Origin: Candidatus Eisenbacteria bacterium
Lineage (GTDB): Bacteria > Eisenbacteria > RBG-16-71-46 > JAFGJU01
Assembly (NCBI GenBank): GCA_026388185.1
Contig: JAPLKG010000014.1
Location: forward strand, 62,001 to 126,000
DNA length: 64,000 bases
Direction: 5' to 3'
The notes beneath the pieces are model-generated. The model saw only the letters and a list, made by a program, of their open reading frames with translations. It was not told the DNA's origin and ran no database searches. Shown one piece after another: positions 1 through 64,000 of the stretch (the first letter of the stretch is position 1; each line of letters begins with the position of its first letter). The translations under genes and the position numbers were made by a program.

Positions 1-1183
1 ACATGTTCCCGTCCACGACCATGTACTTGCAGTGTTCAACGCGGGCGTACGGGACGAAGCCGCCGGACCACTCCGGTATTGTGCTGAGTTTGACTCCTAT
101 GTTCGGCATGAGGCCGAGACTCTTCAAACAGTCGATTTGAGGATGACTCTTCGCCCAATCGGACACGATGAGTTTCACGAGCACGCCGCGTGCGGCAGCA
201 TTTCGTAGAGCGTTGTCCAGAATCGGATAGTAAGCTCCATCGGAGATGGTAGAGTAGGTCAACACCTGAATGTCTATTTCCCTTCTGGCACTGTCAATCA
301 GCTTGACTATGTTCTGCTCGTCCCACAACTTCTCGTCGGGGATGAAACCTCTGGGGCCGTAGACCGGCCAGACCACGACGGTGTCTTTGCTCCCGTACTT
401 GGAAGGAATCGTCCCGTGCGGGTAAGGCACGTTGACCAGCCCTGCCAGTGGGAGCCGGTAGGTCTTGTGCGCCACGTACTGTTCCCGCGCGCCGCCGACG
501 CCGGAGTCTCTCGCCTTGTTCCCAAGACCTTCGGCCGATTTCCAGTCCAGCTCAAACAGATCAGAGAAAACCCCCGCAAATTCTTTGCTCTTCACTCTGC
601 AACCTATCTCGTGAATATGTTTGAGAGCGCGCCAATCGAAATTCTGGCTTCCAAGGAAGACTTCCTTGCCGTCCACGATGAAGTACTTTGCATGCATCAC
701 GCCGCCGCTGATGCGTCCCATGTCTATCGTCCTTACCAGCACGTTCTTCTGCCTTGATAGCCAGTCGAGGCGCTCCGGATAGGTCCGGTACATCTTGGAG
801 TCGACCACAAAACGCACGCGGACCCCTCTTTGAGCCGCGTCCACTATGGCATTCAGAACGTCCTCCAGCGGCTCGCCCGGGGCGTCAGAAACGTAGAATT
901 CTGCAACCTCAAGCGTATTGGCGGCTCCCCCGATCATTTCGAGCCAGACTTCATGTGTATTTCTTATCTCTTGATTGTCCATGTCGGTCTCGACTGGAAC
1001 ACTCTCGACCAGTTCGAATTCCTCAATCCCGGCAGGCAACCCGGCACCGACGCTCGGGGGTCGGAAAACGCCAGACGCGGAGCACGAGTCGGCGTCAAGG
1101 CAAAAGAAAACGGCTGCCAGAAGCAGCAGCAACGGGATGAAAACAAAGACGTTAGCCGCGGCGAACCCAGTTTCTCGTCTCAT
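1..1183 (-). CDS. Phospholipase D-family phosphodiesterase, exported (partial, 3' end outside window)
   Basis: The reading frame starts at an ATG whose complement is at 1181-1183 and is still open at position 1, so only the C-terminal end is missing. The N-terminus is a signal peptide or lipoprotein-like leader: MRRETGFAAA, then a run of Leu/Ala/Phe and a cysteine. Two HKD motifs (HxKxxxxD) typical of the PLD superfamily are visible: HAKYFIVDG followed by SQNFDW at about 650-710, and HCKYMVVDG at about 10-35, right at the window edge. Enzymes with two HKD motifs hydrolyse or transfer phosphodiester bonds (phospholipases, cardiolipin synthases, some nucleases). The exported leader favours action outside the cytoplasm. 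The substrate cannot be told from sequence. It is transcribed away from the hydrogenase operon. Confidence 0.8.
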   Translation of the reverse strand, partial: MRRETGFAAANVFVFIPLLLLLAAVFFCLDADSCSASGVFRPPSVGAGLPAGIEEFELVESVPVETDMDNQEIRNTHEVWLEMIGGAANTLEVAEFYVSDAPGEPLEDVLNAIVDAAQRGVRVRFVVDSKMYRTYPERLDWLSRQKNVLVRTIDMGRISGGVMHAKYFIVDGKEVFLGSQNFDWRALKHIHEIGCRVKSKEFAGVFSDLFELDWKSAEGLGNKARDSGVGGAREQYVAHKTYRLPLAGLVNVPYPHGTIPSKYGSKDTVVVWPVYGPRGFIPDEKLWDEQNIVKLIDSARREIDIQVLTYSTISDGAYYPILDNALRNAAARGVLVKLIVSDWAKSHPQIDCLKSLGLMPNIGVKLSTIPEWSGGFVPYARVEHCKYMVVDGNM

Positions 1184-1699
1184 TGCTCAATTGTCCTCAT
1201 TTGCTCGAGTTACTCGAGCTGGTAGATCCCATCTGTTAGTGACACGAACACCGCGCGGGTAAGCGCACGTAGACCCACACCCGGTGCCTGCGCATCGTAT
1301 CGCGGCGTAGGTCGCCCTCGCCGGCCCGAAGGCGCCGGACGTAGGCTCACGCGTTACCCGCACTCCACATCCACAATTACAGTCCCGGCAACGCTCCAAT
1401 GCAACAACAATCGCCAACCATGGGTAGAGCTCCGGATTGTTGCCGTTTATGATGCGAGTGAAGGCGACGCGACTCTCGCAGAAGCCCCTTGCAAAACCTC
1501 CCTTTACGCGGTACCATACTTGGTCTTGGAGTCTGACATTGGAACTCTGTATCGGGCTTCGTACCCGAGCCTCGCGTTCGAGTTTCGTGTCATTCAATCC
1601 ACTCGCTTCGCCGAGTTCGCTTTCATCATCCGGCCGGCATCGTTGCCTGGCGTAGGCCGCGAGCGTTCTTGCCGCTACCCAAGGATGTGAGGAGAGAGA
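1184..1699. other. Intergenic region upstream of the hydrogenase operon, with a 43-bp copy of hydD sequence
   Basis: No convincing gene is seen in these 516 bases, between the divergent PLD gene and hydB. Positions 1424-1466 are an exact reverse-complement copy of 43 bases inside the hydD gene (4193-4235). Read on the minus strand it gives the same peptide stretch FTRIINGNNPELY. A ribosome-binding site (gaggagaga) precedes the hydB ATG at 1700. A long minus-strand open frame crosses the region and continues into hydB antisense, but it has no recognisable family apart from the duplicated scrap. The promoter of the hyd operon must lie here; I could not pick a confident -35/-10 pair. Confidence 0.6.
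1424..1466 (-). repeat. 43-bp inverted duplicate of part of hydD
   Basis: The reverse complement of 1424-1466 is identical to 4193-4235 within hydD. Identity stops abruptly on both sides: the hydD codons after the repeat (GFPVCIECKW) are not found here. It is seen directly in the sequence. It may be a real micro-duplication or inversion, or an assembly artefact. Confidence 0.9.
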
Positions 1700-2797
1700 A
1701 TGAAAGTCGTAAAGATAGCCAAAGAGAGGTTGCCGCAGTTCGTTGACGCCATCAAGAAGAAGGGCGAAATCTGGGGGCCGGTAAAGAACGACGAGAAGAA
1801 CATCGAGATGTTCGGCCCCGCAACGAACATGGAGAGTTACAACTACAGAAAGGTAGACGAGTTCTCCGAACTGGTACTGGATGCGACGCGGACAATTATC
1901 CCGCCAAAGATTTTCTTCCACCCGACCAATTTCAACATGTTCAAGTTCGACGAACATGGGTACCGTGAGGACTCTTCCGAAATCTCCCCCAAGATCGTCT
2001 TTGGCTTGCATCCTTGTGACATTCACGGCATCCTTATTCTGGACAAACTTTTTACTCGTGCGTTTCCAGATCCTTACTGGCTTAAGAGAAGGGAAAACAC
2101 GATAATCATCGGGCATTCCTGCGTGCCCGACGACAAGTGCTTCTGTCTCTCGACCCGCACCCACGTGATCGAAGAAGGGTTTGACTTGTACTTCTCTGAC
2201 TTGGGCGATTTCTACCTGATGTGGATCGGCTCGAGCAAGGGAGACGACCTGTTCAGACTCAAACCGGAACTCTTCGAAGAAAAGCTCGACGTGAAGCACA
2301 TACAGAAGTTCATCGACTGGAAAAACTGGCGCGACGGTCAATTCAAACTCGACATTCCGTTCACGGCGCTGGCGGATCTCATGGAGCTCAAGTACAACGA
2401 CAATCTGTGGGAAGAGCTCGCGTTGAGCTGCCTGTCGTGCGGTTCCTGCTCCATGGTCTGTCCGACCTGCAATTGCTACAACGTATCGGATCACTTCTAC
2501 GTTCATAACGACGAGGGTGAAAGAAGAAGGTTCTGGGATTCCTGTATGCTCAGAGAGTATTCACTTGTGGCCGGCGGTCACAACTTCCGCTCCAAGAGAT
2601 CGGACCGACTGAAGCTGTGGTACACGCACAAACTGCAGGCGTTCATATCGGCCTTCGGAAAGTACGCCTGTGTCGGCTGCGGCAGATGCATCCTGACGTG
2701 CCCGGTGAGCATAAACGTTGAGACCGTGGCCCAGGCATTGCGAGGTGAAACCGTTGACGCCTTCTGGAAAAGACTCGCCGTGAAGAAGGAGGGGTAA
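1700..2797 (+). CDS. hydB: Sulfhydrogenase-type [NiFe] hydrogenase, iron-sulfur beta subunit
   Basis: A 365-residue protein of the HydB family, the iron-sulfur electron-transfer subunit of cytoplasmic group 3b bifunctional hydrogenase/sulfur reductases. Two 4Fe-4S cysteine sets are visible: CLSCGSCSMVC at about residues 244-254, followed by the extra pair PTCNC, and CVGCGRCILTC at about 324-334. The N-terminal half carries no known cofactor motif but matches the family layout. It should pass electrons between the flavin subunit (HydG) and the hydrogenase module (HydD-HydA). It is first in the order beta-gamma-delta-alpha, the same order as in the archaeal sulfhydrogenase operons. The start is an ATG with a GAGGAGAGAG ribosome-binding site. 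The TAA stop shares its last base with the next ATG. Confidence 0.88.
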   Translation: MKVVKIAKERLPQFVDAIKKKGEIWGPVKNDEKNIEMFGPATNMESYNYRKVDEFSELVLDATRTIIPPKIFFHPTNFNMFKFDEHGYREDSSEISPKIVFGLHPCDIHGILILDKLFTRAFPDPYWLKRRENTIIIGHSCVPDDKCFCLSTRTHVIEEGFDLYFSDLGDFYLMWIGSSKGDDLFRLKPELFEEKLDVKHIQKFIDWKNWRDGQFKLDIPFTALADLMELKYNDNLWEELALSCLSCGSCSMVCPTCNCYNVSDHFYVHNDEGERRRFWDSCMLREYSLVAGGHNFRSKRSDRLKLWYTHKLQAFISAFGKYACVGCGRCILTCPVSINVETVAQALRGETVDAFWKRLAVKKEG

Positions 2798-3660
2798 TGA
2801 AAAGCATCGAATATGCCAGGCAGACTGAGTGTAACCCATTTTACCCTGAGATGATGCGAATCGTCCGAAGATACAATCTGACGGACGACGTTCGCCTTTT
2901 CCAGGTGAGGCCTCTCGATGCGGAGAGGGCTTTCTCCATAGACTATCGCCCGGGGCAGTTCATGATGGTTTCCGTGGTCGGAGCCGGAGAGGCTCCCTTC
3001 TCGATTTCTTCCTCGCCGTCCCGGCCGGGATTGATTGAATTCTGCATAAGAAAAGTGGGGTCGGTCACGGATGCCCTGTTCAGGCTGAAAGAGAATTCAA
3101 CCATCGGCGTCAGGGGACCTTACGGGAACGGATTCCCGATGGAGAAAATGGTCGGCCACGATTTGATATTCATCGTCGGTGGACTTGGTGCTGCGCCCCT
3201 GCGCTCTCTTCTTCTTTACGCGCTCGACAACAGGGAACTCTTCGGAAAGATTCACTTCCTCCACGGAGCCAAGAAACCCGCGGAGATGCTCTTCCGCGAA
3301 GAGTTCTTCAGCATGTGCGAAAGAGACGACCTTTCGTGTCTCCTCGCCGTCGACGCGGACGACACGGGCAAATGGCCCGCCCGCGTCGGTCTCGTCACTT
3401 GCCTCTTTGATCAGGTGAAGGACGTCAACCCGGAGAACACGTACGCAGTCGTGTGCGGCCCTCCGGTGATGTATAAATTCGTGATTGCGGAGCTTCTCAA
3501 GCTCAATATCCCCAAGCATCAGATTCTGATGACGCTGGAACGTAGAATGAAATGCGGGACTGGAAAATGTGGGCACTGTGCGATCGATTACATGTACGCC
3601 TGTCTCGACGGCCCCGTTTTCTCTTACTGGGACGTTCTCCGCATGAGAGAGCTAATCTAG
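2797..3660 (+). CDS. hydG: Sulfhydrogenase-type hydrogenase, FAD/NAD(P)-binding gamma subunit
   Basis: A 287-residue ferredoxin-NADP reductase-like protein. An FAD-binding beta-barrel motif (RPGQFMMVSV, then APFSISSSP) lies at about residues 50-70. The pyridine-nucleotide motif GGLGAAPLRSL is at about 128-138. A C-terminal [2Fe-2S] cluster has cysteines in CGTGKCGHCAIDYMYAC at about 250-266. This is the domain order of HydG/AsrB-type subunits, which couple NAD(P)H to the hydrogenase. The gene overlaps the hydB stop by one base, so translational coupling is likely. The symbol follows the archaeal sulfhydrogenase naming, not the HydG maturase of [FeFe] hydrogenases. Confidence 0.88.
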   Translation: MKSIEYARQTECNPFYPEMMRIVRRYNLTDDVRLFQVRPLDAERAFSIDYRPGQFMMVSVVGAGEAPFSISSSPSRPGLIEFCIRKVGSVTDALFRLKENSTIGVRGPYGNGFPMEKMVGHDLIFIVGGLGAAPLRSLLLYALDNRELFGKIHFLHGAKKPAEMLFREEFFSMCERDDLSCLLAVDADDTGKWPARVGLVTCLFDQVKDVNPENTYAVVCGPPVMYKFVIAELLKLNIPKHQILMTLERRMKCGTGKCGHCAIDYMYACLDGPVFSYWDVLRMRELI

Positions 3661-3743
3661 GGAGGGCGGTTGACTGTGCCGCACGGCCGACGACGAAGGA
3701 TGGAGCCAATCTGTAGTAGACCTAGCCAATTCAGGGAGACCCT

Positions 3744-4523
3744 ATGAGACGAACCGATCTGAAAGTTGGAATCTACGAGTTCACTGGTTGCGCCGGTGAC
3801 GCCCTGGCAATCATTCATTCCGAGGACGAACTAGTTGATTTCTTCACGGTGGTGAACGTCTCGTCTTTCCTCATGGCAAAGCGGGACAACGTGGAGGAGA
3901 AACTGGACGTCGCCTTGATAGAAGGCTCTATTACGACCGAGGAACAGAAAGAGAAACTGATGGAGATAGCCTCGAGAAGCAAGAAAGTCTTCGCCATCGG
4001 TATCTGTGCTTGCTTCGGAGGCATTCAGGCAATGAATATGGGGCTCGGCGGATGGGAAGAGAGGTTCAAGAAAGTGTATGGCAAGGACAAGATTCCCGTC
4101 GGCAAGGCTTTCGAATCTCGACCGATTGATGACTTCGTCAAAGTCGACGGCTACATCCCGGGGTGTCCGATCGATGCAAAACAGTTCTTCCACGCCTTCA
4201 CTCGCATCATAAACGGCAACAATCCGGAGCTCTACGGGTTCCCGGTCTGCATTGAATGCAAGTGGAAGGAAAACCAGTGCCTCTTGGTCAAGAACGTGCT
4301 CTGCCTCGGCCCCCTGACCGCCGCCGGATGCGGCGGAGCGTGTCCCAGCTACAACATCCCTTGCGTCGGATGCTGGGGACCCTACGAGGAGGCCAACCTT
4401 CTTGCCCAGTATCACCTCCTCCTGGAGAAGGGATTCAAGGCCGAGGACATAGAGCGAAGAGTGAGAAACTTCGGCGGCAAGAGAATCGTCGAATATCTGA
4501 AGCAACTTGGAAACGTAAAGTAA
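3744..4523 (+). CDS. hydD: Sulfhydrogenase-type [NiFe] hydrogenase small (delta) subunit
   Basis: A 259-residue small subunit carrying the iron-sulfur relay next to the NiFe site. Ligand motifs seen: TGCAGD near residue 16, GICACFGG with C88/C90, and IPGCP with C141, which are the positions that bind the proximal 4Fe-4S cluster. A cysteine-rich C-terminal region (about residues 165-215, including CIECKW and PCVGCWGPYEEAN) serves the medial and distal clusters. Oddity: the usual CxxC of the first motif reads C16-A-G-D19, so one expected proximal-cluster cysteine is aspartate. An 83-base gap separates it from hydG. The start ATG follows a gggagacc sequence. A 43-bp piece of this gene is repeated, inverted, at 1424-1466. 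Confidence 0.87.
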   Translation: MRRTDLKVGIYEFTGCAGDALAIIHSEDELVDFFTVVNVSSFLMAKRDNVEEKLDVALIEGSITTEEQKEKLMEIASRSKKVFAIGICACFGGIQAMNMGLGGWEERFKKVYGKDKIPVGKAFESRPIDDFVKVDGYIPGCPIDAKQFFHAFTRIINGNNPELYGFPVCIECKWKENQCLLVKNVLCLGPLTAAGCGGACPSYNIPCVGCWGPYEEANLLAQYHLLLEKGFKAEDIERRVRNFGGKRIVEYLKQLGNVK

Positions 4524-4593
4524 ACCGGCGCGCGAAGACGCGCCCTAGAGGATAGATCACTCGAAGAAGAAATGCACAACTGGGAGAACGACA

Positions 4594-6393
4594 ATGAAGA
4601 TTGAAATTGAATCGTTGGCCAGGGTAGAAGGACACGGCGGAATCTTGGTCGAGATGGAAGGCAACAAAATCAAGGACGTTTTGTTCAACGTTTTCGAGGG
4701 ACCGCGACTGATAGAGAGCCTGACCGTCGGAAAGACGCCGGCAGAAGACGTGAGTCTGGTTTGTCGGATTTGCGCGATTTGCACGCTCTCTCACCGCTAT
4801 TCCGCCCTCAGAGCCATGGAGAGAGCCCTGGGGATAACCGTTCCTCCCAAGACTCATCTCACTCGAACGTTGATGCATTTTGGTGAGATGATAGAGAGCC
4901 ATTCTCTCCACATTTTTTTTCTCTCGTTGCCGGACCTGGTGAATCGACCCTCGGCGATTGCCCTGCTGGATGATTTCAAGAACGAAGTAGCGCTCGCTCT
5001 CAAGATAAAGAAATTCGGCAACCTGATCATGGCCACAACCGCCGACAGAATGATACACGGCGAGAATCCGATCATCGGTGGCTTCGGCCGCTTTCCTTCC
5101 AAGCAACAACTGACGGAGATAAAGAATCTGGCCGAAGAGCTGCTGCCACAGGCCGTCAAGGCGGCAGATCTCGTCGGCTCGTTCTCCTTGCCCGACTTCT
5201 TCGAGTCAGACACGCTTTACGTTGCCTGTAATCCAGAGGACGGCAAATTTGGATTTGTCGGCGACACGGTTCTTCTCTCGTCGAAGGAAGAATTGAGCAT
5301 AGAAGACTACAAGAAGCTGACGAACGAGAGAGTGGTACCGCACTCCTTCGCCAAGCGTTCGCTTTACAAAGGAAAGCCCTTCTCCGTCGGCTCGCTGGCC
5401 AGAGTGAACCTGCTCGGCGAAAGACTGACCGGCGAGGCAGCGAAATGCTTCAAGAAATACTACGGGCCGAGATGGAAGACGAATCCCCTTTTCAACATAA
5501 TGGCCCAGGCGATCGAGATGGTGTATTGCATTGAAGAAATTCCTGCTCTGATCGACAAGATAATCCCGCTGGCAGATCCCCCTGTCGTTTCCGCCACTCG
5601 CTCAGACGGCGAGGCAACCGGAGCGGTCGAGGCTCCGCGCGGAACCCTCTATCACCATTATCGTATAAAGGACGGCCGGGTAGCCGAGGCCGACATCATA
5701 ACTCCCACGGCTCAAAACCTGGACGACATCGAGCGGTACTTCAGACTGGCAGTCGAGAACCTGCCGTCCGATTTCAACAACGACCCGACTACGATTCTTG
5801 AGACCATCGCCAGGGCCTACGATCCGTGCCTTTCGTGCTCGGCTCATTTGGTAGAAGTGAAGAGGACCGAAAGGCCGAATTGGAAACTCAACTTGTCTTC
5901 GGCATTCGGGGGCGCCGAATCTGAGAAGCCGGCGCGTCCGATTTTCGTGGGACTCGGAAACGTCGATAGGGCAGACGACGGGCTGGGTATCGTTATTGCC
6001 CGACGACTGAAGTCGCTTGGTTGTCAGAGGGCCGTGGCTGAAGACGAATGGCAGAAGTTCCTTTCGCATCTGGCGGAGATTGGCGAAGGTCCCGTCGTAT
6101 TCATCGACGCGGCGGACTTCGGCGCCGAGCCCGGACAAGTGGGGCTGTTTCCTCTGAGTTCAGTCAAGTCGAATCACGTCACGACACACAAGGCCCTATT
6201 CGATTTCTACAGACAGATTCTGGAATGTGATAGTAGCCGCAGGAGAGGCGATAAAGAGGACGGTGGCGCAGCCAATAGCGGTCATTACCTTCTGGCCATT
6301 CAGCCTTCGTCCACGGAATTCTCGTCTGAAATGTCCGCGGTTGTGTCCCGCGCCGTCGAACAGGTGACACAATTCCTGAGCGACTTTGTGTGA
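4594..6393 (+). CDS. hydA: [NiFe] hydrogenase large subunit fused to a HycI/HybD-type maturation endopeptidase
   Basis: A 599-residue fusion. Residues 1 to about 418 are the NiFe large subunit: RVEGHGG near the start, the N-terminal metal motif RICAICTLSH (Ala replaces the Gly of the classical RxCGxC), and the C-terminal motif DPCLSCSAH at 410-418, which together give four NiFe cysteine ligands. Family large subunits normally end with a short peptide that a separate protease cuts off after the His of this motif. Here a linker (419-449) leads into a complete protease-like domain: GLGNVDRADDGLG (D462), FIDAAD (D505) and TTHKALFDF (H532). These match the three conserved nickel-binding positions of HycI/HybD proteases. 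Cis self-processing is an inference. No hyp maturation genes are in the window. Confidence 0.88.
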   Translation: MKIEIESLARVEGHGGILVEMEGNKIKDVLFNVFEGPRLIESLTVGKTPAEDVSLVCRICAICTLSHRYSALRAMERALGITVPPKTHLTRTLMHFGEMIESHSLHIFFLSLPDLVNRPSAIALLDDFKNEVALALKIKKFGNLIMATTADRMIHGENPIIGGFGRFPSKQQLTEIKNLAEELLPQAVKAADLVGSFSLPDFFESDTLYVACNPEDGKFGFVGDTVLLSSKEELSIEDYKKLTNERVVPHSFAKRSLYKGKPFSVGSLARVNLLGERLTGEAAKCFKKYYGPRWKTNPLFNIMAQAIEMVYCIEEIPALIDKIIPLADPPVVSATRSDGEATGAVEAPRGTLYHHYRIKDGRVAEADIITPTAQNLDDIERYFRLAVENLPSDFNNDPTTILETIARAYDPCLSCSAHLVEVKRTERPNWKLNLSSAFGGAESEKPARPIFVGLGNVDRADDGLGIVIARRLKSLGCQRAVAEDEWQKFLSHLAEIGEGPVVFIDAADFGAEPGQVGLFPLSSVKSNHVTTHKALFDFYRQILECDSSRRRGDKEDGGAANSGHYLLAIQPSSTEFSSEMSAVVSRAVEQVTQFLSDFV

Positions 6394-6448
6394 GAGGCCG
6401 GGGGTGAGAGACCTCCAGCACGGCATCGAGGCTGGACGGACTGAACGA

Positions 6449-7321
6449 ATGACCTCCAAGCAACCCACGTCACAACTGATGCTATTGGCCAGGCTTTGCC
6501 TGGTGGTGGGCACGGTCTGCATAGGTTTCTCCGCCATTTTTGTGCGCCTGGCAGCCCTGCCCGGAGTCGTCTCGGCTTTCTACAGAATGCTCATCGCCTC
6601 CGTTGCACTGGTTTCCTTATGGTCGCTCCGTTACCGCGCGCTCCCCGACAGACGTACCCTGACATTGTCAACCCTGGCCGGATTTTTCTTCGGGCTCGAT
6701 CTCTCCCTCTGGAACACATCGTTGTTCTTCACCAGTGCCGCATCAGCTACGGTCCTCGCGTATCTTGCACCGGTGTGGGTCGGCCTCGGCACAATGATCT
6801 TCTTGAAGGACAGGTTCAGGAGACTTTACTGGCCGGGAATGATTGTCGCCCTCAGCGGGATGCTCTTTATTCTGGGTCTCGAGAGAATCAAGACAATGCA
6901 GTTCGGATTGGGCAACACCTTGGCCATCATTGCAAGCTTCTTCTACGCCGGATATCTGCTGGTCGCCCAAATCGGTAGGGAGAAGTCCGGAACGCTTTCC
7001 TTCACGACCATTTCAGCTCTGTCGAGCACTCTAACATTGTTCGTGGTCTGCCTGCTGAGGCACGAGAGGCTGACCGGTTTCTCGTACGAGTCGTGGACGG
7101 CTCTGCTGGCCTTGGGTCTGATCACGCATGTGGTGGGATGGCTGTCCATCAATTATGCTCTGGGACACATAAGGGCGTCGATTGCTTCCGTCACCCTCTT
7201 GGGGCAGCCGGTAATCACGGCTCTGGCGGCCATCCCAATTCTCGGTGAATCACTGGAGATCAATCAGATTGCCGGGGGCCTATTGATACTGACGGGGATA
7301 TATCTTGTCAACAAGACATAA
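6449..7321 (+). CDS. DMT-superfamily (EamA) transporter
   Basis: A 290-residue polytopic membrane protein with about ten hydrophobic segments in two EamA halves. Typical sequences are GFSAIFVRLA near the start and the second-half GQPVITALAAIPILGE. EamA proteins export small metabolites or amino acids; the substrate is unknown. The frame is open upstream to 6386, overlapping hydA, but the ATG at 6449 removes a non-hydrophobic 21-residue stretch and fits the family better. It lies 55 bases after hydA and may be cotranscribed, without an obvious functional link. Confidence 0.82.
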   Translation: MTSKQPTSQLMLLARLCLVVGTVCIGFSAIFVRLAALPGVVSAFYRMLIASVALVSLWSLRYRALPDRRTLTLSTLAGFFFGLDLSLWNTSLFFTSAASATVLAYLAPVWVGLGTMIFLKDRFRRLYWPGMIVALSGMLFILGLERIKTMQFGLGNTLAIIASFFYAGYLLVAQIGREKSGTLSFTTISALSSTLTLFVVCLLRHERLTGFSYESWTALLALGLITHVVGWLSINYALGHIRASIASVTLLGQPVITALAAIPILGESLEINQIAGGLLILTGIYLVNKT

Positions 7322-7455
7322 CGGCTCTTGTCATGAGACCGATCCTATACCGGGAGGACCGCTCCCCTTTTGTGGGGTTTCTCTCGCGGGGATTGATACC
7401 GCGCCCTGGCGACTGTTCCCGGGTCGACGCGCGGCACGTTTCTTAGGAGGTGACA

Positions 7456-8295
7456 ATGCCTGAACTCCCGGAGATCATGAGCAGGGCCATTGAGATGAAA
7501 GAGGCGCTGGCCGGAAAAACGATTGCCGAGATCGAGGTGCTGCAACCCAAGTGTCTGAACGTTTCGGCGAAGGCGTTCAAGGCCGGGCTCGCCGGCGCAA
7601 AGATAGTCGATGTGAGTTACCGCGGCAAGTGGCTGTTTGTCGAGACGACGCGCGGGTGGTTGCTCATCAATTTGGGCATGGGTGGCGAGATATTGCTCAC
7701 AAAGCGCACGGCCCTGCCGAAGAAGCGCCGACTGATCATTTACTTCAGCGACCGCACCTGTCTCTCACTGAACTTCTGGTGGTTCGGCTACGCCCATTAC
7801 GTTGCGCCCGACAGGCTCGACAAACACGCCATGACTGCTGATCTGGGGCCGAACGCGCTTAGCGTGACGACCGAGGAACTGCGCGGAATACTCAAGGGAC
7901 GGCGGGGCGCCGTCAAGTCGATGTTGTTGGATCAATCACGAATTGCGGGCATAGGGAATGCATACATACACGACATTCTGTTCATGGCACGATTGCATCC
8001 GTTACGAACGATAGACACGCTCGGTGAGAGCGAGCTCGATGCGCTCGCGAAGGCGATCGATAGGGGTCTCCGCCCTAGCGCGAGGAAAGGCGGCGCCTTC
8101 TACGAACTCAATCTGTACGGGAAACCCGGAGGATTCAAGGCCAGAGACATTATCATCGGCTACAAGGAAGGCAAACCCTGCCCTACCTGCGGGACAAAAA
8201 TAGAGAAGATCAAGACCGGTAGTAACAGCACTTTCATTTGTTCGACCTGCCAGCCGCTAAAACCGATCAAGAAGAAACGAAGCAAACAGGCGTGA
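7456..8295 (+). CDS. Formamidopyrimidine-DNA glycosylase family (Fpg/MutM-like)
   Basis: A 279-residue base-excision repair glycosylase/AP lyase. The start at 7456 is fixed by the mature N-terminus PELPEI, where the proline is the Schiff-base nucleophile and the glutamate is catalytic. It is preceded by AGGAGG with 5-base spacing. The frame also has a GTG two codons earlier, which would block the catalytic proline. The conserved lysine (K57 after Met removal) lies in YRGKWLF. A helix-two-turn-helix is at about 150-190 (GIGNAYIHDILF). The C-terminal zinc finger is CPTC...CSTC. The finger arginine that contacts the lesion phosphate in classical Fpg is replaced in GSNSTFICS, so lesion choice may differ. 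It ends 16 bases from the convergent FemAB-like gene. Confidence 0.85.
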   Translation: MPELPEIMSRAIEMKEALAGKTIAEIEVLQPKCLNVSAKAFKAGLAGAKIVDVSYRGKWLFVETTRGWLLINLGMGGEILLTKRTALPKKRRLIIYFSDRTCLSLNFWWFGYAHYVAPDRLDKHAMTADLGPNALSVTTEELRGILKGRRGAVKSMLLDQSRIAGIGNAYIHDILFMARLHPLRTIDTLGESELDALAKAIDRGLRPSARKGGAFYELNLYGKPGGFKARDIIIGYKEGKPCPTCGTKIEKIKTGSNSTFICSTCQPLKPIKKKRSKQA

Positions 8296-8311
8296 CGTCG
8301 TGAGAGGCAGC

Positions 8312-9238
8312 TCACAAAATCCTGCCGAGCCCGGTCCTCAGAACGTAGCAATTGTAAAGAAACGGCTCTCCTCCCCAGCGGCTCTTGTAACGAGCCAACC
8401 CTACTGCGCCCCCGGGAGTCGCACCCAGATTCAGCCGCTTGATTCCGAGTTTGGCCACCTTTCGACACAACATGAATCGCATGTATTGATTCGGTTTGAG
8501 GAACGAAAACTCCCTGTCGAAGTACGTCTGCCACGCCTGGAGAGCCCCGTTCTCGACAACGTAGATCTGCGACGAGGCCGGCTTCCCGTCGTATTCGCAC
8601 CACATCCAGTGAATCCTGCTGTCTCGCCGGGCCAGTCGGGCAAGAGCCTCGAAAAATGACGCGGGGTATTTGAGCGCACGGCCGTGTCGCCTGTCAGTCG
8701 AGCGTACCAGCTTCATGAATCTATTATTGTGTTGATCCCAGTCAAACGGTTCGACTCGGATTCCCTCGCGGTCTGCTTTGCGGATCTGCGACAGTAGCTT
8801 CCTGTCAGGCGGCACCCATTCCGGATCGGAGATGTCCACCAGCGTTGTGGCGCACAGGACGGTCTCGAACCTCGGGTGCAAGGGGACCGAACCGTAGAAA
8901 TCGAACAGGTACGTCTTCGAGTAGCGACGACGAACAATCTCGTCAATCAATCGCTGAGCGATCGGTTCCCTCTCTCGGGTGAGTCCCTTTGCAAAGAAGA
9001 CTCCGCCATAACAACCGTCCGGCATGCTCATGAATCTGCAGAGCCGGCCGTGACCAAACTCGACGCCGGGCAGAATTGCAGAGATTTCGCCGTCGTTTTC
9101 CGCTACCCAGGCAACCGACCTGCCTCCTTTGGTGCGCCAGATTTCGGCAAACCCAGGCGTGGAGAAAAAGCAGTTTCCTACCAGTAGTTCCACCACGGAA
9201 GGCGCGAGTTGTGACATCGGACGCACGAAAATCTTCAT
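8312..9238 (-). CDS. FemAB/BioF2-like GNAT acyl- or aminoacyltransferase
   Basis: A 308-residue protein with the FemAB-like double-GNAT fold. Segments resembling this family are the central KLLSQIRKADREGIRVEP (the KRQIRKAEKxG-type motif) and the C-terminal YMRFMLCRKVAKLGIKRLNLGAT stretch followed by a lysine/arginine-rich GLARYKSRWGGEP. Homologues take part in peptidoglycan bridge formation, exopolysaccharide decoration or aminoacyl transfer. The acceptor here is unknown. It is a single gene convergent with the Fpg gene and 23 bases downstream of the PLP-enzyme gene, with which it may be cotranscribed. Confidence 0.75.
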   Translation of the reverse strand: MKIFVRPMSQLAPSVVELLVGNCFFSTPGFAEIWRTKGGRSVAWVAENDGEISAILPGVEFGHGRLCRFMSMPDGCYGGVFFAKGLTREREPIAQRLIDEIVRRRYSKTYLFDFYGSVPLHPRFETVLCATTLVDISDPEWVPPDRKLLSQIRKADREGIRVEPFDWDQHNNRFMKLVRSTDRRHGRALKYPASFFEALARLARRDSRIHWMWCEYDGKPASSQIYVVENGALQAWQTYFDREFSFLKPNQYMRFMLCRKVAKLGIKRLNLGATPGGAVGLARYKSRWGGEPFLYNCYVLRTGLGRIL

Positions 9239-9261
9239 TTCACGACCGTACGCGAGATTTG

Positions 9262-10398
9262 CTACCCTAGCGCAGCGGCGAGATCGTCGATCAAGTCTTC
9301 TACGTTCTCTATTCCGACCGACAGGCGGATGAGAGAATCTGTTATGCCTCGTTTCAATCGCATTTCGGCCGGGACGTACGCGTGAGTCATTATTGCCGGA
9401 TGCTCGATGAGAGATTCAACGCCACCGAGGCTTTCGGCCAAGGCAAAGAGTTTCACTCGCTCGAGAAAGCGCCTCGCGTCGTCGAGCCCTCCCTTGATCT
9501 CGAATGAAATCATCCCGCTCATCCCCGACATCTGCTTCTTGGCAAGCTCGCACTGCGGATGGCTGTCGAGCCACGGATAGATGACTCTACTCACGCGGGG
9601 ATGAGCTTCGAGGAACTTCGCCACTTCGAGCGCGTTGGTGAAATGCTCTCTCATCCTCACCGCAAGAGTCTTGATTCCCCTCAGCACCAGCCAGGCGTCC
9701 ATCGGCCCCGGAACGGCGCCAACGGCGTTCTGGCAGAACCTGAGCCGCCGGAAGTGTTCCTCGTTGTTTGTGATGACGAGTCCTCCCACCACGTCGCTGT
9801 GACCGCCCAGATACTTGGTCGTGCTGTGAACAACCACGTCAATGCCCACGTCCAGCGGCAACTGGAAATAGGGGGTAGCAAAAGTGTTGTCAACGACCGT
9901 GATTATTCCCCGGTCTTTCCCTATCCGAGCGATCTCCCGCAAGTCGGCGATGCGAAGCAGCGGATTGCTCGGGGTTTCGATCCAGAGCATTCTTGTGTTC
10001 TTCCGAATTTGAGACTCTACGTTTGAGGAATTGGTACTGTCGGCAAGGGAAAACTCGATCCCGTAGTCGCTGTACACCTTGTCCAGTATGCGGTAGGTCC
10101 CTCCGTACATGTCGTCCGTGCAGACAACGTGGTCGCCGTTCTTGAGGAGGTTCAACACGTTGTTGATGGCCGCCATCCCCGATGCGAACGCGAGACCGTA
10201 CTTCCCGTTCTCCAGGGCCGCTGCACACTGTTCGAGGGCTTTCCTCGTCGGATTCTGCGTCCTCGAGTACTCGTAGCCCTTGTGTTTTCCCGGGCTCTCC
10301 TGCGCGTACGTGGAAGTGAAATACACGGGGACGATTACCGCGCCCGTGAGCGGATCAGGTTCCTGGCCGACGTGTATGGCTTTTGTAGAGAATTTCAT
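9262..10398 (-). CDS. Cys/Met metabolism PLP enzyme (cystathionine gamma-synthase/lyase family)
   Basis: A 378-residue fold-type I PLP enzyme of the trans-sulfuration family. Signatures are YEYSRTQNPTR near residue 48, ASGMAAI, the cofactor aspartate in VDNTFATP, and the PLP lysine in HSTTKYLGGHSD (about K195). The C-terminal SLGGVESLIEHPA is characteristic of cystathionine gamma-synthase, gamma-lyase and beta-lyase. Which reaction it performs is not decidable by eye. Start: the ATG at 10398 is preceded by AGGAGAAGG. An upstream in-frame ATG six codons earlier lies on top of that ribosome-binding site and is less likely. It is divergent from the tryptophanase-like gene, so both may share the 10399-10897 control region. 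Confidence 0.87.
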   Translation of the reverse strand: MKFSTKAIHVGQEPDPLTGAVIVPVYFTSTYAQESPGKHKGYEYSRTQNPTRKALEQCAAALENGKYGLAFASGMAAINNVLNLLKNGDHVVCTDDMYGGTYRILDKVYSDYGIEFSLADSTNSSNVESQIRKNTRMLWIETPSNPLLRIADLREIARIGKDRGIITVVDNTFATPYFQLPLDVGIDVVVHSTTKYLGGHSDVVGGLVITNNEEHFRRLRFCQNAVGAVPGPMDAWLVLRGIKTLAVRMREHFTNALEVAKFLEAHPRVSRVIYPWLDSHPQCELAKKQMSGMSGMISFEIKGGLDDARRFLERVKLFALAESLGGVESLIEHPAIMTHAYVPAEMRLKRGITDSLIRLSVGIENVEDLIDDLAAALG

Positions 10399-10897
10399 GG
10401 TTTCCCTTCTCCTCATTAGGCGACGGGATGGACGACCGGGCTTAGGCCAACTGAACCGGCTTCCTTACCCATCGTCAGATCCGACTAACCCCTGCTAACG
10501 CCTAGGGCTCAAGCTGGCACAGAAGCACGGCCGCAACGTAGAGCGTCGTTCGATCGTGGGTTTCAGCTTCTCAGGTTTGATCCCGCTTATTATACACAAT
10601 TCCACACGATCGAGTAGGACCAGATGCACCAGCATTTCTTGCCTTTGCTCCATCGTGAGCCCTGATGTATAATGCGTAGGTTTGGATATGGGGGTCGCAC
10701 TTGGCCGCTCTGGAAGGGTTCTTGGGTGAACCCGAACCAAACCGATTCGGAGCAATTTATCGATAAGTAATGATGGATACTGAAAAGGGGGTGGTAAAGC
10801 GTCGCGAACAGCCGCGCGTGGCCGCGAGGTCCGACCGGTAGACGCCTCTTGCTGGTTTCCGGAAGCACTTCTACTTGAATCGTGGAGGAGAGCATAA
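10399..10897. other. Divergent control region between PLP enzyme and tryptophanase-like gene
   Basis: About 500 bases without a recognisable gene. A strong ribosome-binding site (GGAGGAG) sits just before the ATG at 10898. The minus strand is open for 101-169 codons, but the translations show no family features, and this is likely chance in G+C-rich DNA. I see no tna-type leader peptide and no clear riboswitch fold. Confidence 0.5.
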
Positions 10898-12343
10898 ATG
10901 AGTATCAAGCTATCTAACGGCAAAGTAATCCCAATAGAGATGCACAAGGTAAGAATTGTGCAGAAAACCACCCTACCGCCGGCTGCACACCGGCTCAAGG
11001 CCATGGGAGAAGCCGGTTACAACACATTCTTGCTTCGAACGAGAGATATCTTCCTCGACATGCTCACAGATAGCGGAACCAACGCAATGAGTGATAACCA
11101 GCTCGCCGCGATGATGGTCGCAGACGATGCCTACGCGGGATGCGAGAGCTTCTACAAGCTGGCCAGTTCCGTGAAGGACATTCTCGGCTTCGACTATACG
11201 ATACCCGTGCACCAGGGTAGAGCGGCCGAGCATCTTATCGCCAAAGTTTTTGTGAAGCCCGGCGACTACGTGATAATGAACTATCACTTCACCACGACGA
11301 AGGCGCATTTCGTGTTGGCCGGCGCCACTGTTCTCGAGCTCTGCACGGATGAGACTTTCAACACTCAGAGCAAGAGCCCGTTCAAGGGCAACCTGGACAT
11401 CAAGAAATTCGAAGACGCGATAAAGAAGTACGGCGCGAAGAAGATTCCTTTCGTCAGGATGGAGGCGACTACCAACCTCGTTGGGGGACAGCCGTTCTCA
11501 CTGAGCAACCTGCGTGAAGTGAAGAAAGTGGCTTCGGCAAACGGAATCCCACTGGTGTTTGACGCCAGCCTCATATCCGAGAACGCGTACTTCATCAAGA
11601 CGCGCGAGAAGGAATACGCCAACAAGTCCATCGCCGAAATCATCCGGGAAATGATGAGCCTCGTGGACCTCTTGTATCTGTCCGGTCGCAAGAGCGCTTC
11701 AGTGCGAGGCGGCATGATGGCCACAAACAATAAAGAGTACTATCAGAGGATACTCGATTGGCTGCCCGTCTATGAAGGATTCGCAACATACGGCGGTATG
11801 TCCACGAAAGAGATCGAAGCCATGGCAGTAGGTCTCAGAGAAATGACCGAGTTCAACGTGGCAGGCGCCTCTCCGGAGTTCATCGAGTACTTCGTCGGAA
11901 GGTTACTCGAGACCGGCGTACCGGTGGTTACACCTGCAGGCGGATTGGCATGCCACGTGGACGCGATGCGTTTCGTGCCCCACATACCCCAGGCGCAGTA
12001 TCCCGCCGGCGCCCTCGCGGCGGCCATCTACATCGCCTCCGGCATCAGAAGCATGGAACGAGGCACTATTTCTAACGACAGAGATCTGGACGGCAACGAA
12101 GTGTACGCAGATCTGGAATTGGCGCGACTCGCCGTTCCGCGTCGCGTGTACACCATGTCACACATCGAGTATGCCGTCGATCGACTGACCTGGCTGTACA
12201 AGCACCGAGACTTGATCAAGGGGTTGAAGTTCGTGGAGGAACCGAAAGTCTTGAGGTTCTTCTTCGGCAGGTTGGAAGCCCTGGACAATTGGAGTGAGAA
12301 ACTAGCGAAGGCGTTCGAGACCGATTTTGGAACGAATTGCTAG
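10898..12343 (+). CDS. Tryptophanase / tyrosine phenol-lyase family beta-eliminating lyase
   Basis: A 481-residue PLP enzyme of the tryptophanase/TPL family, close to the usual 455-475 residues. Family features: the N-terminal IPIEMHKVRIVQKT, the substrate/monovalent cation region around YTIPVHQGRAAEHL, FDASLISENAYFI, and the PLP lysine in LSGRKSASVRGG (K265), which matches the SxKKD site of TnaA/TPL. The reaction is beta-elimination of an aromatic amino acid to indole or phenol plus pyruvate and ammonia. Tryptophan versus tyrosine preference cannot be assigned by eye. It is followed by a strong terminator and then the convergent PEPCK gene. Pyruvate production next to PEPCK and a trans-sulfuration enzyme suggests amino-acid catabolism. 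Confidence 0.86.
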   Translation: MSIKLSNGKVIPIEMHKVRIVQKTTLPPAAHRLKAMGEAGYNTFLLRTRDIFLDMLTDSGTNAMSDNQLAAMMVADDAYAGCESFYKLASSVKDILGFDYTIPVHQGRAAEHLIAKVFVKPGDYVIMNYHFTTTKAHFVLAGATVLELCTDETFNTQSKSPFKGNLDIKKFEDAIKKYGAKKIPFVRMEATTNLVGGQPFSLSNLREVKKVASANGIPLVFDASLISENAYFIKTREKEYANKSIAEIIREMMSLVDLLYLSGRKSASVRGGMMATNNKEYYQRILDWLPVYEGFATYGGMSTKEIEAMAVGLREMTEFNVAGASPEFIEYFVGRLLETGVPVVTPAGGLACHVDAMRFVPHIPQAQYPAGALAAAIYIASGIRSMERGTISNDRDLDGNEVYADLELARLAVPRRVYTMSHIEYAVDRLTWLYKHRDLIKGLKFVEEPKVLRFFFGRLEALDNWSEKLAKAFETDFGTNC

Positions 12344-12429
12344 CGCTGTTACCGAGTAGCGGTGACGAGATACGCCGGCACCTCTTGCGAGGAACCGCGA
12401 CTGGCGACGAGCAGGACACTATATTACGT

Positions 12430-12456
12430 AGAGGCCTCCCCAAGGGGGAGGCCTCT
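12430..12456. terminator. Bidirectional hairpin terminator
   Basis: A perfect 12-bp stem, AGAGGCCTCCCC / GGGGAGGCCTCT, with a 3-base loop. It lies between the convergent tryptophanase-like and PEPCK genes. There is only a weak T/A-rich tail on each side. Confidence 0.8.
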
Positions 12457-12515
12457 ATTAGAATCAGACGCCGAGCAACCCGGGCCACAAAAGAGGTTGC
12501 AGCCGTTATGCCGCG

Positions 12516-14453
12516 CTAGCTCCTTCTCGTCCCGCCTTGCCTGGGCGGGCGGGACCTCAACGACGACGGAGTGATCCACTGCGACGTGGGAATCGAGGAG
12601 CCAAGTTCGGAGAGTGTCGGCAAGGGGCGCTCCTTTGTCTTCTCCGCCTCTTCCGCGCGCGCGGCCACTGACCCGCGAATTGCTTTGGCCGCCCCCCTGA
12701 CTGTTCCCTTACGCGCTTCCCCACTCATCACGTCGAAGGATTCCTCGGCCAGCTTCACGATCTCAGGCTTGAGCCCCTGCTTTCCTATTTCCTCGGTAAA
12801 CTTCCTCCTGCCTTCCAAGAGTTCCGCCGCGTAGCGCTCGATTTCTTCCGCGGGATAGAATCTGGCAGGGTCGTACGCGCGGAGGTCGCCCTCTTCGCAG
12901 GAAACAATCTCTCCGGTACCGAACTTTCCTACCTCGTACCTGTTGGTCCCACGCAAGTCTCCCCTCTGAATCGCAGACATAAGAGGTATCGGCACGCGAG
13001 TCGCTTTTCGAACAAGACGCTTCTTGCTCTGCCCACCTACGGTCTCCGTTTCGATGATTTCTCCGACGCCTCCGGTGTTGTATTGGAAGAAGCGAATCTT
13101 GCCGGGGTAGCGGTTTACAAGTGTCATTATCATTTCATGGAAGCGATTCACTTTCCGTCCTTGCGACCCCACGATGAAATCGTCGGTCCCCACAATTCGC
13201 GCGCTTTCCCCCGCCTTGGCCGGCACGGTTGCAAAACTGTGCGTTGACTCTCCCCAAAGATACGCAAGTACCGCCTGTTCCGGGGTAAGCTCCTGCGCCG
13301 TGGGGAGGATAGTATTGCGGCGAGTAATAAACGCGAAGACGAGACCATCAAGCTCCTCGAGCGGCGGAAGGTCGATGCTCTTGTAACTGATGCCGACCAT
13401 CTTTCGGCCCATCTTCACCTTCAGTCTGTCTCGCCTTATGACGCCGCGGCCGTTCTCCCCGAGGCGCTCGTCGAGGAAATTGACCGTGCCGTCGGCGTTG
13501 ACCATCACGTTCTCGAGAAGCGCGGTCTTGTCGCTGAGCGCGTTGTACATCGCTTCTTGCTCGACCTTGTCGACATCAGTCTTGACGTAGAAGCCGACCT
13601 CGGTTCCGAATGCGCTACCGTCCGAACGCAGGAACACTATGTCGTCTTGAACGACCCTGGTCCCCTCTCCACGCTTCTGGTTGAGGCCGAGCTGGTGGCA
13701 TGACCACGTAGATTTTCCTGTTGCGGTGAGACCGAACATGAAAACGCCGTACGTCTTGAGCTTCTTGTCAATGGCGTCGTGGACGGTGACAAGCTTCGTG
13801 CCGGCGTGAAGTCCCAGCATTCCCCGCTGGTCTGCGCGGAACATCCCCTGCCGCAGGAAGCCCTTCTTGTCTTCGCCGGTGTAGTCGGTCCCGAGAGCAA
13901 TGTTGAGATCGTATTCCGGAAGAGAAAGAATCTGCATCCTCAAGGAGTGCTCATCGGGAATGTGAATCATTGTAAAATTAGGGCCGGGCTTCTTCTTGTC
14001 TGGTTCTGCGAGCGTGTTTCCCCACATGTACGCCGTGCGGTGATTCTTTGGGTCGGCCACTGACATGTAGAGAGTGCAACTTGGATTGAACTCGTTGTTG
14101 TCGCACAGCCTGCGTTTTAGCCGCACAAACGGAAGCGTGCGCATCAGGTGAAGCACTTTGTGCAATTCCTCTGGCGCGGCTTCAACGATTTGCCGCTGAA
14201 CGTCGGTCATCTTCGGCACCCACACGTCCGGACTTCCCAGAAAAACCGTCTTCGCCGCCATCCTGCTAGAAACGGCGGAGCGCCAGCAATAAGAGCCGTT
14301 CCTTGTACGGAAGCCCGTTTGCATGGCGAGCGGCGCGAGGTCACTCAGCGTCACGTCGCGTATGTTCGGAGTCGATGCGGGCGGCGCGGAAAGAATGGCT
14401 CTCAGATTCTCGACGAATCTTGCATAAAGCGGAGGATCATACGGGACTGACAT
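12516..14453 (-). CDS. pckA: Phosphoenolpyruvate carboxykinase, ATP-type
   Basis: A 645-residue PEPCK: oxaloacetate plus ATP to PEP and CO2, or the reverse in fermentative anaplerosis. The kinase P-loop GLTATGKSTW (K247) and the metal-binding VQDDIVF are clear. The substrate arginine region and the C-terminal GTNRYEVGKFGTG also fit the ATP family. It is about 100 residues longer than E. coli PckA, with an extended N-terminus and a C-terminal tail rich in Glu/Lys/Arg. The last ~40 residues (from about PLPTLSELGSS) may not be part of the fold. It is convergent with the tryptophanase-like gene. The start ATG at 14453 is the only one that keeps the N-terminal block. Confidence 0.85.
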   Translation of the reverse strand: MSVPYDPPLYARFVENLRAILSAPPASTPNIRDVTLSDLAPLAMQTGFRTRNGSYCWRSAVSSRMAAKTVFLGSPDVWVPKMTDVQRQIVEAAPEELHKVLHLMRTLPFVRLKRRLCDNNEFNPSCTLYMSVADPKNHRTAYMWGNTLAEPDKKKPGPNFTMIHIPDEHSLRMQILSLPEYDLNIALGTDYTGEDKKGFLRQGMFRADQRGMLGLHAGTKLVTVHDAIDKKLKTYGVFMFGLTATGKSTWSCHQLGLNQKRGEGTRVVQDDIVFLRSDGSAFGTEVGFYVKTDVDKVEQEAMYNALSDKTALLENVMVNADGTVNFLDERLGENGRGVIRRDRLKVKMGRKMVGISYKSIDLPPLEELDGLVFAFITRRNTILPTAQELTPEQAVLAYLWGESTHSFATVPAKAGESARIVGTDDFIVGSQGRKVNRFHEMIMTLVNRYPGKIRFFQYNTGGVGEIIETETVGGQSKKRLVRKATRVPIPLMSAIQRGDLRGTNRYEVGKFGTGEIVSCEEGDLRAYDPARFYPAEEIERYAAELLEGRRKFTEEIGKQGLKPEIVKLAEESFDVMSGEARKGTVRGAAKAIRGSVAARAEEAEKTKERPLPTLSELGSSIPTSQWITPSSLRSRPPRQGGTRRS

Positions 14454-15013
14454 TGTTGGTAAACCCTTCCGTGGCTATCGGTAGAATATCTTCTGTGGCT
14501 CTATCGGGATCCCTATGTCTCGGTGTTTCGGCGTCTCTGTGTTTCTGTCAGGACAAAATCGTCCTCCAGACCATAACTTCATAGAATAATAGCCCCGAAG
14601 GGCGAAAGTGACAAGAGGTTTGAGGGGGAAAGGGAGCCGAGAGGACCCAGGGCGTGAGGGGGCGCGGAGGGCGCGAAAATGGGCATGCCTCAAGAGGGGC
14701 GCGTGCAAGAGACAGAGATACCTAACCGGCCACGGGATCGTCCCCAATTTGACCAAGTGCACACAAAGGAAGGCCCCCCAGCGTCACACAATGTTCTTGA
14801 CTTCCTCCGTGTCACAGTCGTAGAGTTTTGATACTCGGAACCAGTAACGGGCCGCGGGAAAAACAGGATTATGACGCTACAATCGAGAGAAACGGCTAGG
14901 AGAGGAAGTTTGGGCCGAGCGGCCGCGTTGTTCGGAGTGGATATGCTGCGAGATGGCGCAGTGTTGTTGGATAACGTAGTTCCGCATAATTCATGTTAGA
15001 CGACGATCCAAAC
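14454..15013. other. Non-coding left boundary of the cassette island
   Basis: About 560 bases with no gene that I can support. A purine-rich GGGG-containing stretch spans about 14,600-14,700. At 14971-15001 the sequence ATAACG...CATGTTAGAC ends in a GTTAGAC box that fits the integron R' core GTTRRRY. This is where the first cassette would join, so it is a candidate attI-like or secondary insertion site. No integrase-like reading frame is seen on either strand here or elsewhere in the window. Confidence 0.5.
14971..15001 (+). other. Candidate attI-like / first-cassette junction
   Basis: GTTAGAC at 14995-15001 matches the integron core GTTRRRY and lies just before the first cassette gene. The preceding TTCCGCATAATTC is partly reminiscent of a dif half-site. 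There is no integrase and no fold like the downstream attC sites, so this is tentative. Confidence 0.3.
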
Positions 15014-15112
15014 ATGACAGAAGACCAGAACGCAACAATCAAGGCGCGAGTTCGCGATGCCTACCACTCCCCGCTGCCACTGAGCTGCCCCGTTGGACAG
15101 ATGTGGCAATGA
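15014..15112 (+). CDS. Small ORF overlapping the nuclease-like gene
   Basis: A 32-codon frame beginning MTEDQNATIKARVRDAY and ending GQMWQ. Its TGA overlaps the next ATG (ATGA at 15109-15112), an arrangement typical of translational coupling. No family is recognised. It could be a leader peptide, a small partner of the following nuclease-like protein, or chance. A GTTGGAC box at 15092-15098 lies inside it. Confidence 0.4.
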   Translation: MTEDQNATIKARVRDAYHSPLPLSCPVGQMWQ

Positions 15113-15570
15113 GAGACGAACATTACATTATTGATTTGTGTGACCAAATACTCGGGCAGGAAGCCGAGCGACAGCGAAGGTTCGATTTTCTCCGAGGCGA
15201 TGGGAATCCTGGAAGGAAGCTTCCTGTTGATGCGTATTATCCGATTCTGAATCTCGTGATCGAATACCGGGAAAAACAACACGGCGAACCGGCGGGATTC
15301 TGGGATAAAAGGCCGACGATCAGTGGGATTTCTCGAGGTCGACAACGTTTGAAATACGATAGACGACGACGCCGGGTTCTGCCACGGCATGGCACAGCTC
15401 TTATTGAGTTATCATACGCGGATTTTGAGCACGGCACGGGCAAGCGGCTCCGTCGCAATTCAGATCGAGATAAGAAAGTCCTTCGTGATAGACTATCTAA
15501 GTGGATTGCGATGAAGAAGCACCGTCCAACTCCACGTGCAGCTGGCGGCCGCCGCTCGCGTGTCGATTGA
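15109..15570 (+). CDS. PD-(D/E)XK-like (DUF559/Vsr-like) putative nuclease
   Basis: A 153-residue protein with the pattern LPVDAYYP followed by LVIEYREKQH, which fits the Asp...Glu-x-x-Gln/Lys core of small PD-(D/E)XK nucleases of the Vsr/DUF559 type. The downstream SGISRGRQRLKYDRRRRRVLPRHG is strongly basic and could bind nucleic acid. The family is, from memory, common among cassette-borne unknowns. The start at 15109 is preferred over 15103 because it gives the ATGA coupling with the upstream small ORF. The last 15 codons overlap attC 15524-15621. Confidence 0.6.
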   Translation: MRDEHYIIDLCDQILGQEAERQRRFDFLRGDGNPGRKLPVDAYYPILNLVIEYREKQHGEPAGFWDKRPTISGISRGRQRLKYDRRRRRVLPRHGTALIELSYADFEHGTGKRLRRNSDRDKKVLRDRLSKWIAMKKHRPTPRAAGGRRSRVD

Positions 15571-15621
15571 CACTTGGAGCGGCAGAATCGCGGCGGACCG
15601 CAGCTGACGCTGGCGTTGGGC
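15524..15621 (+). other. attC site 1
   Basis: R'' GTCCAAC (15524-15530) and R' GTTGGGC (15615-15621). The arms ACGTgCAGCTG... and ...CAGCTGACGC pair, with unpaired g/a bases in the left arm. It overlaps the 3' end of the nuclease-like gene. Confidence 0.85.
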
Positions 15622-15657
15622 AACCGGGCCACTTCACGATCGGAACATGAGCTTCTA

Positions 15658-16179
15658 ATGGACAAGTACAGAGATCTTTACAACCTCGCGAAAGAAATCC
15701 ACGCGGAGGAGATTCGGCGTTTCGACCTAGTATCGCAAAAGGCCACCTGGTTCCTAAGCGTGCTGAGCTTCCTTCTTGGTTTAGCTGCACTCTTCGGCAA
15801 GTGGCTGCTCACAACACTCGTGCCGCCGAGGGATGGAATCTCCAGCCTGCTCCTGCTCCTGGGAGGAGTGCTCCTTGCCCTTCTCATTCTTGCCTGGATC
15901 GCTTCCTTTCAGGTGCTTCGTGGTGTCAAGCTAAGCAAAATGCCGCTGAATCAAGAAATGCTGACGTTCTTCGTGAACAACCAGGACATCGATATTCATT
16001 ATGCGTTGGCAAGGAACTACGAACAGGGCCACCGGCACAATAGGCGGGAAACCGACGCACAAACGAAACTCCTAGGCAAGGCGCATACTTTCATCGTACT
16101 GGCTTTCGTCGCCTTTCTTGTTTTCTCGGCCGCCGGCGGCCTCTACGTCTGGTGGCATCCTTCTAATCCAATAAAGTGA
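15658..16179 (+). CDS. Two-TM membrane protein, SLATT-like
   Basis: A 173-residue protein. The N-terminal helix is amphipathic and charged (MDKYRDLYNLAKEIHAEEIRRFDLV). Two closely spaced hydrophobic segments follow at about residues 32-50 and 60-85, then a polar middle, and a third hydrophobic segment at about 140-162 near the C-terminus. The opening resembles the SLATT and Pycsar-type membrane effectors, which form pores when activated in anti-phage systems. This is a resemblance only. The start at 15658 is chosen because upstream codons overlap the attC site. The next gene follows 8 bases after the stop and may be a partner. Confidence 0.5.
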   Translation: MDKYRDLYNLAKEIHAEEIRRFDLVSQKATWFLSVLSFLLGLAALFGKWLLTTLVPPRDGISSLLLLLGGVLLALLILAWIASFQVLRGVKLSKMPLNQEMLTFFVNNQDIDIHYALARNYEQGHRHNRRETDAQTKLLGKAHTFIVLAFVAFLVFSAAGGLYVWWHPSNPIK

Positions 16180-16187
16180 GGCTAGAA

Positions 16188-16457
16188 ATGGCAGAGAATT
16201 CCGGATCCTCCAAGAGCGATAGTGAAGGTAAGGGCGCAGGCGATACGCCGGCGCAGACTCCCTCAACGGCCCCGAATCCTGCGGTGCCCGTACCGATGCA
16301 ACCGGCGCCTGGACCGAATCCAAACGTGGTCGCACCCAATATGGAGCTCGTCACGCACGGCGCGGATGATTCCAAGGTCACTAGAGTCATCATAGGGCCA
16401 CGGGAGCGATCTGATGGCAGGACGAGCACAGGGGACAAGGGCGAGGCAAAAGAGTAG
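16188..16457 (+). CDS. Small Pro/Ser-rich protein of unknown function
   Basis: An 89-residue low-complexity protein beginning MAENSGSSKSDSEGKG, with a Pro/Asn/Ala-rich centre and a short ordered-looking block (NMELVTHGADDSKVTRVIIGPRE). It is not recognised. It sits in the same cassette as the SLATT-like membrane protein, preceded by a TGAGG ribosome-binding site, so it probably works with it. Confidence 0.55.
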   Translation: MAENSGSSKSDSEGKGAGDTPAQTPSTAPNPAVPVPMQPAPGPNPNVVAPNMELVTHGADDSKVTRVIIGPRERSDGRTSTGDKGEAKE

Positions 16458-16467
16458 ACCGAGGCAT

Positions 16468-16535
16468 GCCCAACAACGCCATGAACCCGCTGGTCGCCGC
16501 TTCGCGTCGCCCACGGGTTATGGCAGGCGTTAGCC
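16468..16535 (+). other. attC site 2
   Basis: R'' GCCCAAC (16468-16474); R' GTTAGCC (16529-16535), slightly off consensus. The arms GCCATGAACCCGCTGG and CCACGGGTTATGGC pair, with extrahelical bases in the left arm. Confidence 0.75.
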
Positions 16536-16548
16536 ATCAGGGCCGAGA

Positions 16549-17397
16549 ATGAGATTGAGGAAGTCACAAGCCTATTATGCAAAAGTGAAGAGGGATAAGT
16601 TTGATCTTTGCAATATTTGCAGGAAGCAGGCTTCTCTCTCTTGGGACCATGTGCCACCCCGCGGTGGCATAGAAGTTACTCCCGTCGAGCAAGAAACGAT
16701 CTTGCAGCGTCTTACTGGCAAAGAAAACGAGAAGATTGTACGGATATCTCAAAATGGAGTGAAGTTTCGAACGATATGCGATGGTTGTAATAACACTCTC
16801 CTTGGTCGCAAGTATGATCCAGTGCTCAACGACTTTGCTCTCGGAGTTGGCAGGTTTCTTAACGCTACACTTGAGATCACGCCAATCATTAAGTACGAAA
16901 CAAGACCCAATCTTTTGATTAGGGCCATCGTTGGGCATCTCCTAGCAGCAAAAGGCTATTTTGAAAACACAACGATAGATGAGAAGTTGCGCAACTTTAT
17001 CCTTGATGAGTCTGCTGATTTTCCCGATAATTTAAGAATATTCTACTGGGTTTATCCATATCCTTATGTTGTTGTCATTCGAGACGTTGTTATGCCCGCT
17101 GTACGCGGCAATTTCGGGACAAAGAGCTGTTTCAGTATTCTAAAATATTTTCCAATTGCGTATTTGGTCTGTGATCTTGCTCATTATGAGGGATTGGACG
17201 ATCTCACTTTCTATTATGATGAGAACTCCTCTAAACTAGTAAATATTCCAATAAAGCTGAGACAAGTCAAACATCCTGAGTGGCCAGAACTTGTTGACGA
17301 TACAAATTTTATGGTCGGTGGGCAGAGCTTCAAGAGCTCACTATTTGCCACACCAAGATCAATACTGGCTAACAAGACAAATGCAGCCGACCGCTAA
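16549..17397 (+). CDS. HNH-like Cys-rich protein, low G+C
   Basis: A 282-residue protein. The N-terminal zinc-ribbon/HNH-like region is CNIC (about 21-24), then SLSWDHVPPRG (a His in the DH motif), and CDGCNNTLLGRKYDP (about 77-91). This matches the Cys/Asp-His/Cys-Cys arrangement of HNH endonuclease folds with structural zinc. The remaining 190 residues match nothing I recognise. Codon use is clearly A/T-richer than in the flanking genes, which is a sign of recent acquisition from another host. It is the sole gene of its cassette. Nuclease activity is an inference from the motif alone. Confidence 0.55.
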   Translation: MRLRKSQAYYAKVKRDKFDLCNICRKQASLSWDHVPPRGGIEVTPVEQETILQRLTGKENEKIVRISQNGVKFRTICDGCNNTLLGRKYDPVLNDFALGVGRFLNATLEITPIIKYETRPNLLIRAIVGHLLAAKGYFENTTIDEKLRNFILDESADFPDNLRIFYWVYPYPYVVVIRDVVMPAVRGNFGTKSCFSILKYFPIAYLVCDLAHYEGLDDLTFYYDENSSKLVNIPIKLRQVKHPEWPELVDDTNFMVGGQSFKSSLFATPRSILANKTNAADR

Positions 17398-17425
17398 CCG
17401 CGGCGGCTGATTTGCGGCGTTGGGC
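17367..17425 (+). other. attC site 3
   Basis: R'' GGCTAAC (17367-17373) and R' GTTGGGC (17419-17425). The arms CAAATgCAGCCGaCCGC and GCGGCGGCTGATTTG pair around a TAACC loop. It overlaps the end of the HNH-like gene. Confidence 0.85.
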
Positions 17426-17459
17426 GGCAGCATCTGACGACTCCTGAAGGGCTTGCACA

Positions 17460-18017
17460 GTGGGTAACGAAAATGATGTTTTTGAGTGGCGGCGATTTGG
17501 ACATTGGCGGTCCAGCGCAGCGAAGGCCCGTTTCTCAGCCTATGTGCTTTGGCATATGCGAAGCGATTCGCGGCTTGTCGAGATGGCACGCGAATGCGGT
17601 CATTTGGGCGGTGATTTCGAGCTTGGAATACTGGAAGCGTTTCGCCGCGAGAGCGCTGTCGCGCTTGAACTCGTCGTCAAAGCCGTAATTGCAAATACGC
17701 TCCAAGCAAGAGCAGTCGATTCCGCAACCGAAGACGTTCCTGCAACACATGACCTACCGAAACTCTGGAAACAAGCCAACCTTCCCGACCTACCACGCGA
17801 AGATCGCTATCGCCTTCAACTTGTGAAGTCAGTGCTAATGTGGTCTGGTAGATACGCTACACCTCGTACCGTCAAAGCTTGGAAAGAAGAAAACAAAGCC
17901 TTCGACGCACTGGAGGAGCCACCAGCGAATGCGGGCAAATTCATATTCCGAACACCTGTCACTATCGGCTGGGTCGAATTTGATCGGCTATACCAAATTG
18001 CTCACGGCTTTCTCTGA
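17460..18017 (+). CDS. HEPN-like protein, unknown function
   Basis: A 185-residue, mostly helical protein starting at GTG. The middle stretch ALELVVKAVIANTLQ, followed by THDLPKLWKQANLP, resembles HEPN/AbiV-type helical domains, where an HDLxxLW turn recurs. No classical RxxxxxH catalytic motif is obvious. It is the single gene of its cassette. HEPN proteins serve in toxin-antitoxin and anti-phage systems, often as RNases, but this one may be inactive or only HEPN-like. Confidence 0.45.
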   Translation: MGNENDVFEWRRFGHWRSSAAKARFSAYVLWHMRSDSRLVEMARECGHLGGDFELGILEAFRRESAVALELVVKAVIANTLQARAVDSATEDVPATHDLPKLWKQANLPDLPREDRYRLQLVKSVLMWSGRYATPRTVKAWKEENKAFDALEEPPANAGKFIFRTPVTIGWVEFDRLYQIAHGFL

Positions 18018-18052
18018 TGACATGCGAAAAACATTGCGCCTTGCAATATGCC

Positions 18053-18119
18053 GCCCAACCCATCAATCCACCGGACCTGCGCGAAAAGCCGCGCAGGCCG
18101 GTGATTTCAAACGTTATCT
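18053..18119 (+). other. attC site 4
   Basis: R'' GCCCAAC (18053-18059); R' GTTATCT (18113-18119). The arms AATcCACCGGaCCTGCGCG and CGCGCAGGCCGGTGATT pair almost perfectly, apart from the two extra left-arm bases. Confidence 0.85.
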
Positions 18120-18133
18120 CGGTGAGATTTCGC

Positions 18134-18162
18134 TTGACACGTATGTATTGTTGATGCATATT
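18134..18162 (+). promoter_or_regulatory. Sigma70-type promoter of vapBC, leaderless
   Basis: TTGACA at 18134-18139, a 17-base spacer, and CATATT at 18157-18162. The vapB ATG at 18170 falls at the predicted transcription start, so the mRNA would be leaderless. Confidence 0.6.
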
Positions 18163-18169
18163 AATCTGC

Positions 18170-18370
18170 ATGAGAACTACACTCAACATAGATGGTGGGC
18201 TTCTCCGCGAGGCCGCCAAACTTACTGGTGTTAGCGAGAAAACGTCTCTTGTCCGCATGGGATTGGAGGCGCTGATAGCGATGGCCAGTGCTCGCCGGCT
18301 TGCGAAACTTGGGGGGACAGAGAGGGATTTGAGGTCGGCCCGTAGGCGACGGGCGCGAGTTGTCGCATGA
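18170..18370 (+). CDS. vapB: VapB-type antitoxin (ribbon-helix-helix)
   Basis: A 66-residue protein. MRTTLNIDGGLLREAAKLTGVSEKTSLVRMGLEAL is the typical MRTTLxIDxxLLxxA ribbon-helix-helix DNA-binding start of VapB/DUF2191 antitoxins, followed by a basic C-terminal tail that should cap the toxin. Its TGA overlaps the vapC ATG by four bases. It binds and neutralises VapC and probably represses the promoter directly upstream. Confidence 0.82.
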   Translation: MRTTLNIDGGLLREAAKLTGVSEKTSLVRMGLEALIAMASARRLAKLGGTERDLRSARRRRARVVA

Positions 18371-18729
18371 TACTGGTGGATACGTCAGTATGGGTAGAAC
18401 ACCTTCGTGCGGGAAACGAGCATTTAGGGGTCCTCCTGCTGAAGGGTCAGGTTGTCACCCATCCCTTTGTGATAGGCGAGTTGGCGTGCGGTAATCTGCG
18501 TAATCGTGGGGAGATACTAAGGCTCTTGGCGGCATTACCTCGAGTCCCGGTTGCTGAGCACGAGGAGGTTGTGCGTTTTGTGGCTTCCAGGCGGCTTTAC
18601 TCCCGTGATCTGGGGTGGGTGGATATTCATTTGCTTGCTTCAGCTCTGCTTGCCGGCTGCGGTTTGTGGACTCTCGATGAGGCACTGAAACGGGCAGTCT
18701 TGCATCTGAAGTTACCGGCATACCATTGA
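18367..18729 (+). CDS. vapC: VapC-type PIN-domain toxin
   Basis: A 120-residue PIN ribonuclease. The acidic quartet for Mg2+/Mn2+ is intact: D5 (ILVDTS), E38 (IGELACG), D86 (WVDIHLLASA) and D104 (TLDEAL). VapC toxins cleave tRNA or rRNA when free of VapB. It is translationally coupled to vapB through an ATGA overlap. The pair fills one cassette closed by attC 18734-18797. Confidence 0.88.
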   Translation: MILVDTSVWVEHLRAGNEHLGVLLLKGQVVTHPFVIGELACGNLRNRGEILRLLAALPRVPVAEHEEVVRFVASRRLYSRDLGWVDIHLLASALLAGCGLWTLDEALKRAVLHLKLPAYH

Positions 18730-18733
18730 GACA

Positions 18734-18797
18734 AGATAACAGGCCGTTGGAGCCGACGTCGTGCTTCGCGTGCCGCGGCTCATCGGCAGCGTTCGAC
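18734..18797 (+). other. attC site 5
   Basis: R'' AGATAAC (18734-18740); R' GTTCGAC (18791-18797). The arms GCCGTTGGAGCCG and CGGCTCATCGGC pair, with one extra G on the left. Confidence 0.7.
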
Positions 18798-18826
18798 GAA
18801 CAAGAAGCATAAAGGTGGACTGAACC

Positions 18827-19687
18827 ATGTCAACTCGTCAGGCAGACCTACCGCCTAGCGTTCTTTTTGTGTCTAAGCTTAACACGCGAACCGATCTCAA
18901 CGCAGGTCAAGAAGACTCTGGAATCGACGAACTGGCTGCCAGTATTGGAGAAAATGGGTTACTGCAACCTATCACCGTTCGACCAGTTTCCGGAGGGCGT
19001 TATGAAGTCGTTATCGGTCAGCGTCGCTTCCTGGCCTGTAAGAGGGCGGGGCTTGGCAGCATTCCCTGTCTAGTACGTGATGACCTCGCCGACGCCGACG
19101 CGGTGACTATCTCGCTCGTGGAGAACGTCCACCGAGCTGACATGAGTCCCCTTGACAAAGCGCGCGCTCTTAAGTCGCTATACGATCGTCACGACTCATA
19201 CGAGAAAGTGGCCAAGGAGACCTCGTGGTCCACCAAGACAATCCGAAAGTACATGAGCCTTCTGGACCTGCCTCGGGACTTGCAGCAGAGAATTGGTACT
19301 TCTGACGGTCCCTCTGGCGTCGGCGCACTTGCACGTCTCGCCAGAACTTTCTCGGGTCAGCAAGCGAGTGACGTGTACGAGAGGATAGCTGGCTTCAGGC
19401 AGCCTATACAGGAGGAAATCCTGAAGCGGAGCGGCGGCGACATCCTCAAGGTAGACGAGCTAGTCGAAGAGGCCATGGAAGGCGCCTTTGATACACGCAT
19501 ATGCGGAGGCCGTTTCAAATGCGAGGTAATCCGCGACCTTCTTGAGGGGCAAATCACCCGCGGAGATTTCGAGGACCTAGTAAAGGAAGTTGCCCAAAAC
19601 GTCGGTTCTGATGTCAAGAGGGGCGCTCTTCGAGAGGCTGCGCGCAGCTTCTGGAAAGCCCTCGCCTCTGGAAAATCCAAACCTTGA
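18827..19687 (+). CDS. ParB/RepB-like nuclease-domain protein
   Basis: A 286-residue protein. The N-terminal ParB domain has the C-motif-like GQRRFLACKRAG at about residues 63-74 (GERR in chromosomal ParB) and ENVHRADMSPLDKARAL at about 97-113, followed by a helix-turn-helix (YEKVAKETSWSTKTIRKYMSLLDLP). The C-terminal ~100 residues are unknown. True ParB partners (ParA, parS) are not beside it, so a plasmid-partition role is unlikely. Cassette-borne ParB-like CTPase/nuclease proteins occur in defence and phage contexts. It is the sole gene of its cassette. Confidence 0.78.
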   Translation: MSTRQADLPPSVLFVSKLNTRTDLNAGQEDSGIDELAASIGENGLLQPITVRPVSGGRYEVVIGQRRFLACKRAGLGSIPCLVRDDLADADAVTISLVENVHRADMSPLDKARALKSLYDRHDSYEKVAKETSWSTKTIRKYMSLLDLPRDLQQRIGTSDGPSGVGALARLARTFSGQQASDVYERIAGFRQPIQEEILKRSGGDILKVDELVEEAMEGAFDTRICGGRFKCEVIRDLLEGQITRGDFEDLVKEVAQNVGSDVKRGALREAARSFWKALASGKSKP

Positions 19688-19691
19688 GTTC

Positions 19692-19750
19692 GCCGAACCA
19701 GCGGCTGGAGCGGACGGAGAAACCCCCGCCGCTCACCCGCAGCGTTCGAG
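19692..19750 (+). other. attC site 6
   Basis: R'' GCCGAAC (19692-19698); R' GTTCGAG (19744-19750). The arms GCGGCTGgAGCGGaCGG and CCGCCGCTCACCCGC pair, with the recurrent extra g and a. Confidence 0.75.
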
Positions 19751-19768
19751 CCAACAAGGAGACCGAGC

Positions 19769-20200
19769 ATGAAGAGGTCACAGCATCACACCGCATGGGC
19801 TGGTGCACTCGCCGTCGCGGCTGAGCTCTCGCGGCGCGGTTATGACGCCTCAATCACGCTCGGCAATACGCCGGCCCTTGATCTCCTGTGCTCATCACCT
19901 GCTGGCGAGCCGTTCAAGGTTCAGGTCAAGAGTTTGACTGCGCCAAACTGGGTGCTGATCCGAAAGGACATGCTTGAGCCACCGGTGCAGAAGAAGCTCT
20001 TCTTCGCCGTAGTGTTGGTCCCTGCCGAAGACGACAGGCCATTCGAGTACCACCTGCTGACGCACGCCGAGGTCTGCGCGCTACGGAAGGAGCAGCGTAC
20101 GGTCAGGAAGGACGGTCGGCCGTACAAGCCGGGTATGGATGGCCTTTCGTGGGGCCAGGTGAAGCCGCACGCTGGCGGGTGGCACAAGCTACCCGAGTAG
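19769..20200 (+). CDS. PD-(D/E)XK-like putative nuclease
   Basis: A 143-residue protein. The fold core is suggested by AAELSRRGYDASITLG (helix and strand), then PALDLLCS, and FKVQVKSL, giving the D...QVK arrangement of restriction endonuclease-like enzymes and DUF4365-type proteins. The C-terminal half has no recognised motif. It is a single-gene cassette between two attC sites. Catalytic activity is an inference. Confidence 0.55.
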   Translation: MKRSQHHTAWAGALAVAAELSRRGYDASITLGNTPALDLLCSSPAGEPFKVQVKSLTAPNWVLIRKDMLEPPVQKKLFFAVVLVPAEDDRPFEYHLLTHAEVCALRKEQRTVRKDGRPYKPGMDGLSWGQVKPHAGGWHKLPE

Positions 20201-20209
20201 CACTTGTGG

Positions 20210-20297
20210 CTCGAACAACGGGATGCAGCTGACGGCACAGAGGTCGTAGGCGAAACTGAAAGCCAGTGCGCCGCAGCTGATCCCGCACACGTTATGT
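20210..20297 (+). other. attC site 7
   Basis: R'' CTCGAAC (20210-20216); R' GTTATGT (20291-20297). The arms CGGGATgCAGCTGaCGGC and GCCGCAGCTGATCCCG pair, with the characteristic extra g and a. Confidence 0.78.
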
Positions 20298-20332
20298 GTC
20301 CTGGCGCACCCTAAATCGCTTCGTGGTGCTAG

Positions 20333-21262
20333 ATGGAAACGATTTCAGACCTAGAGCAGCACATTCGAGACTTTATTAACAGCCCCCGCAAGCAGTATGC
20401 ACTTCTGCAAAGTCAAGCTGCGTGGAACATGCTTTGTAGCTGTCTTGACCTGATTGGTGATACGGGACTGGCTCTTGATGCATACGTGAAGCATGAGGAA
20501 GCAGAAAATTACGGTGGGAAGTATCTGCTCATATACGGCGTCCTTCAAGCGTTGTTCCTTCAGCAGGATGCAGTGGAGAATCTCTGCGAGGCCCTGAAGC
20601 TTGATTACACACCGGACCCACTACTTAACGAGATTCGAGAAATTAGGAACGACAGCACAGGCCATCCTACAAAAAGAGGTGGCGGACAAGGCCGAACCTT
20701 CAACTTCATATCGAGGATCAGCTTGAGTAAAGTAGGTTTCGACCTTATGAAAACTTACCCAGAAGACCGAACGCCTTTCTTTCAGCATGTCAGTATCCCG
20801 TCGCTCGTTGCGAGACAGCGAGAAATTCTCCAGAGAACCCTTTCCGCAGTGGTGGACAAATTGCAGAACGAAGACACAGAGCACAGAGAACAATTTAGAG
20901 CTGAAAAGCTCCAAAACCTCTTTCTCTCCACGGGCTACTACTTCCAGAAAATGCTAGAGGCTATACGCGGTGGCCCTGCCGTGTTTGGCACTGCCCATAT
21001 AAAACTCATCGCAGAAATAATCGACGCGTTCAAGAGCGCTCTCACGAAACGAGGGGAACTAGAGGCGTGCGACACCGTCACATACTTCCTAAATCTGCTT
21101 GAGTACCCTATGGGGGAACTGACTACATACTTCAATTCACCAGATCAACCACGCCTGAACGAGAAGAGTGCATGCATCTTCGTTTTTTTTGTCGAGAAGC
21201 ATGTCGATGAACTAAGGAGAATAGCGCGGGAAATGGACGAAATCTACGAATCCAAGCCTTGA
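20333..21262 (+). CDS. HEPN-domain protein with intact RNase motif
   Basis: A 309-residue helical protein. IREIRNDSTGHPTKR places R105 and H111 in the R-N-x(4)-H pattern of HEPN ribonuclease active sites. The N-terminal 100 residues are helical with hydrophobic pairs (LALDAYVKHEEAENYG, LQALFLQQDAVENLC) typical of this group. The C-terminal 190 residues are unknown. HEPN proteins act as RNA-cleaving toxins or abortive-infection effectors. It is a single gene in its cassette, with no adjacent MNT-type antitoxin. Confidence 0.62.
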   Translation: METISDLEQHIRDFINSPRKQYALLQSQAAWNMLCSCLDLIGDTGLALDAYVKHEEAENYGGKYLLIYGVLQALFLQQDAVENLCEALKLDYTPDPLLNEIREIRNDSTGHPTKRGGGQGRTFNFISRISLSKVGFDLMKTYPEDRTPFFQHVSIPSLVARQREILQRTLSAVVDKLQNEDTEHREQFRAEKLQNLFLSTGYYFQKMLEAIRGGPAVFGTAHIKLIAEIIDAFKSALTKRGELEACDTVTYFLNLLEYPMGELTTYFNSPDQPRLNEKSACIFVFFVEKHVDELRRIAREMDEIYESKP

Positions 21263-21269
21263 CACGACC

Positions 21270-21357
21270 ACATAACAAAGCAGTAGAGCCGATCGCCTCC
21301 AGCGTCCGCTCGTTCCTCGCTCCCGCTTCCGGCGGCGGCTCACCGTTGGCGTTAGGT
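21270..21357 (+). other. attC site 8
   Basis: R'' ACATAAC (21270-21276); R' GTTAGGT (21351-21357), full consensus. The arms AGAGCCGaTCGCC and GGCGGCGGCTC pair, and a second near-palindrome lies in the loop. Confidence 0.8.
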
Positions 21358-21391
21358 GCACAGGGGCTGCGCGCTAATACATATAATAATA

Positions 21392-21419
21392 TTGCTTTGT
21401 TGCCATATTCTGCTATACT
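21392..21419 (+). promoter_or_regulatory. Promoter of the brnTA module, leaderless
   Basis: TTGCTT at 21392-21397, a 16-base spacer, and TATACT at 21414-21419. The brnT ATG begins at 21426, where transcription should start. Confidence 0.55.
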
Positions 21420-21425
21420 GGATGT

Positions 21426-21716
21426 ATGAAGGCTGCGCGCTTCGAGTTGGACGAGGATAAGGACAGAGAGAACCAGGCCAAACACGGCGTCCCCTTCCGT
21501 CTGGCACAGCAGGCCTTTCTGGACGCACGTCGTGTTGTTCTGGAGGATGTCAGCCACAGTGTTGGAGAAGCTCGTCACTACTGCATCGGGCAAGTCAGGG
21601 GTGCAATCCTGACGGTTAGATTCACTTATCGCCGCGATGTAATTCGCATCTTTGGAACCGGATATTGGAGGAGAGGAAAGAGGATCTATGAGGAACAAAA
21701 TAAGATACACAGATGA
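21426..21716 (+). CDS. brnT: BrnT-type toxin
   Basis: A 96-residue RelE-fold ribonuclease toxin. It begins with the BrnT signature FELDEDKDRENQAKHGVPF (W/F-D-x-x-K-x-x-x-N-x-x-K-H-G) and ends with RRDVIRIFGTGYWRRGKRIYEE, close to the family's R-I-I-S-A-R-x-A-x-x-x-E-R-x-x-Y ending. The ISAR part is altered to FGTGYW. It is the first gene of a two-gene cassette. The toxin precedes the antitoxin, as is usual for BrnTA. Confidence 0.8.
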   Translation: MKAARFELDEDKDRENQAKHGVPFRLAQQAFLDARRVVLEDVSHSVGEARHYCIGQVRGAILTVRFTYRRDVIRIFGTGYWRRGKRIYEEQNKIHR

Positions 21717-21966
21717 GCGACTGGGTGAAGTTCAGCTTGTGAAGGATTTTCTTCCTCCGCCAGAGCAATTGGTGTTGAGGGAAGATACCGTTAAGGTGAC
21801 GATTTCGCTGAGTCGGTCGAGCGTCGAGTTTTTCAAGAGTGTTGCGAAGCAGCGGCGTACGCAGTATCAGAAGATGATTCGCCACCTGCTCGACCTGTAT
21901 GTGACCCAGTTCAGACAAAGGCCCCTAACAGGGCGCTCCACCAGACGTGCTAACGCGCGCAGGTAA
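21688..21966 (+). CDS. brnA: BrnA-like antitoxin (ribbon-helix-helix / CopG type)
   Basis: A 92-residue protein. The block VKVTISLSRSSVEFFKSVAKQRRTQYQKMIRHLLDLYV is a ribbon-helix-helix DNA-binding domain. It starts at 21688, inside the last codons of brnT (29-base overlap), with a GAGGAGAGGAAAGAGG purine tract upstream. It should neutralise BrnT and autorepress the promoter at 21392-21419. The last ~14 codons run into the degraded attC at 21923. Confidence 0.75.
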   Translation: MRNKIRYTDERLGEVQLVKDFLPPPEQLVLREDTVKVTISLSRSSVEFFKSVAKQRRTQYQKMIRHLLDLYVTQFRQRPLTGRSTRRANARR

Positions 21967-21981
21967 GCGCCATCGGCAGGG
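21923..21981 (+). other. attC site 9 (degraded R')
   Basis: R'' CCCTAAC at 21923-21929 is good. The outer arms GGCGCT and AGCGCC pair, but the expected GTTAGGC is GGCAGGG (21975-21981). It is probably no longer recombinogenic. Confidence 0.5.
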
Positions 21982-21996
21982 AGCATGGAGGAGTGA

Positions 21997-22584
21997 GTGC
22001 CGAAGAAGCGTAACCAGATTCCAGCGACAGTTCGGAAGGCTGTCTTGAAGGAGTTCAACCACCGGTGTGCCGTTTGTGGCGCGGACAGGCCACACCTCCA
22101 CCACATCGATCAGGATCGCTCTAATAACGACCCGAGGAATCTCGTTCCCCTCTGCCCGAACTGTCATCTCAGCGACCAGCATGATGCCTCCAATGCCATT
22201 CCGCGCGCGAAACTTCGCCTTTTCAGGCATTACAAGCATCGCCACATTCTCAAGCCGCAGTTCAACCCGGTGTTTCGCCGCTTGGCCTTCTTGTCGTCAA
22301 TTGACGATGCCGCCGATGTGCGTACGCTCCAGGAGAATGTGAGGGAGCTGGTTGCCTTGGCCCGGAGCCTAGCCATGGGCGAGTTCTACGCTGATTCACT
22401 CGGAAAGTTGCTTGATCGGCCGAAGCACCCGTGGATTGCTGTCATTGGCGACCCTGAGTCTGAGGCCCGATGGGCCGCTCAATCTCGCGAGGACGACCGT
22501 CAGTACCGCGAGCAGCTGCGCCGTGCGGGACCTGCCGCCGAGGCGCTCGTGATAGAGATGCTTGAGTATCAAGTGTGGTCTTAA
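21997..22584 (+). CDS. HNH endonuclease
   Basis: A 195-residue protein starting at GTG after GGAGGAG. A classical HNH nuclease core occupies residues 20-60: CAVCGADRPHLHHIDQD, then NNDPRNLVPLCPNCHLSD. The zinc-binding cysteines, catalytic HH and asparagine are all present. The C-terminal 130 residues are helical and unrecognised. HNH proteins of this type act in restriction or anti-phage defence. It is a single-gene cassette. The downstream attC keeps only its left half (CCCTAAC at about 22600, then TTGAGACGGaCGG). Confidence 0.8.
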   Translation: MPKKRNQIPATVRKAVLKEFNHRCAVCGADRPHLHHIDQDRSNNDPRNLVPLCPNCHLSDQHDASNAIPRAKLRLFRHYKHRHILKPQFNPVFRRLAFLSSIDDAADVRTLQENVRELVALARSLAMGEFYADSLGKLLDRPKHPWIAVIGDPESEARWAAQSREDDRQYREQLRRAGPAAEALVIEMLEYQVWS

Positions 22585-22659
22585 CTGGACAGATATGCTC
22601 CCTAACAAGTGGCTTGAGACGGACGGATGCTGCGGCGTCGATCTGGAGTAGCACAGACC

Positions 22660-23421
22660 ATGTCCAGCAACTCAGAAGATCTTCTGAAGCCAGAGTGGAT
22701 CGGCACATACAACACTGAGCTTGATGCACTTTGGTCTCAGGCTGTTCAGCTCAATTCCTGCCTCTACCTCCTTGAGAAGATCGCACGTTTTCCCTTCAAT
22801 GTATTCATGTTCCGGGGCCACCTCTGTTGGACTCTAATAGCGGGCACCCTCTATGAGACTTGTCTCATGGCTATCTGGAGAATCGCTGTCGACACCGGGG
22901 CAGATGTCCTCACGTTGCGATCGTTCAAGAACGAGCTCATGCAGAATGCCCAAGACGGCGCCAAGCTGCTGATTGCTGATCGTATCAAGTCAGTCGATTT
23001 CGACAACCGTGTCGTGACCGTTGAACGAAGCGTCCGACAACTGAGGAGGGACTGGCTGGCTCACCTGATTAGAGAGGTTGCGTCTGTGGCACAGGCTGAA
23101 GGAAAAGGAATGCCCATCATACCGGTCGACCGGCTCAAGCTCGTACGCGACGCGATCAACGATCTTATTACCGCACTCAGCTTCGACGCCGGCAGAGCTT
23201 TCACCTACTTGCCATACAGCGAAAATGTGATCCATCCTATTGGAACGGACCCACGTTCGGATATCGAGAAGATTCTTGACCATCTTGTAGAAAGCAGTCC
23301 TGTCTTTTCCATGCCAGAAGAACAGCCTGACTATTGGCGGCACGCACGGAAGTCGTTTACTGAGCAGGAACTCACGCGGTACAATGAGTATCGTACCAGG
23401 CTAGGTCGATCTCCGGCTTAG
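22660..23421 (+). CDS. HEPN/AbiU2-like helical protein
   Basis: A 253-residue helical protein. The segment LRRDWLAHLI (R130 to H135) gives the R-x4-H HEPN/AbiU2-type signature, with preceding helices (FMFRGHLCWTLIAGTLYETCLMAIWRI) that match AbiU2-like proteins. A likely abortive-infection or RNase-like role is inferred from the family only. The start at 22660 is chosen because upstream codons run through the truncated attC. It is a single-gene cassette closed by attC 23429-23557. Confidence 0.55.
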   Translation: MSSNSEDLLKPEWIGTYNTELDALWSQAVQLNSCLYLLEKIARFPFNVFMFRGHLCWTLIAGTLYETCLMAIWRIAVDTGADVLTLRSFKNELMQNAQDGAKLLIADRIKSVDFDNRVVTVERSVRQLRRDWLAHLIREVASVAQAEGKGMPIIPVDRLKLVRDAINDLITALSFDAGRAFTYLPYSENVIHPIGTDPRSDIEKILDHLVESSPVFSMPEEQPDYWRHARKSFTEQELTRYNEYRTRLGRSPA

Positions 23422-23428
23422 CAGCTAC

Positions 23429-23557
23429 GTCTAACTCTCGCTGCAGCGGACAGCGGAGAGGGGAAGCCCCCGCGCATTCCATGAGCGCCACTTACTGGAA
23501 CGACGATGAGTGAACCCTTCAGCCTTTTCCCCGCTGCCGCTGAGCTTATCGTTAGGT
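23429..23557 (+). other. attC site 10
   Basis: R'' GTCTAAC (23429-23435) and R' GTTAGGT (23551-23557), both full consensus. The arms GCTgCAGCGGaCAGCGG and CCGCTGCCGCTGAGC pair. It has a long variable terminal structure, 129 bp overall. Confidence 0.88.
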
Positions 23558-23579
23558 GATCAGATACACGGAGGAAGAG

Positions 23580-24212
23580 ATGCACGAAGTATCTTCATTC
23601 TTTCGAGATTTTGCCCCGTTTCTTGCGGCCCTTGGCACGTTCCTGATCGGGCTAGGCGCTGTCATCCGCGCACTTCGAGACCGGAGAAAGAGGAGGCGTG
23701 AGCCAATGTCAAAGCCGAAATTCATCGAAAAGACCATGTGGATTCTTGGAATCATATTCATTTGCGTCTCGGTTGCTCTTTTTGCTGTCTGGGCAGCAGA
23801 ACTGAAATCGCAACCCAAGAATGTTGCGCTCACCACTGCCGCCTGGAACGCATTCAATGCCGGAAACTATCCTTTGGCCATATCAAAAGCACGGGAATGT
23901 ATTGACGAATTCCGAGGAGCTGCCGATCGCCAACAGGCCAAACTTGAAAAACAGAAAGTCTCTTCTCCATCTGAAGGTAGGGTTGGGCAGACCGAAAGGC
24001 AGAAGATCTTAGCCCGTGGCCCACTCAACGATGCCGCCACCTGCTACTATGTCATTGGCAGGTCTGCAGAATATCTGAATAAGCTTGATCTCGCCAAGGA
24101 AGCCTATGAGAACGCAACCCGCTATACATACGCTCGCACATGGGATCCGGCAGGACAATTGTTTTGGTCTCCGGCAGAAGCGGCAAGTGATCGTTTGGCG
24201 GGTCTAAAGTGA
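23580..24212 (+). CDS. Two-TM protein with TPR-like soluble domain
   Basis: A 210-residue protein with a hydrophobic segment at about residues 10-30, a basic loop (RDRRKRRREP), a second hydrophobic segment at about 53-75, and then a soluble helical part. Segments such as AWNAFNAGNYPLAISKARECIDEF and YLNKLDLAKEAYENATRY look like TPR helices. A GGAGGAAGAG ribosome-binding site directly before the ATG at 23580 fixes the start. The function is unknown. It is a single-gene cassette. Confidence 0.55.
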   Translation: MHEVSSFFRDFAPFLAALGTFLIGLGAVIRALRDRRKRRREPMSKPKFIEKTMWILGIIFICVSVALFAVWAAELKSQPKNVALTTAAWNAFNAGNYPLAISKARECIDEFRGAADRQQAKLEKQKVSSPSEGRVGQTERQKILARGPLNDAATCYYVIGRSAEYLNKLDLAKEAYENATRYTYARTWDPAGQLFWSPAEAASDRLAGLK

Positions 24213-24237
24213 TTCTCGAGCGCTTCTATGTGCTCTC

Positions 24238-24302
24238 AGCTAACCCGCCCATGGACCTGACGAGCGGCCCGGCTGCCCGCAGGTGATGGACATTCGTTAG
24301 AC
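24238..24302 (+). other. attC site 11
   Basis: R'' AGCTAAC (24238-24244); R' GTTAGAC (24296-24302), consensus. The arms CCATGgACCTGaCG and CGCAGGTGATGG pair, with the extra g and a. Confidence 0.8.
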
Positions 24303-24349
24303 AGACAAGCTCTGTAATCGGTTCTGAAGTTGGCTATTTCGGAGATGCC

Positions 24350-25177
24350 ATGACCCGCCGCCTAACAATCTTTCTCGCGGCCTCCTTTCTGGTCACATGG
24401 ACCTGTTGGGGGATCTTGGTGCCACTGGCTCGCGCACGGACAATGGTCTACGGCCAGCCGCCTTTCATGTGTCTTTACATGCTCGGCGGCCTGGGACCGA
24501 CCATTGCCGCCTACATAGCGGTGCTGGCTACACGGGCGCAATCGCCCCTCGGGGAGTTTCACTCGCGACTTTTCCGCTGGAGAGTTGCGGGGTGGTGGTA
24601 CGTCATTGCAGCTGCGCTTCCCGCGGCTCTTGCTCTGGCGTCGGTGGGCGTTGCCGTCTTAGTTGATCCTGATTTCCTGAGGGGATTGTCCGTGCGGCCT
24701 TGGTACATGCTCGTCCCCCTCTTTTTCGTAATGGTCGGTGGCGGCGGCCTAGAGGAACTCGGCTGGCGGGGGATCGCTCAGCCCGAGATGGAGCGGTGCC
24801 TTCGCCGTCCGACCGCCGCGGTGCTGGTCGGCCTGATCTGGTCCCTATGGCATCTTCCGCTGTTCGTCCTTCCCGGCGTCGGGCAGTATGGGACCAACTT
24901 CCCTGTGTTTGCCATCGGGCTTGTCGGTGAAGCCCTGATCTTGGCTTGGCTTTATGGTCGTACCGAGAGCATTCTCCTCTGCATTCTCTTCCACGCCGGC
25001 TGGAATGCCGTTGCGACCCTTGGCTTGGCAATTCCGTCCGACCAGCGTCTGCTGGCCGTGCTGGATGCGTGCCTCAGGGTGGTCGTTGGCGCACTTCTTC
25101 TGGCCGTCGGTTCGGCGCTGTCTGACAAGCGCATGGAGCCCACGGCGCCCAGCGCGATCATGGAGCGCCGCGGCTGA
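24350..25177 (+). CDS. CPBP-family intramembrane metalloprotease
   Basis: A 275-residue membrane protein with about seven hydrophobic segments. Conserved CPBP (Abi/CaaX-like) motifs: EELGWR (E135, E136, R140), LWHLPLF (H168) and FHAGWN (H215, N219), which are the membrane-embedded glutamates and histidines that bind zinc or act in catalysis. Homologues process prenylated proteins or bacteriocin-related peptides. The substrate is unknown. Its last codons form the left arm of attC 12. A second, related cassette copy lies at 28289-29110. Confidence 0.8.
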   Translation: MTRRLTIFLAASFLVTWTCWGILVPLARARTMVYGQPPFMCLYMLGGLGPTIAAYIAVLATRAQSPLGEFHSRLFRWRVAGWWYVIAAALPAALALASVGVAVLVDPDFLRGLSVRPWYMLVPLFFVMVGGGGLEELGWRGIAQPEMERCLRRPTAAVLVGLIWSLWHLPLFVLPGVGQYGTNFPVFAIGLVGEALILAWLYGRTESILLCILFHAGWNAVATLGLAIPSDQRLLAVLDACLRVVVGALLLAVGSALSDKRMEPTAPSAIMERRG

Positions 25178-25193
25178 AGCACTGGCGTTAGAA
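25121..25193 (+). other. attC site 12 (overlapping gene end)
   Basis: The arms GCGCATGGAGCCcaCGGCGC and GCGCCGCGGCT...TGGCGTT pair. R'' is degenerate (TCTGACA at 25121-25127) and R' is GTTAGAA (25187-25193). Confidence 0.6.
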
Positions 25194-25237
25194 GCGGTGT
25201 GGGATCTTTTCCCTTTTGAAGATGAAAGGAGAGCGAT

Positions 25238-25462
25238 ATGCCAACAATCAGAGTGACGGTTCTTCGCGATGGTGAGCCAGTCAGCGGACATCGTGTCGCT
25301 CTTAGTTTCAGTGAAGGGACGTCAGATCCGGAATACACAGATGCCGATGGCGTTGCCGAATTCGATGTGGAATACGGGCAAGAAGGCGACGTATTCGTGG
25401 ACGGTCGCAACGTTGACAGTTGGGGCTCGTACAGTGCGACCGACATAACGGTAGAGCTTTGA
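25238..25462 (+). CDS. Small beta-rich (Ig/CNA-B-like) protein
   Basis: A 74-residue protein. The sequence RVTVLRDGEPVSGHRVALSF, then YTDADGVAEFDV and GDVFVDGRNV, has the pattern of a short transthyretin/CNA-B-like beta sandwich, without a signal peptide. The function is unknown. It is preceded by a GAAAGGAG ribosome-binding site and fills a short cassette. Confidence 0.5.
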   Translation: MPTIRVTVLRDGEPVSGHRVALSFSEGTSDPEYTDADGVAEFDVEYGQEGDVFVDGRNVDSWGSYSATDITVEL

Positions 25463-25485
25463 TATCTTGTAGTTCCTATGTTAGC

Positions 25486-25533
25486 TTCTAACCTGCCGCT
25501 GCAGCCGGCCGCACTACCGGCTCAGCGTAGGAG
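25486..25533 (+). other. attC site 13 (short, altered R')
   Basis: R'' TTCTAAC (25486-25492). The arms CGCTGcAGCCGG and CCGGCTCAGCG pair. R' reads GTAGGAG, one T short of GTTAGGAG, and continues straight into a toxin remnant. Confidence 0.65.
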
Positions 25534-25640
25534 ACGTGCGAGTGTTCTATGACGTAACGGAGGGGACGGTAGAGATTCTTGCGGTTATCCTTAAGTCACA
25601 GGCCAGTAGATGGCTGGAAGAGAAAGGTAAGCATTCATGA
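25533..25640 (+). pseudogene. 3' remnant of a RelE/ParE-type toxin gene
   Basis: Reading from the attC junction, the frame gives DVRVFYDVTEGTVEIL, a lysine-serine stretch and WLEEKGKHS, then TGA. This is the C-terminal third of a RelE-superfamily toxin (compare GDYRVFYDV-type endings). There is no start codon and the 5' two-thirds are missing, cut at the attC core. The TGA overlaps the ATG of the antitoxin (ATGA, 25637-25640), so the original operon order was toxin then antitoxin. Confidence 0.72.
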
Positions 25641-25882
25641 GGAAGGTAGCTCTTTCAACCATGAAGGATGATCTGTCGCGTTTTCTTCGTCTCGCGGAGA
25701 AGGAGCGGATTATCATTACTCGTCATGGGAAGCCCGCTGGGGTACTTATTGGTTTCAAGACTGAGGACGAGTGGTTTGAATACAGGATGGAGAACGATCC
25801 TCGTTTCTTAAAGCGGATTGCCGCTGCACGTCGCAGTCTCCGCGCAGGCCACGGTGTGCAACTTGAAGCAGCCGATGTGTGA
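25637..25882 (+). CDS. Phd/YefM-type antitoxin, orphaned
   Basis: An 81-residue protein. MRKVALSTMKDDLSRFLRLAEKERIIITRHGKPAGVLIGF is the typical Phd/YefM fold, with the ITRHGKPxAVLI turn. It overlaps the stop of the truncated toxin by four bases. Because that toxin has lost its N-terminal two-thirds, the antitoxin is probably orphaned. It may still protect against related toxins or autoregulate. The cassette closes with attC 14. Confidence 0.78.
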   Translation: MRKVALSTMKDDLSRFLRLAEKERIIITRHGKPAGVLIGFKTEDEWFEYRMENDPRFLKRIAAARRSLRAGHGVQLEAADV

Positions 25883-25892
25883 GCTCATGGAT

Positions 25893-25952
25893 GCCCAACC
25901 TGCGGCATGGAGCGGACGGTCTAACGCCCGCCGCTCATACGTAACGTTATGC
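25893..25952 (+). other. attC site 14
   Basis: R'' GCCCAAC (25893-25899); R' GTTATGC (25946-25952). The arms GCATGgAGCGGaCGG and CCGCCGCTCATACG pair, with the recurrent extra g and a. Confidence 0.8.
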
Positions 25953-25980
25953 CTCTTAACGCAAAAGGAGGTGACCACAA

Positions 25981-26283
25981 ATGGAACGAAGAAATTGTTG
26001 GGAAGCGATGAAGTGCGGAAGGCCGCCGGGGGGTGAAAATGCAGAGAAACTTGGCGTATGCCCAGCGGCATTGCCCAATGAATATTTTGATGGTGTCAAT
26101 AACGGCAAGCATTGCGGTAGGCTTTGCTGGGCGGTTGTGGGAACTCTCTGTGGAGGAAAAGTGCAGGGTACATATGTAGAGAAGCTTGGGGATTGTCTTC
26201 GCTGTGAGTTTCTAAAGCAGGTGAATGAAGATGAAGGTCGAAATTTCATTCTAACTTCCAAACAAGCTAAGGGTAAATCATAG
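25981..26283 (+). CDS. Cys-rich two-CW domain protein
   Basis: A 100-residue protein. The pattern NCWEAMKCGRPPGG...GVCPAA...CGRLCWAVVGTLCGGKVQGTY...CLRCEFLKQV is that of the two-CW domain, a cysteine/tryptophan domain often appended to bacterial sensor proteins, probably binding a metal or iron-sulfur cluster. Here it stands alone. An AAAGGAGG ribosome-binding site precedes the ATG. I find no convincing attC between it and the next gene. Confidence 0.72.
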   Translation: MERRNCWEAMKCGRPPGGENAEKLGVCPAALPNEYFDGVNNGKHCGRLCWAVVGTLCGGKVQGTYVEKLGDCLRCEFLKQVNEDEGRNFILTSKQAKGKS

Positions 26284-26346
26284 AGCGAGGCATTACAAGG
26301 TGATGGGCATCGTCAGCCGCCAAAGCCCTCCTACGGAGATCGAAAA

Positions 26347-26865
26347 ATGAGACTTTCCACAACTGATTTGGAGATTGAAGTGCGCGCAGGAACGGTTGAA
26401 GACATCCCATTGCTAATGTCATTCATACGGTCAATGGCGGAATACGAGAAACTTCAGGTTACTGCAACAGAGCACATCCTTCAGGAGTCACTCTTTGGCG
26501 AGCACCCTGCCGCATATACTTTGCTTGCCTTTGTCGATGGCAGACCCGTTGCCTATGCTGTTTATTTCTTCACTTTTGCCACTATGGCTGGAAAGCGCAG
26601 CCTCTGGCTGGATGACTTGTTCGTGACCCCGGACTTTCGCGGGAAAGGTATAGCCACGGCTTTGATGGCCTATTTGGCGGATGTCGCGATTCAAAACAAG
26701 TGCGGCCGCTTTGAGTGGATGGTGCTTGAGTGGAACGAATCGGCCATTGGTTTCTACGAGAGGCTGGGCGCAAAGGTTCTCACAGAGTGGCGCATTCATC
26801 GCTTGGAGGAGGCTCAACTGCCGCGCGTTGCCAGCAAGTTGGCAATTGCCAAGGGCGGCGGCTAA
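26347..26865 (+). CDS. GNAT acetyltransferase, SSAT-like
   Basis: A 172-residue GNAT resembling diamine/spermidine N-acetyltransferases. MAEYEKLQVTATEHILQESLFG, LWLDDLFVTPDFRGKGIATALM (the acetyl-CoA pyrophosphate loop RGKGIA) and FEWMVLEWNESAIGFYERLGAKVLTEWRIHRL match that family's layout. It would transfer acetyl from acetyl-CoA to a small amine; the substrate is unproven. It is one of three GNAT reading frames in the island. Its stop lies inside the R'' core of attC 15. Confidence 0.78.
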   Translation: MRLSTTDLEIEVRAGTVEDIPLLMSFIRSMAEYEKLQVTATEHILQESLFGEHPAAYTLLAFVDGRPVAYAVYFFTFATMAGKRSLWLDDLFVTPDFRGKGIATALMAYLADVAIQNKCGRFEWMVLEWNESAIGFYERLGAKVLTEWRIHRLEEAQLPRVASKLAIAKGGG

Positions 26866-26930
26866 CACGCGCTTTCACCCGACGTTGCTCCGCTGCGCCC
26901 CGCAAGGCGGGTGAAGCGCTGACGCTGGGT
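26860..26930 (+). other. attC site 15
   Basis: R'' GGCTAAC (26860-26866). The arms GCGCTTTCACCCGaCGTTGC and GCAAGGCGGGTGAAGCGC pair. R' is GCTGGGT (26924-26930), one base off GTTGGGT. Confidence 0.75.
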
Positions 26931-26944
26931 GACACGAAGACAAC

Positions 26945-27406
26945 ATGAAGATCAGGTCCATGACAGCATCAGATGAGCCGGCTGTCCGTGAAGTAGTCGC
27001 CGGACTCTCCGATTGGTTCGATGATGATGCCCGAACCAGATCAATTCCCGTCGACCTGAAGCATCACACGACCTTTGTTGCGGACAAAGGCGATGATGTA
27101 GTTGGGTTCATCGCGCTCCACGTCTACAACGGCAGACTGGATATCAGCTGGATGGGTGTACGAAACGATTACCGCGGCAAAGGAATCGGAACCCTGTTAC
27201 TTCACCGAGCCGAGGAGCTTGGAAGAGCATGGGGATTGCGTGAGCTGACAACCTTCACCCTCGGCGATACCGTTGAGTATGAACCCTATGAATCGACGAG
27301 GCGCTTTTATCTGAAGAACGGGTTCGAGGTTTACCAGAGGAATCAAACCGACAACCCGGGATGCCCTGAGGAGTGGAGACTGAAGAAACAGATCGTCCAG
27401 CCATGA
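26945..27406 (+). CDS. GNAT acetyltransferase
   Basis: A 153-residue single-domain GNAT. Strand beta4, DISWMGVRNDYRGKGIGTLLLHRAEE, contains the acetyl-CoA loop RGKGIG. The C-terminal FYLKNGFEVYQR is the usual motif B. The family member and substrate are unknown. Its last four codons overlap attC 16. Confidence 0.78.
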   Translation: MKIRSMTASDEPAVREVVAGLSDWFDDDARTRSIPVDLKHHTTFVADKGDDVVGFIALHVYNGRLDISWMGVRNDYRGKGIGTLLLHRAEELGRAWGLRELTTFTLGDTVEYEPYESTRRFYLKNGFEVYQRNQTDNPGCPEEWRLKKQIVQP

Positions 27407-27464
27407 GGTGGAGTTTACGTTTTGCCCGTGGCGGGCAGAACGAAACTCACCTCTGACGTTAGGA
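27395..27464 (+). other. attC site 16
   Basis: The arms GAGGTGgAGTTTaCGTT and GAACGAAACTCACCTC pair well. R'' is GTCCAGC (27395-27401, one base off AAC) and R' is GTTAGGA (27458-27464). The TTA of R' also provides the stop codon of the minus-strand antitoxin. Confidence 0.75.
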
Positions 27465-27797
27465 TGCTGTAGCTCTGTGTGGCAATGAGATGATCTTTGC
27501 TATCTCGCGGCTCGAAACTCCAAGAGCAAGGAGGGCCCGAATGAGCAAGTCCAATGTCACGGACGGGTCGCCGGCTTCCATCTTGGCTACCCGGGACTGG
27601 CTGGACTTGACTAGGCGCGCCAATCCATGCTGGGTCAGACGTCTCCGCTGTCTTCGCGCCTTCAAATTGTTTGCAAGCCTTACCTTGAGCTCGACGTATG
27701 CAGCCTCCTTCGGGGAAAGCCCTAGGAACTCCGCAGCCGTGCCGAAGCGCCAGCCCTTTGACTCCAGGCGTTTTCTCTTTGACTCACGCATTGTCAT
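27459..27797 (-). CDS. higA: HigA-like XRE antitoxin
   Basis: A 112-residue protein. The Cro/C1 helix-turn-helix is RRLTQHGLARLVKSSQSRVAKMEAGDPSVTLDLLIRALLALG at about residues 52-93, preceded by a helical region (SPKEAAYVELKVRLANNLKARRQ). It is the antitoxin of the module with the HigB-like toxin, which ends 14 bases into it. It is the only cassette module in the island on the minus strand. It is transcribed from its own promoter at 28126-28154. Its TAA stop is complementary to the TTA of the attC 16 core. Confidence 0.78.
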   Translation of the reverse strand: MTMRESKRKRLESKGWRFGTAAEFLGLSPKEAAYVELKVRLANNLKARRQRRRLTQHGLARLVKSSQSRVAKMEAGDPSVTLDLLIRALLALGVSSREIAKIISLPHRATAS

Positions 27798-28117
27798 AAC
27801 TCCTAAGCCGACGTTTACACGTCTCTATAGCCTCCGTTGCGGTCCGAGATGTCTTCTTGTTGAAAACCTCCACGATAACGATCGCATCTGGGTCGATTCG
27901 GTACATAACTCGCCAGGTCATACCTGCATCGTTGATCCGCAGCTCGTAACAACGCGGACCGATCAGGGGGCATGGGCCTCGCGTGCGGCAGGTGCAACAT
28001 GTCTCCCTGCTGGAGCCTTCGCAGGAGATACCCCGCCTCAAGCCGCCCCTGTTTAGAAAAAGGGGGAGACTTGACTTCTCCGTGTACCCAGACTAGTGGT
28101 TTGACGTTCGCATTCAT
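27784..28117 (-). pseudogene. higB: HigB / phage Gp49-like toxin with a +1 frameshift
   Basis: Two overlapping frames together encode one full toxin. The first (from ATG at 28117) gives KPLVWVHGEVKSPPFSK, ...LLRRLQQGDMLHLP and HARPMP. The second gives LIGPRCYELRI, WRVMYRIDPDAIVIVEVF and a basic C-terminus. Together they match the HigB/Gp49-like RelE-fold toxins from end to end (about 110 residues). They are split at a run of five G on the plus strand (27966-27970). Four bases would restore the frame. So the toxin is broken by one extra base, unless this is a sequencing error or a slippage site. Confidence 0.72.
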
Positions 28118-28125
28118 GCGATTAC

Positions 28126-28154
28126 AACATATATCGAATCTGACATATTGTCAA
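28126..28154 (-). promoter_or_regulatory. Strong promoter and operator of the higBA module
   Basis: On the minus strand: TTGACA (28149-28154), a 17-base spacer, and TATGTT (28126-28131). The toxin ATG at 28117 leaves almost no leader. The -35 box lies in a palindrome TGACA-tat-TGTCA (28141-28153), a likely antitoxin operator. Confidence 0.75.
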
Positions 28155-28173
28155 GCTGTTTTAGTCGGTCGTA

Positions 28174-28265
28174 TCCTAACCCGCCGCTGCAGCTGGCCGC
28201 AGCCCGTCCTGGAGATGCAGTCCGTGCTGGCGGCATGTGCGACGGCTGAGCCATCATCGTCGGGC
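28174..28265 (+). other. attC site 17
   Basis: R'' TCCTAAC (28174-28180). The arms GCTgCAGCtGgcCGC and GCGACGGCTGAGC pair partly. R' is GTCGGGC (28259-28265), one base off GTTGGGC. Confidence 0.6.
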
Positions 28266-28288
28266 GGCCCACTCTGGAGGTATTCACA

Positions 28289-29110
28289 GTGACATCACCT
28301 TTCTCTGAGTGGATGAGACGACATCCAGTAATTTCCTTCTACGTGTTGGCTTTCGTCATCTCGTGGTTGGGTTGGGTCCCGCAGGCCGCGTATTCGCGCG
28401 GTCTCTTTCCAATCCAAAGCCCGCTCTTCATTTTGCTTGGCGGTGGCGGACCGACCTTCGCAGCACTCATTGTTACACTAGTCTTGGCCGGGAAACGTGG
28501 CGTTCGAGAGTTGTTCGCGCCATTACTCCGGTGGCGAGTTAGCGTTGTTTGGTATTGCGTCGCGCTATTCTGGCAGCCTGTGATTCTGCTTGCCGTAGTC
28601 GGCCTGGATATGTTCCTAGGCAAGCCAACGCCTGACTTCGGATTGGTCGGCCCGTGGTTTATCGTCTTATCCATGTTTCTGACCTACTTGCTGTTCAACT
28701 TATGGGAGGAAGTGGGCTGGCGCGGGTTTGCATTACCGAGGTTACAAGCTCGCCACAGCGCGCTCCTCTCCAGTCTGATCATTGGTGTCTTGTGGGGCTT
28801 GTGGCATTTGCCGCTTTTCCTGGATAGGAGCAATCCGATGTCCACTTTCCCCTTCCCTGCGTGGTTTATCGGAACCGTTGCCTCCGCAGTCTTATACACA
28901 TGGCTCTACAACAATGCGAAAGGCAGTTTGCTCATCGTCAGTCTGTTCCACGCCGCGGGGAATACAGCCACCGCCGCGATTTTTGTAGCTTTCGGTCGCG
29001 TTATTTCTGTCCAGGATTTTCTCTTAGTGACTGGAATGACCTGCCTCGCGGCCATCATAATCGTCGCCGTGTTCGGACCAGCACGCCTTTCGCGACAAAC
29101 GGTTCCTTGA
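28289..29110 (+). CDS. CPBP-family intramembrane metalloprotease
   Basis: A 273-residue polytopic protein starting at GTG after CTGGAGG. The catalytic motifs EEVGWR (E140, E141, R145), LWHLPLF (H173) and FHAAGN (H221, N225) are intact. It is clearly related to the protein at 24350-25177, with the same domain plan and motif spacing, but in a separate cassette. It is probably a CaaX-like or bacteriocin-immunity-type protease; the substrate is unknown. Confidence 0.8.
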   Translation: MTSPFSEWMRRHPVISFYVLAFVISWLGWVPQAAYSRGLFPIQSPLFILLGGGGPTFAALIVTLVLAGKRGVRELFAPLLRWRVSVVWYCVALFWQPVILLAVVGLDMFLGKPTPDFGLVGPWFIVLSMFLTYLLFNLWEEVGWRGFALPRLQARHSALLSSLIIGVLWGLWHLPLFLDRSNPMSTFPFPAWFIGTVASAVLYTWLYNNAKGSLLIVSLFHAAGNTATAAIFVAFGRVISVQDFLLVTGMTCLAAIIIVAVFGPARLSRQTVP

Positions 29111-29243
29111 CATGGACTCGTCCTGGAACAGCAAGATGCTTTGTGCGCTCAAGTGGTGGGGTATACTATCCAGCTTTTCTCCCTTTCAAGCTGCTCAAAA
29201 ACCGTGAACCGGTCAGTTTGACTATTGAAGCAGGAGGAAGGAT

Positions 29244-29483
29244 TTGAAAAAGGTTTTCACGAGTATAAACCCAATGGAATGCAGTTTTCGTAAGACAATC
29301 CTAGAATCTCATGGTATCCGGTGTATGATTAAGAACGAGTTACTCTCACCGCTAGGGGGCGCAATACCGGCACCAGAGGTATGGCCCGAACTGTGGATTC
29401 TTGCTGACGAGAGAATTGAAGAAGCAATTCAGCTTCTTGATGTCGAAGAACAAGACAAAGGCTCTTCTACCGAATGTAAATAG
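29244..29483 (+). CDS. DUF2007-type small protein
   Basis: A 79-residue protein starting at TTG behind AGGAGGA. KKVFTSINPMECSFRKTILESHGIRCMIKNE, then PELWILADERIEEAIQLLD, has the pattern of DUF2007 (putative signal-transducing domain: an addressing strand, then an ...A..LL... helix). The function is unknown. A possible -10 (TATACT, about 29163) lies upstream. It is closed by attC 18. Confidence 0.68.
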   Translation: MKKVFTSINPMECSFRKTILESHGIRCMIKNELLSPLGGAIPAPEVWPELWILADERIEEAIQLLDVEEQDKGSSTECK

Positions 29484-29488
29484 AAGCC

Positions 29489-29595
29489 GTCTAGCGATGC
29501 GCTCGACCAGCCCGACTGCTCCGCATTGAGAGAAGGCGTTGTGGTCATCGGCTGTATTGCTCCGCAGTCGACAGGTGAGCGCCACACCGTTGGGC
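29489..29595 (+). other. attC site 18 (last clear site of the array)
   Basis: R' GTTGGGC (29589-29595) is consensus; R'' is GTCTAGC (29489-29495). The arms GCGCTCGACCAG...CGACTGC and GCAGTCGACAGGTGAGCGC pair. Confidence 0.7.
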
Positions 29596-29621
29596 TGTCT
29601 AACACGTTTGGAGATGAAACC

Positions 29622-30257
29622 ATGAGACCGCTTGCTCTGATGTGCTTTGTGTGCAGGATATGGGTGCTTGTGATAGTGCTGGTTCCGATGTTGGCTGGCT
29701 GTGGAGACGACGACACCGTGAAGCCCTCGGGGGGAACCAACGGTTCACTTGTCTTCACGCGGGAGAATGGATCCGTGGTGGAATTCTCAGCCGCCGCGGA
29801 AACGTTCGTATGGTGCGGCCCCTGGGAGACCGATCTCGTTCCGGTCCCCTCGTTGCATGTGTGGTTCGGGAGTCTAGAGCAGCCGGAAGGCTGGGTGCTC
29901 CGGGCAGTCGTACGTGACATAGAGATCGGGGACACTCTGCGCTTTCCGAACTACTTCGTCTGGGACCAACCGGACAGCGTGCACCTATTCCTCCTGGATC
30001 TCCCGAATGAGCTAGCCACGGACACGGAGGAATCCGGCGGCTTTATTGTGTTTCACCACCTGCCCTGCTCAGGCGGGATGATCGTTGATTTCTCGATCGA
30101 CGCCGTCATGGGCAGTGAGTACTGGGACATGCCGCCGGTCACAGTGCGTGGCCGGTTCACCGCACGGGTCACCGGCCCTCTCCCGGCCGGCGCCCAACCC
30201 CCCGGGCTGGGAGGTCTACATCGAACGAAGCATGGCCCGATTGTTTCCAGACGATGA
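29622..30257 (+). CDS. Putative lipoprotein of unknown function
   Basis: A 211-residue protein. The signal peptide with lipobox PMLAGC ends at about residue 28, so the mature protein begins at the cysteine (CGDDDTVKPSGG) and would be lipid-anchored. The mature part is beta-rich (SLVFTRENGSVVEFSAAAETF, YFVWDQPDSVHLFLLDLP) with no recognised family. The start at 29622 sits after attC 18, and the upstream frame runs through that site. Its TGA overlaps the ATG of the next gene. Confidence 0.6.
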   Translation: MRPLALMCFVCRIWVLVIVLVPMLAGCGDDDTVKPSGGTNGSLVFTRENGSVVEFSAAAETFVWCGPWETDLVPVPSLHVWFGSLEQPEGWVLRAVVRDIEIGDTLRFPNYFVWDQPDSVHLFLLDLPNELATDTEESGGFIVFHHLPCSGGMIVDFSIDAVMGSEYWDMPPVTVRGRFTARVTGPLPAGAQPPGLGGLHRTKHGPIVSRR

Positions 30258-31051
30258 AGGACCAGAGGACGACCATGTACGACCAGAATGTTCACTCTCA
30301 GCTGCCCCCCTTTGACCTTCTCGTTGAGGTTTCGCCGGGTGAGGGCTGTTTCGCACACGTCCCGGCGCTCCCAGGCCTGTGCTTTCGCGCTAATGACCCG
30401 GAAGGGGCGGAAGGCATTGCACCGGGGCAGATCGCCAGGTACTCACGATGGCTCCTTGCTGAGGATCTAGTTGACCTCAACTCAGAGGCTGCCGCACTCG
30501 TGCGCCGTGCGCGCATCGGTGACTTCACGGGTGTTCGGGTTGTCGAGACGGAACGTCGAGACGGCTCGCCTCTCTGGATTTCCGGGAATCCGGCCGTTCT
30601 ATTCGACCACGATCGCCATCCGCTGGACGACACTGCTGTTGCCGCACATCTCCGCTTTGCACGTCAGGTTGTGAAGCGCATTCGAGTGATGGTCGCCGCT
30701 CTGTCCCCAGACCAACGTGAGCATAAGCCCACGGTCCAGTATCGTTCTGTGAACGAGACATTGACCCACATCGGCAACTGTGTCTGGTGGTATTGTTCAC
30801 GCGTTGACGATGGGTTGCCGGAGCCTGATGCGCGAGCCGAGGAGACGCCGATGGCTCGCATCGAACGCCTGCTCGAGGCTGCAGGGGAATACCTGCTTGC
30901 GGTCCCGCTACAGGCGCGCACGACCGTTCACGTCCCAACCAGGTTTCTGACGAAAGATCCCCGTGAGGCCTGGACCCACACAAAGGTGTGTCGCCGCCAA
31001 GCAGAGCACATGTGGGAGCACTTGCAGACGCTCGGACAAGCCATATGTTGA
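30254..31051 (+). CDS. HicB-like domain fused to a DinB-like domain
   Basis: A 265-residue protein. Residues about 18-50 (FDLLVEVSPGEGCFAHVPALPGLCFRANDPEGA) have the strand-turn pattern of HicB-type domains. After a linker, residues about 135-262 resemble the DinB four-helix metal-binding fold, with histidines in TLTHIGNCVWWYC and RQAEHMWEHLQTL. Such two-part proteins occur among uncharacterised DinB-family members, often thiol-transferases. Catalytic identity is unknown. The ATG at 30254 overlaps the previous stop; an alternative ATG is at 30275. Confidence 0.5.
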   Translation: MKDQRTTMYDQNVHSQLPPFDLLVEVSPGEGCFAHVPALPGLCFRANDPEGAEGIAPGQIARYSRWLLAEDLVDLNSEAAALVRRARIGDFTGVRVVETERRDGSPLWISGNPAVLFDHDRHPLDDTAVAAHLRFARQVVKRIRVMVAALSPDQREHKPTVQYRSVNETLTHIGNCVWWYCSRVDDGLPEPDARAEETPMARIERLLEAAGEYLLAVPLQARTTVHVPTRFLTKDPREAWTHTKVCRRQAEHMWEHLQTLGQAIC

Positions 31052-31269
31052 CCTATCAACCCGCCAGCCCCGAACAGGCGGAGGAATTCCTGCAATTATT
31101 GCGCATCGACGCAGCCGACTATCTCGAGCGCACCGCACAACTCATGCAGATGACCTGGTCACAGTTTGCCGAACTCGTTAAGACAGTGGGACGAGTCTGC
31201 GGCGTCTATCAGGATGGTGCATTGGTCGGGTTTTACTGGATCGAAGAGCGCGGCAAAGTGGTACACTAA
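31045..31269 (+). CDS. Truncated GNAT-like protein
   Basis: A 74-residue protein. YQPASPEQAEEFLQLLRIDAADYLERTAQLMQMTWSQF...GVYQDGALVGFYWIEERGKVVH corresponds to the N-terminal half of a GNAT fold, ending at strand beta3/4, before any acetyl-CoA-binding loop. The stop and a GGCCGGT/ACCGGCC hairpin (31277-31298) follow, so the C-terminal half is missing. It overlaps the end of the DinB-like gene by 7 bases. Confidence 0.45.
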   Translation: MLTYQPASPEQAEEFLQLLRIDAADYLERTAQLMQMTWSQFAELVKTVGRVCGVYQDGALVGFYWIEERGKVVH

Positions 31270-31321
31270 AGCGGCCGGCCGGTGAGGCGTAACCGGCCAT
31301 AACTTCGGGAGAGATCACGTT

Positions 31322-31525
31322 ATGAGCGAGAACATGATCTACAAGCTGTACCTCATTATCTCCGGGGCTATTTTCTTTTTCGTTGGGACGTTCCACCTCC
31401 TCAGGCTCATCTATCACTGGCCTATCGCGGTTGGAACGCGAACAATCCCATACGAACTGTCCTACGTTGGGTTCCCAGTCGCAATCGGGTACGCGATCTG
31501 TGCCTATTGGCTCTTTCGGAAGTAA
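31322..31525 (+). CDS. Small membrane protein
   Basis: A 67-residue protein with two hydrophobic segments (about 8-27 and 45-63) joined by a polar loop with HHL/RTIPYEL. No family is recognised. The ATG at 31322 follows a GGGAGAG sequence. Confidence 0.5.
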   Translation: MSENMIYKLYLIISGAIFFFVGTFHLLRLIYHWPIAVGTRTIPYELSYVGFPVAIGYAICAYWLFRK

Positions 31526-31580
31526 GGTAGTGTTGTCATGGTGTGGACACGATGCGAGCAAGTAGCGTTGGAGGTCCTTC

Positions 31581-31916
31581 ATGTTTTGTCCAGAATGTAG
31601 AGCAGAATATCGCGAAGGATTCCTCAGGTGTACGGACTGCGATGTCGATCTGGTCGCCGAGCTACCGCCTGAACCCGAACCCGAGTTTGTGGATTACGAA
31701 GAGATCCTGGCCACTTATAGTCATGGCGACATCGCCCTGATAAAGAGTATTCTAGATGGTGAGGACATAGACTATTTCTTCAAGGGAGAGTATTTTGCTT
31801 ACGTGAACCCGCTTGCCGATCCTGTCAGATTGATGGTAAGGAAGGACCAAGTGGAGGATGTTAGGAATATTCTGAAGGACCTGAAACTGTCGTATTTTGG
31901 GTGTCAACCCGGATAG
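31581..31916 (+). CDS. Zinc-ribbon/DUF2007-like protein
   Basis: A 111-residue protein. The N-terminal CPECRAEYREGFLRCTDCDVDLV is a four-cysteine zinc ribbon. The C-terminal ILATYSHGDIALIKSILDGEDIDYFFKGE...VRLMVRKDQVEDVRNIL is a DUF2007-like unit, related in plan to the gene at 29244. The function is unknown, possibly a regulatory adaptor. Confidence 0.7.
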   Translation: MFCPECRAEYREGFLRCTDCDVDLVAELPPEPEPEFVDYEEILATYSHGDIALIKSILDGEDIDYFFKGEYFAYVNPLADPVRLMVRKDQVEDVRNILKDLKLSYFGCQPG

Positions 31917-31974
31917 GCGTTCCTAGGAAGGCGCGCAACAAGATCTTTCAAGGATCAACGGATTGGAGGAATCC

Positions 31975-32343
31975 ATGAACACCAACGCTTCGACGGTCGA
32001 AATCCCTCGAAACGCAAGACAATGGGCCATGATATGCCACTTGAGTGCGCTGTCTGGTCTGCTGGGAAACGGCATCGGCTTTCTCCTGGGCCCCCTGATT
32101 GTATGGCTGATCAAGAGAGAGGACCATCCCTTCATCAATAAGCAAGGCAAGGAAGCGGTGAACTTTCAGATCACCATGTTCATTGTTCTCTTCATATCTG
32201 CGATATTATGCCTTCTCTTGATAGGCTTCGCGTTTCTGATTGTCGTTGCTTTCCTGATGACCATATTCCCGATTATTGCGGCGGTTCGTTCTAACAACGG
32301 GGAGGACTACAAATACCCAGTTTCGTTGCGTTTCATAAAATAG
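31975..32343 (+). CDS. DUF4870-family membrane protein
   Basis: A 122-residue protein. WAMICHLSALSGLLGNGIGFLLGPLIVWLIKREDHPFINKQGKEAVNFQ is the hallmark of DUF4870 (Tic20-like small membrane proteins), followed by two further hydrophobic segments. The ATG at 31975 is preceded by TTGGAGGA. The in-frame TTG at 31963 overlaps that ribosome-binding site and is rejected. Confidence 0.8.
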   Translation: MNTNASTVEIPRNARQWAMICHLSALSGLLGNGIGFLLGPLIVWLIKREDHPFINKQGKEAVNFQITMFIVLFISAILCLLLIGFAFLIVVAFLMTIFPIIAAVRSNNGEDYKYPVSLRFIK

Positions 32344-32445
32344 CCCGCATCCGGTGGATCCGAGTCGTCCTGACCGGTATCGCGGCTGAGAGCTGCGGCA
32401 TGCCGACTTGGCTTCGACGCGTGGCGTGTCGGGGGGAAACAGAGA

Positions 32446-34344
32446 ATGAGACATCCGAGACTCGTTGTGCCCCTTCTAGTACTGTCGTTGATCCTCGTTG
32501 TGCTGGCGGCGTGGCCGCGCCTCATCAATTCCATGCTCCCGCCCGACAGTCGCCCAGGCAAGATTGATTTCGTCGTGGAAAGAGTGACCGCGGAAGAATT
32601 TGGCGCCCTCGCCGAGCAGTTGACGCAGCAGTATTCCACGCCGTTCAATCACATAGAGCGATTCAAGAAAGCGCGAATCCTTTCTTACGAAGGGCCCAAG
32701 ACTTGCTTGAAGTGTCACTGGGTCATCACCGTGAAGGACGCCGTGACCGGCCAAGAGAAGAAGGTCAGCCTGATGAAGAACTTGCTGACCTCGGCCCACT
32801 ACCGCTTTTTCACCAAGCGACACCCCAACGTCTACGGGTTCAACGGTGTGCTTGCCGATAATTTCCCGATGGGAAAGATCGATCGTCCGTGTCCCAAACC
32901 CGGTTCCTTTGCGATGACTGCGTGGGTCGAACTTGTCAACACCAAAGACGGCAGGACGTATTCTGAGGGGTGCGGTCAATGTCACATCGGCGGCCAATAC
33001 CAGGCGCCGCTCGGAGAGATCATGCCGGGTTATCGCACGCTTCGCGCAGAGAAGGACGCGATCGACTGCCTCGTATGCCACGCAGTGGCATACGACATGA
33101 ACAAGAAGCAGGTGGTTACCGACAAGAACGGCCGCTTGAGGTGGGGACAAGATCGTTCCATGAGAGCCGCCATGTCGGTCACCACGCCCACTGCGCAGAA
33201 CTGCCTGCGCTGCCACCAACACAACTTCGGGGGCGACGTCTATGTTGACTCGCTGGGTGCCCCATACATGCAGAGCTCGCTAAACCTCGGGGCAGAGCGC
33301 CCGAGGATTCGGCATCCGGGCTCGAAGAGAGGAACCCCCTATTCCCCTTCGTGGGACGTCCATGCGGCAGGAGGCATCTCTTGTGTTGACTGCCACGCGA
33401 CGGAAGGGCATTTGATCGCCAAGGGGACTCATACCACGACTATGATGGCAAACGATCTTCCGAACGTGGAGGTGACGTGCGAGAAGTGTCACTCCGATGA
33501 GCCTCACCGGGGCGGTGTCGATGTGGATGCGAACACGGCCGAGTTCTTGAACGCGCATACGGAAAAGGTTGCTTGCCAGACTTGTCATATTCCGTCACTA
33601 AATTCTGACAACGTCACAATGAGAGATTTCTCTACGCCCCTCTTCGAGAAAGAGCCTGGAATCTACATCTACGACGACGTCGTCAAGGAAACCGGGCCTG
33701 GAAGGGGCATCGTCTACGCGTGGTGGAACGGAGACGGTTCATTCCTGGGTAATCCCATAGGCGACAATCCCAACGGAAGGAACCTCTACAGATTCTACAA
33801 ACCCACCAATGTCTGGCCTGAGTACAAGAAATTCGACTACCGTGCATGGTACGAACGAGTGATGCGACCGATCGCTCAGAAGGGCAGAAAATCCAAGCTC
33901 TATGCAATGAAGCTATACAACGGTAAGCAGCACATCGACCTTCAGAACATCACACCCTTCGGTGGAATGTTCGTTCCATACAATTTCCCCACCTATTACG
34001 CAACCGGCGACGCCAATCTTGCCGCACAGAAAGAGATGCAGAAAAGCACGATGAAAATGATGTACGGCTGGATGTTCGACTTCTATCTGATGAACAAGTT
34101 CATGACCTTCATGGGCGCCAAAGGTTGGAACGCGTCGTCGTACAAAGACGTCCTCAGCATGAGAAAAGTGGAGCCCCGCTGGCTCCCCAACAATGCGTCC
34201 ATGGAAATAGATCACGCAATTAGGCGTGAAGGCGCCCTTTCCTGCTCGAATTGCCACAATCCCAATGGAGTGCTAGACTGGAAGGATCTCGGCTACACTG
34301 AGGATGAGATTCAGGCGTTGACCATAAATCCGCTGGAACAATGA
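32446..34344 (+). CDS. Octahaem c-type cytochrome, membrane-anchored
   Basis: A 632-residue protein. One hydrophobic N-terminal segment (about 6-27, PLLVLSLILVVLAAW) without an obvious cleavage site anchors it to the membrane. Eight CxxCH haem-binding motifs are present: CLKCH, CGQCH, CLVCH, CLRCH, CVDCH, CEKCH, CQTCH and CSNCH. The haem motifs are followed by a long C-terminal region (about 400-600) rich in aromatic residues and holding the last motif. The haem number recalls octahaem oxidoreductases (tetrathionate, nitrite or hydroxylamine type), but the spacing does not let me choose. It probably moves electrons in the periplasm; partners are not in the window. Confidence 0.82.
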   Translation: MRHPRLVVPLLVLSLILVVLAAWPRLINSMLPPDSRPGKIDFVVERVTAEEFGALAEQLTQQYSTPFNHIERFKKARILSYEGPKTCLKCHWVITVKDAVTGQEKKVSLMKNLLTSAHYRFFTKRHPNVYGFNGVLADNFPMGKIDRPCPKPGSFAMTAWVELVNTKDGRTYSEGCGQCHIGGQYQAPLGEIMPGYRTLRAEKDAIDCLVCHAVAYDMNKKQVVTDKNGRLRWGQDRSMRAAMSVTTPTAQNCLRCHQHNFGGDVYVDSLGAPYMQSSLNLGAERPRIRHPGSKRGTPYSPSWDVHAAGGISCVDCHATEGHLIAKGTHTTTMMANDLPNVEVTCEKCHSDEPHRGGVDVDANTAEFLNAHTEKVACQTCHIPSLNSDNVTMRDFSTPLFEKEPGIYIYDDVVKETGPGRGIVYAWWNGDGSFLGNPIGDNPNGRNLYRFYKPTNVWPEYKKFDYRAWYERVMRPIAQKGRKSKLYAMKLYNGKQHIDLQNITPFGGMFVPYNFPTYYATGDANLAAQKEMQKSTMKMMYGWMFDFYLMNKFMTFMGAKGWNASSYKDVLSMRKVEPRWLPNNASMEIDHAIRREGALSCSNCHNPNGVLDWKDLGYTEDEIQALTINPLEQ

Positions 34345-34380
34345 TGGAGAACGCCTTGTCTCTGCAAAATCGGAGGGTTT

Positions 34381-35853
34381 GTGTACCATAAGACCGACAC
34401 TTCCCACTTCCACGGACGCGACTTGGACAAGACGATGTTCGCGGACTTTGAAGCCGCCCTGGCTCACATTCGCGACAACGAGATCAAGATGATAGACCTC
34501 AAGTTCACCGATTTGGCGGGACGCTGGCATCACGTGACTTTGCCGACCAGTCAATTCGGGGAGAACTTGATGCGCGACGGTGTCGCGTTCGACGCCTCCG
34601 CCATCGGATTGCGTCCGGTAAAGGCCGGAGACATGGTGCTGATACCGGACATCTCGACGGCGTTTCGCGATCCGTTCTGGGACGTGCCTACCCTGAGTTT
34701 CATCTGCTCCGCCTACGAGGCCGACACGAAGCTGCCCTTCGGGCGGGATCCCCGCAACATCGCGACACGCGCCGAGGCTTACATGCGTGAACTTGGCGTC
34801 GCGGACGAGAGCCGATGGGGCCCGGAGTACGAGTTCTATGTGTTCGACAGCGTCTCTTTCGAGAACGAAGTGAACGCCGCGTCGTATCGCTTGGAAAGTA
34901 GTGAGGCCGACTGGCAAAGCTCACGAGGCGGCCACGGCCATCTCATTCCACGCCACGGTGGCTATCACGCAATTCCGCCGAAGGATCAATTGTTCAACCT
35001 GCGCAGCGAAATGGTGATGGTTCTGGAATCGATGAACATCGAGGTGAAGTATCATCACCACGAAGTCGGCGGGCCCGGCCAGTGCGAGATAGAAACCCCG
35101 ATGATGGCGATGGTGCACAGCGGCGACGCCACACAAATCGTCAAATACGTCACCAAAATGACGGCCGGGCGCAACCAGAAGACGGTGACATTCATGCCCA
35201 AACCGCTCTTCGGAGAGGCGGGCAACGGCATGCATTTCCACCAGCAATTATTGAAGGACAATCTGAACTTGTTCTACGATTCGCGCGGCTACGGCAAACT
35301 GAGCAACATCGCGTTGTTGTACATCGGCGGCCTATTGACACACGGCCCGGCACTGTTGGCGTTCACGAATCCGTCCACCAACTCTTATCGACGCTTGGTG
35401 CCCGGCTACGAAGCGCCGGTAAACGCGTTCTTCAGCCTGGGCAATCGCAGCGCCGCAATCCGTGTGCCGAAGTACGCCGATCAGCCGGACAGTGCGCGCT
35501 TCGAATTCCGCCCGCCCGACGCGACGTGCAACGTCTACCTGGCGCTGGCGGCCCAACTCATGGCCGGCATCGACGGCATTCGACGCAAGATCGACCCGCG
35601 AGAGGCAGGGTTCGGGCCGATAGATCAGAACATCTTCGCCTGGAGCGAAGAGCAGCGGAAATCAATCAAGCCGTTGCCGGGGTCTCTCAGAGAAGCGCTG
35701 GACGCGCTTGAGCGAGATCACGATTTCCTCTTGCAGGGCGAAGTGTTCGACCCGGGTCAGATAGCAGAGTGGATCCGGGTGAAACGCGAGGAATACTACG
35801 ACGTACGCAACCGGCCGCACCCGTTCGAGGTGTCCGCGTATTTCGACGTCTGA
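34381..35853 (+). CDS. glnA: Glutamine synthetase, type I
   Basis: A 490-residue GS: glutamate plus ammonia plus ATP to glutamine. Active-site blocks: the N-terminal beta-grasp DLKFTDLAGRWHHV, WGPEYEFYVFD (metal glutamates), HHHEVGGPGQCEIE, NGMHFHQ, and NRSAAIRVPKY...RFEFRPPDATCN. The adenylylation segment NLYxLP of proteobacterial GS is absent, so GlnE-type control is not expected. The start GTG at 34381 is preceded by GGAGGG. It follows the cytochrome by 36 bases. The length fits GSI (about 440-470) with slight extensions. Confidence 0.9.
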   Translation: MYHKTDTSHFHGRDLDKTMFADFEAALAHIRDNEIKMIDLKFTDLAGRWHHVTLPTSQFGENLMRDGVAFDASAIGLRPVKAGDMVLIPDISTAFRDPFWDVPTLSFICSAYEADTKLPFGRDPRNIATRAEAYMRELGVADESRWGPEYEFYVFDSVSFENEVNAASYRLESSEADWQSSRGGHGHLIPRHGGYHAIPPKDQLFNLRSEMVMVLESMNIEVKYHHHEVGGPGQCEIETPMMAMVHSGDATQIVKYVTKMTAGRNQKTVTFMPKPLFGEAGNGMHFHQQLLKDNLNLFYDSRGYGKLSNIALLYIGGLLTHGPALLAFTNPSTNSYRRLVPGYEAPVNAFFSLGNRSAAIRVPKYADQPDSARFEFRPPDATCNVYLALAAQLMAGIDGIRRKIDPREAGFGPIDQNIFAWSEEQRKSIKPLPGSLREALDALERDHDFLLQGEVFDPGQIAEWIRVKREEYYDVRNRPHPFEVSAYFDV

Positions 35854-35913
35854 GCGCGACCCTGACGGCGCCGCACGCTTGGTTCGCGTCGCTGCAACAG
35901 AAGGAAGAAACAG

Positions 35914-36546
35914 GTGGGTTTCACAGAGACAATCATACAGTGGGTCACACATCTGATTGACGTCTTGGGTTATCCCGGCGTGGCGTTTCTCATGATGCTG
36001 GAAAGCATGGTGGCGCCGGTTCCAAGCGAAGCCGTGATGCCTTTTGCCGGGTGCTTGATTACGGTAGGCCGGTTTAGTTTTCTGTGGGTGGCGATATCGA
36101 GCACGACGGGAAGCATAGTCGGCTCCTTGATATCGTACGCGGTCGGTTACTACGGCGGCAAACCCTTCGTGATCAGATTCGGCAGGTACGTTCTTCTCAA
36201 TCTTCACGATCTCGAAGCGACGGAGCGGTTCTTTCATCGACACGGCACGATAACTATTCTTATCGGTAGATTCATCCCCGTGATCCGCCACCTCATTTCC
36301 ATACCGGCAGGAGCCGGAAGGATGAATCTCCTTCACTTCTCCCTCTACACAATAATCGGCGCGTGCGCGTGGAATACGTTCCTTGCCTGGCTTGGATATC
36401 ACCTCGGAAGGCACTGGGAAGTGGTTCACAAATACAGCGGGCCGATTGACGCGGTCGTGCTTGTGCTCATCGCCTCCGGATTGATCTACTTCGTCAGGGC
36501 CCACTTGAAGAGGGCGAGCGCGTATCCGTCAGGCCGACAGCCGTGA
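35914..36546 (+). CDS. DedA-family membrane protein
   Basis: A 210-residue protein with the DedA/SNARE-associated plan: an amphipathic N-terminus, then LESMVAPVPSEAVMPFAG (the conserved E-x-x-x-P-x-P-S-E motif), GSLISYAVGYYGGKPFV, and GRFIPVIRHLISIPAG (G-R-F-x-P-x-x-R), with several hydrophobic segments. DedA proteins are lipid scramblases or transporters, important for polyprenyl-phosphate recycling and membrane potential. The start is GTG with a GAAGGAAGAA sequence upstream. Confidence 0.85.
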   Translation: MGFTETIIQWVTHLIDVLGYPGVAFLMMLESMVAPVPSEAVMPFAGCLITVGRFSFLWVAISSTTGSIVGSLISYAVGYYGGKPFVIRFGRYVLLNLHDLEATERFFHRHGTITILIGRFIPVIRHLISIPAGAGRMNLLHFSLYTIIGACAWNTFLAWLGYHLGRHWEVVHKYSGPIDAVVLVLIASGLIYFVRAHLKRASAYPSGRQP

Positions 36547-36941
36547 GGCAGGCGGCCGTGATGGATGCGGTATTGCCTGTACCGTACACAATCTACCCCC
36601 TCTCTGCCCTTGAAGTGACGCCGTAACTGTGTTATAATCCCGCAAAAGCATTCTTTGTCAGTCAAGGCTGTATTTCCAAGAAGCAGGTGCCCGAAACGAG
36701 GAAGCCCTGCGCTGTTTCTTGCCTGCGTAGCCTTGTCGCAGGTTTCTCGCGCGCGTCGCCGCTGGAACCAACGCGTTTGGAGCCCACGCGTAGCGAGTGA
36801 GATGCCAGTCGACTGAAACCGGGGTGCCTCTGTAATGCCTGTCACGTTTCACCTCGCGACATCCCACCCGCACACTCGTTCCTCCGGCTTGCCGCCCTAC
36901 CGAAGAAGCGTGAAGGACCTGCGTCCTGGGAGGATTCCGCC
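36547..36941. other. Long leader / possible small RNA region before the first giant secreted protein
   Basis: 395 bases with no supported gene. A strong promoter lies at 36610-36638. The predicted transcript begins near 36645 and runs about 300 bases before the ATG at 36942. It contains local hairpins such as CAAGAAGCAGG...CCTGCgctgtTTCTTG (about 36676-36723). I could not match it to a known RNA family. Confidence 0.45.
36610..36638 (+). promoter_or_regulatory. Sigma70-type promoter
   Basis: TTGAAG (36610-36615), a 17-base spacer, and TATAAT (36633-36638). The nearest downstream gene starts at 36942, leaving a ~300-base leader. Confidence 0.65.
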
Positions 36942-39782
36942 ATGATTAGTCGTGCCGGTCTTGCGCTCATACTAGGTTGCTTGGCGCTCCTGATGCTCGT
37001 GGGCCAGCCGGAAATCGATCCCGCAATGGCACTCCAGTGCCCACTCGACAGCTGCAACACGGGCTGCACCCTTACATATTGGGCCACCTCCGCGCCCGAT
37101 CGCTGGTACGAAAGCCAGATGCCCATCAGCTACTACGTCAACGAGAACGGGGCCGCTGATTGCACGGGAGACGAGTTCGCCGCCGTCAAAAGGGCCACGA
37201 CGAACTGGGAACAAGTGATCGGGAGTTACTGGACGACGTGCTACGGCGGCACGACGAGCAGGCATTCGAACGCGGACCACGCTCAGCCCGCGCGTGACAC
37301 GGTCAACGTCATCTCCTGGGAAGATTTGGGCGGCGGTTTGCCTCTTTCATTGGGCTATGGATATGTGTGGTACAGCACAACCGGAGACTCGATTATCGAG
37401 GGCGATATTTCGCTCAACAACAATACCGCCGTCAAGTGGTCTGCGCTGAAGGCCGATTCGTGCATTCACGGAAGATTCGACGTCGAAAACATCGCCACGC
37501 ACGAGTTGGGTCACTGGATGTATCTCTACCACTCCTGTGATATCGGAGCCACGATGTACTGCTGGGGCGACTCCAACGAGACTAAAAAGAGGAGCCCGAG
37601 CGACTGCGACATCATAGCCATGCAGTCCCAGTACCCGCAGAGCGCCGGTGTGCCCAGGCCTCAGCCCGGCTGTTGGCCGGTGGATATTGATGCGAACGTT
37701 GATTCGAATCCGGTGCTCGGTGACATCAACAGAGACGGAACAGACGAAATCGTCGTGGCGGGTGACGACGGCCGCGTGCACGTTCTGACGGGAAGAGGCG
37801 AGGAGCTTTACGGCTGGCCAAAGCAGGCAGGCAACTGCATAGACGGCTCGCCGGCCCTCGGAGACATCGATAGCGACGGCTGGCTGGAGATCGTCGTCGG
37901 CTCCTACAGTGACAGCGTCTATGCATTCAGGCACGATGGTTCACTCGTGTCCAATTGGCCCCGTGGAACAAATTGGTACGTGAGAAGCACCCCGGCAATC
38001 GCCGATTTGGACAAGGATGGCGGCCTCGATGTCATCTGCGCGTCTACGGATTCGTGTGTCTACGCCTGGAGGGCGAACGGGAATCTTATTTCAGGCTGGC
38101 CCGTGAAACTTGGCGGAAACATGCAACTTGCGGGACCTGCCGTGGCCGACCTCGATGGAGACGACAGCCTCGAGGTTGTCATTTCCGGCTACGACTACAA
38201 GGTGTACGCACTCAAACCTCACGGGGCCAACATGAGCCCATCCATGTGGCCGGTAAGCACGGGCCGCAAGGTGTACGACCGCGTGGCCATAGGGGACATC
38301 GACGCTGATAACCATTACGAGGTGGTCGCGACCTCGGCACACGATAGCGTGTACGCATGGAATCACGACGGGAGCAAGTGTTCCGGCTGGCCAGTTTACG
38401 TCCCGGTCTGGGTAGACTACTCTGCGCCCAGCCTTGGCGATATCGATGGGGATGGGGCACCAGAAATCGTGTTTGGTTCGGAGGGCGACTCGCTCTATGC
38501 CTTCAACGGCAACGGATCGAGGGTGACCGGGTGGCCCGGGTACGTGGATGGATACGTCAGAGGCTCTGCCGTCATCGTTGATATTGACTCTGACAACGCC
38601 TACGAAGTCGTCGCGGTAACAGACAAAGGAAAAATATACGCTTTCAACGGCAACGGCACTACGGTCAACGGCTGGCCCAAGACTTATCCGGAGTCGGGGT
38701 ACTACAGAACTCCTGCCATAGGAGAGACCAACGGAGACAACGAGCTCGACATGGTGGTCGGCAGCACCTATCCGGGCAAGCTCTACGCATTCAGCCTCGG
38801 TTCAGTCCCGGCCAACAACACGTACGAGTGGCGTATGTACGGCCACGACTGGAACCGTACTTCGCGCCATGGTTACGCGCCGAGCACGCCGATTCCCATA
38901 GTCTTCTCCGACATGTTCGCAGACCTCGACCATTGGGAACTGTTTGGGCACGGAGGTTCTCACGTGGGCCTCTCCTCTATTTACTACAGTCCGCCTTACA
39001 GCATGGAGATGGTGGGAAGCCCCGCATCGGGCGACTTCGCGAGCGCCTACTCGGAATTCATCGACGTCGACTTCACGAAGCCGTACTCCATCAAGTTCTA
39101 CTTCACTTATGACAATTTCAGCACGGCAAACTGGATCGTGTTCGGACATGCCCGGCTGCGCTTGCTGAGCCCGACCGCGCCCGTGTTAATGGACAGGGCC
39201 GGAGATTGGTCCGATCTTGCGTCCATCGGCCCGCCATTCTATTCGTATTGTGCCGCAGGGGCCTTTACGGAATTCGAGATCGACGTAGATCCATCGACAA
39301 GAATAGTCATGCTCTTGGTCAACGGTGCGCCGCTCGGAACGGGCCAGTATCTGGAGACCCTGGTTCCAAGCAACCGGGCGTGGCTGGAAGACAGAGAGTA
39401 TCCGGGCGAATACCTCACTGGTTGGTACGACGACTTCGAAGTGCGTGGATACCCACCGGTGGTCGGGGTTGGACCGGCGACTCCGGTCACTCCGCCGCTC
39501 GTGAACGCGCTCTATCAAAGTTATCCAAACCCGATGAACCCGATGGCGACAGTCAAGTACTCCGTCAAGGAATCGGGTCGCATCACGCTGCGGATATATG
39601 ACGTGGCAGGACGGGTCGTAAGGAGACTGCTCGACGAAGAGAAGCCGGCCTCTCCGACGTTGTATTCAGTCGTATGGGATGGCACAGACGATTCGGGGCG
39701 GCGGGTGGCGAGTGGCGTATATTTTTGTGAGCTCGAGGCAAAGAACTTTATCTCGGCGAAGAAGATCGTGGTCTTACGGTAG
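36942..39782 (+). CDS. Secreted matrixin-like metalloprotease with FG-GAP propeller and FlgD-like sorting domain
   Basis: A 946-residue protein: signal peptide (1 to about 30), then a metzincin/matrixin-type domain with zinc motif HELGHWMYLYH (H187, E188, H191, H197) and a Met-turn-like ATMY after it. Several Cys pairs are consistent with an extracellular protein. Next comes a beta-propeller of about seven FG-GAP/VCBS repeats with calcium-type D-x-[ND]-x-D-G loops (for example GDINRDGTDEIVV, GDIDSDGWLEIVV, GDIDGDGAPEIVF). A lectin/jelly-roll-like region spans about 650-850. The C-terminal FlgD-like domain (SYPNPMNPMATVKYSV...GVYFCELEAKNF) is the kind that directs export in FCB-group bacteria. 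A paralogue follows at 40410. Confidence 0.82.
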   Translation: MISRAGLALILGCLALLMLVGQPEIDPAMALQCPLDSCNTGCTLTYWATSAPDRWYESQMPISYYVNENGAADCTGDEFAAVKRATTNWEQVIGSYWTTCYGGTTSRHSNADHAQPARDTVNVISWEDLGGGLPLSLGYGYVWYSTTGDSIIEGDISLNNNTAVKWSALKADSCIHGRFDVENIATHELGHWMYLYHSCDIGATMYCWGDSNETKKRSPSDCDIIAMQSQYPQSAGVPRPQPGCWPVDIDANVDSNPVLGDINRDGTDEIVVAGDDGRVHVLTGRGEELYGWPKQAGNCIDGSPALGDIDSDGWLEIVVGSYSDSVYAFRHDGSLVSNWPRGTNWYVRSTPAIADLDKDGGLDVICASTDSCVYAWRANGNLISGWPVKLGGNMQLAGPAVADLDGDDSLEVVISGYDYKVYALKPHGANMSPSMWPVSTGRKVYDRVAIGDIDADNHYEVVATSAHDSVYAWNHDGSKCSGWPVYVPVWVDYSAPSLGDIDGDGAPEIVFGSEGDSLYAFNGNGSRVTGWPGYVDGYVRGSAVIVDIDSDNAYEVVAVTDKGKIYAFNGNGTTVNGWPKTYPESGYYRTPAIGETNGDNELDMVVGSTYPGKLYAFSLGSVPANNTYEWRMYGHDWNRTSRHGYAPSTPIPIVFSDMFADLDHWELFGHGGSHVGLSSIYYSPPYSMEMVGSPASGDFASAYSEFIDVDFTKPYSIKFYFTYDNFSTANWIVFGHARLRLLSPTAPVLMDRAGDWSDLASIGPPFYSYCAAGAFTEFEIDVDPSTRIVMLLVNGAPLGTGQYLETLVPSNRAWLEDREYPGEYLTGWYDDFEVRGYPPVVGVGPATPVTPPLVNALYQSYPNPMNPMATVKYSVKESGRITLRIYDVAGRVVRRLLDEEKPASPTLYSVVWDGTDDSGRRVASGVYFCELEAKNFISAKKIVVLR

Positions 39783-39871
39783 TATCGACCGCCCCCAGGA
39801 ACCGGAGAATCGGGGCGTGCACAGTCGGACACCAAGGTCTGGGATACCAAGATCCAGGAGGTTGAAGGTCT

Positions 39872-40393
39872 ATGGAAGCAAGGACGTTTCGATCGTATGC
39901 GGTCGCCGCTATGTTTATTGCGGCGATCTTTGCTCTCGCCCTCGCGGCGCCCAAATCTGAGGCGCTCATGCAGAAGGCAACGCTGGCACAGCTTGCAGAG
40001 GGCTCGACCGGCATTATTCAGGGCCAAGTCACAGACATCACGTCTCAATGGGACGCCGATGGGAAGACTATCTTCACTTACGTGACAGTGACGGTCGATC
40101 AGTGGTTCAAGGGCACGGGTTCCCAAACGATAACGATACGTGTCCCGGGAGGAGAAGTGGACGGTGTCGGCCTGATGGTCGAGGACACTCCCGTATTCGC
40201 GAAGGGCCAGACGGTCGTCACTTTCGTCGAACCGAGCGAGGAACAGTCTGTGATGAAGGTCAAGGGGCTCTTCCAAGGAAAGTTCACAGTCGAGAACGGA
40301 AAGGTACGCGAGGCGGGTCTTCCGCTCGGCGATTTTGTGCAGAGAGTAAAGTCCATCGTAAAGGCGCAGGAAAAGAGAGCGCAGGAGAAATAG
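39872..40393 (+). CDS. Small exported protein between the two giant proteases
   Basis: A 173-residue protein. Signal peptide MEARTFRSYAVAAMFIAAIFALALAAPKSEA, then a beta-rich domain. AEGSTGIIQGQVTDITSQWDADGKTIFTYVTVTVDQWFKG, followed by a strand-rich VPGGEVDGVGLMVEDTPVFAKGQTVVTFVEPSE, resembles a small OB- or Ig-like fold. The C-terminus is charged and helical (VQRVKSIVKAQEKRAQEK). An AGGAGG ribosome-binding site precedes the ATG. Because it sits between two paralogues of a secreted protease, a chaperone or inhibitor role is possible but unproven. Confidence 0.6.
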   Translation: MEARTFRSYAVAAMFIAAIFALALAAPKSEALMQKATLAQLAEGSTGIIQGQVTDITSQWDADGKTIFTYVTVTVDQWFKGTGSQTITIRVPGGEVDGVGLMVEDTPVFAKGQTVVTFVEPSEEQSVMKVKGLFQGKFTVENGKVREAGLPLGDFVQRVKSIVKAQEKRAQEK

Positions 40394-40409
40394 GCCGGGG
40401 GTGATCACG

Positions 40410-43400
40410 ATGAAGCTTAAGAACAACCTGAACAGGTCCAAGCCTGTGAAGAGATTCGCGCTTGCGAACGGGGCCGCGAGTGTAAACATACCGGTCCCTA
40501 CGAACAAGTCCGCGCCCGTGTGCGGGTCTACGTCTGAGCGCAGATTCCTAGCTGAGTGCGCGTGCACCTGGCCGGGGCCGGCTTCGTCCCACGCGCCGGT
40601 ACTCAGTAGATGCTTCGGTGTCTTACTTGCAGTCACCGGTCTCCTCGTTGTCGCTCTGCTCCTGAGCGTCTCCCCGACTGCTACGTTTGCCGCATGCCCC
40701 GAGGGCGATTGCGACCAAAGCTGCACGATTTGGAAGAATGCAGGCAGCTATGCCTACTGGTATCCTTACCTCCAAAGGTGGGCCGATAGCGACCTGCCTG
40801 TCACATACTACATCAACCAGAATGGGGCGTCCCTCTGCACGGGGAATGAGTTCAATGCCGTGCAGAGGGCGCTCACCAATTGGGAAAACGTCCTGACGGC
40901 CTATTGGGCCGGGTGCTACGGTGGCGTCACGGACAAGGACTCCGGGGCCTACCCTGAACCCGTGCAAAAGGACGGATTCAACGTCGTCTCGTGGGAAGAC
41001 ATGGGAAACGCCGCCCCGCTCACGTACGGCCTTGCGCACTGGTGGTGGGACGCGCAGAACTATAATTATGAATGTGACATCACGTTCAACGACAACGCGG
41101 CAGTGCCCTGGTCTGCTTTGCGGGCTGATTCCTGCCTGCGTGGCAAATACGACCTCGAGAGCGTGGCTACGCACGAATTCGGCCACTGGATGAGCTTCGG
41201 GCATTCGTGCGACACAAAGGCCACCATGTACTGTTTTAGTGATTCCAACGAAACGCACAAACGCACTCTGAACGAATGTGATGTGTCTGCCATGCACTGG
41301 CGATATCCCCAGAGCAGTGGCGCACCAAAACCGCAACCCGGTTGCTGGCCCGTGCTTTTTGACGATCATGTGAGCTCCAATCCTGCGCTCGGAGACATTA
41401 ACAGAGACGGTGTGGAGGAGGTCGTGTTCGCAACGTACGACAGTACGCTGCACGTTCTGGACGGCAGGGGGAAGGAGCTCGACCACTGGCCGCAGAAGGT
41501 CGGCGCAGAAATCAGCGGTTCTTCGCCGGCTCTCGGCGACGTGGATGGTGACGGGTGGCTAGAGATTGCTATAGGCGCGGACAATGACAGCCTCTACGTG
41601 TTCAAGCATAATGGCGCGCGCGCCGCCAACTGGCCGCGAGCCGCGGGATCCGGAGTCAGTACGACGCCGAGCATCGCCGATTTGAACAAAGACGGGTTCG
41701 TGGACATCGTCTGTGTGACGGACTCCGTCTACGCCTGGAGAGGTAGCGACGCCTCGAAGTTGACCGGTTGGCCGGTGTACGCGGGGGGACTTGTCTCGCG
41801 GGCCGCGCCCGCTCTGGCGGATCTTAACGGCGACGACAGCCTTGAGGTCGTAGTCCCTGGAGGCAACCATAAGATCTATGCGTTCAAGCCTCATGGCGCA
41901 AGCCTCACAGGTTGGCCCGCTTCGCTTAGCCGCACGCCAGACGAAGCCGTTGCCATCGGAGACATCGACGGTGATGGCAGCTACGAAGTAGTATCAACTG
42001 CAAAGTACGACAGTGTGTACGCCTGGAATGCGAACGGAAGCCGGTGCGCGGGCTGGCCCGTCTACGTTACGGCGACTGTGGGCTACTCCGCGCCGAGCCT
42101 CGGTAATCTTGATGCTGACGCGGCTCTCGAGGTGGTCTTCGGGAGCGACAGCGACACTCTGTTCGCCTTCAACGGAGACGGGACGAAGCTGGCGGCCGGC
42201 TGGCCGGTACGCGTCGAGGGCAAGGTGCGCGGCTCCGCGGTCATCGCCGATGTTGACGGGGATAACGCCTACGAGGTCGTCGCCGCGACGGACCAGGGCA
42301 ACATCTACGCCGTGAATGGCGACGGTACGTGGGTCTCGGGCTGGCCAGTACAGTTTGGCGCACTCGCCGACCGTGCGCCGGCCATAGGTGATATTGACGG
42401 TAACAACAAGCTCGACCTGGTGGTCGCCGACGCGGCGTCTCAGGAGATGTTTGCGTTCACCTTGGGCACGGTACCCACGGAAGCCAGGTACGAATGGCGC
42501 ATGTACGCACATGACTGGAACCGCACTTCGTGTTACGGGTTCACACCCACGGCGCCGACCACGTGGTTGTTCTCGGATGCAATCGTGGACTTCGGTTACT
42601 GGGAACGCTTCGGAGCCGGTGGCGCCGGCATAGACCTCTCGACGTATTCGATGAGTTCGCCCTACAGCATGGGCGTGAGCGGCAGTTCGGCTCCTGGCGC
42701 ATTCGCAAGTGCATATTCTGAGCTCATCAACGCTGATTTCTCCAGGCCGTACAGCGTTAAGTTCTGGTTTGCATATAGCGACTTCTATGAAGCGAACTGG
42801 CTCGTATTCGGACACGCCCGCCTGCGGTTGATGAACCAGGACTCACCGGTCATGGTGGACATCGCCGGCGACTGGTCGAACCTCGTCCCACTCGGCCCGC
42901 CGTTTGGTGCCCCCACCCCTCCATACGCGTACGCCGATTTCGAGATAAAGGTGGATCCGACAGTGCGGACGATTGAACTGTTGGTATTCGGCGCCTCCAT
43001 GGGGGTAGTGCAGTATAATACGACGGTAGTTCCCAGTGACCGCATCTGGCTCGAGGACAGAGAGTACCCGGGTGCGTTTCTCACGGGATGGTATGACGAC
43101 TTCGAGGTGCACGGATTCCTGCCGGTCGTGGCCGTGCAGCCAGAGACGCCTTCCACTCCACCGCTCGCGAATGTGCTTTATCAGAGCTACCCCAACCCGA
43201 TGAATCCGATGGCGACGATCAAATACTCCGTCAAGGAATCCGGCAAGGTCGTGATCAAGATTTATGATGTTACTGGAAGGGTCGTCAAGGGACTGGTGAA
43301 CGAAGAAAAGCAGGCTTCGCCGACCGCCTATTCGATCCCGTGGAATGGCACAGACGATTCCGGGCACCGCGTGGCAAGCGGAGTGTACTTCTGCAGAATG

Positions 43401-43448
43401 GAGGCAAAGAACTTCATCTCGGCAAAGAAAATCGTGTTGTTGCGGTAG
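40410..43448 (+). CDS. Secreted matrixin-like metalloprotease/FG-GAP protein, paralogue
   Basis: A 1012-residue protein with the same domain order as the 36942 gene and closely similar sequence throughout: zinc motif HEFGHWMSFGH (H255, E256, H259, H265), FG-GAP repeats, a jelly-roll-like region and the FlgD-like C-terminal sorting domain (SYPNPMNPMATIKYSV). Oddity: about 70 residues, low in hydrophobicity and rich in Ser/Pro/Cys, precede the hydrophobic signal segment (about 70-95), unlike its paralogue. A later start is possible. The ATG at 40410 follows a GGGGGTG sequence. It is a tandem duplication of the upstream gene. Confidence 0.8.
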   Translation: MKLKNNLNRSKPVKRFALANGAASVNIPVPTNKSAPVCGSTSERRFLAECACTWPGPASSHAPVLSRCFGVLLAVTGLLVVALLLSVSPTATFAACPEGDCDQSCTIWKNAGSYAYWYPYLQRWADSDLPVTYYINQNGASLCTGNEFNAVQRALTNWENVLTAYWAGCYGGVTDKDSGAYPEPVQKDGFNVVSWEDMGNAAPLTYGLAHWWWDAQNYNYECDITFNDNAAVPWSALRADSCLRGKYDLESVATHEFGHWMSFGHSCDTKATMYCFSDSNETHKRTLNECDVSAMHWRYPQSSGAPKPQPGCWPVLFDDHVSSNPALGDINRDGVEEVVFATYDSTLHVLDGRGKELDHWPQKVGAEISGSSPALGDVDGDGWLEIAIGADNDSLYVFKHNGARAANWPRAAGSGVSTTPSIADLNKDGFVDIVCVTDSVYAWRGSDASKLTGWPVYAGGLVSRAAPALADLNGDDSLEVVVPGGNHKIYAFKPHGASLTGWPASLSRTPDEAVAIGDIDGDGSYEVVSTAKYDSVYAWNANGSRCAGWPVYVTATVGYSAPSLGNLDADAALEVVFGSDSDTLFAFNGDGTKLAAGWPVRVEGKVRGSAVIADVDGDNAYEVVAATDQGNIYAVNGDGTWVSGWPVQFGALADRAPAIGDIDGNNKLDLVVADAASQEMFAFTLGTVPTEARYEWRMYAHDWNRTSCYGFTPTAPTTWLFSDAIVDFGYWERFGAGGAGIDLSTYSMSSPYSMGVSGSSAPGAFASAYSELINADFSRPYSVKFWFAYSDFYEANWLVFGHARLRLMNQDSPVMVDIAGDWSNLVPLGPPFGAPTPPYAYADFEIKVDPTVRTIELLVFGASMGVVQYNTTVVPSDRIWLEDREYPGAFLTGWYDDFEVHGFLPVVAVQPETPSTPPLANVLYQSYPNPMNPMATIKYSVKESGKVVIKIYDVTGRVVKGLVNEEKQASPTAYSIPWNGTDDSGHRVASGVYFCRMEAKNFISAKKIVLLR

Positions 43449-43544
43449 ATCGTACTATACACTGGCAAACACGATCAGCGCAGGGGGGCAATACGGGCGG
43501 AGGTGCTTTTACAACCATACTACTATTGTTAGCGCGGAGGACTA

Positions 43545-45230
43545 ATGCTTGACGTAGACAGGAGAGAGTTTCTGAAGAAGCTGCTTGCCGGAGTGTCGCT
43601 TGCAGCTCTCGATTGGAATGCATTCCCGAAGGGCGCGAACGCTCAGGCGGGAAAAGGAGAATCTGAGGCGACGATGACTGCGGCTGGGAGCGGAAGCGCT
43701 CGGGCCGGAGAAAGCGCCTTCGACGCTATCATCATCGGTTCCGGTCTCGGCGGACTAAGCTGTGCCGCCGCTTTTGCCCGCCAAGGGTTCAAGCCACTCG
43801 TTCTGGAAAAGCACGACAAACCCGGCGGCTACGCTACGACGTTCAAGCGACCCGGGGGCTTCAGCTTCGACGTCTCCTTGCATTCCACGGTGGTGGGAGA
43901 AAGAGCGGGCATACACAATCTGATACCGGGATTTCCAGAGATCGCGGACATTGAATTTGTCCCTCACCCAAACCTCTATCGAGCAATCTTCCCTGACTAC
44001 GATCTCCGCATGCCGCAGAAGGACATTCCCGCGTACGTCGCAATACTGGTCGGCCATTTTCCTGAGGAGAAGGAAGGTATTGAGGGGCTGTTCGGCGACA
44101 TGAAGGGACTGGTCAGCGACCTTGAGAAGTACTCGGCAGCCCGAGGCAAGGTGGACATGGCCACGTTCCCCGCCGACTTCCCATATCTCTTCAAGAATTA
44201 CAGCAGGACGTGGGGCCAGATGGTGGACTCCCGAATCAAGAGCCCGAAGCTCAAAGCGATTGTGTCCGTGATGTGGGGATACTACGGGCTTCCGCCCTCG
44301 AGACTCTCGACTTTTTACTACGCGCTTCCCACGATGAGCTATCTTGCCGAGGGCGGTTATTATCCGAAGGGGCAATCTCAGAAGATAAGCAATGCCTTCG
44401 TGGAGTTCATAGAAAAACGCGGCGGCAAGGTGGTTCTGGGGACGAAGGTCAGCGAGATTCTGGTAAAGGACCACGTGGCTCACGGAGTCAGAACCGCTGA
44501 CGGGAAAGAATACGGCGCAAAGGTCGTCGTGTCCAACGCCAACGCGTACGACACGTTCCACACCATGATGAATGAGAGCGAGTATCTCAAGGATTACCTC
44601 GCCCGGATGGACACGTTCAGCGTGAGTCTTTCGAGCTTCCAGGTGTTCCTTGGGCTGAAGAAGGACCTCGTCGGCGGGCTTGGAATCACCGACACCGAGA
44701 TCTTCTGCGAGCCGGGCTATGACCCCGAGGCCGCCTACGAGGACATGGTCAACGCAAAGGTTGAAGATGGTGGCTTCGGACTCATGCTCTACGACAACCT
44801 CTACAAAGGCTATTCGCCCCAGGGAAAGAACACACTCAACGTCTTGTCGCTCCAGGGGTACGACCACTGGAAACAATACGAGACCGACTATTTCAAGGGC
44901 GAGAAGACGGCCTACAGAAAAGAGAAGGAACGAATGGCCGACGTCCTGATCGACAGCGTGGAAAAAAGGCTCCTGCCGGGGCTACGGGCCGCGATTGAGG
45001 TCAAGGAGATCGGCACCCCTCTCACGAATCTGCGCTACACCGGCAACTACCGAGGCGCTGCCTACGGTTGGGATCAGACGCTGGACAATTCAGGCCAGAG
45101 TCGCCTGGGGCATTCGACTCCCATAAAGAACCTGTATCTTGCCGGGGCCTGGACCAGGCCCGGCCACGGCTACGGCGCCGTCATCCCGAGCGGCCTCGAG
45201 TGCTTCGGGGAGATTATGAAGAACTGGTGA
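43545..45230 (+). CDS. Tat-exported FAD-dependent phytoene desaturase/retinol saturase-like oxidoreductase
   Basis: A 561-residue protein. The twin-arginine leader DRREFLKKLLAGVSLAALDW indicates export in folded form. The FAD-binding Rossmann motif GSGLGGLSCAAAFARQGFKPLVLEK starts at about residue 64, followed by GGYATTF. The C-terminal FAD region LYLAGAWTRPGHGYGAVIPSGLECFGEIM is the hallmark of the CrtI/RetSat/amine-oxidase-like NAD(P)/FAD superfamily. The substrate (a carotenoid, retinoid or other isoprenoid) cannot be inferred. The start ATG follows GCGGAGG. Confidence 0.8.
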   Translation: MLDVDRREFLKKLLAGVSLAALDWNAFPKGANAQAGKGESEATMTAAGSGSARAGESAFDAIIIGSGLGGLSCAAAFARQGFKPLVLEKHDKPGGYATTFKRPGGFSFDVSLHSTVVGERAGIHNLIPGFPEIADIEFVPHPNLYRAIFPDYDLRMPQKDIPAYVAILVGHFPEEKEGIEGLFGDMKGLVSDLEKYSAARGKVDMATFPADFPYLFKNYSRTWGQMVDSRIKSPKLKAIVSVMWGYYGLPPSRLSTFYYALPTMSYLAEGGYYPKGQSQKISNAFVEFIEKRGGKVVLGTKVSEILVKDHVAHGVRTADGKEYGAKVVVSNANAYDTFHTMMNESEYLKDYLARMDTFSVSLSSFQVFLGLKKDLVGGLGITDTEIFCEPGYDPEAAYEDMVNAKVEDGGFGLMLYDNLYKGYSPQGKNTLNVLSLQGYDHWKQYETDYFKGEKTAYRKEKERMADVLIDSVEKRLLPGLRAAIEVKEIGTPLTNLRYTGNYRGAAYGWDQTLDNSGQSRLGHSTPIKNLYLAGAWTRPGHGYGAVIPSGLECFGEIMKNW

Positions 45231-45321
45231 GATTCTGCGGTTGGACGCGACAGGTACATCACCTCTTAAAGACACTTATCTGGAAACGTCATGAGCCGTA
45301 GTTAGCAGGCAAGAAGGCGAA

Positions 45322-45831
45322 ATGATGGCTCCGATGGAGTTGGTTGATTCATCCCTGGAATGGCTCAGGCAAAACTATCGCCGTTTTCCTTTCGTCGTGG
45401 AGCGCGACATCGAATGGACTCTTCAGCAACATATGAACTCCGAGATCAAGAGCAACAATCTGCCCTATGCTATGTTCAGCAACTATCCCATGCTCCCTGG
45501 AAAACGCAGAAGCCGTTGCGCTGACCTAGTGATTCTGGATTCCGAGGGCTCTGTCGCAGTCGCTCTTGAGTTCAAGTATGAACCCTCTCATAAGAGACCG
45601 GATCTCTTGAGAAGCAAGTTTCCCGTCGTCTTCTGGGGCAAAGATGGAGTAGGGAAAGATCTGAACCGCATTCACGAGTACGTGGAAAACGGTAAGGCCA
45701 AGATCGCCCTATCGATATTCATTGATGAGGATGGCTCTTTTGCCCATCGCGAGCCACGTCCGGGCAGTCGCTGGATAGACTGGGGCGATGGCGTCCGGGT
45801 CCTGTACGCTCGAGTTGATAGGCAGACGTGA
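45322..45831 (+). CDS. PD-(D/E)XK-like putative nuclease
   Basis: A 169-residue protein. SRCADLVILDSEGSVAVALEFKYEPSHKR supplies the D-x(n)-E-x-K core (D near residue 71, EFK near 86) of restriction-endonuclease-like folds. The upstream region begins with helices (LEWLRQNYRRFPFVVERDIEWTLQQHM). Unlike Fokl-type enzymes there is no DNA-binding domain, so it may be a Card1/DUF-like nuclease subunit. The start is one of two consecutive ATGs (45322/45325). Confidence 0.55.
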   Translation: MMAPMELVDSSLEWLRQNYRRFPFVVERDIEWTLQQHMNSEIKSNNLPYAMFSNYPMLPGKRRSRCADLVILDSEGSVAVALEFKYEPSHKRPDLLRSKFPVVFWGKDGVGKDLNRIHEYVENGKAKIALSIFIDEDGSFAHREPRPGSRWIDWGDGVRVLYARVDRQT

Positions 45832-45844
45832 AATACAATTCGCC

Positions 45845-45901
45845 TGCTGACATGTGGCTGGAGCAGACGGAGAACCCCACCGCTCAGCCGCGCCGTTCGC
45901 C
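45845..45901 (+). other. attC-like site, degraded
   Basis: The arms GTGGCTGgAGCagaCGG and CCGCTCAGCCGC pair as in the main array. R'' is TGCTGAC and R' is GTTCGCC (45895-45901). Confidence 0.5.
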
Positions 45902-45905
45902 AGAC

Positions 45906-46550
45906 ATGGCGGGCGTGGCTCAAGGAAAGTCATACGATGTGAGAAACAGGTTTGACCACACTCTACAGTTCAAGGTGACGCTCAAGGAGGTCAAGCCTCC
46001 AGTCTGGCGACGGATCCAGGTCCCGTGTACCTATACCTTCTGGGACCTGCACGTCGCCATACAAGATGCCATGGGTTGGCTTGATTACCATCTGCACGCG
46101 TTCAAGTTGCGGGCCCCCACCACTGGAATACTCCTGGAGATAGGGATTCCTTCCGAAGATGATTTCGCAGATGAACCCGTTGTTCTTCCCGGCTGGGACA
46201 TCCCAGTTGCACGCTTCCTAACGCTGGCTGACCGAAAAGCCGACTATCTGTACGACTTTGGAGATGGCTGGGAGCATGCCATCGTTCTTGAGAAGGTCGG
46301 TCCGCGCGATTCCTCGTTGCATTATCCCGTTTGTGTTGCCGGCCGACGTGCGTGCCCGCCGGAGGATTGCGGCGGGTCGTGGGGATACAAGGAATTGCTC
46401 GAGGCGCTGGCCGATCCCAATCATGAAGAGCATGACAGATTATCGACTTGGGTGGGAGGGTCGTTTGATCCGGAAGAGTTCGAGGCAGCTTCTGTACGCT
46501 TCGAGGACCCAGAGGAGCGATGGAAGTGCGCATTCTTGGACGGGCAATAG
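45906..46550 (+). CDS. pRiA4b ORF-3-like protein
   Basis: A 214-residue protein of the PRiA4_ORF3 family (often labelled IS1096 passenger or plasmid pRiA4b ORF-3). FKVTLKEVKPPVWRRIQVP, FWDLHVAIQDAMGWLDYHLHAF, YLYDFGDGWEHAIVLEKV and CPPEDCGGSWGYKELLEAL are its conserved blocks. The function is unknown. No insertion-sequence termini or transposase lie nearby, and it starts immediately after an attC-like core, so I treat it as a cassette gene. The frame extends upstream to 45828 through that site. Confidence 0.82.
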   Translation: MAGVAQGKSYDVRNRFDHTLQFKVTLKEVKPPVWRRIQVPCTYTFWDLHVAIQDAMGWLDYHLHAFKLRAPTTGILLEIGIPSEDDFADEPVVLPGWDIPVARFLTLADRKADYLYDFGDGWEHAIVLEKVGPRDSSLHYPVCVAGRRACPPEDCGGSWGYKELLEALADPNHEEHDRLSTWVGGSFDPEEFEAASVRFEDPEERWKCAFLDGQ

Positions 46551-46572
46551 AGGTGGCGTGTTTTCGTAGGCC

Positions 46573-46668
46573 GCCGAACACCGGCGTGCTGCTGGCGCAA
46601 TGCCGCCAGTCGAGTCGCATCTGCCACAGAACTTTGCCCCGCCGCAGCTGATGCCGATTGCGTTAGAT
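46573..46668 (+). other. attC-like site
   Basis: R'' GCCGAAC (46573-46579) and R' GTTAGAT (46662-46668), consensus R'. The arms CGGCGTgCTGCtGG and CCGCAGCTGATGCCG pair only partly. Confidence 0.55.
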
Positions 46669-46707
46669 GCAAGAGAGCATTCTGGTCGCTTTGAGGTACA
46701 GACTCAG

Positions 46708-47145
46708 ATGAAGAGAAGATCAACCACGGCTATCTCAATCTTGTTGTTAGTGTTTGGATTTTTCGGAACAATTGGATCCAGTATGGACCTCGTACTAGAT
46801 TCCCGCAGTGAAATTGCAATAGCCCTAGGAACAATCTGGCGACTATTCTCCTTTATCTGCCTACTGAACAGCTTGGCTCTTCTTGGTTCTGGTTGGCTAA
46901 TGTACACGCGGAATAGGCACACATCAGAAGGTGTCGCTATCACCTTATCATTAACAATTGTCCGCACAATGTACCATATGGGAATTGTCATTCCCGCACG
47001 TCAGAACTTAATAGATGACACTGCACGTATCTTTGGAAATTACCTGGGTAGCGGAATTGCGTCACTCGTGGTTCTGGTCTGTTACGTAGGTATCATCAGT
47101 TATCTCCGAACTGAGCATAGCAGAAAGGAATTTCATTCTGCGTAG
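46708..47145 (+). CDS. Four-TM membrane protein of unknown function
   Basis: A 145-residue protein. Four hydrophobic segments at about residues 6-27, 42-66, 78-97 and 113-134 alternate with short polar loops. It has no recognised family and is A/T-richer than its neighbours. The start at 46708 is the first ATG after the attC-like site. The upstream frame only adds unstructured residues. Confidence 0.5.
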   Translation: MKRRSTTAISILLLVFGFFGTIGSSMDLVLDSRSEIAIALGTIWRLFSFICLLNSLALLGSGWLMYTRNRHTSEGVAITLSLTIVRTMYHMGIVIPARQNLIDDTARIFGNYLGSGIASLVVLVCYVGIISYLRTEHSRKEFHSA

Positions 47146-47183
47146 AGGAGATGTCAAGGTTCTGGCTGTCTGGGGGGAATAGT

Positions 47184-47390
47184 ATGAGCGCTGATATCTC
47201 AAAGAAGATAGTGTTAGGGATTGTAGTGTTTCTCGGAGGGCTTTTGTTATGGGCAATTTTGAAGAGGGCGCTCCTGTCTCTTGGAAACGCATGGGTCGGG
47301 TTTATTGCTGGATTGCTATTTTGGGTGGGGTTCGCGTATCTATTTTCTAAAGCAACTGGTTGGCCCTTCTCTCATGAAAGGAAAAAGTGA
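47184..47390 (+). CDS. Small two-TM membrane protein
   Basis: A 68-residue protein, MSADISKKIVLGIVVFLGGLLLWAILKRALLSLGNAWVGFIAGLLFWVGFAYLF, with two hydrophobic segments. A GGGGGGAATAG ribosome-binding site precedes the ATG. The function is unknown. It lies within the same cassette-like unit as the preceding membrane gene. Confidence 0.5.
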   Translation: MSADISKKIVLGIVVFLGGLLLWAILKRALLSLGNAWVGFIAGLLFWVGFAYLFSKATGWPFSHERKK

Positions 47391-47395
47391 CTTCC

Positions 47396-47469
47396 ACCTA
47401 ACGAACCACTCAACCAAGCGGTTCGATTCGCTCCACTTGCACACCACCGGTCAACTCAAGCCGTTGGAT
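47396..47469 (+). other. attC-like cores without clear palindrome
   Basis: R'' ACCTAAC (47396-47402) and R' GTTGGAT (47463-47469) match consensus, but the sequence between does not fold like the other sites. It may be a recombined or decayed attC. Confidence 0.4.
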
Positions 47470-47487
47470 GCCGAAGCAGGGTAGATC

Positions 47488-47697
47488 ATGACCGACAGGG
47501 AATTCGAACAATATAGAAGAGAGCTACTTGAGTACAATCGCGAGACGATCCATCTCTTGTCCAACCACAAGAAGTCCGAACGCGAGCGGTGCGTCTGTGC
47601 CGTCTTCCTCCGATGTCTCGGTGTAGATCTCACGGTTGCAGAGCTTGTATCCGTACCTCAGCATCTAACCAGCTGCTTGCCTGGCACGGCATTTTGA
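47488..47697 (+). pseudogene. Probable N-terminal fragment of a DUF1780-like gene
   Basis: A 69-residue frame. MTDREFEQYRRELLEYNRETIHLLSNHKKSERERCVCAVFLRCLGVDLTVAELVSV resembles, from memory, the N-terminus of DUF1780-type proteins of about 200 residues. The match stops at VPQ and the frame ends a few codons later, near an ATCTAAC core (about 47666). So this looks like a gene cut at a cassette boundary. Confidence 0.4.
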
Positions 47698-47701
47698 CGT
47701 C

Positions 47702-47730
47702 TTGACATAATAACGCTATGATGCTATACT
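47702..47730 (+). promoter_or_regulatory. Sigma70 promoter of the RelBE-type module
   Basis: TTGACA (47702-47707), a 17-base spacer, and TATACT (47725-47730): near-perfect consensus. The antitoxin start at 47751 has a GGAGGT ribosome-binding site. Confidence 0.85.
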
Positions 47731-47750
47731 CTCTCATGGAGGTGTTTCTC

Positions 47751-47984
47751 ATGAGTGAGCTTGCTAAGCGTTCAACGGTCTACTTCAGACCAGATCTTCA
47801 CCGCGCCCTGCGCATCAAGGCAATTCACACACAGCGCAGCTTGTCCGATCTCGTAAACGATGCTGTTCAGATGGCACTTCGGGAGGACGAAGAGGACCTC
47901 GAGGCCTTCCGTGAGCGCGCGCATGAGCCTACGCTAAGTTACGAAGAACTGCTCAGAGACTTGAAGGCGCATGGGAAGATATAG
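47751..47984 (+). CDS. Ribbon-helix-helix antitoxin of a RelBE-type module
   Basis: A 77-residue protein. AKRSTVYFRPDLHRALRIKAIHTQRSLSDLVNDAVQMALRED is a CopG/RHH DNA-binding domain; the acidic C-terminus (SYEELLRDLKAHGKI) should wrap the toxin. The start at 47751 is chosen over an upstream in-frame ATG that lies in the -10 box. It overlaps the toxin start by 14 bases. Confidence 0.8.
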   Translation: MSELAKRSTVYFRPDLHRALRIKAIHTQRSLSDLVNDAVQMALREDEEDLEAFRERAHEPTLSYEELLRDLKAHGKI

Positions 47985-48234
47985 GCTGGTCTTCAGGAAA
48001 TCGGTCGCAAAGGATCTTCGGCGGGTTCCCAACAAGGATGTTGCTCGTATTCTCAAGTGTTTCAAGGCACTTGAAAACGATCCGCGGGGGCCGGGATGTG
48101 AGAAGCTGTCGGAGCAAGAAAGATATCGAGTCCGTGTTGGTGTTTATCGTATTGTCTACCAGATCAAGGACGACTTGCTTGTGGTTGTCGTGGTGAAGAT
48201 CGGCCACCGGCGCGACGTTTACAGAAGCAGCTAA
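47971..48234 (+). CDS. relE: RelE-family toxin
   Basis: An 87-residue protein. YRLVFRKSVAKDLRRVPNKDVARILKCFKALENDPRGPGCEKLSEQERYRVRVGVYRIVYQIKDDLLVVVVVKIGHRRDVYR is a complete RelE fold, with the basic and aromatic residues used for ribosome-dependent mRNA cleavage (RVRVGVYRIVYQI, GHRRDVYR). It is intact, unlike the RelE remnant at 25533. It is translationally coupled to the antitoxin. Confidence 0.85.
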   Translation: MGRYRLVFRKSVAKDLRRVPNKDVARILKCFKALENDPRGPGCEKLSEQERYRVRVGVYRIVYQIKDDLLVVVVVKIGHRRDVYRSS

Positions 48235-48296
48235 TCAGCGGCTGGCGCTGATGGAAAAAGCCCCACCGCGCCACTCTGCCTGCCGCAGCGAAGATC
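48229..48296 (+). other. attC-like site, R' lost
   Basis: R''-like AGCTAAT (48229-48235). The arms TGGCGCTGATGG and CCACCGCGCCA pair. The R' position reads GAAGATC (48290-48296) instead of GTTRRRY. Confidence 0.4.
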
Positions 48297-48554
48297 TACT
48301 TCACAAATGGACGTCCAAATGATTAAGTGTGACTGCACTGAGTTGCCTTGGCGCTTTCACAGGAGTTCTTCAAGTCTATTGTCGTTCGCGGGAGTTTATG
48401 GGCAATCCGGGGGGCGTTGCATGGTACGCAGACAGTTTTCCGGCCTTGCCCCGCGCCCCTCTCTTGTGCTATCTTCTTTCCGTTTATACTGTTGATATAA
48501 CAGCGAGCAATTCATTGATAAGGCAATAAGCAATTCAGGAAGGGGGTTCTCACC
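48297..48554. other. Flotillin upstream region
   Basis: No gene is seen. A short palindrome CTGTT-gatat-AACAG lies at 48489-48503, next to a TATACT-like -10 (about 48485). A GGAAGGGGG ribosome-binding site precedes the ATG at 48555. Confidence 0.45.
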
Positions 48555-50006
48555 ATGCCCGTGTTCTGGATAGTAGTCGTCGCTCTTGCCGCCGGCCTTT
48601 TTGTGCTTTGGGCCTTGAACTACCGAAAGGTCGGCCCGAACGAGGCCCTCATAATCTCCGGAGGAAGAAGGCACACGATTGTCGAACCTGACGGCACGAA
48701 GAGGACCGTCGGCTATAGAGTCCAGATAGGCGGCGGCACGTTCATAATGCCGCTCGTTGAAAGAGCGCAGGTGCTGCCGCTCGATATTTTCCCCATTTCT
48801 CTGAAGGTCGAGGACGTTTTAACCGGCCAGGGCGTGCTGATAACTGCCGAAGCACAGGGGCAGGTGAGAGTCGCGGACGACGAACACTCAATAAGGCTTG
48901 CTGCCCAGCAGTTTCTTACTGCGGGAGCCGACGGGATTAAGTCGGTTTCATCTGATGTGCTCGAGGGACATTTCCGCGCCATGCTGGGTATGATGTCCGT
49001 CGAGGAAATATACCAGCACAGGGAAGAATTCGCCGACCGCGTGGAAAAGGCTGCCTCCGAGGATTTCTCACGCATGGGGCTCTCGCTCGTTTCTTTTTCC
49101 ATGAAGGACATCAGCGACAAGCAAGGATACATCGAGGCTCTCGGTGCGCCTAAGATCGCTCAGGTGAAAAGAGACGCCTCCGTCGCCCAGGCGGAAACAG
49201 AAAAAGATGCCGCCATCAAGGCCGCTATCTCCAAGAAAGAGGGAGACGTCGTGCGGCTCCAGGCCGAGGTTGAGATCGCAGCGGCAACGCGAGATTTTGA
49301 GACGAAGCGCGCGGAGTTCCAGGCGACAGTCAACCAGAAGCGTGCCCGGGCAGACCTATCCTATGAGCTCGAGAGATTCAAGATGACTCAGGAGCTCAAG
49401 AAGGAAGAGGCAGAGGTTAAGTTAATAGAGAAAGAGAAATCAATCGAGCTCGAAACGAAGGAGATTGCGAGGAGAGAGAAGGAACTAGAGGCGACCGTGA
49501 GGAAACCGGCCGAGGCCATGGCGTTCCAGGCGAAGATGGAGGCAGAGGCAGAGGCTTACCAGAAAGAACTCGAAGCCAAGGGAAGAGCCGCGGGCATCAG
49601 GCTTCAGGGTGCGGCCGAGGCCGAAGCGATGGCTGCAAAGGGCGAAGCCGAAGCCAGGACCATGCTGAGAAAGGCGGAGTCCTGGTCCAAGTATAACGAG
49701 GCCGCCATCTACGAAACTTACATGAAAACTCTGCCCGATCTTGCCAAGGCGGTGTCCGAGCCTCTATCCAAAGTCGAGAAGATCGTACTTGTGGGTTCCG
49801 GCGATGCGAGCGCCGCATCGCAGATTACCGGCCAGGTTGCAACCATCATCGCTCAGCTTCCGACGATCATCGAGTCTCTGACCGGGACTGACATAAAGAC
49901 GTTTCTCTCGAACCTGCCACGCTCTCGCCAACTGAAGGAAGCCGGAAAGGAATCCAAGGAATCCTCCGAAAGCTCCAAGGGCAAGAGCGGAGGAATGATA
50001 GACTGA
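48555..50006 (+). CDS. Flotillin-like SPFH-domain protein
   Basis: A 483-residue protein. An N-terminal membrane segment (2-22) is followed by an SPFH/band 7 domain (about 25-190, PNEALIISGG, TFIMPLVERAQVLPLDIFPISL, LTGQGVLITAEAQGQVRV). A long Glu/Lys/Ala-rich coiled coil spans about 195-385 (EAEAYQKELEAKGRAAGIRLQGAAEAEAMAAKGEAEA). The C-terminal flotillin region (YETYMKTLPDLAKAVSEPLSKVEKIVLVG) is also present. Bacterial flotillins organise membrane microdomains. No NfeD-type partner gene is adjacent. Confidence 0.88.
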   Translation: MPVFWIVVVALAAGLFVLWALNYRKVGPNEALIISGGRRHTIVEPDGTKRTVGYRVQIGGGTFIMPLVERAQVLPLDIFPISLKVEDVLTGQGVLITAEAQGQVRVADDEHSIRLAAQQFLTAGADGIKSVSSDVLEGHFRAMLGMMSVEEIYQHREEFADRVEKAASEDFSRMGLSLVSFSMKDISDKQGYIEALGAPKIAQVKRDASVAQAETEKDAAIKAAISKKEGDVVRLQAEVEIAAATRDFETKRAEFQATVNQKRARADLSYELERFKMTQELKKEEAEVKLIEKEKSIELETKEIARREKELEATVRKPAEAMAFQAKMEAEAEAYQKELEAKGRAAGIRLQGAAEAEAMAAKGEAEARTMLRKAESWSKYNEAAIYETYMKTLPDLAKAVSEPLSKVEKIVLVGSGDASAASQITGQVATIIAQLPTIIESLTGTDIKTFLSNLPRSRQLKEAGKESKESSESSKGKSGGMID

Positions 50007-50120
50007 GCAAGCCGCAGAAGTTACTGCTGTAAGCTTTGGACGTACTGCGTCGGCAGTAGTGATTGCACCGACAACCTACTGCGCCGTTAGCACTGACCGC
50101 ACTCAGCAGGTTATTGGAAT

Positions 50121-52487
50121 ATGGCAGATCCTTCAGAACTGTTGGCTGAGCGAGTAAATCGCATCGGGCTTTCCCCGACGCTCCGCATAGGGGCGACCGC
50201 CCTCGCCATGAAGGCCGAGGGCATCAATGTGATCGACTTCAGCGTCGGCGAGCCCGACTTCCCCACGCCGAAGAACGTGAAGGAAGCCGGCAAACGTGCA
50301 ATCGACGCCGACTTCACCAAGTACACGGCCAACGACGGCATCGCGGACTTAAAGCGCGCGATCATCGAAAAGCTGAGACGCGACAACGGGCTGGATTACA
50401 AGCTCGACGAAATAATCGTCTCGCCCGGCGCCAAGTGCAGCCTCTACCACATCTCGGTTGCGCTCTTCAACGAAGGCGAAGACGTCATCATTCCAGTCCC
50501 CTACTGGGTTTCCTACCCCGACCAGGTGAGGCTCGCGAAGGCGAATCCCATTTTCGTGCGCACGAGAGAGGAGAACGGCTTCCGTCTGACGCCGCAGGAC
50601 CTGAGAGCCGCGCTCACGTTCAACACGAAAGCGCTCATACTCAACTATCCCTGCAATCCGAGCGGCGCCACGTACACGCGGGACGACCTCGAGGCGATTG
50701 CCGAAGTCGCAGTCAAGGAAGGGCTTCTCGTCATTGCAGACGAAATCTACGAGAAGCTGGTCTACGACGGTTTCAGGTTCGTGAGCATCGCTTCTCTCAA
50801 TGACAGGATAAAGAAGCAGTGCATAGTCGTTAACGGCGTCTCGAAGGCATATTCGATGACCGGCTGGCGAATCGGCTACGCGGCGGGGCCCAAAGAGATA
50901 ATCGCCGCGATGTCAAAGATCCAGAGTCACAACACGTCGAACGCGACTTCGATCTCGCAGATGGCGACATTGGAAGCCCTTCGGGGCTCGCAGCTCGAAA
51001 TCCCGCGCATGGTATCGGAGTTCCATCGCCGCAGGAATTACATGGTTCAGCGTCTGCGCGCGATTCCGGGCGTCTCTTGTTTTGAGCCGAAGGGCGCGTT
51101 CTATCTCTTCCCGAACGTCTCCTACTACTTTGACCGACAGTTTCATGGGGCACCCGTCAGAAACTCGTACGGCTTGTCTTACTACCTTCTCAAAGAGGCG
51201 AAAGTGGCCGTTGTTCCCGGCGAAGCCTTCGGCGCCGAGGGGCACATCAGGCTTTCCTACGCTACGTCGATGAAAAACATCGAAGAAGGAATGCATAGAA
51301 TCGCCGACGCCCTCGCGGCGCTGGAAGCTCCCAAGAAAGTGAAGCCGCTCGAGCTCAACAACGTAACCACGAAGGTCAGGAAGTACGTCGAGACGGAGCT
51401 GGTGAGCGGCCTCGATCTCAGGAACGCGCTCGTTGCGGAATCCGACGCGCATCTCAAGTACGACAACTACTTCGAATGGAATGCCAGCATCTCTGGCGTG
51501 ATAATACAGCTCCGCACGAATAGCCCTCATTTCTCGGATTTCTGGGCGGAGAACTGGTACCCCGCTCAGCTCGAAGCAGACATTGAACCTCACGCCATCA
51601 TCTACGGTGTGAAAGACGTGACCGGCAGAGAAGCGCGCACTTTCTACAACTCGGATTCCCACACCGGTTTTGTTTTCAATACCGCGTTCTACGGCCAACT
51701 GAGGAGCCTCGCCATCGGCATGCTGGCCGACGTTTCGGAAAAAACGTCCGGCCTTCATTGCGTCCATGCTTCGGCAATCGACGTCGGCGGTTCGGGGATT
51801 CTTCTTATGGGACCACCGCGAGTCGGGAAATTCACGCACCTTGCAGGTCTTCTCAAGGCTAACGGGGCCAGACTGGCGGCGATTGACTTCGTTTGCCTCA
51901 GGTACCTTGAGAGGGAGGTTCTGGCCGACGTCCCCGAGAGAAAGTTCTACGTCAGAACCAACTCCGTGGAGAAGATGCCGCAGCTCGCAAGGCTTTTTGA
52001 CAAGAGCAAGCTCGAGAACGTCGTCACGAAGAGAGACGAGTGCACGCACGAGTTTTGCCCCGACGTCGATTCTTGCAGGATCGACAGAGGAGAGGGCTAT
52101 TGCTACGCGGCTTCGCGCGATTCGAGGGCCATGCTCGACCCGTACTGGATCGGGGGCACTTCAGGACACGTGAAGCGCACTTCAGTCAAGATTCTCGTGA
52201 TTCTGTGCCGCGACGCGGTTTCCCCCGCGGTTAGAAAGCTCGAAGCGGACGAGGCCCTCAGGCTGCTCGAAGAGGGCAACTTCGCTTCCGGAACGGGGCC
52301 CATGCGGGCGCAGCCGTTTCTCAATCCAAACCTTCTCGTCAGAAGCTCCGACAGATTCCAGCTACAGAGATTCCTCTTCAGCAGGCTTCTCAAAGCAGTT
52401 CCCTGCTACGTAGTGAATACGGGGGCGGGTTCGCCTGAAAGCATTCAGGAGAAGATAAGGGAACTGGCGGAAAAGGCTCCGAGGTAA
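50121..52487 (+). CDS. Class I aminotransferase fused to a P-loop (HprK/PEPCK-like) domain
   Basis: A 788-residue fusion. Residues 1 to about 400 are a complete aspartate-type aminotransferase: SVGEPDFPTP, YPCNPSGATYT, DEIYEKLVYDG, PLP lysine K242 in NGVSKAYSMTGWRIGYAAG, and RLSYATSMKNIEEGM. From about 400 on lies a domain with a strand-rich start. A P-loop, LLMGPPRVGKFTHLAGLL (K570), follows, preceded by HCVHASAIDVGGSG, like the HprK/PEPCK kinase fold. The residue after the P-loop lysine is Phe where Ser/Thr is usual. A fused kinase could act on the aminotransferase product or on a carrier protein; this is unproven. No frameshift or internal start splits the two parts. Confidence 0.75.
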   Translation: MADPSELLAERVNRIGLSPTLRIGATALAMKAEGINVIDFSVGEPDFPTPKNVKEAGKRAIDADFTKYTANDGIADLKRAIIEKLRRDNGLDYKLDEIIVSPGAKCSLYHISVALFNEGEDVIIPVPYWVSYPDQVRLAKANPIFVRTREENGFRLTPQDLRAALTFNTKALILNYPCNPSGATYTRDDLEAIAEVAVKEGLLVIADEIYEKLVYDGFRFVSIASLNDRIKKQCIVVNGVSKAYSMTGWRIGYAAGPKEIIAAMSKIQSHNTSNATSISQMATLEALRGSQLEIPRMVSEFHRRRNYMVQRLRAIPGVSCFEPKGAFYLFPNVSYYFDRQFHGAPVRNSYGLSYYLLKEAKVAVVPGEAFGAEGHIRLSYATSMKNIEEGMHRIADALAALEAPKKVKPLELNNVTTKVRKYVETELVSGLDLRNALVAESDAHLKYDNYFEWNASISGVIIQLRTNSPHFSDFWAENWYPAQLEADIEPHAIIYGVKDVTGREARTFYNSDSHTGFVFNTAFYGQLRSLAIGMLADVSEKTSGLHCVHASAIDVGGSGILLMGPPRVGKFTHLAGLLKANGARLAAIDFVCLRYLEREVLADVPERKFYVRTNSVEKMPQLARLFDKSKLENVVTKRDECTHEFCPDVDSCRIDRGEGYCYAASRDSRAMLDPYWIGGTSGHVKRTSVKILVILCRDAVSPAVRKLEADEALRLLEEGNFASGTGPMRAQPFLNPNLLVRSSDRFQLQRFLFSRLLKAVPCYVVNTGAGSPESIQEKIRELAEKAPR

Positions 52488-52488
52488 G

Positions 52489-53199
52489 TTATTCGTGCTT
52501 TCCAGCTACATACTTCCCATTCTCCGTACGGCCGATCATGACACCGCACTTGAGCATCTTGGAGCCGTAGTAGGGATTCCCTATCGTGTTCGTATCCTGT
52601 AGCCAGCTCTCCTTGGCCATGTCGCAGTAGAAGCTGTAGACCGGCGCGCTACACCCGTAGCTCTTGACGTATGCAAGGACGCTACGCGAGAGCCCCTTGA
52701 AGCTCTCACGTGCAGACTCGAGGCTGCCGGTCTTCATTGCGGACGCCGCCTTCTCGATGTCCTTTAGCGCGGTGATCTGTCCTGCGAGGGCACCGTTCTT
52801 CGAGGAGCTTGCAAGGCCCTTCCGAAACTTCCCGGTCTCGCCGGCGAGAGTCTTTGAAAGCTTGTCCAGCCCCTTCATCTTGTCCTGGGCGAGGAGGCTT
52901 CTCATCTCAAAGTAGGATGCCAGGAAGCAGGATGAACCCTGAACTTGCCCAACCGCACTGGCGGCTGAAACTCCCTGTGCTTTGCCCGCGGTTGAAGTCC
53001 CCTGCATCGGGCAAGTTGTCGAACCTCCCTGCGTTTTACCTGTCACTGAAGTTCCTTGCATCGGGCAAGCGCTTGACTTGCTGCCACATGACGTTCCGCA
53101 CGCCTTCGAGCACCCGGCCCAGACCGGAAAGGCAACCGTAGCCAAGAGGACAGCCGTAATAGCGAGAGCGACAATCAAAACCAGCCTGAACCTGTTCAC
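52489..53199 (-). CDS. Exported DUF3347-type protein with CPMQG motifs
   Basis: A 236-residue protein starting at GTG (53199) behind GGAGGAAAAAC. The frame continues upstream but without a plausible start. Signal peptide VNRFRLVLIVALAITAVLLATVAFPVWA, then a cysteine-rich linker with two CPMQGTS repeats and CSKACGTSCGSKSSAC. The C-terminal DUF3347-like domain (YFEMRSLLAQDKMKGL...YGCSAPVYSFYCDMAKESWLQDTNTIGNPYYGSKMLKCG) is of the type appended to CusB-like proteins and involved in metal handling. It is the last gene of the cus-type cluster, 238 bases from cusA. A periplasmic copper/silver-binding role is inferred. Confidence 0.72.
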   Translation of the reverse strand: MNRFRLVLIVALAITAVLLATVAFPVWAGCSKACGTSCGSKSSACPMQGTSVTGKTQGGSTTCPMQGTSTAGKAQGVSAASAVGQVQGSSCFLASYFEMRSLLAQDKMKGLDKLSKTLAGETGKFRKGLASSSKNGALAGQITALKDIEKAASAMKTGSLESARESFKGLSRSVLAYVKSYGCSAPVYSFYCDMAKESWLQDTNTIGNPYYGSKMLKCGVMIGRTENGKYVAGKHE

Positions 53200-53437
53200 G
53201 TTTTTCCTCCTTAGTACCTCAGACCACGAAATCCACAATGAACGAGTCACTTGTTCTCGGACACGCCGCCCGGCGCGAACCCTCAGGGGTTGCACGGGCG
53301 TATAAGGACCGGTCGCCGGGGTTGTCGAGCTCTGGTTGCGTCGGGGCATTCTCCACGAGCGTCCGCTCCACCGCAGTTGTCTCCCCTTCTGTTCCTGAGC
53401 GGCTGCTCGTGGTCCCAGTAACCGGTCCTTAATCCTC

Positions 53438-56400
53438 TCACTCACCCAACGAAATCTTCGACACTTTAAGCGTCCCCCTCCTCACTTCTCTTTCTTTCGT
53501 CAGAGCAAAGATTACCGGCGTAACGAGAAGCACGTGGGCTGCAGACGTAAGGAGCCCCCCCAGCAAAGGCGCTGCGATCGGCTTCATGACGTCCGCGCCG
53601 GTTCCGGTCGCCCACATCACGGGCACGAGGCCGAGAAGCGTGGTCGCAACGGTCATTAGCTTCGGCCTCAGCCTCAAGACGGAACCTTCTCTAATCGCGT
53701 CATATAGCTCCGGTATGCCGATTTGTTCCGATCCCGCCGGCCTCTGGCGTAGCCTTCGTTCCAGTGCCTCATGCAAATACACCGTCATCACCACGCCGGT
53801 TTCCACCGCGACACCGAAAAGAGCGATGAAACCCACCCACACTGCGACGGACCAGTTGTATCCGAGAAGTTTCATGAACACTACACCACCCGTGAGCGCA
53901 AACGGCACTGACAGCATCACGATGGCGGCCTCTGATGCCGAGTGATAGACGAAGTAAAGCAGGATGAATATCATCACTAAGACCAGCGGCATCATTATGA
54001 GAAGACTTCTCTTCGCGCGTATCTGGTTTTCCCACTGCCCAGACCATTCGATGTAGTAGCCCGGGGGCAGTTTGAGTTTCTTGTCCAACGCTGCCTTCGC
54101 CTCCTCGACAAAGCTGCCCATGTCTCTACCCCTCACGTTGAGAAAAACGATCGACCGGGGAAGACTGTGTTCCGTGGCTATCATGGCCGGGCCTGGCCGC
54201 TCCATCACTCTCGCAACTTGTTCGAGCGGAATCTGAGCTCCGCTCGGGGTCATGACGAGAATCCGCTTCAGCTTCTCGGGTGAATCGCGGAACTCGCGCG
54301 CGTACCGCACGCGGACCGGAAAGCGTTCTTTCCCTTCCACGGTCGTAGTCACATTCATTCCGCCGGAAGCCATTTCAATGACGTCGGTGACGTCCTGTAC
54401 CCTCAGGCCGTAGCGGGCGATGGCTTCTCTATCAACGTCTATGTCGATGTAGTTTCCTCCCAGATTTCGCTCGGCGAAGAGATCGGCCGCGCCGCGGACG
54501 TTGCGGAGAATCTCTTCCGACGTGACGGCGAGATGCTCGAGCATTCCGAGGTCTTCGCCGTAGATTTTCACACCCAGATCGGTTCGCACACCCGTGGCAA
54601 GCATGTTTATTCTATTGATGATTGGCTGCGTCCAGCCGTTGGTCACGCCGGGTATTTGGAGCTTTCTGTCAAGCTCCGCAATTATGTCCTCTCTCGTCAT
54701 CCCCTTCCGCCACTGAGACTTGGGCTTGAGCAAGATAATTGTCTCGATCATGGAAACCGGAGCGGGATCGGTCGCCGTCTCGGCCCTGCCTACCTTTCCG
54801 AGGACGAGTTTCACCTCGGGGAGACTCTTTATGATCTTGTCCTGGACCTGAACGATGCGCTTCACCTCGGTTATGGAAGCGTTCGGCAGTGTCGTCGGCA
54901 TGAAAAGAAGCGAGCCCTCATCCAGTGCGGGCATGAATTCCCGGCCGATGCTCATAGCCAGAAGGCCGGTACCGACAAGAATCAGCGCGCTGGCCACGAG
55001 TACCGCTCGCTTGTGGTTGAGCGCGAAATTGAGAAGAGGTCTGTACGCTCGTATCAAGAAAGTCGAAATCGGATTCTGTGATTCGGGGCGAAGCTTCCCT
55101 CTGAGGAAGAACGTCGCGAGAACGGGAACGATGGTTATGGCGAGTATTGCGCCCGCGGCCATTGCGCCCGTCTTTGTCATCGCAAGCGGGAAGAAGAGCT
55201 TTCCTTCCTGACCCGTCAAGAGAAACACGGGCAAGAAGGAAAGAACAATTATCAGGACCGAGAAGAAGATGGGCCTGCCGACCGTCTTACAGGCTCTGTA
55301 GACCGTCTCGACTATGTTTTTCCTGTCTTCGTCCGTTCCCTCGGAAAGGTGACGGTACGCGTTTTCCACGACCACGATTCCGGCGTCCACAAGCGCCCCT
55401 ATCGCGATTGCAATTCCGCCGAGACTCATTATGTTCGACGTCACTCGGAAGTGATACATGATGATGAACGAAATGAGGACGGCCAGAGGAAGAGTCAGGA
55501 TGACCACGAGAGAGCTTCTAAAGTGAAGAAGGAAGAGAAAGATCACAATGCTGACGATGAGCATTTCTTCCTTGAGTGCCTTCTCCAGCGTGTGGACGGC
55601 GGCCTTTATGAGGTCAGACCTGTCGTACGCCATCTTGACTTCGACGCCCGGCGGAAGCCCACGCGAGAGCTCTTTGATCTTTTCTTTCACCCTGCCTATC
55701 ACGGCCTTGGCGTTCTCGCCGTAGCGCATCACGATTATGCCGCCGACGACTTCGCCTTCACCGTTCTTGTCCAGAAGCCCGCGCCTGATTTCTCCGCCCA
55801 TCTGGAGATTGGCAACGTCCTTGAGGTAGACGGGGATGCCCGTTTCCGAGGCTCTGATGACTACGTTTTCCAGGTCCCCCCTGGTCTTGACGTAACCGAG
55901 GCCTCTTATCAGGTATTCCATGGAGCCGCGCTCGATCAGACCGCCCCCGACGTCTACGTTAGAACGTTTGACCGCTTCCATTACGTCCATCGTGGAAACG
56001 TTGAGCGAAGCCATCCTCGTGGGGTCGAGTTCGATTTGGTATTGCTTCACGAATCCGCCGATTGATGCGACTTCCGCAACTCCGGGCACGGTGTTGAGCG
56101 CATATCGGAGGTACCAATCCTGAACGGCGCGCAGCTCTCCGAGATCGTAGCCACGACCCTCGACCGTGTACCAGTACACGTGACCCACGCCCGTGCCGTC
56201 CGGGCCGAGCACAACCTTTGCATCCGAAGGAAGACCGCTCACGGTTGCGAGTTTTTCGAGAACGCGAGAACGGGCCCAATAGACATCAACGTCGTCTTTG
56301 AAGATGATGTAGATCATCGAAAGACCAAACATGGTCTGCGATCTCACCGCCTTCACGTGCGGCAACCCCTGGAACGTCGTAGTGAGCGGATATGTGATCT

Positions 56401-56590
56401 GGTCTTGCACGATCTGAGGGGCGCGGCCCATCCAGTCCACCATGACGATGACCTGGTTGTCCGACAGGTCGGGTATCGCGTCCACTGGAGTCCTGGACAA
56501 TGCCCACACGCCCCACACCGCCACCAAAAGGAAAAAGACGATGACGATGAGACGGTTGTCGAGGCTATATCTGATGATCTTCTCTACCAT
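53438..56590 (-). CDS. cusA: CusA/CzcA-type heavy-metal RND efflux pump
   Basis: A 1050-residue RND permease of the HME subfamily: N-terminal membrane helix, the periplasmic pore (VDAIPDLSDNQVIVMVDWMGRAP), transmembrane blocks with GIAIAIGALVDAGIVVVENAYRHL (proton-relay acidic residue), the QEGKLFFPLAMTKT region, and PLLGGLLTSAAHVLLVTPVIF near the C-terminus. Length and motifs fit CusA/SilA (monovalent) or CzcA (divalent) pumps. The HMBD-bearing fusion protein and DUF3347 partner favour copper/silver. It is a proton-driven tripartite pump with the neighbouring cusB and cusC. It is 25 bases downstream of cusB. Confidence 0.9.
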   Translation of the reverse strand: MVEKIIRYSLDNRLIVIVFFLLVAVWGVWALSRTPVDAIPDLSDNQVIVMVDWMGRAPQIVQDQITYPLTTTFQGLPHVKAVRSQTMFGLSMIYIIFKDDVDVYWARSRVLEKLATVSGLPSDAKVVLGPDGTGVGHVYWYTVEGRGYDLGELRAVQDWYLRYALNTVPGVAEVASIGGFVKQYQIELDPTRMASLNVSTMDVMEAVKRSNVDVGGGLIERGSMEYLIRGLGYVKTRGDLENVVIRASETGIPVYLKDVANLQMGGEIRRGLLDKNGEGEVVGGIIVMRYGENAKAVIGRVKEKIKELSRGLPPGVEVKMAYDRSDLIKAAVHTLEKALKEEMLIVSIVIFLFLLHFRSSLVVILTLPLAVLISFIIMYHFRVTSNIMSLGGIAIAIGALVDAGIVVVENAYRHLSEGTDEDRKNIVETVYRACKTVGRPIFFSVLIIVLSFLPVFLLTGQEGKLFFPLAMTKTGAMAAGAILAITIVPVLATFFLRGKLRPESQNPISTFLIRAYRPLLNFALNHKRAVLVASALILVGTGLLAMSIGREFMPALDEGSLLFMPTTLPNASITEVKRIVQVQDKIIKSLPEVKLVLGKVGRAETATDPAPVSMIETIILLKPKSQWRKGMTREDIIAELDRKLQIPGVTNGWTQPIINRINMLATGVRTDLGVKIYGEDLGMLEHLAVTSEEILRNVRGAADLFAERNLGGNYIDIDVDREAIARYGLRVQDVTDVIEMASGGMNVTTTVEGKERFPVRVRYAREFRDSPEKLKRILVMTPSGAQIPLEQVARVMERPGPAMIATEHSLPRSIVFLNVRGRDMGSFVEEAKAALDKKLKLPPGYYIEWSGQWENQIRAKRSLLIMMPLVLVMIFILLYFVYHSASEAAIVMLSVPFALTGGVVFMKLLGYNWSVAVWVGFIALFGVAVETGVVMTVYLHEALERRLRQRPAGSEQIGIPELYDAIREGSVLRLRPKLMTVATTLLGLVPVMWATGTGADVMKPIAAPLLGGLLTSAAHVLLVTPVIFALTKEREVRRGTLKVSKISLGE

Positions 56591-56615
56591 TGACGTTCTC
56601 TACCCTTAGCTCTCT

Positions 56616-57935
56616 CTACCGGTTAGCGCTCGCGTGGCCGGCATGCGCCGCTTGCCCGACGGATTTTATCTTCGCGTCTGAATCAATGAGGTAGCCGCCG
56701 GAGACGACCACCATCTCACCGGGATTAATGCCGGAGTAGATGGGCACTCGCCCCCCCTCTGCAGCTCCGGCAATGACGTTACGCGCCGCGAAACGGCCTG
56801 GCGCCACTTCCACGTAAACAACCTGACTTTCACCCAGATGAAGCACGGCGTCTTCGGGAAGAAGCACTACTTGTTTCTCCTGGCTTTGAACCAACCGCAC
56901 TTCGACGTACATCTCCGGCCTCAACTTCATGGCTGGATTTGGAATTGTCATCCTGAAAGGAAGGCTCCGCGTCGCCGTGTCAAGAACGGGGGAAATCCAA
57001 CTTATCGTCCCCACGAGTTTCTCGCCTGGATAAGCGGGAGTGGTCGCCTCAACGTCGTCGCCCAGATGGAGTCGTCCGATGTCTGTCTCATACGCGACCC
57101 CCTCAACCCATACGCTGGAAAGATCCACGACATCGTAGGCGTCCATCCCGGGCATCATCCACTGGCCCTGTTTTGCCATCTTCTCTACGACAACACCGGA
57201 TATGGGACTCGTTACGGTTACGAGATCCGAAGGAACGGTTCCAAGTTTGATGCCGTCTATTTGACTCTCGGAGAGACCAAGGGACTTGAGTTTTGACTTG
57301 GCCGCGCCCACCAGCACGTCTCGATCTTGACCCAGAGATTCGTGGGCGAGCAGCAGTTCTCTCTTCGCAGCGCCGATGTCGGGGCTATAGTATTCAAAAA
57401 GAGGTTCCCCCTTTCGCACCCTCTCTCCGGTTGTTGAGACGTAGAGCTTCTCAACCCTTCCCATGGCCTTGAGCGCCACCCTCACGTCGTTACCTTCAAC
57501 GGCAACAACGCGGCCAGGCAGCGCGAGCACGTTCTTGTGGTCACCAATCTCAGCAGGAGCCACTGCCACGTTTGCCATGATTTCCTGCGAAGGGCTCAAC
57601 GAAACCGTGCCGGCAAGACTGTCCGCAGAACCGTTCGCCCCCGTCTCGCCGGCACCACCCGGTATCTCTGAGCGATCTTCTCCATGACCTGCCGCCATTG
57701 AGCGGTCCTCGCCCTGGCTGGGCTCAACGGTTCTCTTCACGAGCTTCATGCCGCAGATCGGACAATCGCCTGGATGATCCTGGACTACCTGCGGATGCAT
57801 GGGGCACACGTAGAGTTCTTGCGATTTGGCGTCTGAAGTCCGCATGCTGGCAAGGGCGAACCAAAAGCAGATTGCCACGATCGCAACCACTGCTATCCCC
57901 ATGATTACCTGAGTCTTTCTTGAGAAGCGTCTCAT
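56616..57935 (-). CDS. cusB: CusB-type membrane-fusion protein with heavy-metal-binding domain
   Basis: A 439-residue periplasmic adaptor. One N-terminal membrane segment is followed by an HMBD motif LYVCPMHPQVVQDHPGDCPICGMKLV (Cys/His/Met for Cu or Ag). The lipoyl/beta-barrel part includes NVAVAPAEIGDHKNVLALPGRV and GKIVVV-like C-terminal barrel strands (PEMYVEVRLVQS). It bridges cusA and the outer-membrane channel and may load metal into the pump. The ATG at 57935 is preceded by AAGGAG; the frame's upstream TTG (57968) lies inside cusC and is unlikely. Confidence 0.88.
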   Translation of the reverse strand: MRRFSRKTQVIMGIAVVAIVAICFWFALASMRTSDAKSQELYVCPMHPQVVQDHPGDCPICGMKLVKRTVEPSQGEDRSMAAGHGEDRSEIPGGAGETGANGSADSLAGTVSLSPSQEIMANVAVAPAEIGDHKNVLALPGRVVAVEGNDVRVALKAMGRVEKLYVSTTGERVRKGEPLFEYYSPDIGAAKRELLLAHESLGQDRDVLVGAAKSKLKSLGLSESQIDGIKLGTVPSDLVTVTSPISGVVVEKMAKQGQWMMPGMDAYDVVDLSSVWVEGVAYETDIGRLHLGDDVEATTPAYPGEKLVGTISWISPVLDTATRSLPFRMTIPNPAMKLRPEMYVEVRLVQSQEKQVVLLPEDAVLHLGESQVVYVEVAPGRFAARNVIAGAAEGGRVPIYSGINPGEMVVVSGGYLIDSDAKIKSVGQAAHAGHASANR

Positions 57936-57964
57936 GTTTTTCTCACTCCTTGTGGAAGAACCCT

Positions 57965-59332
57965 TCAAGGAAAAACCTTTCCAATCGCGCCCTCGATCTC
58001 CGCCTTCTTCATGAGATAGTCCGCCGCCTCCATTGCCGCCTCCATGCGGAGCATTGACACGGACATGCGAACGTTATTTAGATTCATCCAGGGCAATCTG
58101 CCCGCCCGGTAATCAATAATCGCCGCTCTGTACGCCATCCTCGCGGGAACGAGAAGAGAATCTCTGGTGATCTTGAATTGTTGCGCCAGAGACTGCGCCT
58201 CCAGATACATTTGTTGAAGATCGGAAAGGAGCTCGATTCTTTCGTTCGCCAGGTTTGCTTTCGTTCTTTCGAGATGAGCCGTTCGCTCCGCAATCTGAGC
58301 GTTTTGATTTCCACCTGCCCACAAAGGAATCGGAAAACTGAGTTCAATCGAAACCCTGCCTTCCCTGTTCATCCATCCGAAAGTCCCAGGCTCACCCGGC
58401 ACCTCATCGAGCATTCGGCCGCCAAAGCCATAGCGCGCGCCGACCGTAATGTCTGGGAAATAGGCAAGCCTTGCCTGTTTGCGTTCGAGATAGGCAACGA
58501 TAGAGTCGGCCCTCATGGCTTTGAGTGTCGGTCCGTTTTGAGCCTGGGCGATCAGGCCATCGACTTCGGGCAGTGAACCCAGGTCAGAGGGAAGCTCGGG
58601 GTCCGCGAGGCCCTGAGCAGTAGTTCTTCCAATTGCCTGTGCGAGTTCGACTCTCGTCTGGTCGATCTGGCTCTGGAGAGACACCAGCTCGCGAGCCGAT
58701 CTGGTCCGCTCTACCCTGGCCTGCACAAAATTGGCCTGGCTTTCCATGCCAGACGATAGTGCAATCCCTGTTGCCGTGAGTGCCTCATCGGCAAGGGCCA
58801 GTGTCTCTTCCAGAGCCTCTTTTTCTTGAAGCAAGCCGGCAAGCCTGAAATAGGCCATCGCCACCATCGTCCTTGTTCTCCAACGAGCCGCGTCGAGATT
58901 CTCGCGTGCTCCCTCCACTTCCTGCCGTGCCGCCTTTTTTCCGAGGGAGAACTTTCCGGGCCACGGGAGCGTTTGCATCAAGCCGACTTGCTTCTCAGTC
59001 ATCGGATTTTTGTTGAGATCGAAGCTCGGTGCTGCGTCCATCACACCCAGCACAACCATCGGATTCATCCACGAGGATGCCATCCTTTCTCGCGCTCGAG
59101 CTTCCTTCACCATTGCTTCTTCCCCCAGGACTTCGGGGTGACCAGCGAGCGCCTCTGATATGTATGCAGAAAGAAGGCTGTCGCCGGGCCACGCGTAGGG
59201 TTCCTGGCGAGCCTCGGACTCAACGAGTCCTGAAGCTACAGGACTTAACGTCATCCCTGACAACGCGTTCCCCGATAACGCCATCCCTAGTAACGCCATT
59301 AGAAAGAATCCTAGTGTCACTGACTTCTTCAT
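57965..59332 (-). CDS. cusC: TolC/CusC-type outer-membrane efflux protein
   Basis: A 455-residue protein. Signal peptide (about 1-35), then the TolC helical repeats (AYISEALAGHPEVLGEEAMVKEARARERMASSWMNPMV, QTLPWPGKFSLGKKAARQEVEGARENLDAARWRTRTMVA). The long periplasmic helices of the OEP family are followed by YFPDITVGARYGFGG and a C-terminal repeat. It forms the outer channel of the pump, so the cell has an outer membrane. It is first in the operon and transcribed from the sigma54-like promoter just upstream. Confidence 0.86.
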   Translation of the reverse strand: MKKSVTLGFFLMALLGMALSGNALSGMTLSPVASGLVESEARQEPYAWPGDSLLSAYISEALAGHPEVLGEEAMVKEARARERMASSWMNPMVVLGVMDAAPSFDLNKNPMTEKQVGLMQTLPWPGKFSLGKKAARQEVEGARENLDAARWRTRTMVAMAYFRLAGLLQEKEALEETLALADEALTATGIALSSGMESQANFVQARVERTRSARELVSLQSQIDQTRVELAQAIGRTTAQGLADPELPSDLGSLPEVDGLIAQAQNGPTLKAMRADSIVAYLERKQARLAYFPDITVGARYGFGGRMLDEVPGEPGTFGWMNREGRVSIELSFPIPLWAGGNQNAQIAERTAHLERTKANLANERIELLSDLQQMYLEAQSLAQQFKITRDSLLVPARMAYRAAIIDYRAGRLPWMNLNNVRMSVSMLRMEAAMEAADYLMKKAEIEGAIGKVFP

Positions 59333-59349
59333 CTCACCAGAAAGGTGTT

Positions 59350-59365
59350 AACAACTTTCGTGCCA
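59350..59365 (-). promoter_or_regulatory. Sigma54-like promoter of the cus operon
   Basis: On the minus strand: TGGCAC (59360-59365), five bases, and TTGTT (59350-59354). This matches TGGCAC-N5-TTGCW except for one base in the -12 element. The cusC ATG is at 59332, so the leader would be only a few bases. It fits the adjacent sigma54-activator gene. Confidence 0.6.
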
Positions 59366-59437
59366 AACATTAGAGGTCCGTAATGCGTTGTCTATCAAAA
59401 GGTTACGGAACGAACGGGGTCGGCGGGTCAGTCTGAC

Positions 59438-59483
59438 TGTACAATAGTACACAATCGCGTACAATGGTGTGTACTATTGTACA
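59438..59483. promoter_or_regulatory. Perfect 15-bp inverted repeat: probable regulator-binding site
   Basis: TGTACAATAGTACAC (59438-59452) is exactly repeated in inverted orientation as GTGTACTATTGTACA (59469-59483), with 16 bases between. A further half-site GTACAAT lies in the spacer (59459) and another TGTACAAT at about 59529. This is upstream of the sigma54 promoter on one side and of the kinase gene on the other, as expected for an enhancer of the NtrC-type regulator encoded at 60699. Confidence 0.7.
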
Positions 59484-59544
59484 ATACCGAGACAACTGGA
59501 GAATTTGCCTTGAAATTCCAATAGACAAGTGTACAATATTACGC

Positions 59545-60642
59545 ATGGATCTCAGTGCGACGCCCAGATTCTCATCCAACTCATCGTCCGGCTCGTCTTC
59601 CAAGATAGTGATTCTCGCTGCCATAGTCTCGCTTACGCTCGCCGTCCACTATGGTTGGCTCGGCGGGCACACGCACGCCGGCCACAGTCCATTGCTGAAG
59701 GCCATACACGGCAGGTTGTGTTACATACCGATTGTCATTTCCGCAATCTGGTTCGGGCTTCGCGGCGGAATAACGTGCGCTCTCGTCATATCAACGGCAG
59801 TAATTCCCTACATTGTCCGCACGGCAACTCCTATGGGGGAACTCTCCGGCGAGCTGATCGAGATCGTCTTCTATTTTGCGATCGGCTCTCTCTCCGGAGC
59901 GCTCGTAGAACGCGAGAGGCTTCAGCGCAAGAGGATGCAGGTGGCCCAAGCCAGGCTTGAGCAATCGCAGAGGCTGTCGATGATGGGCCAGATGGCTGCG
60001 GGAGTGGCACACGAGATCAAGAACCCGCTTGCGTCAATCAAGGGCGCGGCGGGCATCCTCGCTGAGGGATTGGCGCCCGACTCTCCAAGACAGGAGTTCG
60101 CCGAAATAATAGGCAGGGAGGTGGGAAGGCTTAACGGCACCGTGCAGAATTTCCTCGATTTCGCACGGCCGCAGCCGTGTCAATTCTCTTTGGAGAGGCT
60201 GGGCGACATTCTTGCATCCACTCTGAGACAGATGGAACCTCAGATTGCCTCGGCGTCACTTACGCTCCAGTCAAACATTCCAAGCTTCGACGATCGTGTT
60301 TGGGCCGACCCGCAGAAGTTACGCCAGGTGTTCATCAACCTGATTCTTAACGCGATTGCTGCTACACCGCCAGGCGGCAAGATCATTGTTGAGCTTGGAC
60401 AGACGACGAAAAATCGCGAGAGGTTTTGGGAAATACGGTTTTCTGACACGGGAAGCGGCATTGCGCCAGACAATATGGACAGAATCTTTGAGCCGTTTTT
60501 TACGCAGAAGACTACGGGGAGCGGTCTTGGGCTCGCCATAGTCAGGTCAATTATCGAAGAGCACAAAGGTCGAGTCGAAGCCGTGAGCGACCTCGGCCGG
60601 GGGGCGACGTTTACGATCCTGTTGCCTCTGCCGGCGGGATAG
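59545..60642 (+). CDS. Membrane sensor histidine kinase
   Basis: A 365-residue protein. About four hydrophobic segments lie in the N-terminal 130 residues, with a His-rich periplasmic part HYGWLGGHTHAGHS and ...HGRLCYIPIVISAIWFGLRGG, a layout common in metal- or redox-responding kinases. The dimerisation box is GVAHEIKNPLASIKGA with H156. The ATPase boxes are VFINLILNAIAATP (N), FSDTGSGIAPDNMDRIFEPFFTQK (G1/F) and GSGLGLAIVRSI (G2). It phosphorylates the regulator 56 bases downstream. The start at 59545 is the first ATG after the control region. The hydrophilic upstream extension to 59464 crosses the inverted repeat. Confidence 0.88.
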   Translation: MDLSATPRFSSNSSSGSSSKIVILAAIVSLTLAVHYGWLGGHTHAGHSPLLKAIHGRLCYIPIVISAIWFGLRGGITCALVISTAVIPYIVRTATPMGELSGELIEIVFYFAIGSLSGALVERERLQRKRMQVAQARLEQSQRLSMMGQMAAGVAHEIKNPLASIKGAAGILAEGLAPDSPRQEFAEIIGREVGRLNGTVQNFLDFARPQPCQFSLERLGDILASTLRQMEPQIASASLTLQSNIPSFDDRVWADPQKLRQVFINLILNAIAATPPGGKIIVELGQTTKNRERFWEIRFSDTGSGIAPDNMDRIFEPFFTQKTTGSGLGLAIVRSIIEEHKGRVEAVSDLGRGATFTILLPLPAG

Positions 60643-60698
60643 ATACGGCGTAGTGTTGAGAGCGGGGACCGGCGTTTACGTTCGCGGAGGGAGATCAA

Positions 60699-62060
60699 GT
60701 GTCCTTCAGAATACTCGTAGCTGATGATGACGCGAGTCTGCGTCGCGTCATAGAATTCCGATTGCGACAGGAGGGCTACGAAATCGAAGCCGTGCCGGAC
60801 GGAGCTCGGGCTCTGGAGCTTCTGAGGAACGAGCGTTTCGATTTGCTTCTCTCAGACATGAAGATGCCGGGACTCGACGGTCTTGAGCTCTTGACGCGGG
60901 CGTTGGAATTGGATCGAGGAATCAAGGTCATCCTGATAACGGCCTACGCGACCGTGCAGCAGGCCGTAGAGGCAGTGAAACTGGGCGCGTTCGATTACAT
61001 CACGAAGCCATTCGAACAAGAAGAGCTCAGCTTGACCATCCAGAAGGCGCTCCGATTCAAACGTCTCGAGACTGAAAACCTCGAACTGAGAAGCCGCCTC
61101 GACGGCGTAGATTACTCCAAGGGAATCATTGGCGCTTCCGTTGCCATCAAGGAAGTACTGAATTTGGTGAGCAAGGTTGCTCCGACGGACGCCACCGTCC
61201 TCATAACGGGCGAGTCCGGCACCGGAAAGGAGCTGATTGCCAGAGCGATACACAAGACGAGCGCGAGGAGTACGAGTGAGTTTGTTCCCGTGAATTGCGC
61301 CGCGATTCCAAAGGAGCTCGTCGAGTCTGAGCTCTTTGGCCACGTCAGGGGGGCCTTTTCCGGCGCGATCAGGGACAAGAGGGGCAAGTTCCAGATCGCC
61401 GACGGCGGAACTGTCTTCCTTGATGAGATAGGCGAGCTCGGGCTGGGACTTCAGGCCAAGATACTCAGGGCATTGCAGGAACGGGTAATAGAGCCGGTCG
61501 GTTCGGAGAAGGCGGTCGCAGTGGACGTGCGCATAGTCGCAGCTACAAACACAAATCTCGAGCGAAAAGTCGCAGACGGAACATTCAGAGAGGATCTTTT
61601 CTACAGGCTCAACGTAATTCCGATATTCATCCCTCCTCTTCGTGAGAGGAAGGAGGACATACCGCTCTTTCTGAGGCACTTTGTTGAGAAGCTTGCCCCG
61701 GGGCAGAACATTCAATCCTCACCTGAACTTGTCGAGAGGCTCGCTGGCTACGATTGGCCCGGCAACGTACGAGAGCTCGAGAATCTTGTGGAGCGAATGA
61801 TTGTAATGCGGCGTTCGCAGCTTCTGGACGAGAACGATTTACCCGACGATTTCGGAAGAACGATGCTCAGAAGAGACTCACCCCAGTTGCAGGAGCCCGT
61901 CTCATTGCACGAGGCCGAGAAAGAAGTCATACTCCGGGCGCTTCAGAGAAGCCGGTGGAACAAGTCCGAAACGGCGAGAATTCTGAAGGTTCCCAGGCAC
62001 GTGCTTCTCTACAGAATGAAGACACACGGAATAGTGCGAAAACCGGACGCGAGCGAATAG
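60699..62060 (+). CDS. NtrC-family sigma54-dependent response regulator
   Basis: A 453-residue protein. Receiver domain with phospho-acceptor D53 (LLLSDMKMPGLDG), ITAYATVQQAVEAVKLGAFDYITKPF. AAA+ sigma54-interaction domain: Walker A GESGTGKELIARAIH, the loop GAFSGA at 218-223 (Ser replaces the Thr of the canonical GAFTGA), Walker B GGTVFLDEIGEL, and WPGNVRELENLVERM. C-terminal Fis-type helix-turn-helix WNKSETARILKVPRHVLLYRM. It starts at GTG behind GGAGGG. It should activate the sigma54-like promoter of the divergent cus operon in response to the kinase. Confidence 0.9.
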   Translation: MSFRILVADDDASLRRVIEFRLRQEGYEIEAVPDGARALELLRNERFDLLLSDMKMPGLDGLELLTRALELDRGIKVILITAYATVQQAVEAVKLGAFDYITKPFEQEELSLTIQKALRFKRLETENLELRSRLDGVDYSKGIIGASVAIKEVLNLVSKVAPTDATVLITGESGTGKELIARAIHKTSARSTSEFVPVNCAAIPKELVESELFGHVRGAFSGAIRDKRGKFQIADGGTVFLDEIGELGLGLQAKILRALQERVIEPVGSEKAVAVDVRIVAATNTNLERKVADGTFREDLFYRLNVIPIFIPPLRERKEDIPLFLRHFVEKLAPGQNIQSSPELVERLAGYDWPGNVRELENLVERMIVMRRSQLLDENDLPDDFGRTMLRRDSPQLQEPVSLHEAEKEVILRALQRSRWNKSETARILKVPRHVLLYRMKTHGIVRKPDASE

Positions 62061-62115
62061 CCCCTGCTCGGTGCGCGCCAGAGCCTCGGATACTTCTGCC
62101 GCCTTCCGCCTCGCC

Positions 62116-63951
62116 TCAAGGTTCAGACTCGTATTCCCTGAACTCCTGCCCCGCCAGCCAGTTTGCCAAGTCGGACGCGAAGGTCCAGTTGCCTCTGTTC
62201 AGCAAGTGCTGGCTCGAGAGAATATGAAGATCTGCCAGGGCCATCGCGTTTCGGGACAGAATTGCCGCTACTGGCGGCACGGCCGCTCCTTTCTTGTAAT
62301 CGTACTTGCCCGGCTTAGCCAGATTTTCGCCCGACCTCACACCCATCCCTCCTTCCAGGCCCCACGCAGAGTCTGAAGCGAGAAGTATGGGCCTGGCGTT
62401 CTCGGCTTCGACGATTCCACACTTGAAGGCGTAGCACTTCTCGTTCCCGAGATTCAGGATGGGGAACGTGGGATGTCTGCCGGCGGTTCTGGATGGAATG
62501 GGTTCATAAATCACAAAGGGAAGGAACGTGATGCCGAATGCTCTCGCCAGGGCCGCAATGGGAGCCTCCCTGTCGGGGAATTGCCCCTCTCTAAACCACT
62601 CGCCCACTTCGTTATGTACACCGATGCTCGATGTAGGATCGCCAATGAGGAGCCATCTCAGTCTCTGGTTCTTGAGCTCCCCCGCATAGAGAAGAGGATC
62701 GTTCCTGAGCGGATTTACCACGACAACCGCATAGAGGCTCGAAACGTCGACGACCCCCTCTTCAATTGCCCACACCCAGAATCCCTTGTCCCTGAGCAAG
62801 ACGGCAAAGTCTAGAAGGCCATTCACTGGAGCTGCCATGTCCGGGCCGTAGCAACGCGTGTCAAAAAGAAGGTACGCCCCGATGCCGCCACTGGGAGGTT
62901 TTAGGAAGACAACTGTCTTCCGGGAGCCGTCGTCACCTACGAACTCAACAAATCCACTCTCTTTGACGCTGATTGCGAAAGTGAGCTCTCCCGAAGCATC
63001 TCTGACTGTGTCCGGTTCGATAGTGCCACCCTGGATATGCGCCGCGAGGTCCGTGGTTCCCTCGACCTTGACCTTCAGAACAATGTAGTCGGCAGTCACA
63101 AGAGTGTACTGCGGCACAATGCGGGACGTCGGTCTCCTTTCCTTGCCGGCAAGCCAGGAGAAGAGGGCCAGAGCAAACTCCTTGTTCTGAGCGCACTCGA
63201 TTCCGAGCTCCTTCTTCCCGCCGTTTGTTAGAAACTGGCTGTCGCCCACGCAGGCAACGCGACCCTTGCCGAACTTCACGGCGGCCCCGACTATGGCCTG
63301 AGCGGGAGTGGAGGTCTTTCCCGTAGAGAGCACGCTGACGGCCGACCCGGTCGTGATCAACTGCACTGATCTGGCCAGGGACACGCTCCCAACGCCGAAG
63401 AAGTCTGATCCGGCAAGGATCCATTGGCCGGCCGTGCCTCTGATGCTATTCGCGGTGTCAACAACGGTTACGTTCCGAAATCTGATTCCGAACATTGAGG
63501 CCAAAGTGTTTTGAAAATTGTCGGTGCCCGGCGCCGCTTCTTCACCAAGGATGAGGAGCCCGCCGCCATTTTTCACGTACTCTACGATGGCGTTGATTTC
63601 CTTCGTCGTATATCTCTGGCCGACAGCGGGTCCCATGACAAGGACGCTTCCGCGAGGTTCAAACGCAAGGGAATATGTGACCGGTATATTCGATTCCGTG
63701 ACGACAAATCCTGCGTCGCGCAATGAGACAGTAAGCTCCGAGTATCCGAAAAAGCCGGCATCGAAAGGCGTCCAGAACTGCTCCCTGCTGTTATCAAACA
63801 CGACGACGTCGCCAGTGGGAAAACCTTGAATCCTCTGCTGGGCCGAGCACGCCGGCAGGAACAGAACTTGCGCGCAACAGATCAGCACCACGGCGACGAC
63901 CCAACCGTGGGTCGAAAGACGAGCGATGCGATTCGCCGGCCCGCGATGCAA
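62116..63951 (-). CDS. Large secreted lipoprotein with GATase1/IFT52-like domains
   Basis: A 611-residue protein. Signal peptide with lipobox LPACSA (Cys near residue 35). Mature blocks GDVVVFDNSREQFWTPFDAGFFGYSELTVSLRDAGFVVTESN and VVVFDNSREQ-like strand-helix units resemble the GATase1-like/IFT52 (GIFT) fold, followed by YVKNGGGLLILGEEA. A second similar module spans about 360-560 (GAYLLFDTRCYGPDMAAPVNGLLDFAVLLRDKGFWVWAIEE). The function is unknown; such proteins in uncultured phyla are often envelope- or gliding-associated. It is convergent with the response-regulator gene (55-base gap). Confidence 0.6.
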   Translation of the reverse strand: MHRGPANRIARLSTHGWVVAVVLICCAQVLFLPACSAQQRIQGFPTGDVVVFDNSREQFWTPFDAGFFGYSELTVSLRDAGFVVTESNIPVTYSLAFEPRGSVLVMGPAVGQRYTTKEINAIVEYVKNGGGLLILGEEAAPGTDNFQNTLASMFGIRFRNVTVVDTANSIRGTAGQWILAGSDFFGVGSVSLARSVQLITTGSAVSVLSTGKTSTPAQAIVGAAVKFGKGRVACVGDSQFLTNGGKKELGIECAQNKEFALALFSWLAGKERRPTSRIVPQYTLVTADYIVLKVKVEGTTDLAAHIQGGTIEPDTVRDASGELTFAISVKESGFVEFVGDDGSRKTVVFLKPPSGGIGAYLLFDTRCYGPDMAAPVNGLLDFAVLLRDKGFWVWAIEEGVVDVSSLYAVVVVNPLRNDPLLYAGELKNQRLRWLLIGDPTSSIGVHNEVGEWFREGQFPDREAPIAALARAFGITFLPFVIYEPIPSRTAGRHPTFPILNLGNEKCYAFKCGIVEAENARPILLASDSAWGLEGGMGVRSGENLAKPGKYDYKKGAAVPPVAAILSRNAMALADLHILSSQHLLNRGNWTFASDLANWLAGQEFREYESEP

Positions 63952-64000
63952 CGGATGAACGTGTCGTGTGCCTTTCGGAAACTTCGTCGATGTCCTTGAC

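Follow-up and report, generated by a model that had tools for sequence, protein, structure and literature searches.

A group-3b-type [NiFe] hydrogenase large subunit fused to a predicted maturation protease

In known systems a maturation protease trims the large subunit of a [NiFe] hydrogenase after nickel insertion, whereupon the final cysteine completes the bridge (PMC12134894). The protease recognises its substrate mainly by regions beyond the removable tail (PMC6769069; PMC5299533). No cut at all is needed in group 4 and sensor hydrogenases (PMC12134894). In T. kodakarensis one free HycI can serve several hydrogenases, according to work cited in PMC7654741. The described proteases T. kodakarensis HycI (PDB entry 5zby), E. 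coli HycI and HybD are free proteins with two aspartates and one histidine as ligands. On the substrate side, Pyrococcus furiosus sulfhydrogenase I alpha and T. kodakarensis HyhL (group 3b) end a few residues past the processing histidine and have no protease domain.

The locus described here departs from this pattern. The window, a 64,000-nucleotide stretch of DNA from a Candidatus Eisenbacteria bacterium, encodes a HycI-family domain with the same three ligands at the C-terminus of its presumed substrate (Table 1). The open reading frame is uninterrupted from ATG to TGA over 599 codons. The sequence-only reading had already taken the large subunit and the protease to be one polypeptide, and this is borne out. 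The frame has no stop between residues 418 and 450, and the coordinates and residue numbers given in that reading (D462, D505 and H532) are correct. No natural fusion of a large subunit with its protease was found in the open-access literature, where engineered tail swaps and tags were found. The architecture may already be listed elsewhere, in subscription papers or domain-architecture databases.

Table 1. Features of the hydrogenase operon, with positions counted from the first letter of the window.
Feature	Position	Strand	Basis
Hydrogenase beta subunit (4Fe-4S, sulfhydrogenase ShyB/HydB type)	1700..2797	+	NF040829 297.5 bits, NF040833 272.9 bits, below equivalog cut-offs; PF17179
Hydrogenase gamma subunit (FAD/NAD-binding)	2797..3660	+	NF006220 311.8 bits, NF040830 253.1 bits, below cut-offs
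Hydrogenase delta (small) subunit	3744..4523	+	NF040831 189.4 bits; PF01058 above cut-off
Fused alpha subunit and maturation protease	4594..6393	+	599 aa and stop; single open frame, both domains matched
Large-subunit catalytic domain, residues 1-418	4594..5847	+	NiFe cysteines 60, 63, 412, 415; DPCLSCSAH 410-418; predicted fold matches P. furiosus sulfhydrogenase I alpha, Z 52.0
Residues 419-449: canonical short tail LVEVKR and linker helix with W430 (5881-5883)	5848..5940	+	Alignments and model
HycI-family protease domain, residues 450-599	5941..6390	+	TIGR00072 59.9 bits; invariant ligands; predicted fold Z 17.1 to HycI 5zby
Metal ligands D462, D505, H532	5977-5979, 6106-6108, 6187-6189	+	Alignment

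The fused alpha gene is the last of four in an operon of the order beta-gamma-delta-alpha, and this four-subunit set is shared with P. furiosus sulfhydrogenase I and T. kodakarensis HyhL, as is the processing motif. The best matches of beta, gamma and delta are sulfhydrogenase-type models (ShyB/HydB, gamma and ShyD/HydD), yet they stay below the equivalog cut-offs. The same holds for alpha, whose residues 2-421 match the sulfhydrogenase alpha model NF040832 at 335.6 bits (cut-off 880), with NF040828 at 312.6 bits (cut-off 700) and PF00374 also matched. Judged by these profiles, alpha is of a type related to the archaeal equivalogs NF040832 and NF040828, but is not one of them. P. furiosus sulfhydrogenase I alpha and HyhL are the best PDB sequence matches of the large-subunit domain, and its predicted fold matches theirs (Z 52.0 and 49.8, respectively). 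C60, C63, C412 and C415, which make up the two CxxC motifs for binding NiFe(CN)2CO, are invariant across 32 aligned sequences. The large subunit is assigned to a group-3b-type (sulfhydrogenase) cytosolic [NiFe] hydrogenase with predicted NAD(P)-linked H2 activity. HypD, which is required for the hydrogenase cofactor, was found in the window's genome.

A separate observation concerns the delta gene. A 43-base stretch within it (4193-4235) recurs as an exact inverted copy at 1424-1466, some 230 bases upstream of the beta gene; by chance no such repeat is expected. No CRISPR-like array was found at the two copies. Possible readings of the repeat are a small templated insertion, an antisense element and an assembly artefact.

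The tail of the fused chain (187 residues) exceeds the cut-off of the hydrogenase maturation protease model TIGR00072 (59.9 bits against 47.45) and falls slightly below that of PF01750 HycI (22.1 bits against 23). Its sole weighty PDB sequence match is HycI 5zby (E 1.8e-6). D462, D505 and H532 occupy the three metal positions and are invariant alongside eleven free and three fused relatives, and D461 likewise never varies among the free and fused relatives aligned. The full-length fold searches had only the large-subunit domain among the matches listed, so the tail was modelled separately. A joint alignment with free proteases, which placed these wrongly at the N-terminus, was left out of the modelling. 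Modelled alone, residues 419-599 gave a mean pLDDT of 84, and the predicted fold matches 5zby (Z 17.1), E. coli HycI (14.3) and HybD (12.7), with peptidyl-tRNA hydrolases at 10.4 and below. A HycI/HybD-like domain with all three metal-binding positions had been proposed from the letters alone, and it held up in the profile search, the alignments and the predicted structure.

How are the two parts joined? Most relatives end 4-12 residues past the processing motif, whereas the fused frame continues with LVEVKR, followed by a short helix and then a domain of 150 residues. The join is near-seamless, with the usual short tail running on into the N-terminal helix of the protease, and the linker between DPCLSCSAH and the protease amounts to 31 residues. 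In the model of the full-length chain the tail is predicted to form a strand (420-425) and a helix (430-437). This model aligns up to residue 425, tail strand included, with immature HyhL from the HyhL-HypA complex, whereas its alignment with mature enzymes stops at model residues 414-415. Separate translation of the protease from an internal start was considered and rejected. None of the in-frame ATG, GTG or TTG codons in the window's junction, upstream of the protease domain, has a Shine-Dalgarno-like site, and their ribosome-binding energies range from -1.7 to -3.3 kcal/mol, against -7.3 to -12.2 kcal/mol for the true operon starts.

The same fusion, uninterrupted, is present in nine Aminicenantes-type genomes. 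A scan of genome contigs brought up three further fused genes (L060, L061 and L063); across 396 genomes of their phylum the total came to nine (with L171-L176), all spanning model position 1 to 577-579. Eight of these were aligned with the window, the ninth (L173) being left out. All eight retain both aspartates, the histidine and the linker W430, and the processing motif and short-tail sequence are intact in them. The Aminicenantes genes resemble that of the window in domain order and in the lack of interruption. However, they are 47-48% identical to it overall, their linker is about 7 residues shorter and their large subunits sit on a different branch. The record of L061 (JARYMI010000001.1) is labelled Clostridiales, yet genome and gene group with Aminicenantes records; it is probably mislabelled.

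A related operon in a KSB1 bacterium may indicate how the fusion arose. Its large subunit is 60% identical to that of the window, a 36% identical protease follows directly and the gene order is shared. However, these are two genes in different frames, the free protease gene starting 2 bases past the large-subunit stop, whereas in the window there is one chain. The window's linker can be read as the usual tail continued by the N-terminal helix of a KSB1-like free protease. The fused protease domains form one clade (support 98/97). The large-subunit tree differs: there the unfused L059 is the partner of the window (100/100) and the Aminicenantes proteins group with the tailless L177 (100/96). 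A single clade of all fused large subunits is rejected (AU p 4.6e-11), owing to the pairing between L059 and the window, whereas a grouping that also takes in L059 and L177 is not (p 0.084). The trees allow either one fusion with two later losses or two fusions. The protease tree leans towards a single fusion, although the branches are long and the protease alignment is short.

L059 (1802-3118) is the window's closest relative, at 69% identity and in the same family. It is unfused, with a 20-residue tail that is longer than usual. A tblastn search found no protease remnant beside its large subunit. The single HycI of this draft genome is located with another hydrogenase. HypD was not found there either, and genes missing from this genome therefore say little.

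Is the fused domain a working protease? HycI domains equal hydrogenase large subunits in number in all ten fused genomes, a count that left out weak PF00374 matches judged to be complex-I-like subunits, and two of them (G224 and G453) yielded no HycI other than the fused domain. Most of these genomes are draft assemblies and the HycI counts could miss genes. Equal numbers do not prove pairing, since one free HycI can serve several hydrogenases. The protease domain is under purifying selection in the one measurable pair, L060-L061, with dN/dS of 0.20 against 0.056 for the large subunit, at a dS already above 1. In a small comparison uncorrected for shared ancestry, the fused proteases have diverged somewhat more than free ones for the same large-subunit identity. 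This fits relaxed recognition, although other causes could apply. Taken together, the nine other fused genomes, the matching counts of HycI domains and large subunits and the lack of an internal ribosome-binding site support a working fused protease.

L177 (1501-2775, in G126) is a large subunit that offers the converse case and thereby favours self-cutting in the fused ones. Its gene encodes nothing beyond the processing histidine (DPCISCSVH, then the stop), so that the subunit is encoded already trimmed and should need no cut. No matching protease was found nearby, and the one HycI of G126 adjoins another hydrogenase.

We consider it fairly likely that the fused HycI makes a nickel-gated cut after H418 and thereby removes itself, either in cis or between two copies. 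The removable C-terminal peptide of a group-3b-type large subunit would thus have been extended into its own HycI protease. Fe(CN)2CO and nickel would first be put in place by the Hyp proteins; the attached protease would then sense the nickel, cut between H418 and L419 and depart as a 181-residue fragment. C415 could then close the NiFe bridge and the subunit pair with delta. Substrate recognition would be provided by the tether, through proximity. Cutting in cis seems more likely than cutting between copies because the linker of 25-31 residues looks long enough and because protease and substrate are made one to one. A strictly self-processing hydrogenase, in which the protease is the leaving peptide and acts once, in cis, gated by the nickel of its own chain, is a more tentative proposition, with a chance slightly short of even. 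In that case one protease would be spent per enzyme made.

What if the fused protease instead acts mainly in trans, on other precursors or also on a second hydrogenase, as an ordinary HycI would once released? Free HycI enzymes do work in trans and one can serve two hydrogenases (PMC7654741), and the released fragment is predicted to be a complete HycI domain. However, the second hydrogenase of the window's genome is already provided with a free HycI, encoded on its contig and belonging to another clade, and release of the fused protease itself requires some first cut. This makes a mainly trans role unlikely. Retention of the domain, with nothing cut and the attached HycI serving as a nickel-sensing chaperone or structural part, is to be weighed against the intact processing motif and short tail, the invariant ligands and the fold of the aligned mature enzymes, which ends at model residues 414-415. 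Such a role, which the sequence-only reading had offered beside cis self-cleavage, is distinctly improbable, although a maturation protease can stay bound to a large subunit, even a tailless one (PMC5299533), and the tail is dispensable in some hydrogenases (PMC7654741; PMC12134894).

Two further explanations would remove the fused protease from consideration. The domain could be inactive, with the genome's free HycI cutting the chain, and such a free HycI does exist in the window's genome and in most of the fused ones; the greater divergence of the fused domains points the same way. However, that free HycI falls in a different clade and its gene shares a contig with another hydrogenase, no free HycI was found in G224 or G453 and the ligands of the fused domain are conserved, so an inactive domain is very improbable. 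Alternatively, two genes could have been joined by an error in sequencing or assembly. The analysis covered one assembly of the source species (2.6 Mb, 20 contigs, about 98% complete), and the nearest relative, L059, is unfused. Against this, the window's linker and protease align with those of the Aminicenantes copies, W430 and all ligands included, and the fused proteases are one clade. An error of this kind is the most improbable explanation of all. On sequence grounds the fusion is a real, conserved arrangement and not an accident of one assembly, because the same design recurs in nine other genomes.

The arrangement bears on substrate recognition and nickel sensing by maturation proteases. 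In this natural single chain, substrate and protease are tied to each other at 1:1. Structural studies of the cutting step would gain a precursor that could be trapped by withholding nickel or altering one ligand. It may also ease the making of group-3b-type hydrogenases in other hosts.

Follow-up and report, generated by a model that had tools for sequence, protein, structure and literature searches.

An attC cassette array in an Eisenbacteria genome is accompanied by further attC loci and by a dispersed, putatively attI-like repeat

Integron integrases (IntI) recombine the folded bottom strand of the attC site of a circular cassette at the G^TT of its GTTRRRY core; the partner is either a double-stranded attI site or another attC, and cassettes are added in one orientation. 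The array described here is a CALIN, a known and common kind of element. CALINs outnumber intI-bearing integrons and occur in a wider range of bacteria (PMC9668308), and they have already been documented outside the Proteobacteria (PMC9024848, PMC9668308). Two other systems are relevant for comparison. Delta-attI-type cassettes, 26 of them across mobile integrons, have been shown to recombine with IntI1 (PMC12901181), while attG sites are highly divergent from classical att sites, according to the account of Loot et al. 2024 given in PMC11023631 and PMC12901181.

The window, i.e., the whole stretch of 64,000 nucleotides that was analyzed, contains a chromosomal CALIN at 15.0-28.3 kb with about 17-20 gene cassettes, about a dozen at the lower count. 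We applied as criteria at least two attC sites no more than 4 kb apart, no nearby intI, a foldable bottom strand with R and L boxes, and a single cassette orientation. Sites were scored with two covariance models. R1 was built from 13 plasmid (class 1 integron) attCs, is fully independent of the window, and gave 36 to 72 bits to the plasmid attCs recovered as positive control. R2 had no window site in its training set, which includes other sites of the same genome and of relatives. The array spans nine R1 sites within 9.5 kb, or about 14 with R2. Its features are as follows (fold z values are relative to shuffled sequences).

15106-15570 (+), cassette ORF, 154 aa, no Pfam family
15524-15621 (+), attC, 98 nt, perfect R''/R' boxes; fold z -4.85, R2 31.8 bits
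15601-16457 (+), two-ORF cassette: membrane protein and small ORF
16468-16535 (+), attC; R1 27.8 bits (E 7e-5), R2 38.1, z -3.76
16549-17397 (+), cassette ORF, 282 aa, without convincing family
17367-17425 (+), attC, 59 nt; R1 36.6 bits (E 3e-7)
17460-18017 (+), cassette ORF, 185 aa
18053-18119 (+), attC; R1 33.8 bits (E 1.7e-6), z -5.26
18174-18729 (+), VapBC-like toxin-antitoxin cassette, PIN domain at 18367-18729 (PF01850, 8e-11), antitoxin recognized by eye
18734-18797 (+), attC; R1 22.6 bits, R2 37.5
18827-19687 (+), ParB/RepB-family cassette gene (PF02195, 4e-20; TIGR00180 above cut-off)
19692-19750 (+), attC; R1 26.3 bits, R2 50.9
19769-20200 (+), cassette ORF, weak PD-(D/E)XK resemblance (E 0.006, below cut-off)
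20210-20297 (+), attC; R2 28.0 bits, z -4.64
20333-21262 (+), cassette ORF, 309 aa, no family assigned by profile searches
21270-21357 (+), attC; R1 35.8 bits (whole-genome search)
21426-21966 (+), BrnTA toxin-antitoxin cassette (PF04365, 4.5e-18; PF14384, 0.0018)
21923-21981 (+), degenerate attC candidate; R1 11.9 bits, noise level
21997-22584 (+), HNH-like cassette ORF (PF01844, 0.0035, below cut-off)
22660-23421 (+), cassette ORF, 253 aa
23429-23557 (+), attC candidate, 129 nt, perfect R boxes; z -2.35, no model match
23556-24212 (+), cassette ORF, TPR-like
24238-24302 (+), attC; R1 16.0 bits, R2 26.2
24350-25177 (+), CAAX-protease (Rce1-like) cassette (PF02517, 2e-17)
25120-25193 (+), weaker attC; R1 15.8 bits, R2 17.9
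25238-25462 (+), small cassette ORF, Ig-like
25486-25542 (+), degenerate attC candidate; R2 13.3 bits
25637-25882 (+), Phd/YefM antitoxin cassette (PF02604, 2e-10)
25893-25952 (+), attC; R1 23.8 bits, R2 41.4
25981-26283 (+), cassette ORF, 100 aa
26347-26865 (+), GNAT acetyltransferase cassette (PF00583, 5.5e-20)
26860-26930 (+), weaker attC; R2 16.7 bits
26945-27406 (+), GNAT acetyltransferase cassette (PF13508, 1e-15)
27395-27464 (+), attC, degenerate left box; R2 18.8 bits, z -5.38
27459-28041 (-), HTH antitoxin and Gp49/ParE-like toxin (PF01381, 1.4e-9; PF05973, 7e-10)
28174-28265 (+), degenerate attC candidate, likely right end; R2 17.1 bits
28289-29110 (+), CAAX-protease gene, possible last cassette (PF02517, 3.6e-15), no attC found 3'

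All nine R1 matches in the window (E ≤ 0.13, 36.6 to 15.8 bits) are on the plus strand and fall in 16,468-25,952, the next-best one being at noise level (12.6 bits). With R2, about 14 sites have support between 15,524 and 27,464; added to the R1 set are those at 15,524-15,621, 20,210-20,297, 27,395-27,464 and 26,860-26,930 and, more weakly, those at 25,486 and 28,174. The candidate at 23,429-23,557 is backed only by its perfect R boxes and its fold. Seven of the 16 candidate sites (15524, 16468, 17367, 18053, 19692, 20212 and 27395) fold better than shuffled sequences, with z between -3.8 and -5.4 (all below -3.7). Some others do not, namely, 18734, 21270, 25120 and 26860 (z about 0 to -0.7), so support for these comes from sequence and model, base pairs being scored by the covariance model. 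Many attCs share the arm sequence GGAGCGGACGG...CCGCTC. We rejected the mere presence of GTTRRRY cores as evidence, as they occur inside the array at 1.05/kb on the plus strand versus 1.13/kb on the minus strand, without strand bias. The original prediction of about 18 attC sites was thus right about the nature of the sites, most of which did not fall under the covariance-model threshold, but slightly too generous in their number, since 14 to 15 are credible, 10 of them strong. It also had all sites pointing the same way as the genes, which holds for every supported site and nearly all ORFs but not for the toxin-antitoxin pair on the opposite strand.

The array had been drawn as far as 29,595, where we found no model match and a fold z of +0.83; no site beyond about 28.3 kb has support as an attC, and the right edge likely lies nearer 27.5-28.3 kb than 29.6 kb. 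At the left edge (14984-15001, plus strand), GCATAA-N5-GTTAGAC, a pattern picked post hoc, matches nowhere else in the window and in none of 100 shuffled sequences; it could possibly represent degenerate attI-like left and right arms; the model of the dispersed repeat described below has no match at this end. Rfam gave zero matches across the window at gathering thresholds. We looked for a clean empty site in the same-family genome G001 and rejected it: pckA is 76% identical, synteny breaks just past this gene, and no attC is found there. On the right flank, the cytochrome gene is missing from the relatives. A nonproteobacterial host had been proposed from the sequence, and this holds: the RpoD match of G001 is that of the MAG ‘Candidatus Eisenbacteria Zod_Metabat.294’.

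As originally proposed, no tyrosine recombinase lies in the array between its flanks, and the view is complete rather than truncated, the array being central in a 341-kb contig. The suggested search of the rest of the genome (97.9% complete) gave no TIGR02249 match over the cut-off, nor did two same-family relatives, while true IntI and attCs are present in relatives of the same class. The sub-cut-off matches are to recombinases of XerC/D-like or IS91-associated type whose alignments leave out the part of the model specific to IntI (positions about 180-237); no intI with the IntI-specific domain that defines a complete integron was found in the genome. A 281-aa recombinase on C1 (94 and 75 bits to TIGR02249) was rejected as IntI, as this part is missing from it and an IS91-type Y2 transposase lies 3' of it. 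The genome consists of 20 contigs, some ending inside the repeated gene, so an intI could have been missed.

The main array is not alone. The same genome holds at least 10 to 11 further attC loci, some of them solitary attCs such as that at C2:28812, and one is a second cluster in the window (45.2-48.3 kb):

45232-45307 (+), dispersed attI-like repeat copy ending GTTAGCA, left end of the cluster; R3 E 1.7e-11
45322-45831 (+), first ORF, no family assigned
45841-45901 (+), attC; R2 30.4 bits (E 1.2e-4)
46573-46668 (+), attC candidate, fold scan only
47396-47469 (+), attC candidate, R boxes ACCTAAC/GTTGGAT; R2 13.7 bits

In another array, on C8, some cassette products are similar to anti-phage proteins (a protein kinase, and a SEFIR protein that also matches a macro domain weakly), so the system may stockpile defense genes.

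The repeat at the left end of the second cluster belongs to a family of about 27 copies scattered in the genome, each ending at a 7-base GTTRRRY-type core; other copies are at C10:120775 and C8:517188, and a type I module is at C19:13168-13361. Core positions 1 to 3 are G in 24, T in 27 and T in 24 of the 27 copies, respectively, and position 4 is never T. Conservation stops after the seventh core base, with information near 0 beyond it, and the ORFs found 3' have no mutual homology. The right end is fixed and the left end variable, copies carrying 3' fragments of one gene (gene X) and a terminator. In several copies a promoter consensus match (TTGACA-17-TATGCT/TATCTT) lies behind the terminator hairpin. 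The repeat model found 26 copies at E < 1e-3 in its own genome versus 0 in 98 other genomes, and a pattern search gave nine matches versus none for the reversed pattern; plasmids and viral contigs contained no copy. Ten of the 12 attC clusters have a same-strand repeat within 2.7 kb (random mean 0.25, maximum 4 in 20,000). For most copies no attC is detectable within 2.5 kb 3'. Neither was the repeat found beside intI in the class relatives L141, L142 and L150, which, together with its absence from the 98 genomes, leaves it without anchoring to a known attI.

We propose that the array was built by integron-integrase recombination, most cassettes ending in an attC that folds as single strand, and that the integrase has since been lost or acted in trans, in which case only a foreign IntI could mobilize the array. 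The repeat would be the lineage's own attI, or a Pc-attI module, itself multiplied; cassettes would then be found at many attI-like sites, and some would have an attI-like site in place of a terminal attC. Taken as a whole, a CALIN at 15.0-28.3 kb within a set of at least 12 attC loci, most of them beside a multiplied attI-like repeat, is very probably the correct description. Judged from sequence, the repeat itself is probably attI. We infer from consensus matches that its promoters are active, and likewise infer the way in which it multiplied. A bolder version, possible but rather doubtful, has dozens of mobile terminator-promoter-attI modules instead of one platform, each capturing and expressing cassettes through IntI in trans or a resident XerD-like recombinase.

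The repeat could instead be a conserved promoter or leader element of a regulon upstream of accessory genes, its proximity to attCs being incidental. It does sit between the predicted promoter and the start codon, it contains a small hairpin, ACGGCATAAGCCGT, and a copy is found in the dnaJ-rpoD interval, upstream of rpoD and away from any obvious cassette. Against this reading, conservation is lost sharply at a 7-base integron core, the right end is fixed and the left one variable, with gene fragments and a terminator dragged along, and the association with attC clusters is strong; we consider it improbable. The hairpin was rejected by eye as conserved, as it is not kept by compensatory changes, and the repeat was therefore modeled as sequence only.

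Two further possibilities concern the enzyme. If the lineage never had an integrase of its own, cassettes from other integrons would have been put into secondary (attG-type) sites by IntI acting in trans. The missing intI, also in the two same-family relatives, and the solitary attCs speak for this, but the arm sequence common to many attCs and the conserved attI-like repeats favor a resident platform, making it unlikely. Alternatively, a resident XerD-like tyrosine recombinase rather than a lost IntI might act on the repeats and perhaps on attC, in an integron-like system that uses another enzyme. A 286-aa recombinase has four paralogues, on C1 (4317-5177), on C11 and, twice, on C14; each is no more than about 7.5 kb from a repeat copy, and the C14 pair adjoins one divergently, as in the intI/attI arrangement. 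Yet their best matches are XerD/XerC, the IntI-specific stretch is skipped, and they reside in a mobile-looking unit of about 1.1 kb; the two C14 copies are within a common 3.3-kb duplication, so that their neighborhoods are not independent. We regard this last reading as very unlikely.

By itself, the array lengthens the list of CALINs by one, from an uncultured phylum. Should the repeat be attI, the usual model, in which a single integrase serves a single attI and a single array, would not fit this genome: landing sites would have multiplied, carried their own promoters and outlasted the integrase, and large-scale movement of attI within cassettes, as well as cassette expression without an integrase, would become testable.

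Compared to CALINs in general, which average almost 6 sites, the main array has about 14, and the genome differs from the usual case in that, with no detectable intI, it has several CALINs as well as solitary attCs, the majority of these loci next to copies of one repeat. Delta-attI-type cassettes resemble this situation in that their 3' boundary is an attI-derived site instead of an attC and their left extent is variable (PMC12901181), and here the repeat, a putative attI, ends at GTTRRRY and is found between cassette genes; about 27 attI-like copies are present in one chromosome without intI. The sequence of the repeat is unrelated to attI1 except for the layout of left arm, spacer and GTTRRRY. 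The attG sites, as far as they are described in PMC11023631 and PMC12901181 (after Loot et al. 2024), could account for scattered solitary cassettes, but here the sites form a conserved repeat family. The gene-less promoter cassettes of Vibrio superintegrons (PMC11014356) are likewise short segments without an intact ORF between cassettes that provide a promoter (predicted here) for the next gene, whereas in our genome a single module recurs, made of 3' gene X debris, terminator, predicted promoter and attI-like end. Dispersed attI-like sites, often within such promoter modules, would make this a variant integron architecture that lacks intI.

A covariance model (R1) trained on only 13 attC sites, all from plasmid class 1 integrons, was run over both strands of the window with filters off and returned nine matches at an E value of ≤0.13 (starting at window positions 17367, 18053, 16468, 19692, 25893, 18734, 21275, 24238, and 25120). 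All nine lie on the + strand within the interval of the original prediction (15002 to 29595), confirming both the array and its uniform direction, and the next-best score was at noise level (12.6 bits). Most of the model's own plasmid attCs scored 36 to 72 bits, and some long-hairpin ones were missed. A second model (R2), trained on plasmid, class-relative, and other own-genome attC sites with none from the window, added 20210, 15524, 27395, and 26860 and gave weak support to 25486 and 28174, while folding compared to dinucleotide shuffles was convincing at seven window sites and unconvincing at several others. The credible count is therefore about 14 to 15 rather than the predicted 18 or so, and the predicted interval holds for its main part but not for its last stretch (28.3 to 29.6 kb), where neither model nor folding supported any site. 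The genes are typical of cassettes: toxin-antitoxin pairs (PIN, BrnTA, Phd, and HTH plus Gp49; one pair in reversed orientation), GNATs, ParB, CAAX proteases, an HNH-like ORF, and many unknowns.

Across the whole genome (G000; 2.62 Mb, 20 contigs, 97.9% complete; window at C14:62001-126000), none of 14 partial matches to the integron integrase profile TIGR02249 exceeded the cutoff. The proteins behind these matches are XerC/D-like ones, an IS91-associated integrase, and four XerD-like recombinases that are paralogues of one another, and all leave uncovered profile positions ~180 to 237, which are present in true IntIs. By contrast, 99 other genomes were compared and 16 gave a strong IntI match, the majority being members of the same class. 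These results support the interpretation of the main array as a CALIN (a cluster of attC sites without integron integrase), an additional example of an already known kind. RpoD of G001, a genome of the same family, gave the same match, at the same coordinates, as that of a MAG named Candidatus Eisenbacteria, so the host is an Eisenbacteria relative and, in line with the original prediction, not a proteobacterium.

Genome-wide, R2 located further attC loci.

attC loci outside the main array (R2)
C8:510-517 kb, second CALIN, at least six attC sites
C17:202 kb, two attC sites
Window 45.8 kb, attC site
C2, C5, C8:219 kb, C10, C11 (two), C18, and C19, single or paired attC sites

R2 also matched 12 of 52 out-of-class genomes at an E value of ≤0.01, an upper bound on its false-positive rate because some of those matches may be real CALINs; single weak sites outside the array should be read with care. 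The second CALIN (L053, G000:C8:508000-522000; positions 2343 to 9260, minus strand) has defense-like content (SEFIR/TIR, protein kinase, REase-ARP, and 8xMP-like cassettes). A smaller second cluster, beyond the predicted interval at window positions 45232 to 48300, comprises an attI-like repeat, an unknown ORF, a 240-aa ORF, a small membrane ORF, and a RelBE-like pair. Class relatives G012 and G023 gave 9 to 11 attC matches each, spread across nearly as many contigs, which suggests that dispersed cassettes may be common in the class.

One sequence, CTTATCTSGAAACGNCATGANCNGTAGTT, stands at the left end of both the C8 array and the second cluster in the window, and a search for it found nine places (reversed control, none). 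A sequence-only model (R3) found 26 repeat copies at an E value of <1e-3 in this genome and none in 98 others. With copies aligned on the core, information was mostly 1 to 2 bits per base across the final 30 positions as far as GTT, still raised to the seventh core base (GTT, R or C, G, mostly R, C), and ~0.0 to 0.3 beyond it, the profile expected if an integron R box had been the joining point for all rightward DNA. The ORFs that follow the different copies are unrelated, with no homology among them. A same-strand repeat lies within 2.7 kb at 10 of 12 attC clusters (random mean, 0.25).

Many copies have a predicted promoter upstream (TTGACA-17-TATGCT or TATCTT), and type I copies additionally carry a terminator hairpin and the 3′ end of a 182-aa gene (gene X) that matched no family above the cutoff. 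Contigs C1, C11, and C13 carry gene X whole or almost whole, and C19 carries a long copy; elsewhere it occurs as 3′ fragments of varying length between cassettes, several starting (~residue 147) directly after an attC-like R box. The gene and its fragments were recorded at L009:11057-11605 and in L183, L185, L186, L187, and L189. Since the end of C18 and the start of C19 both fall inside gene X, the assembly has possibly split a larger array. Each of the four XerD-like paralogues lies ≤~7.5 kb from a repeat copy, in divergent orientation, and one is N-terminally truncated.

XerD-like tyrosine recombinase paralogues
L009:4317-5177
L012:6044-6901
L013:7465-8193
L014 (C11:17545-18402)

A 3.3-kb duplication (84% identity; L012 6242 to 9500 and L013 7534 to 10815) contains a XerD-like recombinase and a large secreted-looking protein.

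We favor reading the repeats, from their sequence, as putative dispersed attI-like sites with predicted promoters, because it agrees with the core, with the boundary, with the lack of relation among downstream genes, and with the link to attC, and because attI1 has the same layout as the repeat (left arm, short spacer, GTTRRRY). This reading is weakened by the many copies without attC, by the lack of an anchor to any intI, by the draft state of the genome, and by one copy that precedes rpoD. That copy was placed, by eye from translations, between dnaJ and rpoD at L184 ~7795 to 7835 (G000:C11:340794). In a literature search of incomplete coverage, no published case turned up in which attI-like sites had multiplied along a single chromosome. 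Cassettes with attI-derived 3′ ends (PMC12901181) and gene-less cassettes bearing promoters (PMC11014356) have already been described. If the attI reading is true, the genome-wide arrangement would be a variation on the known integron layout.
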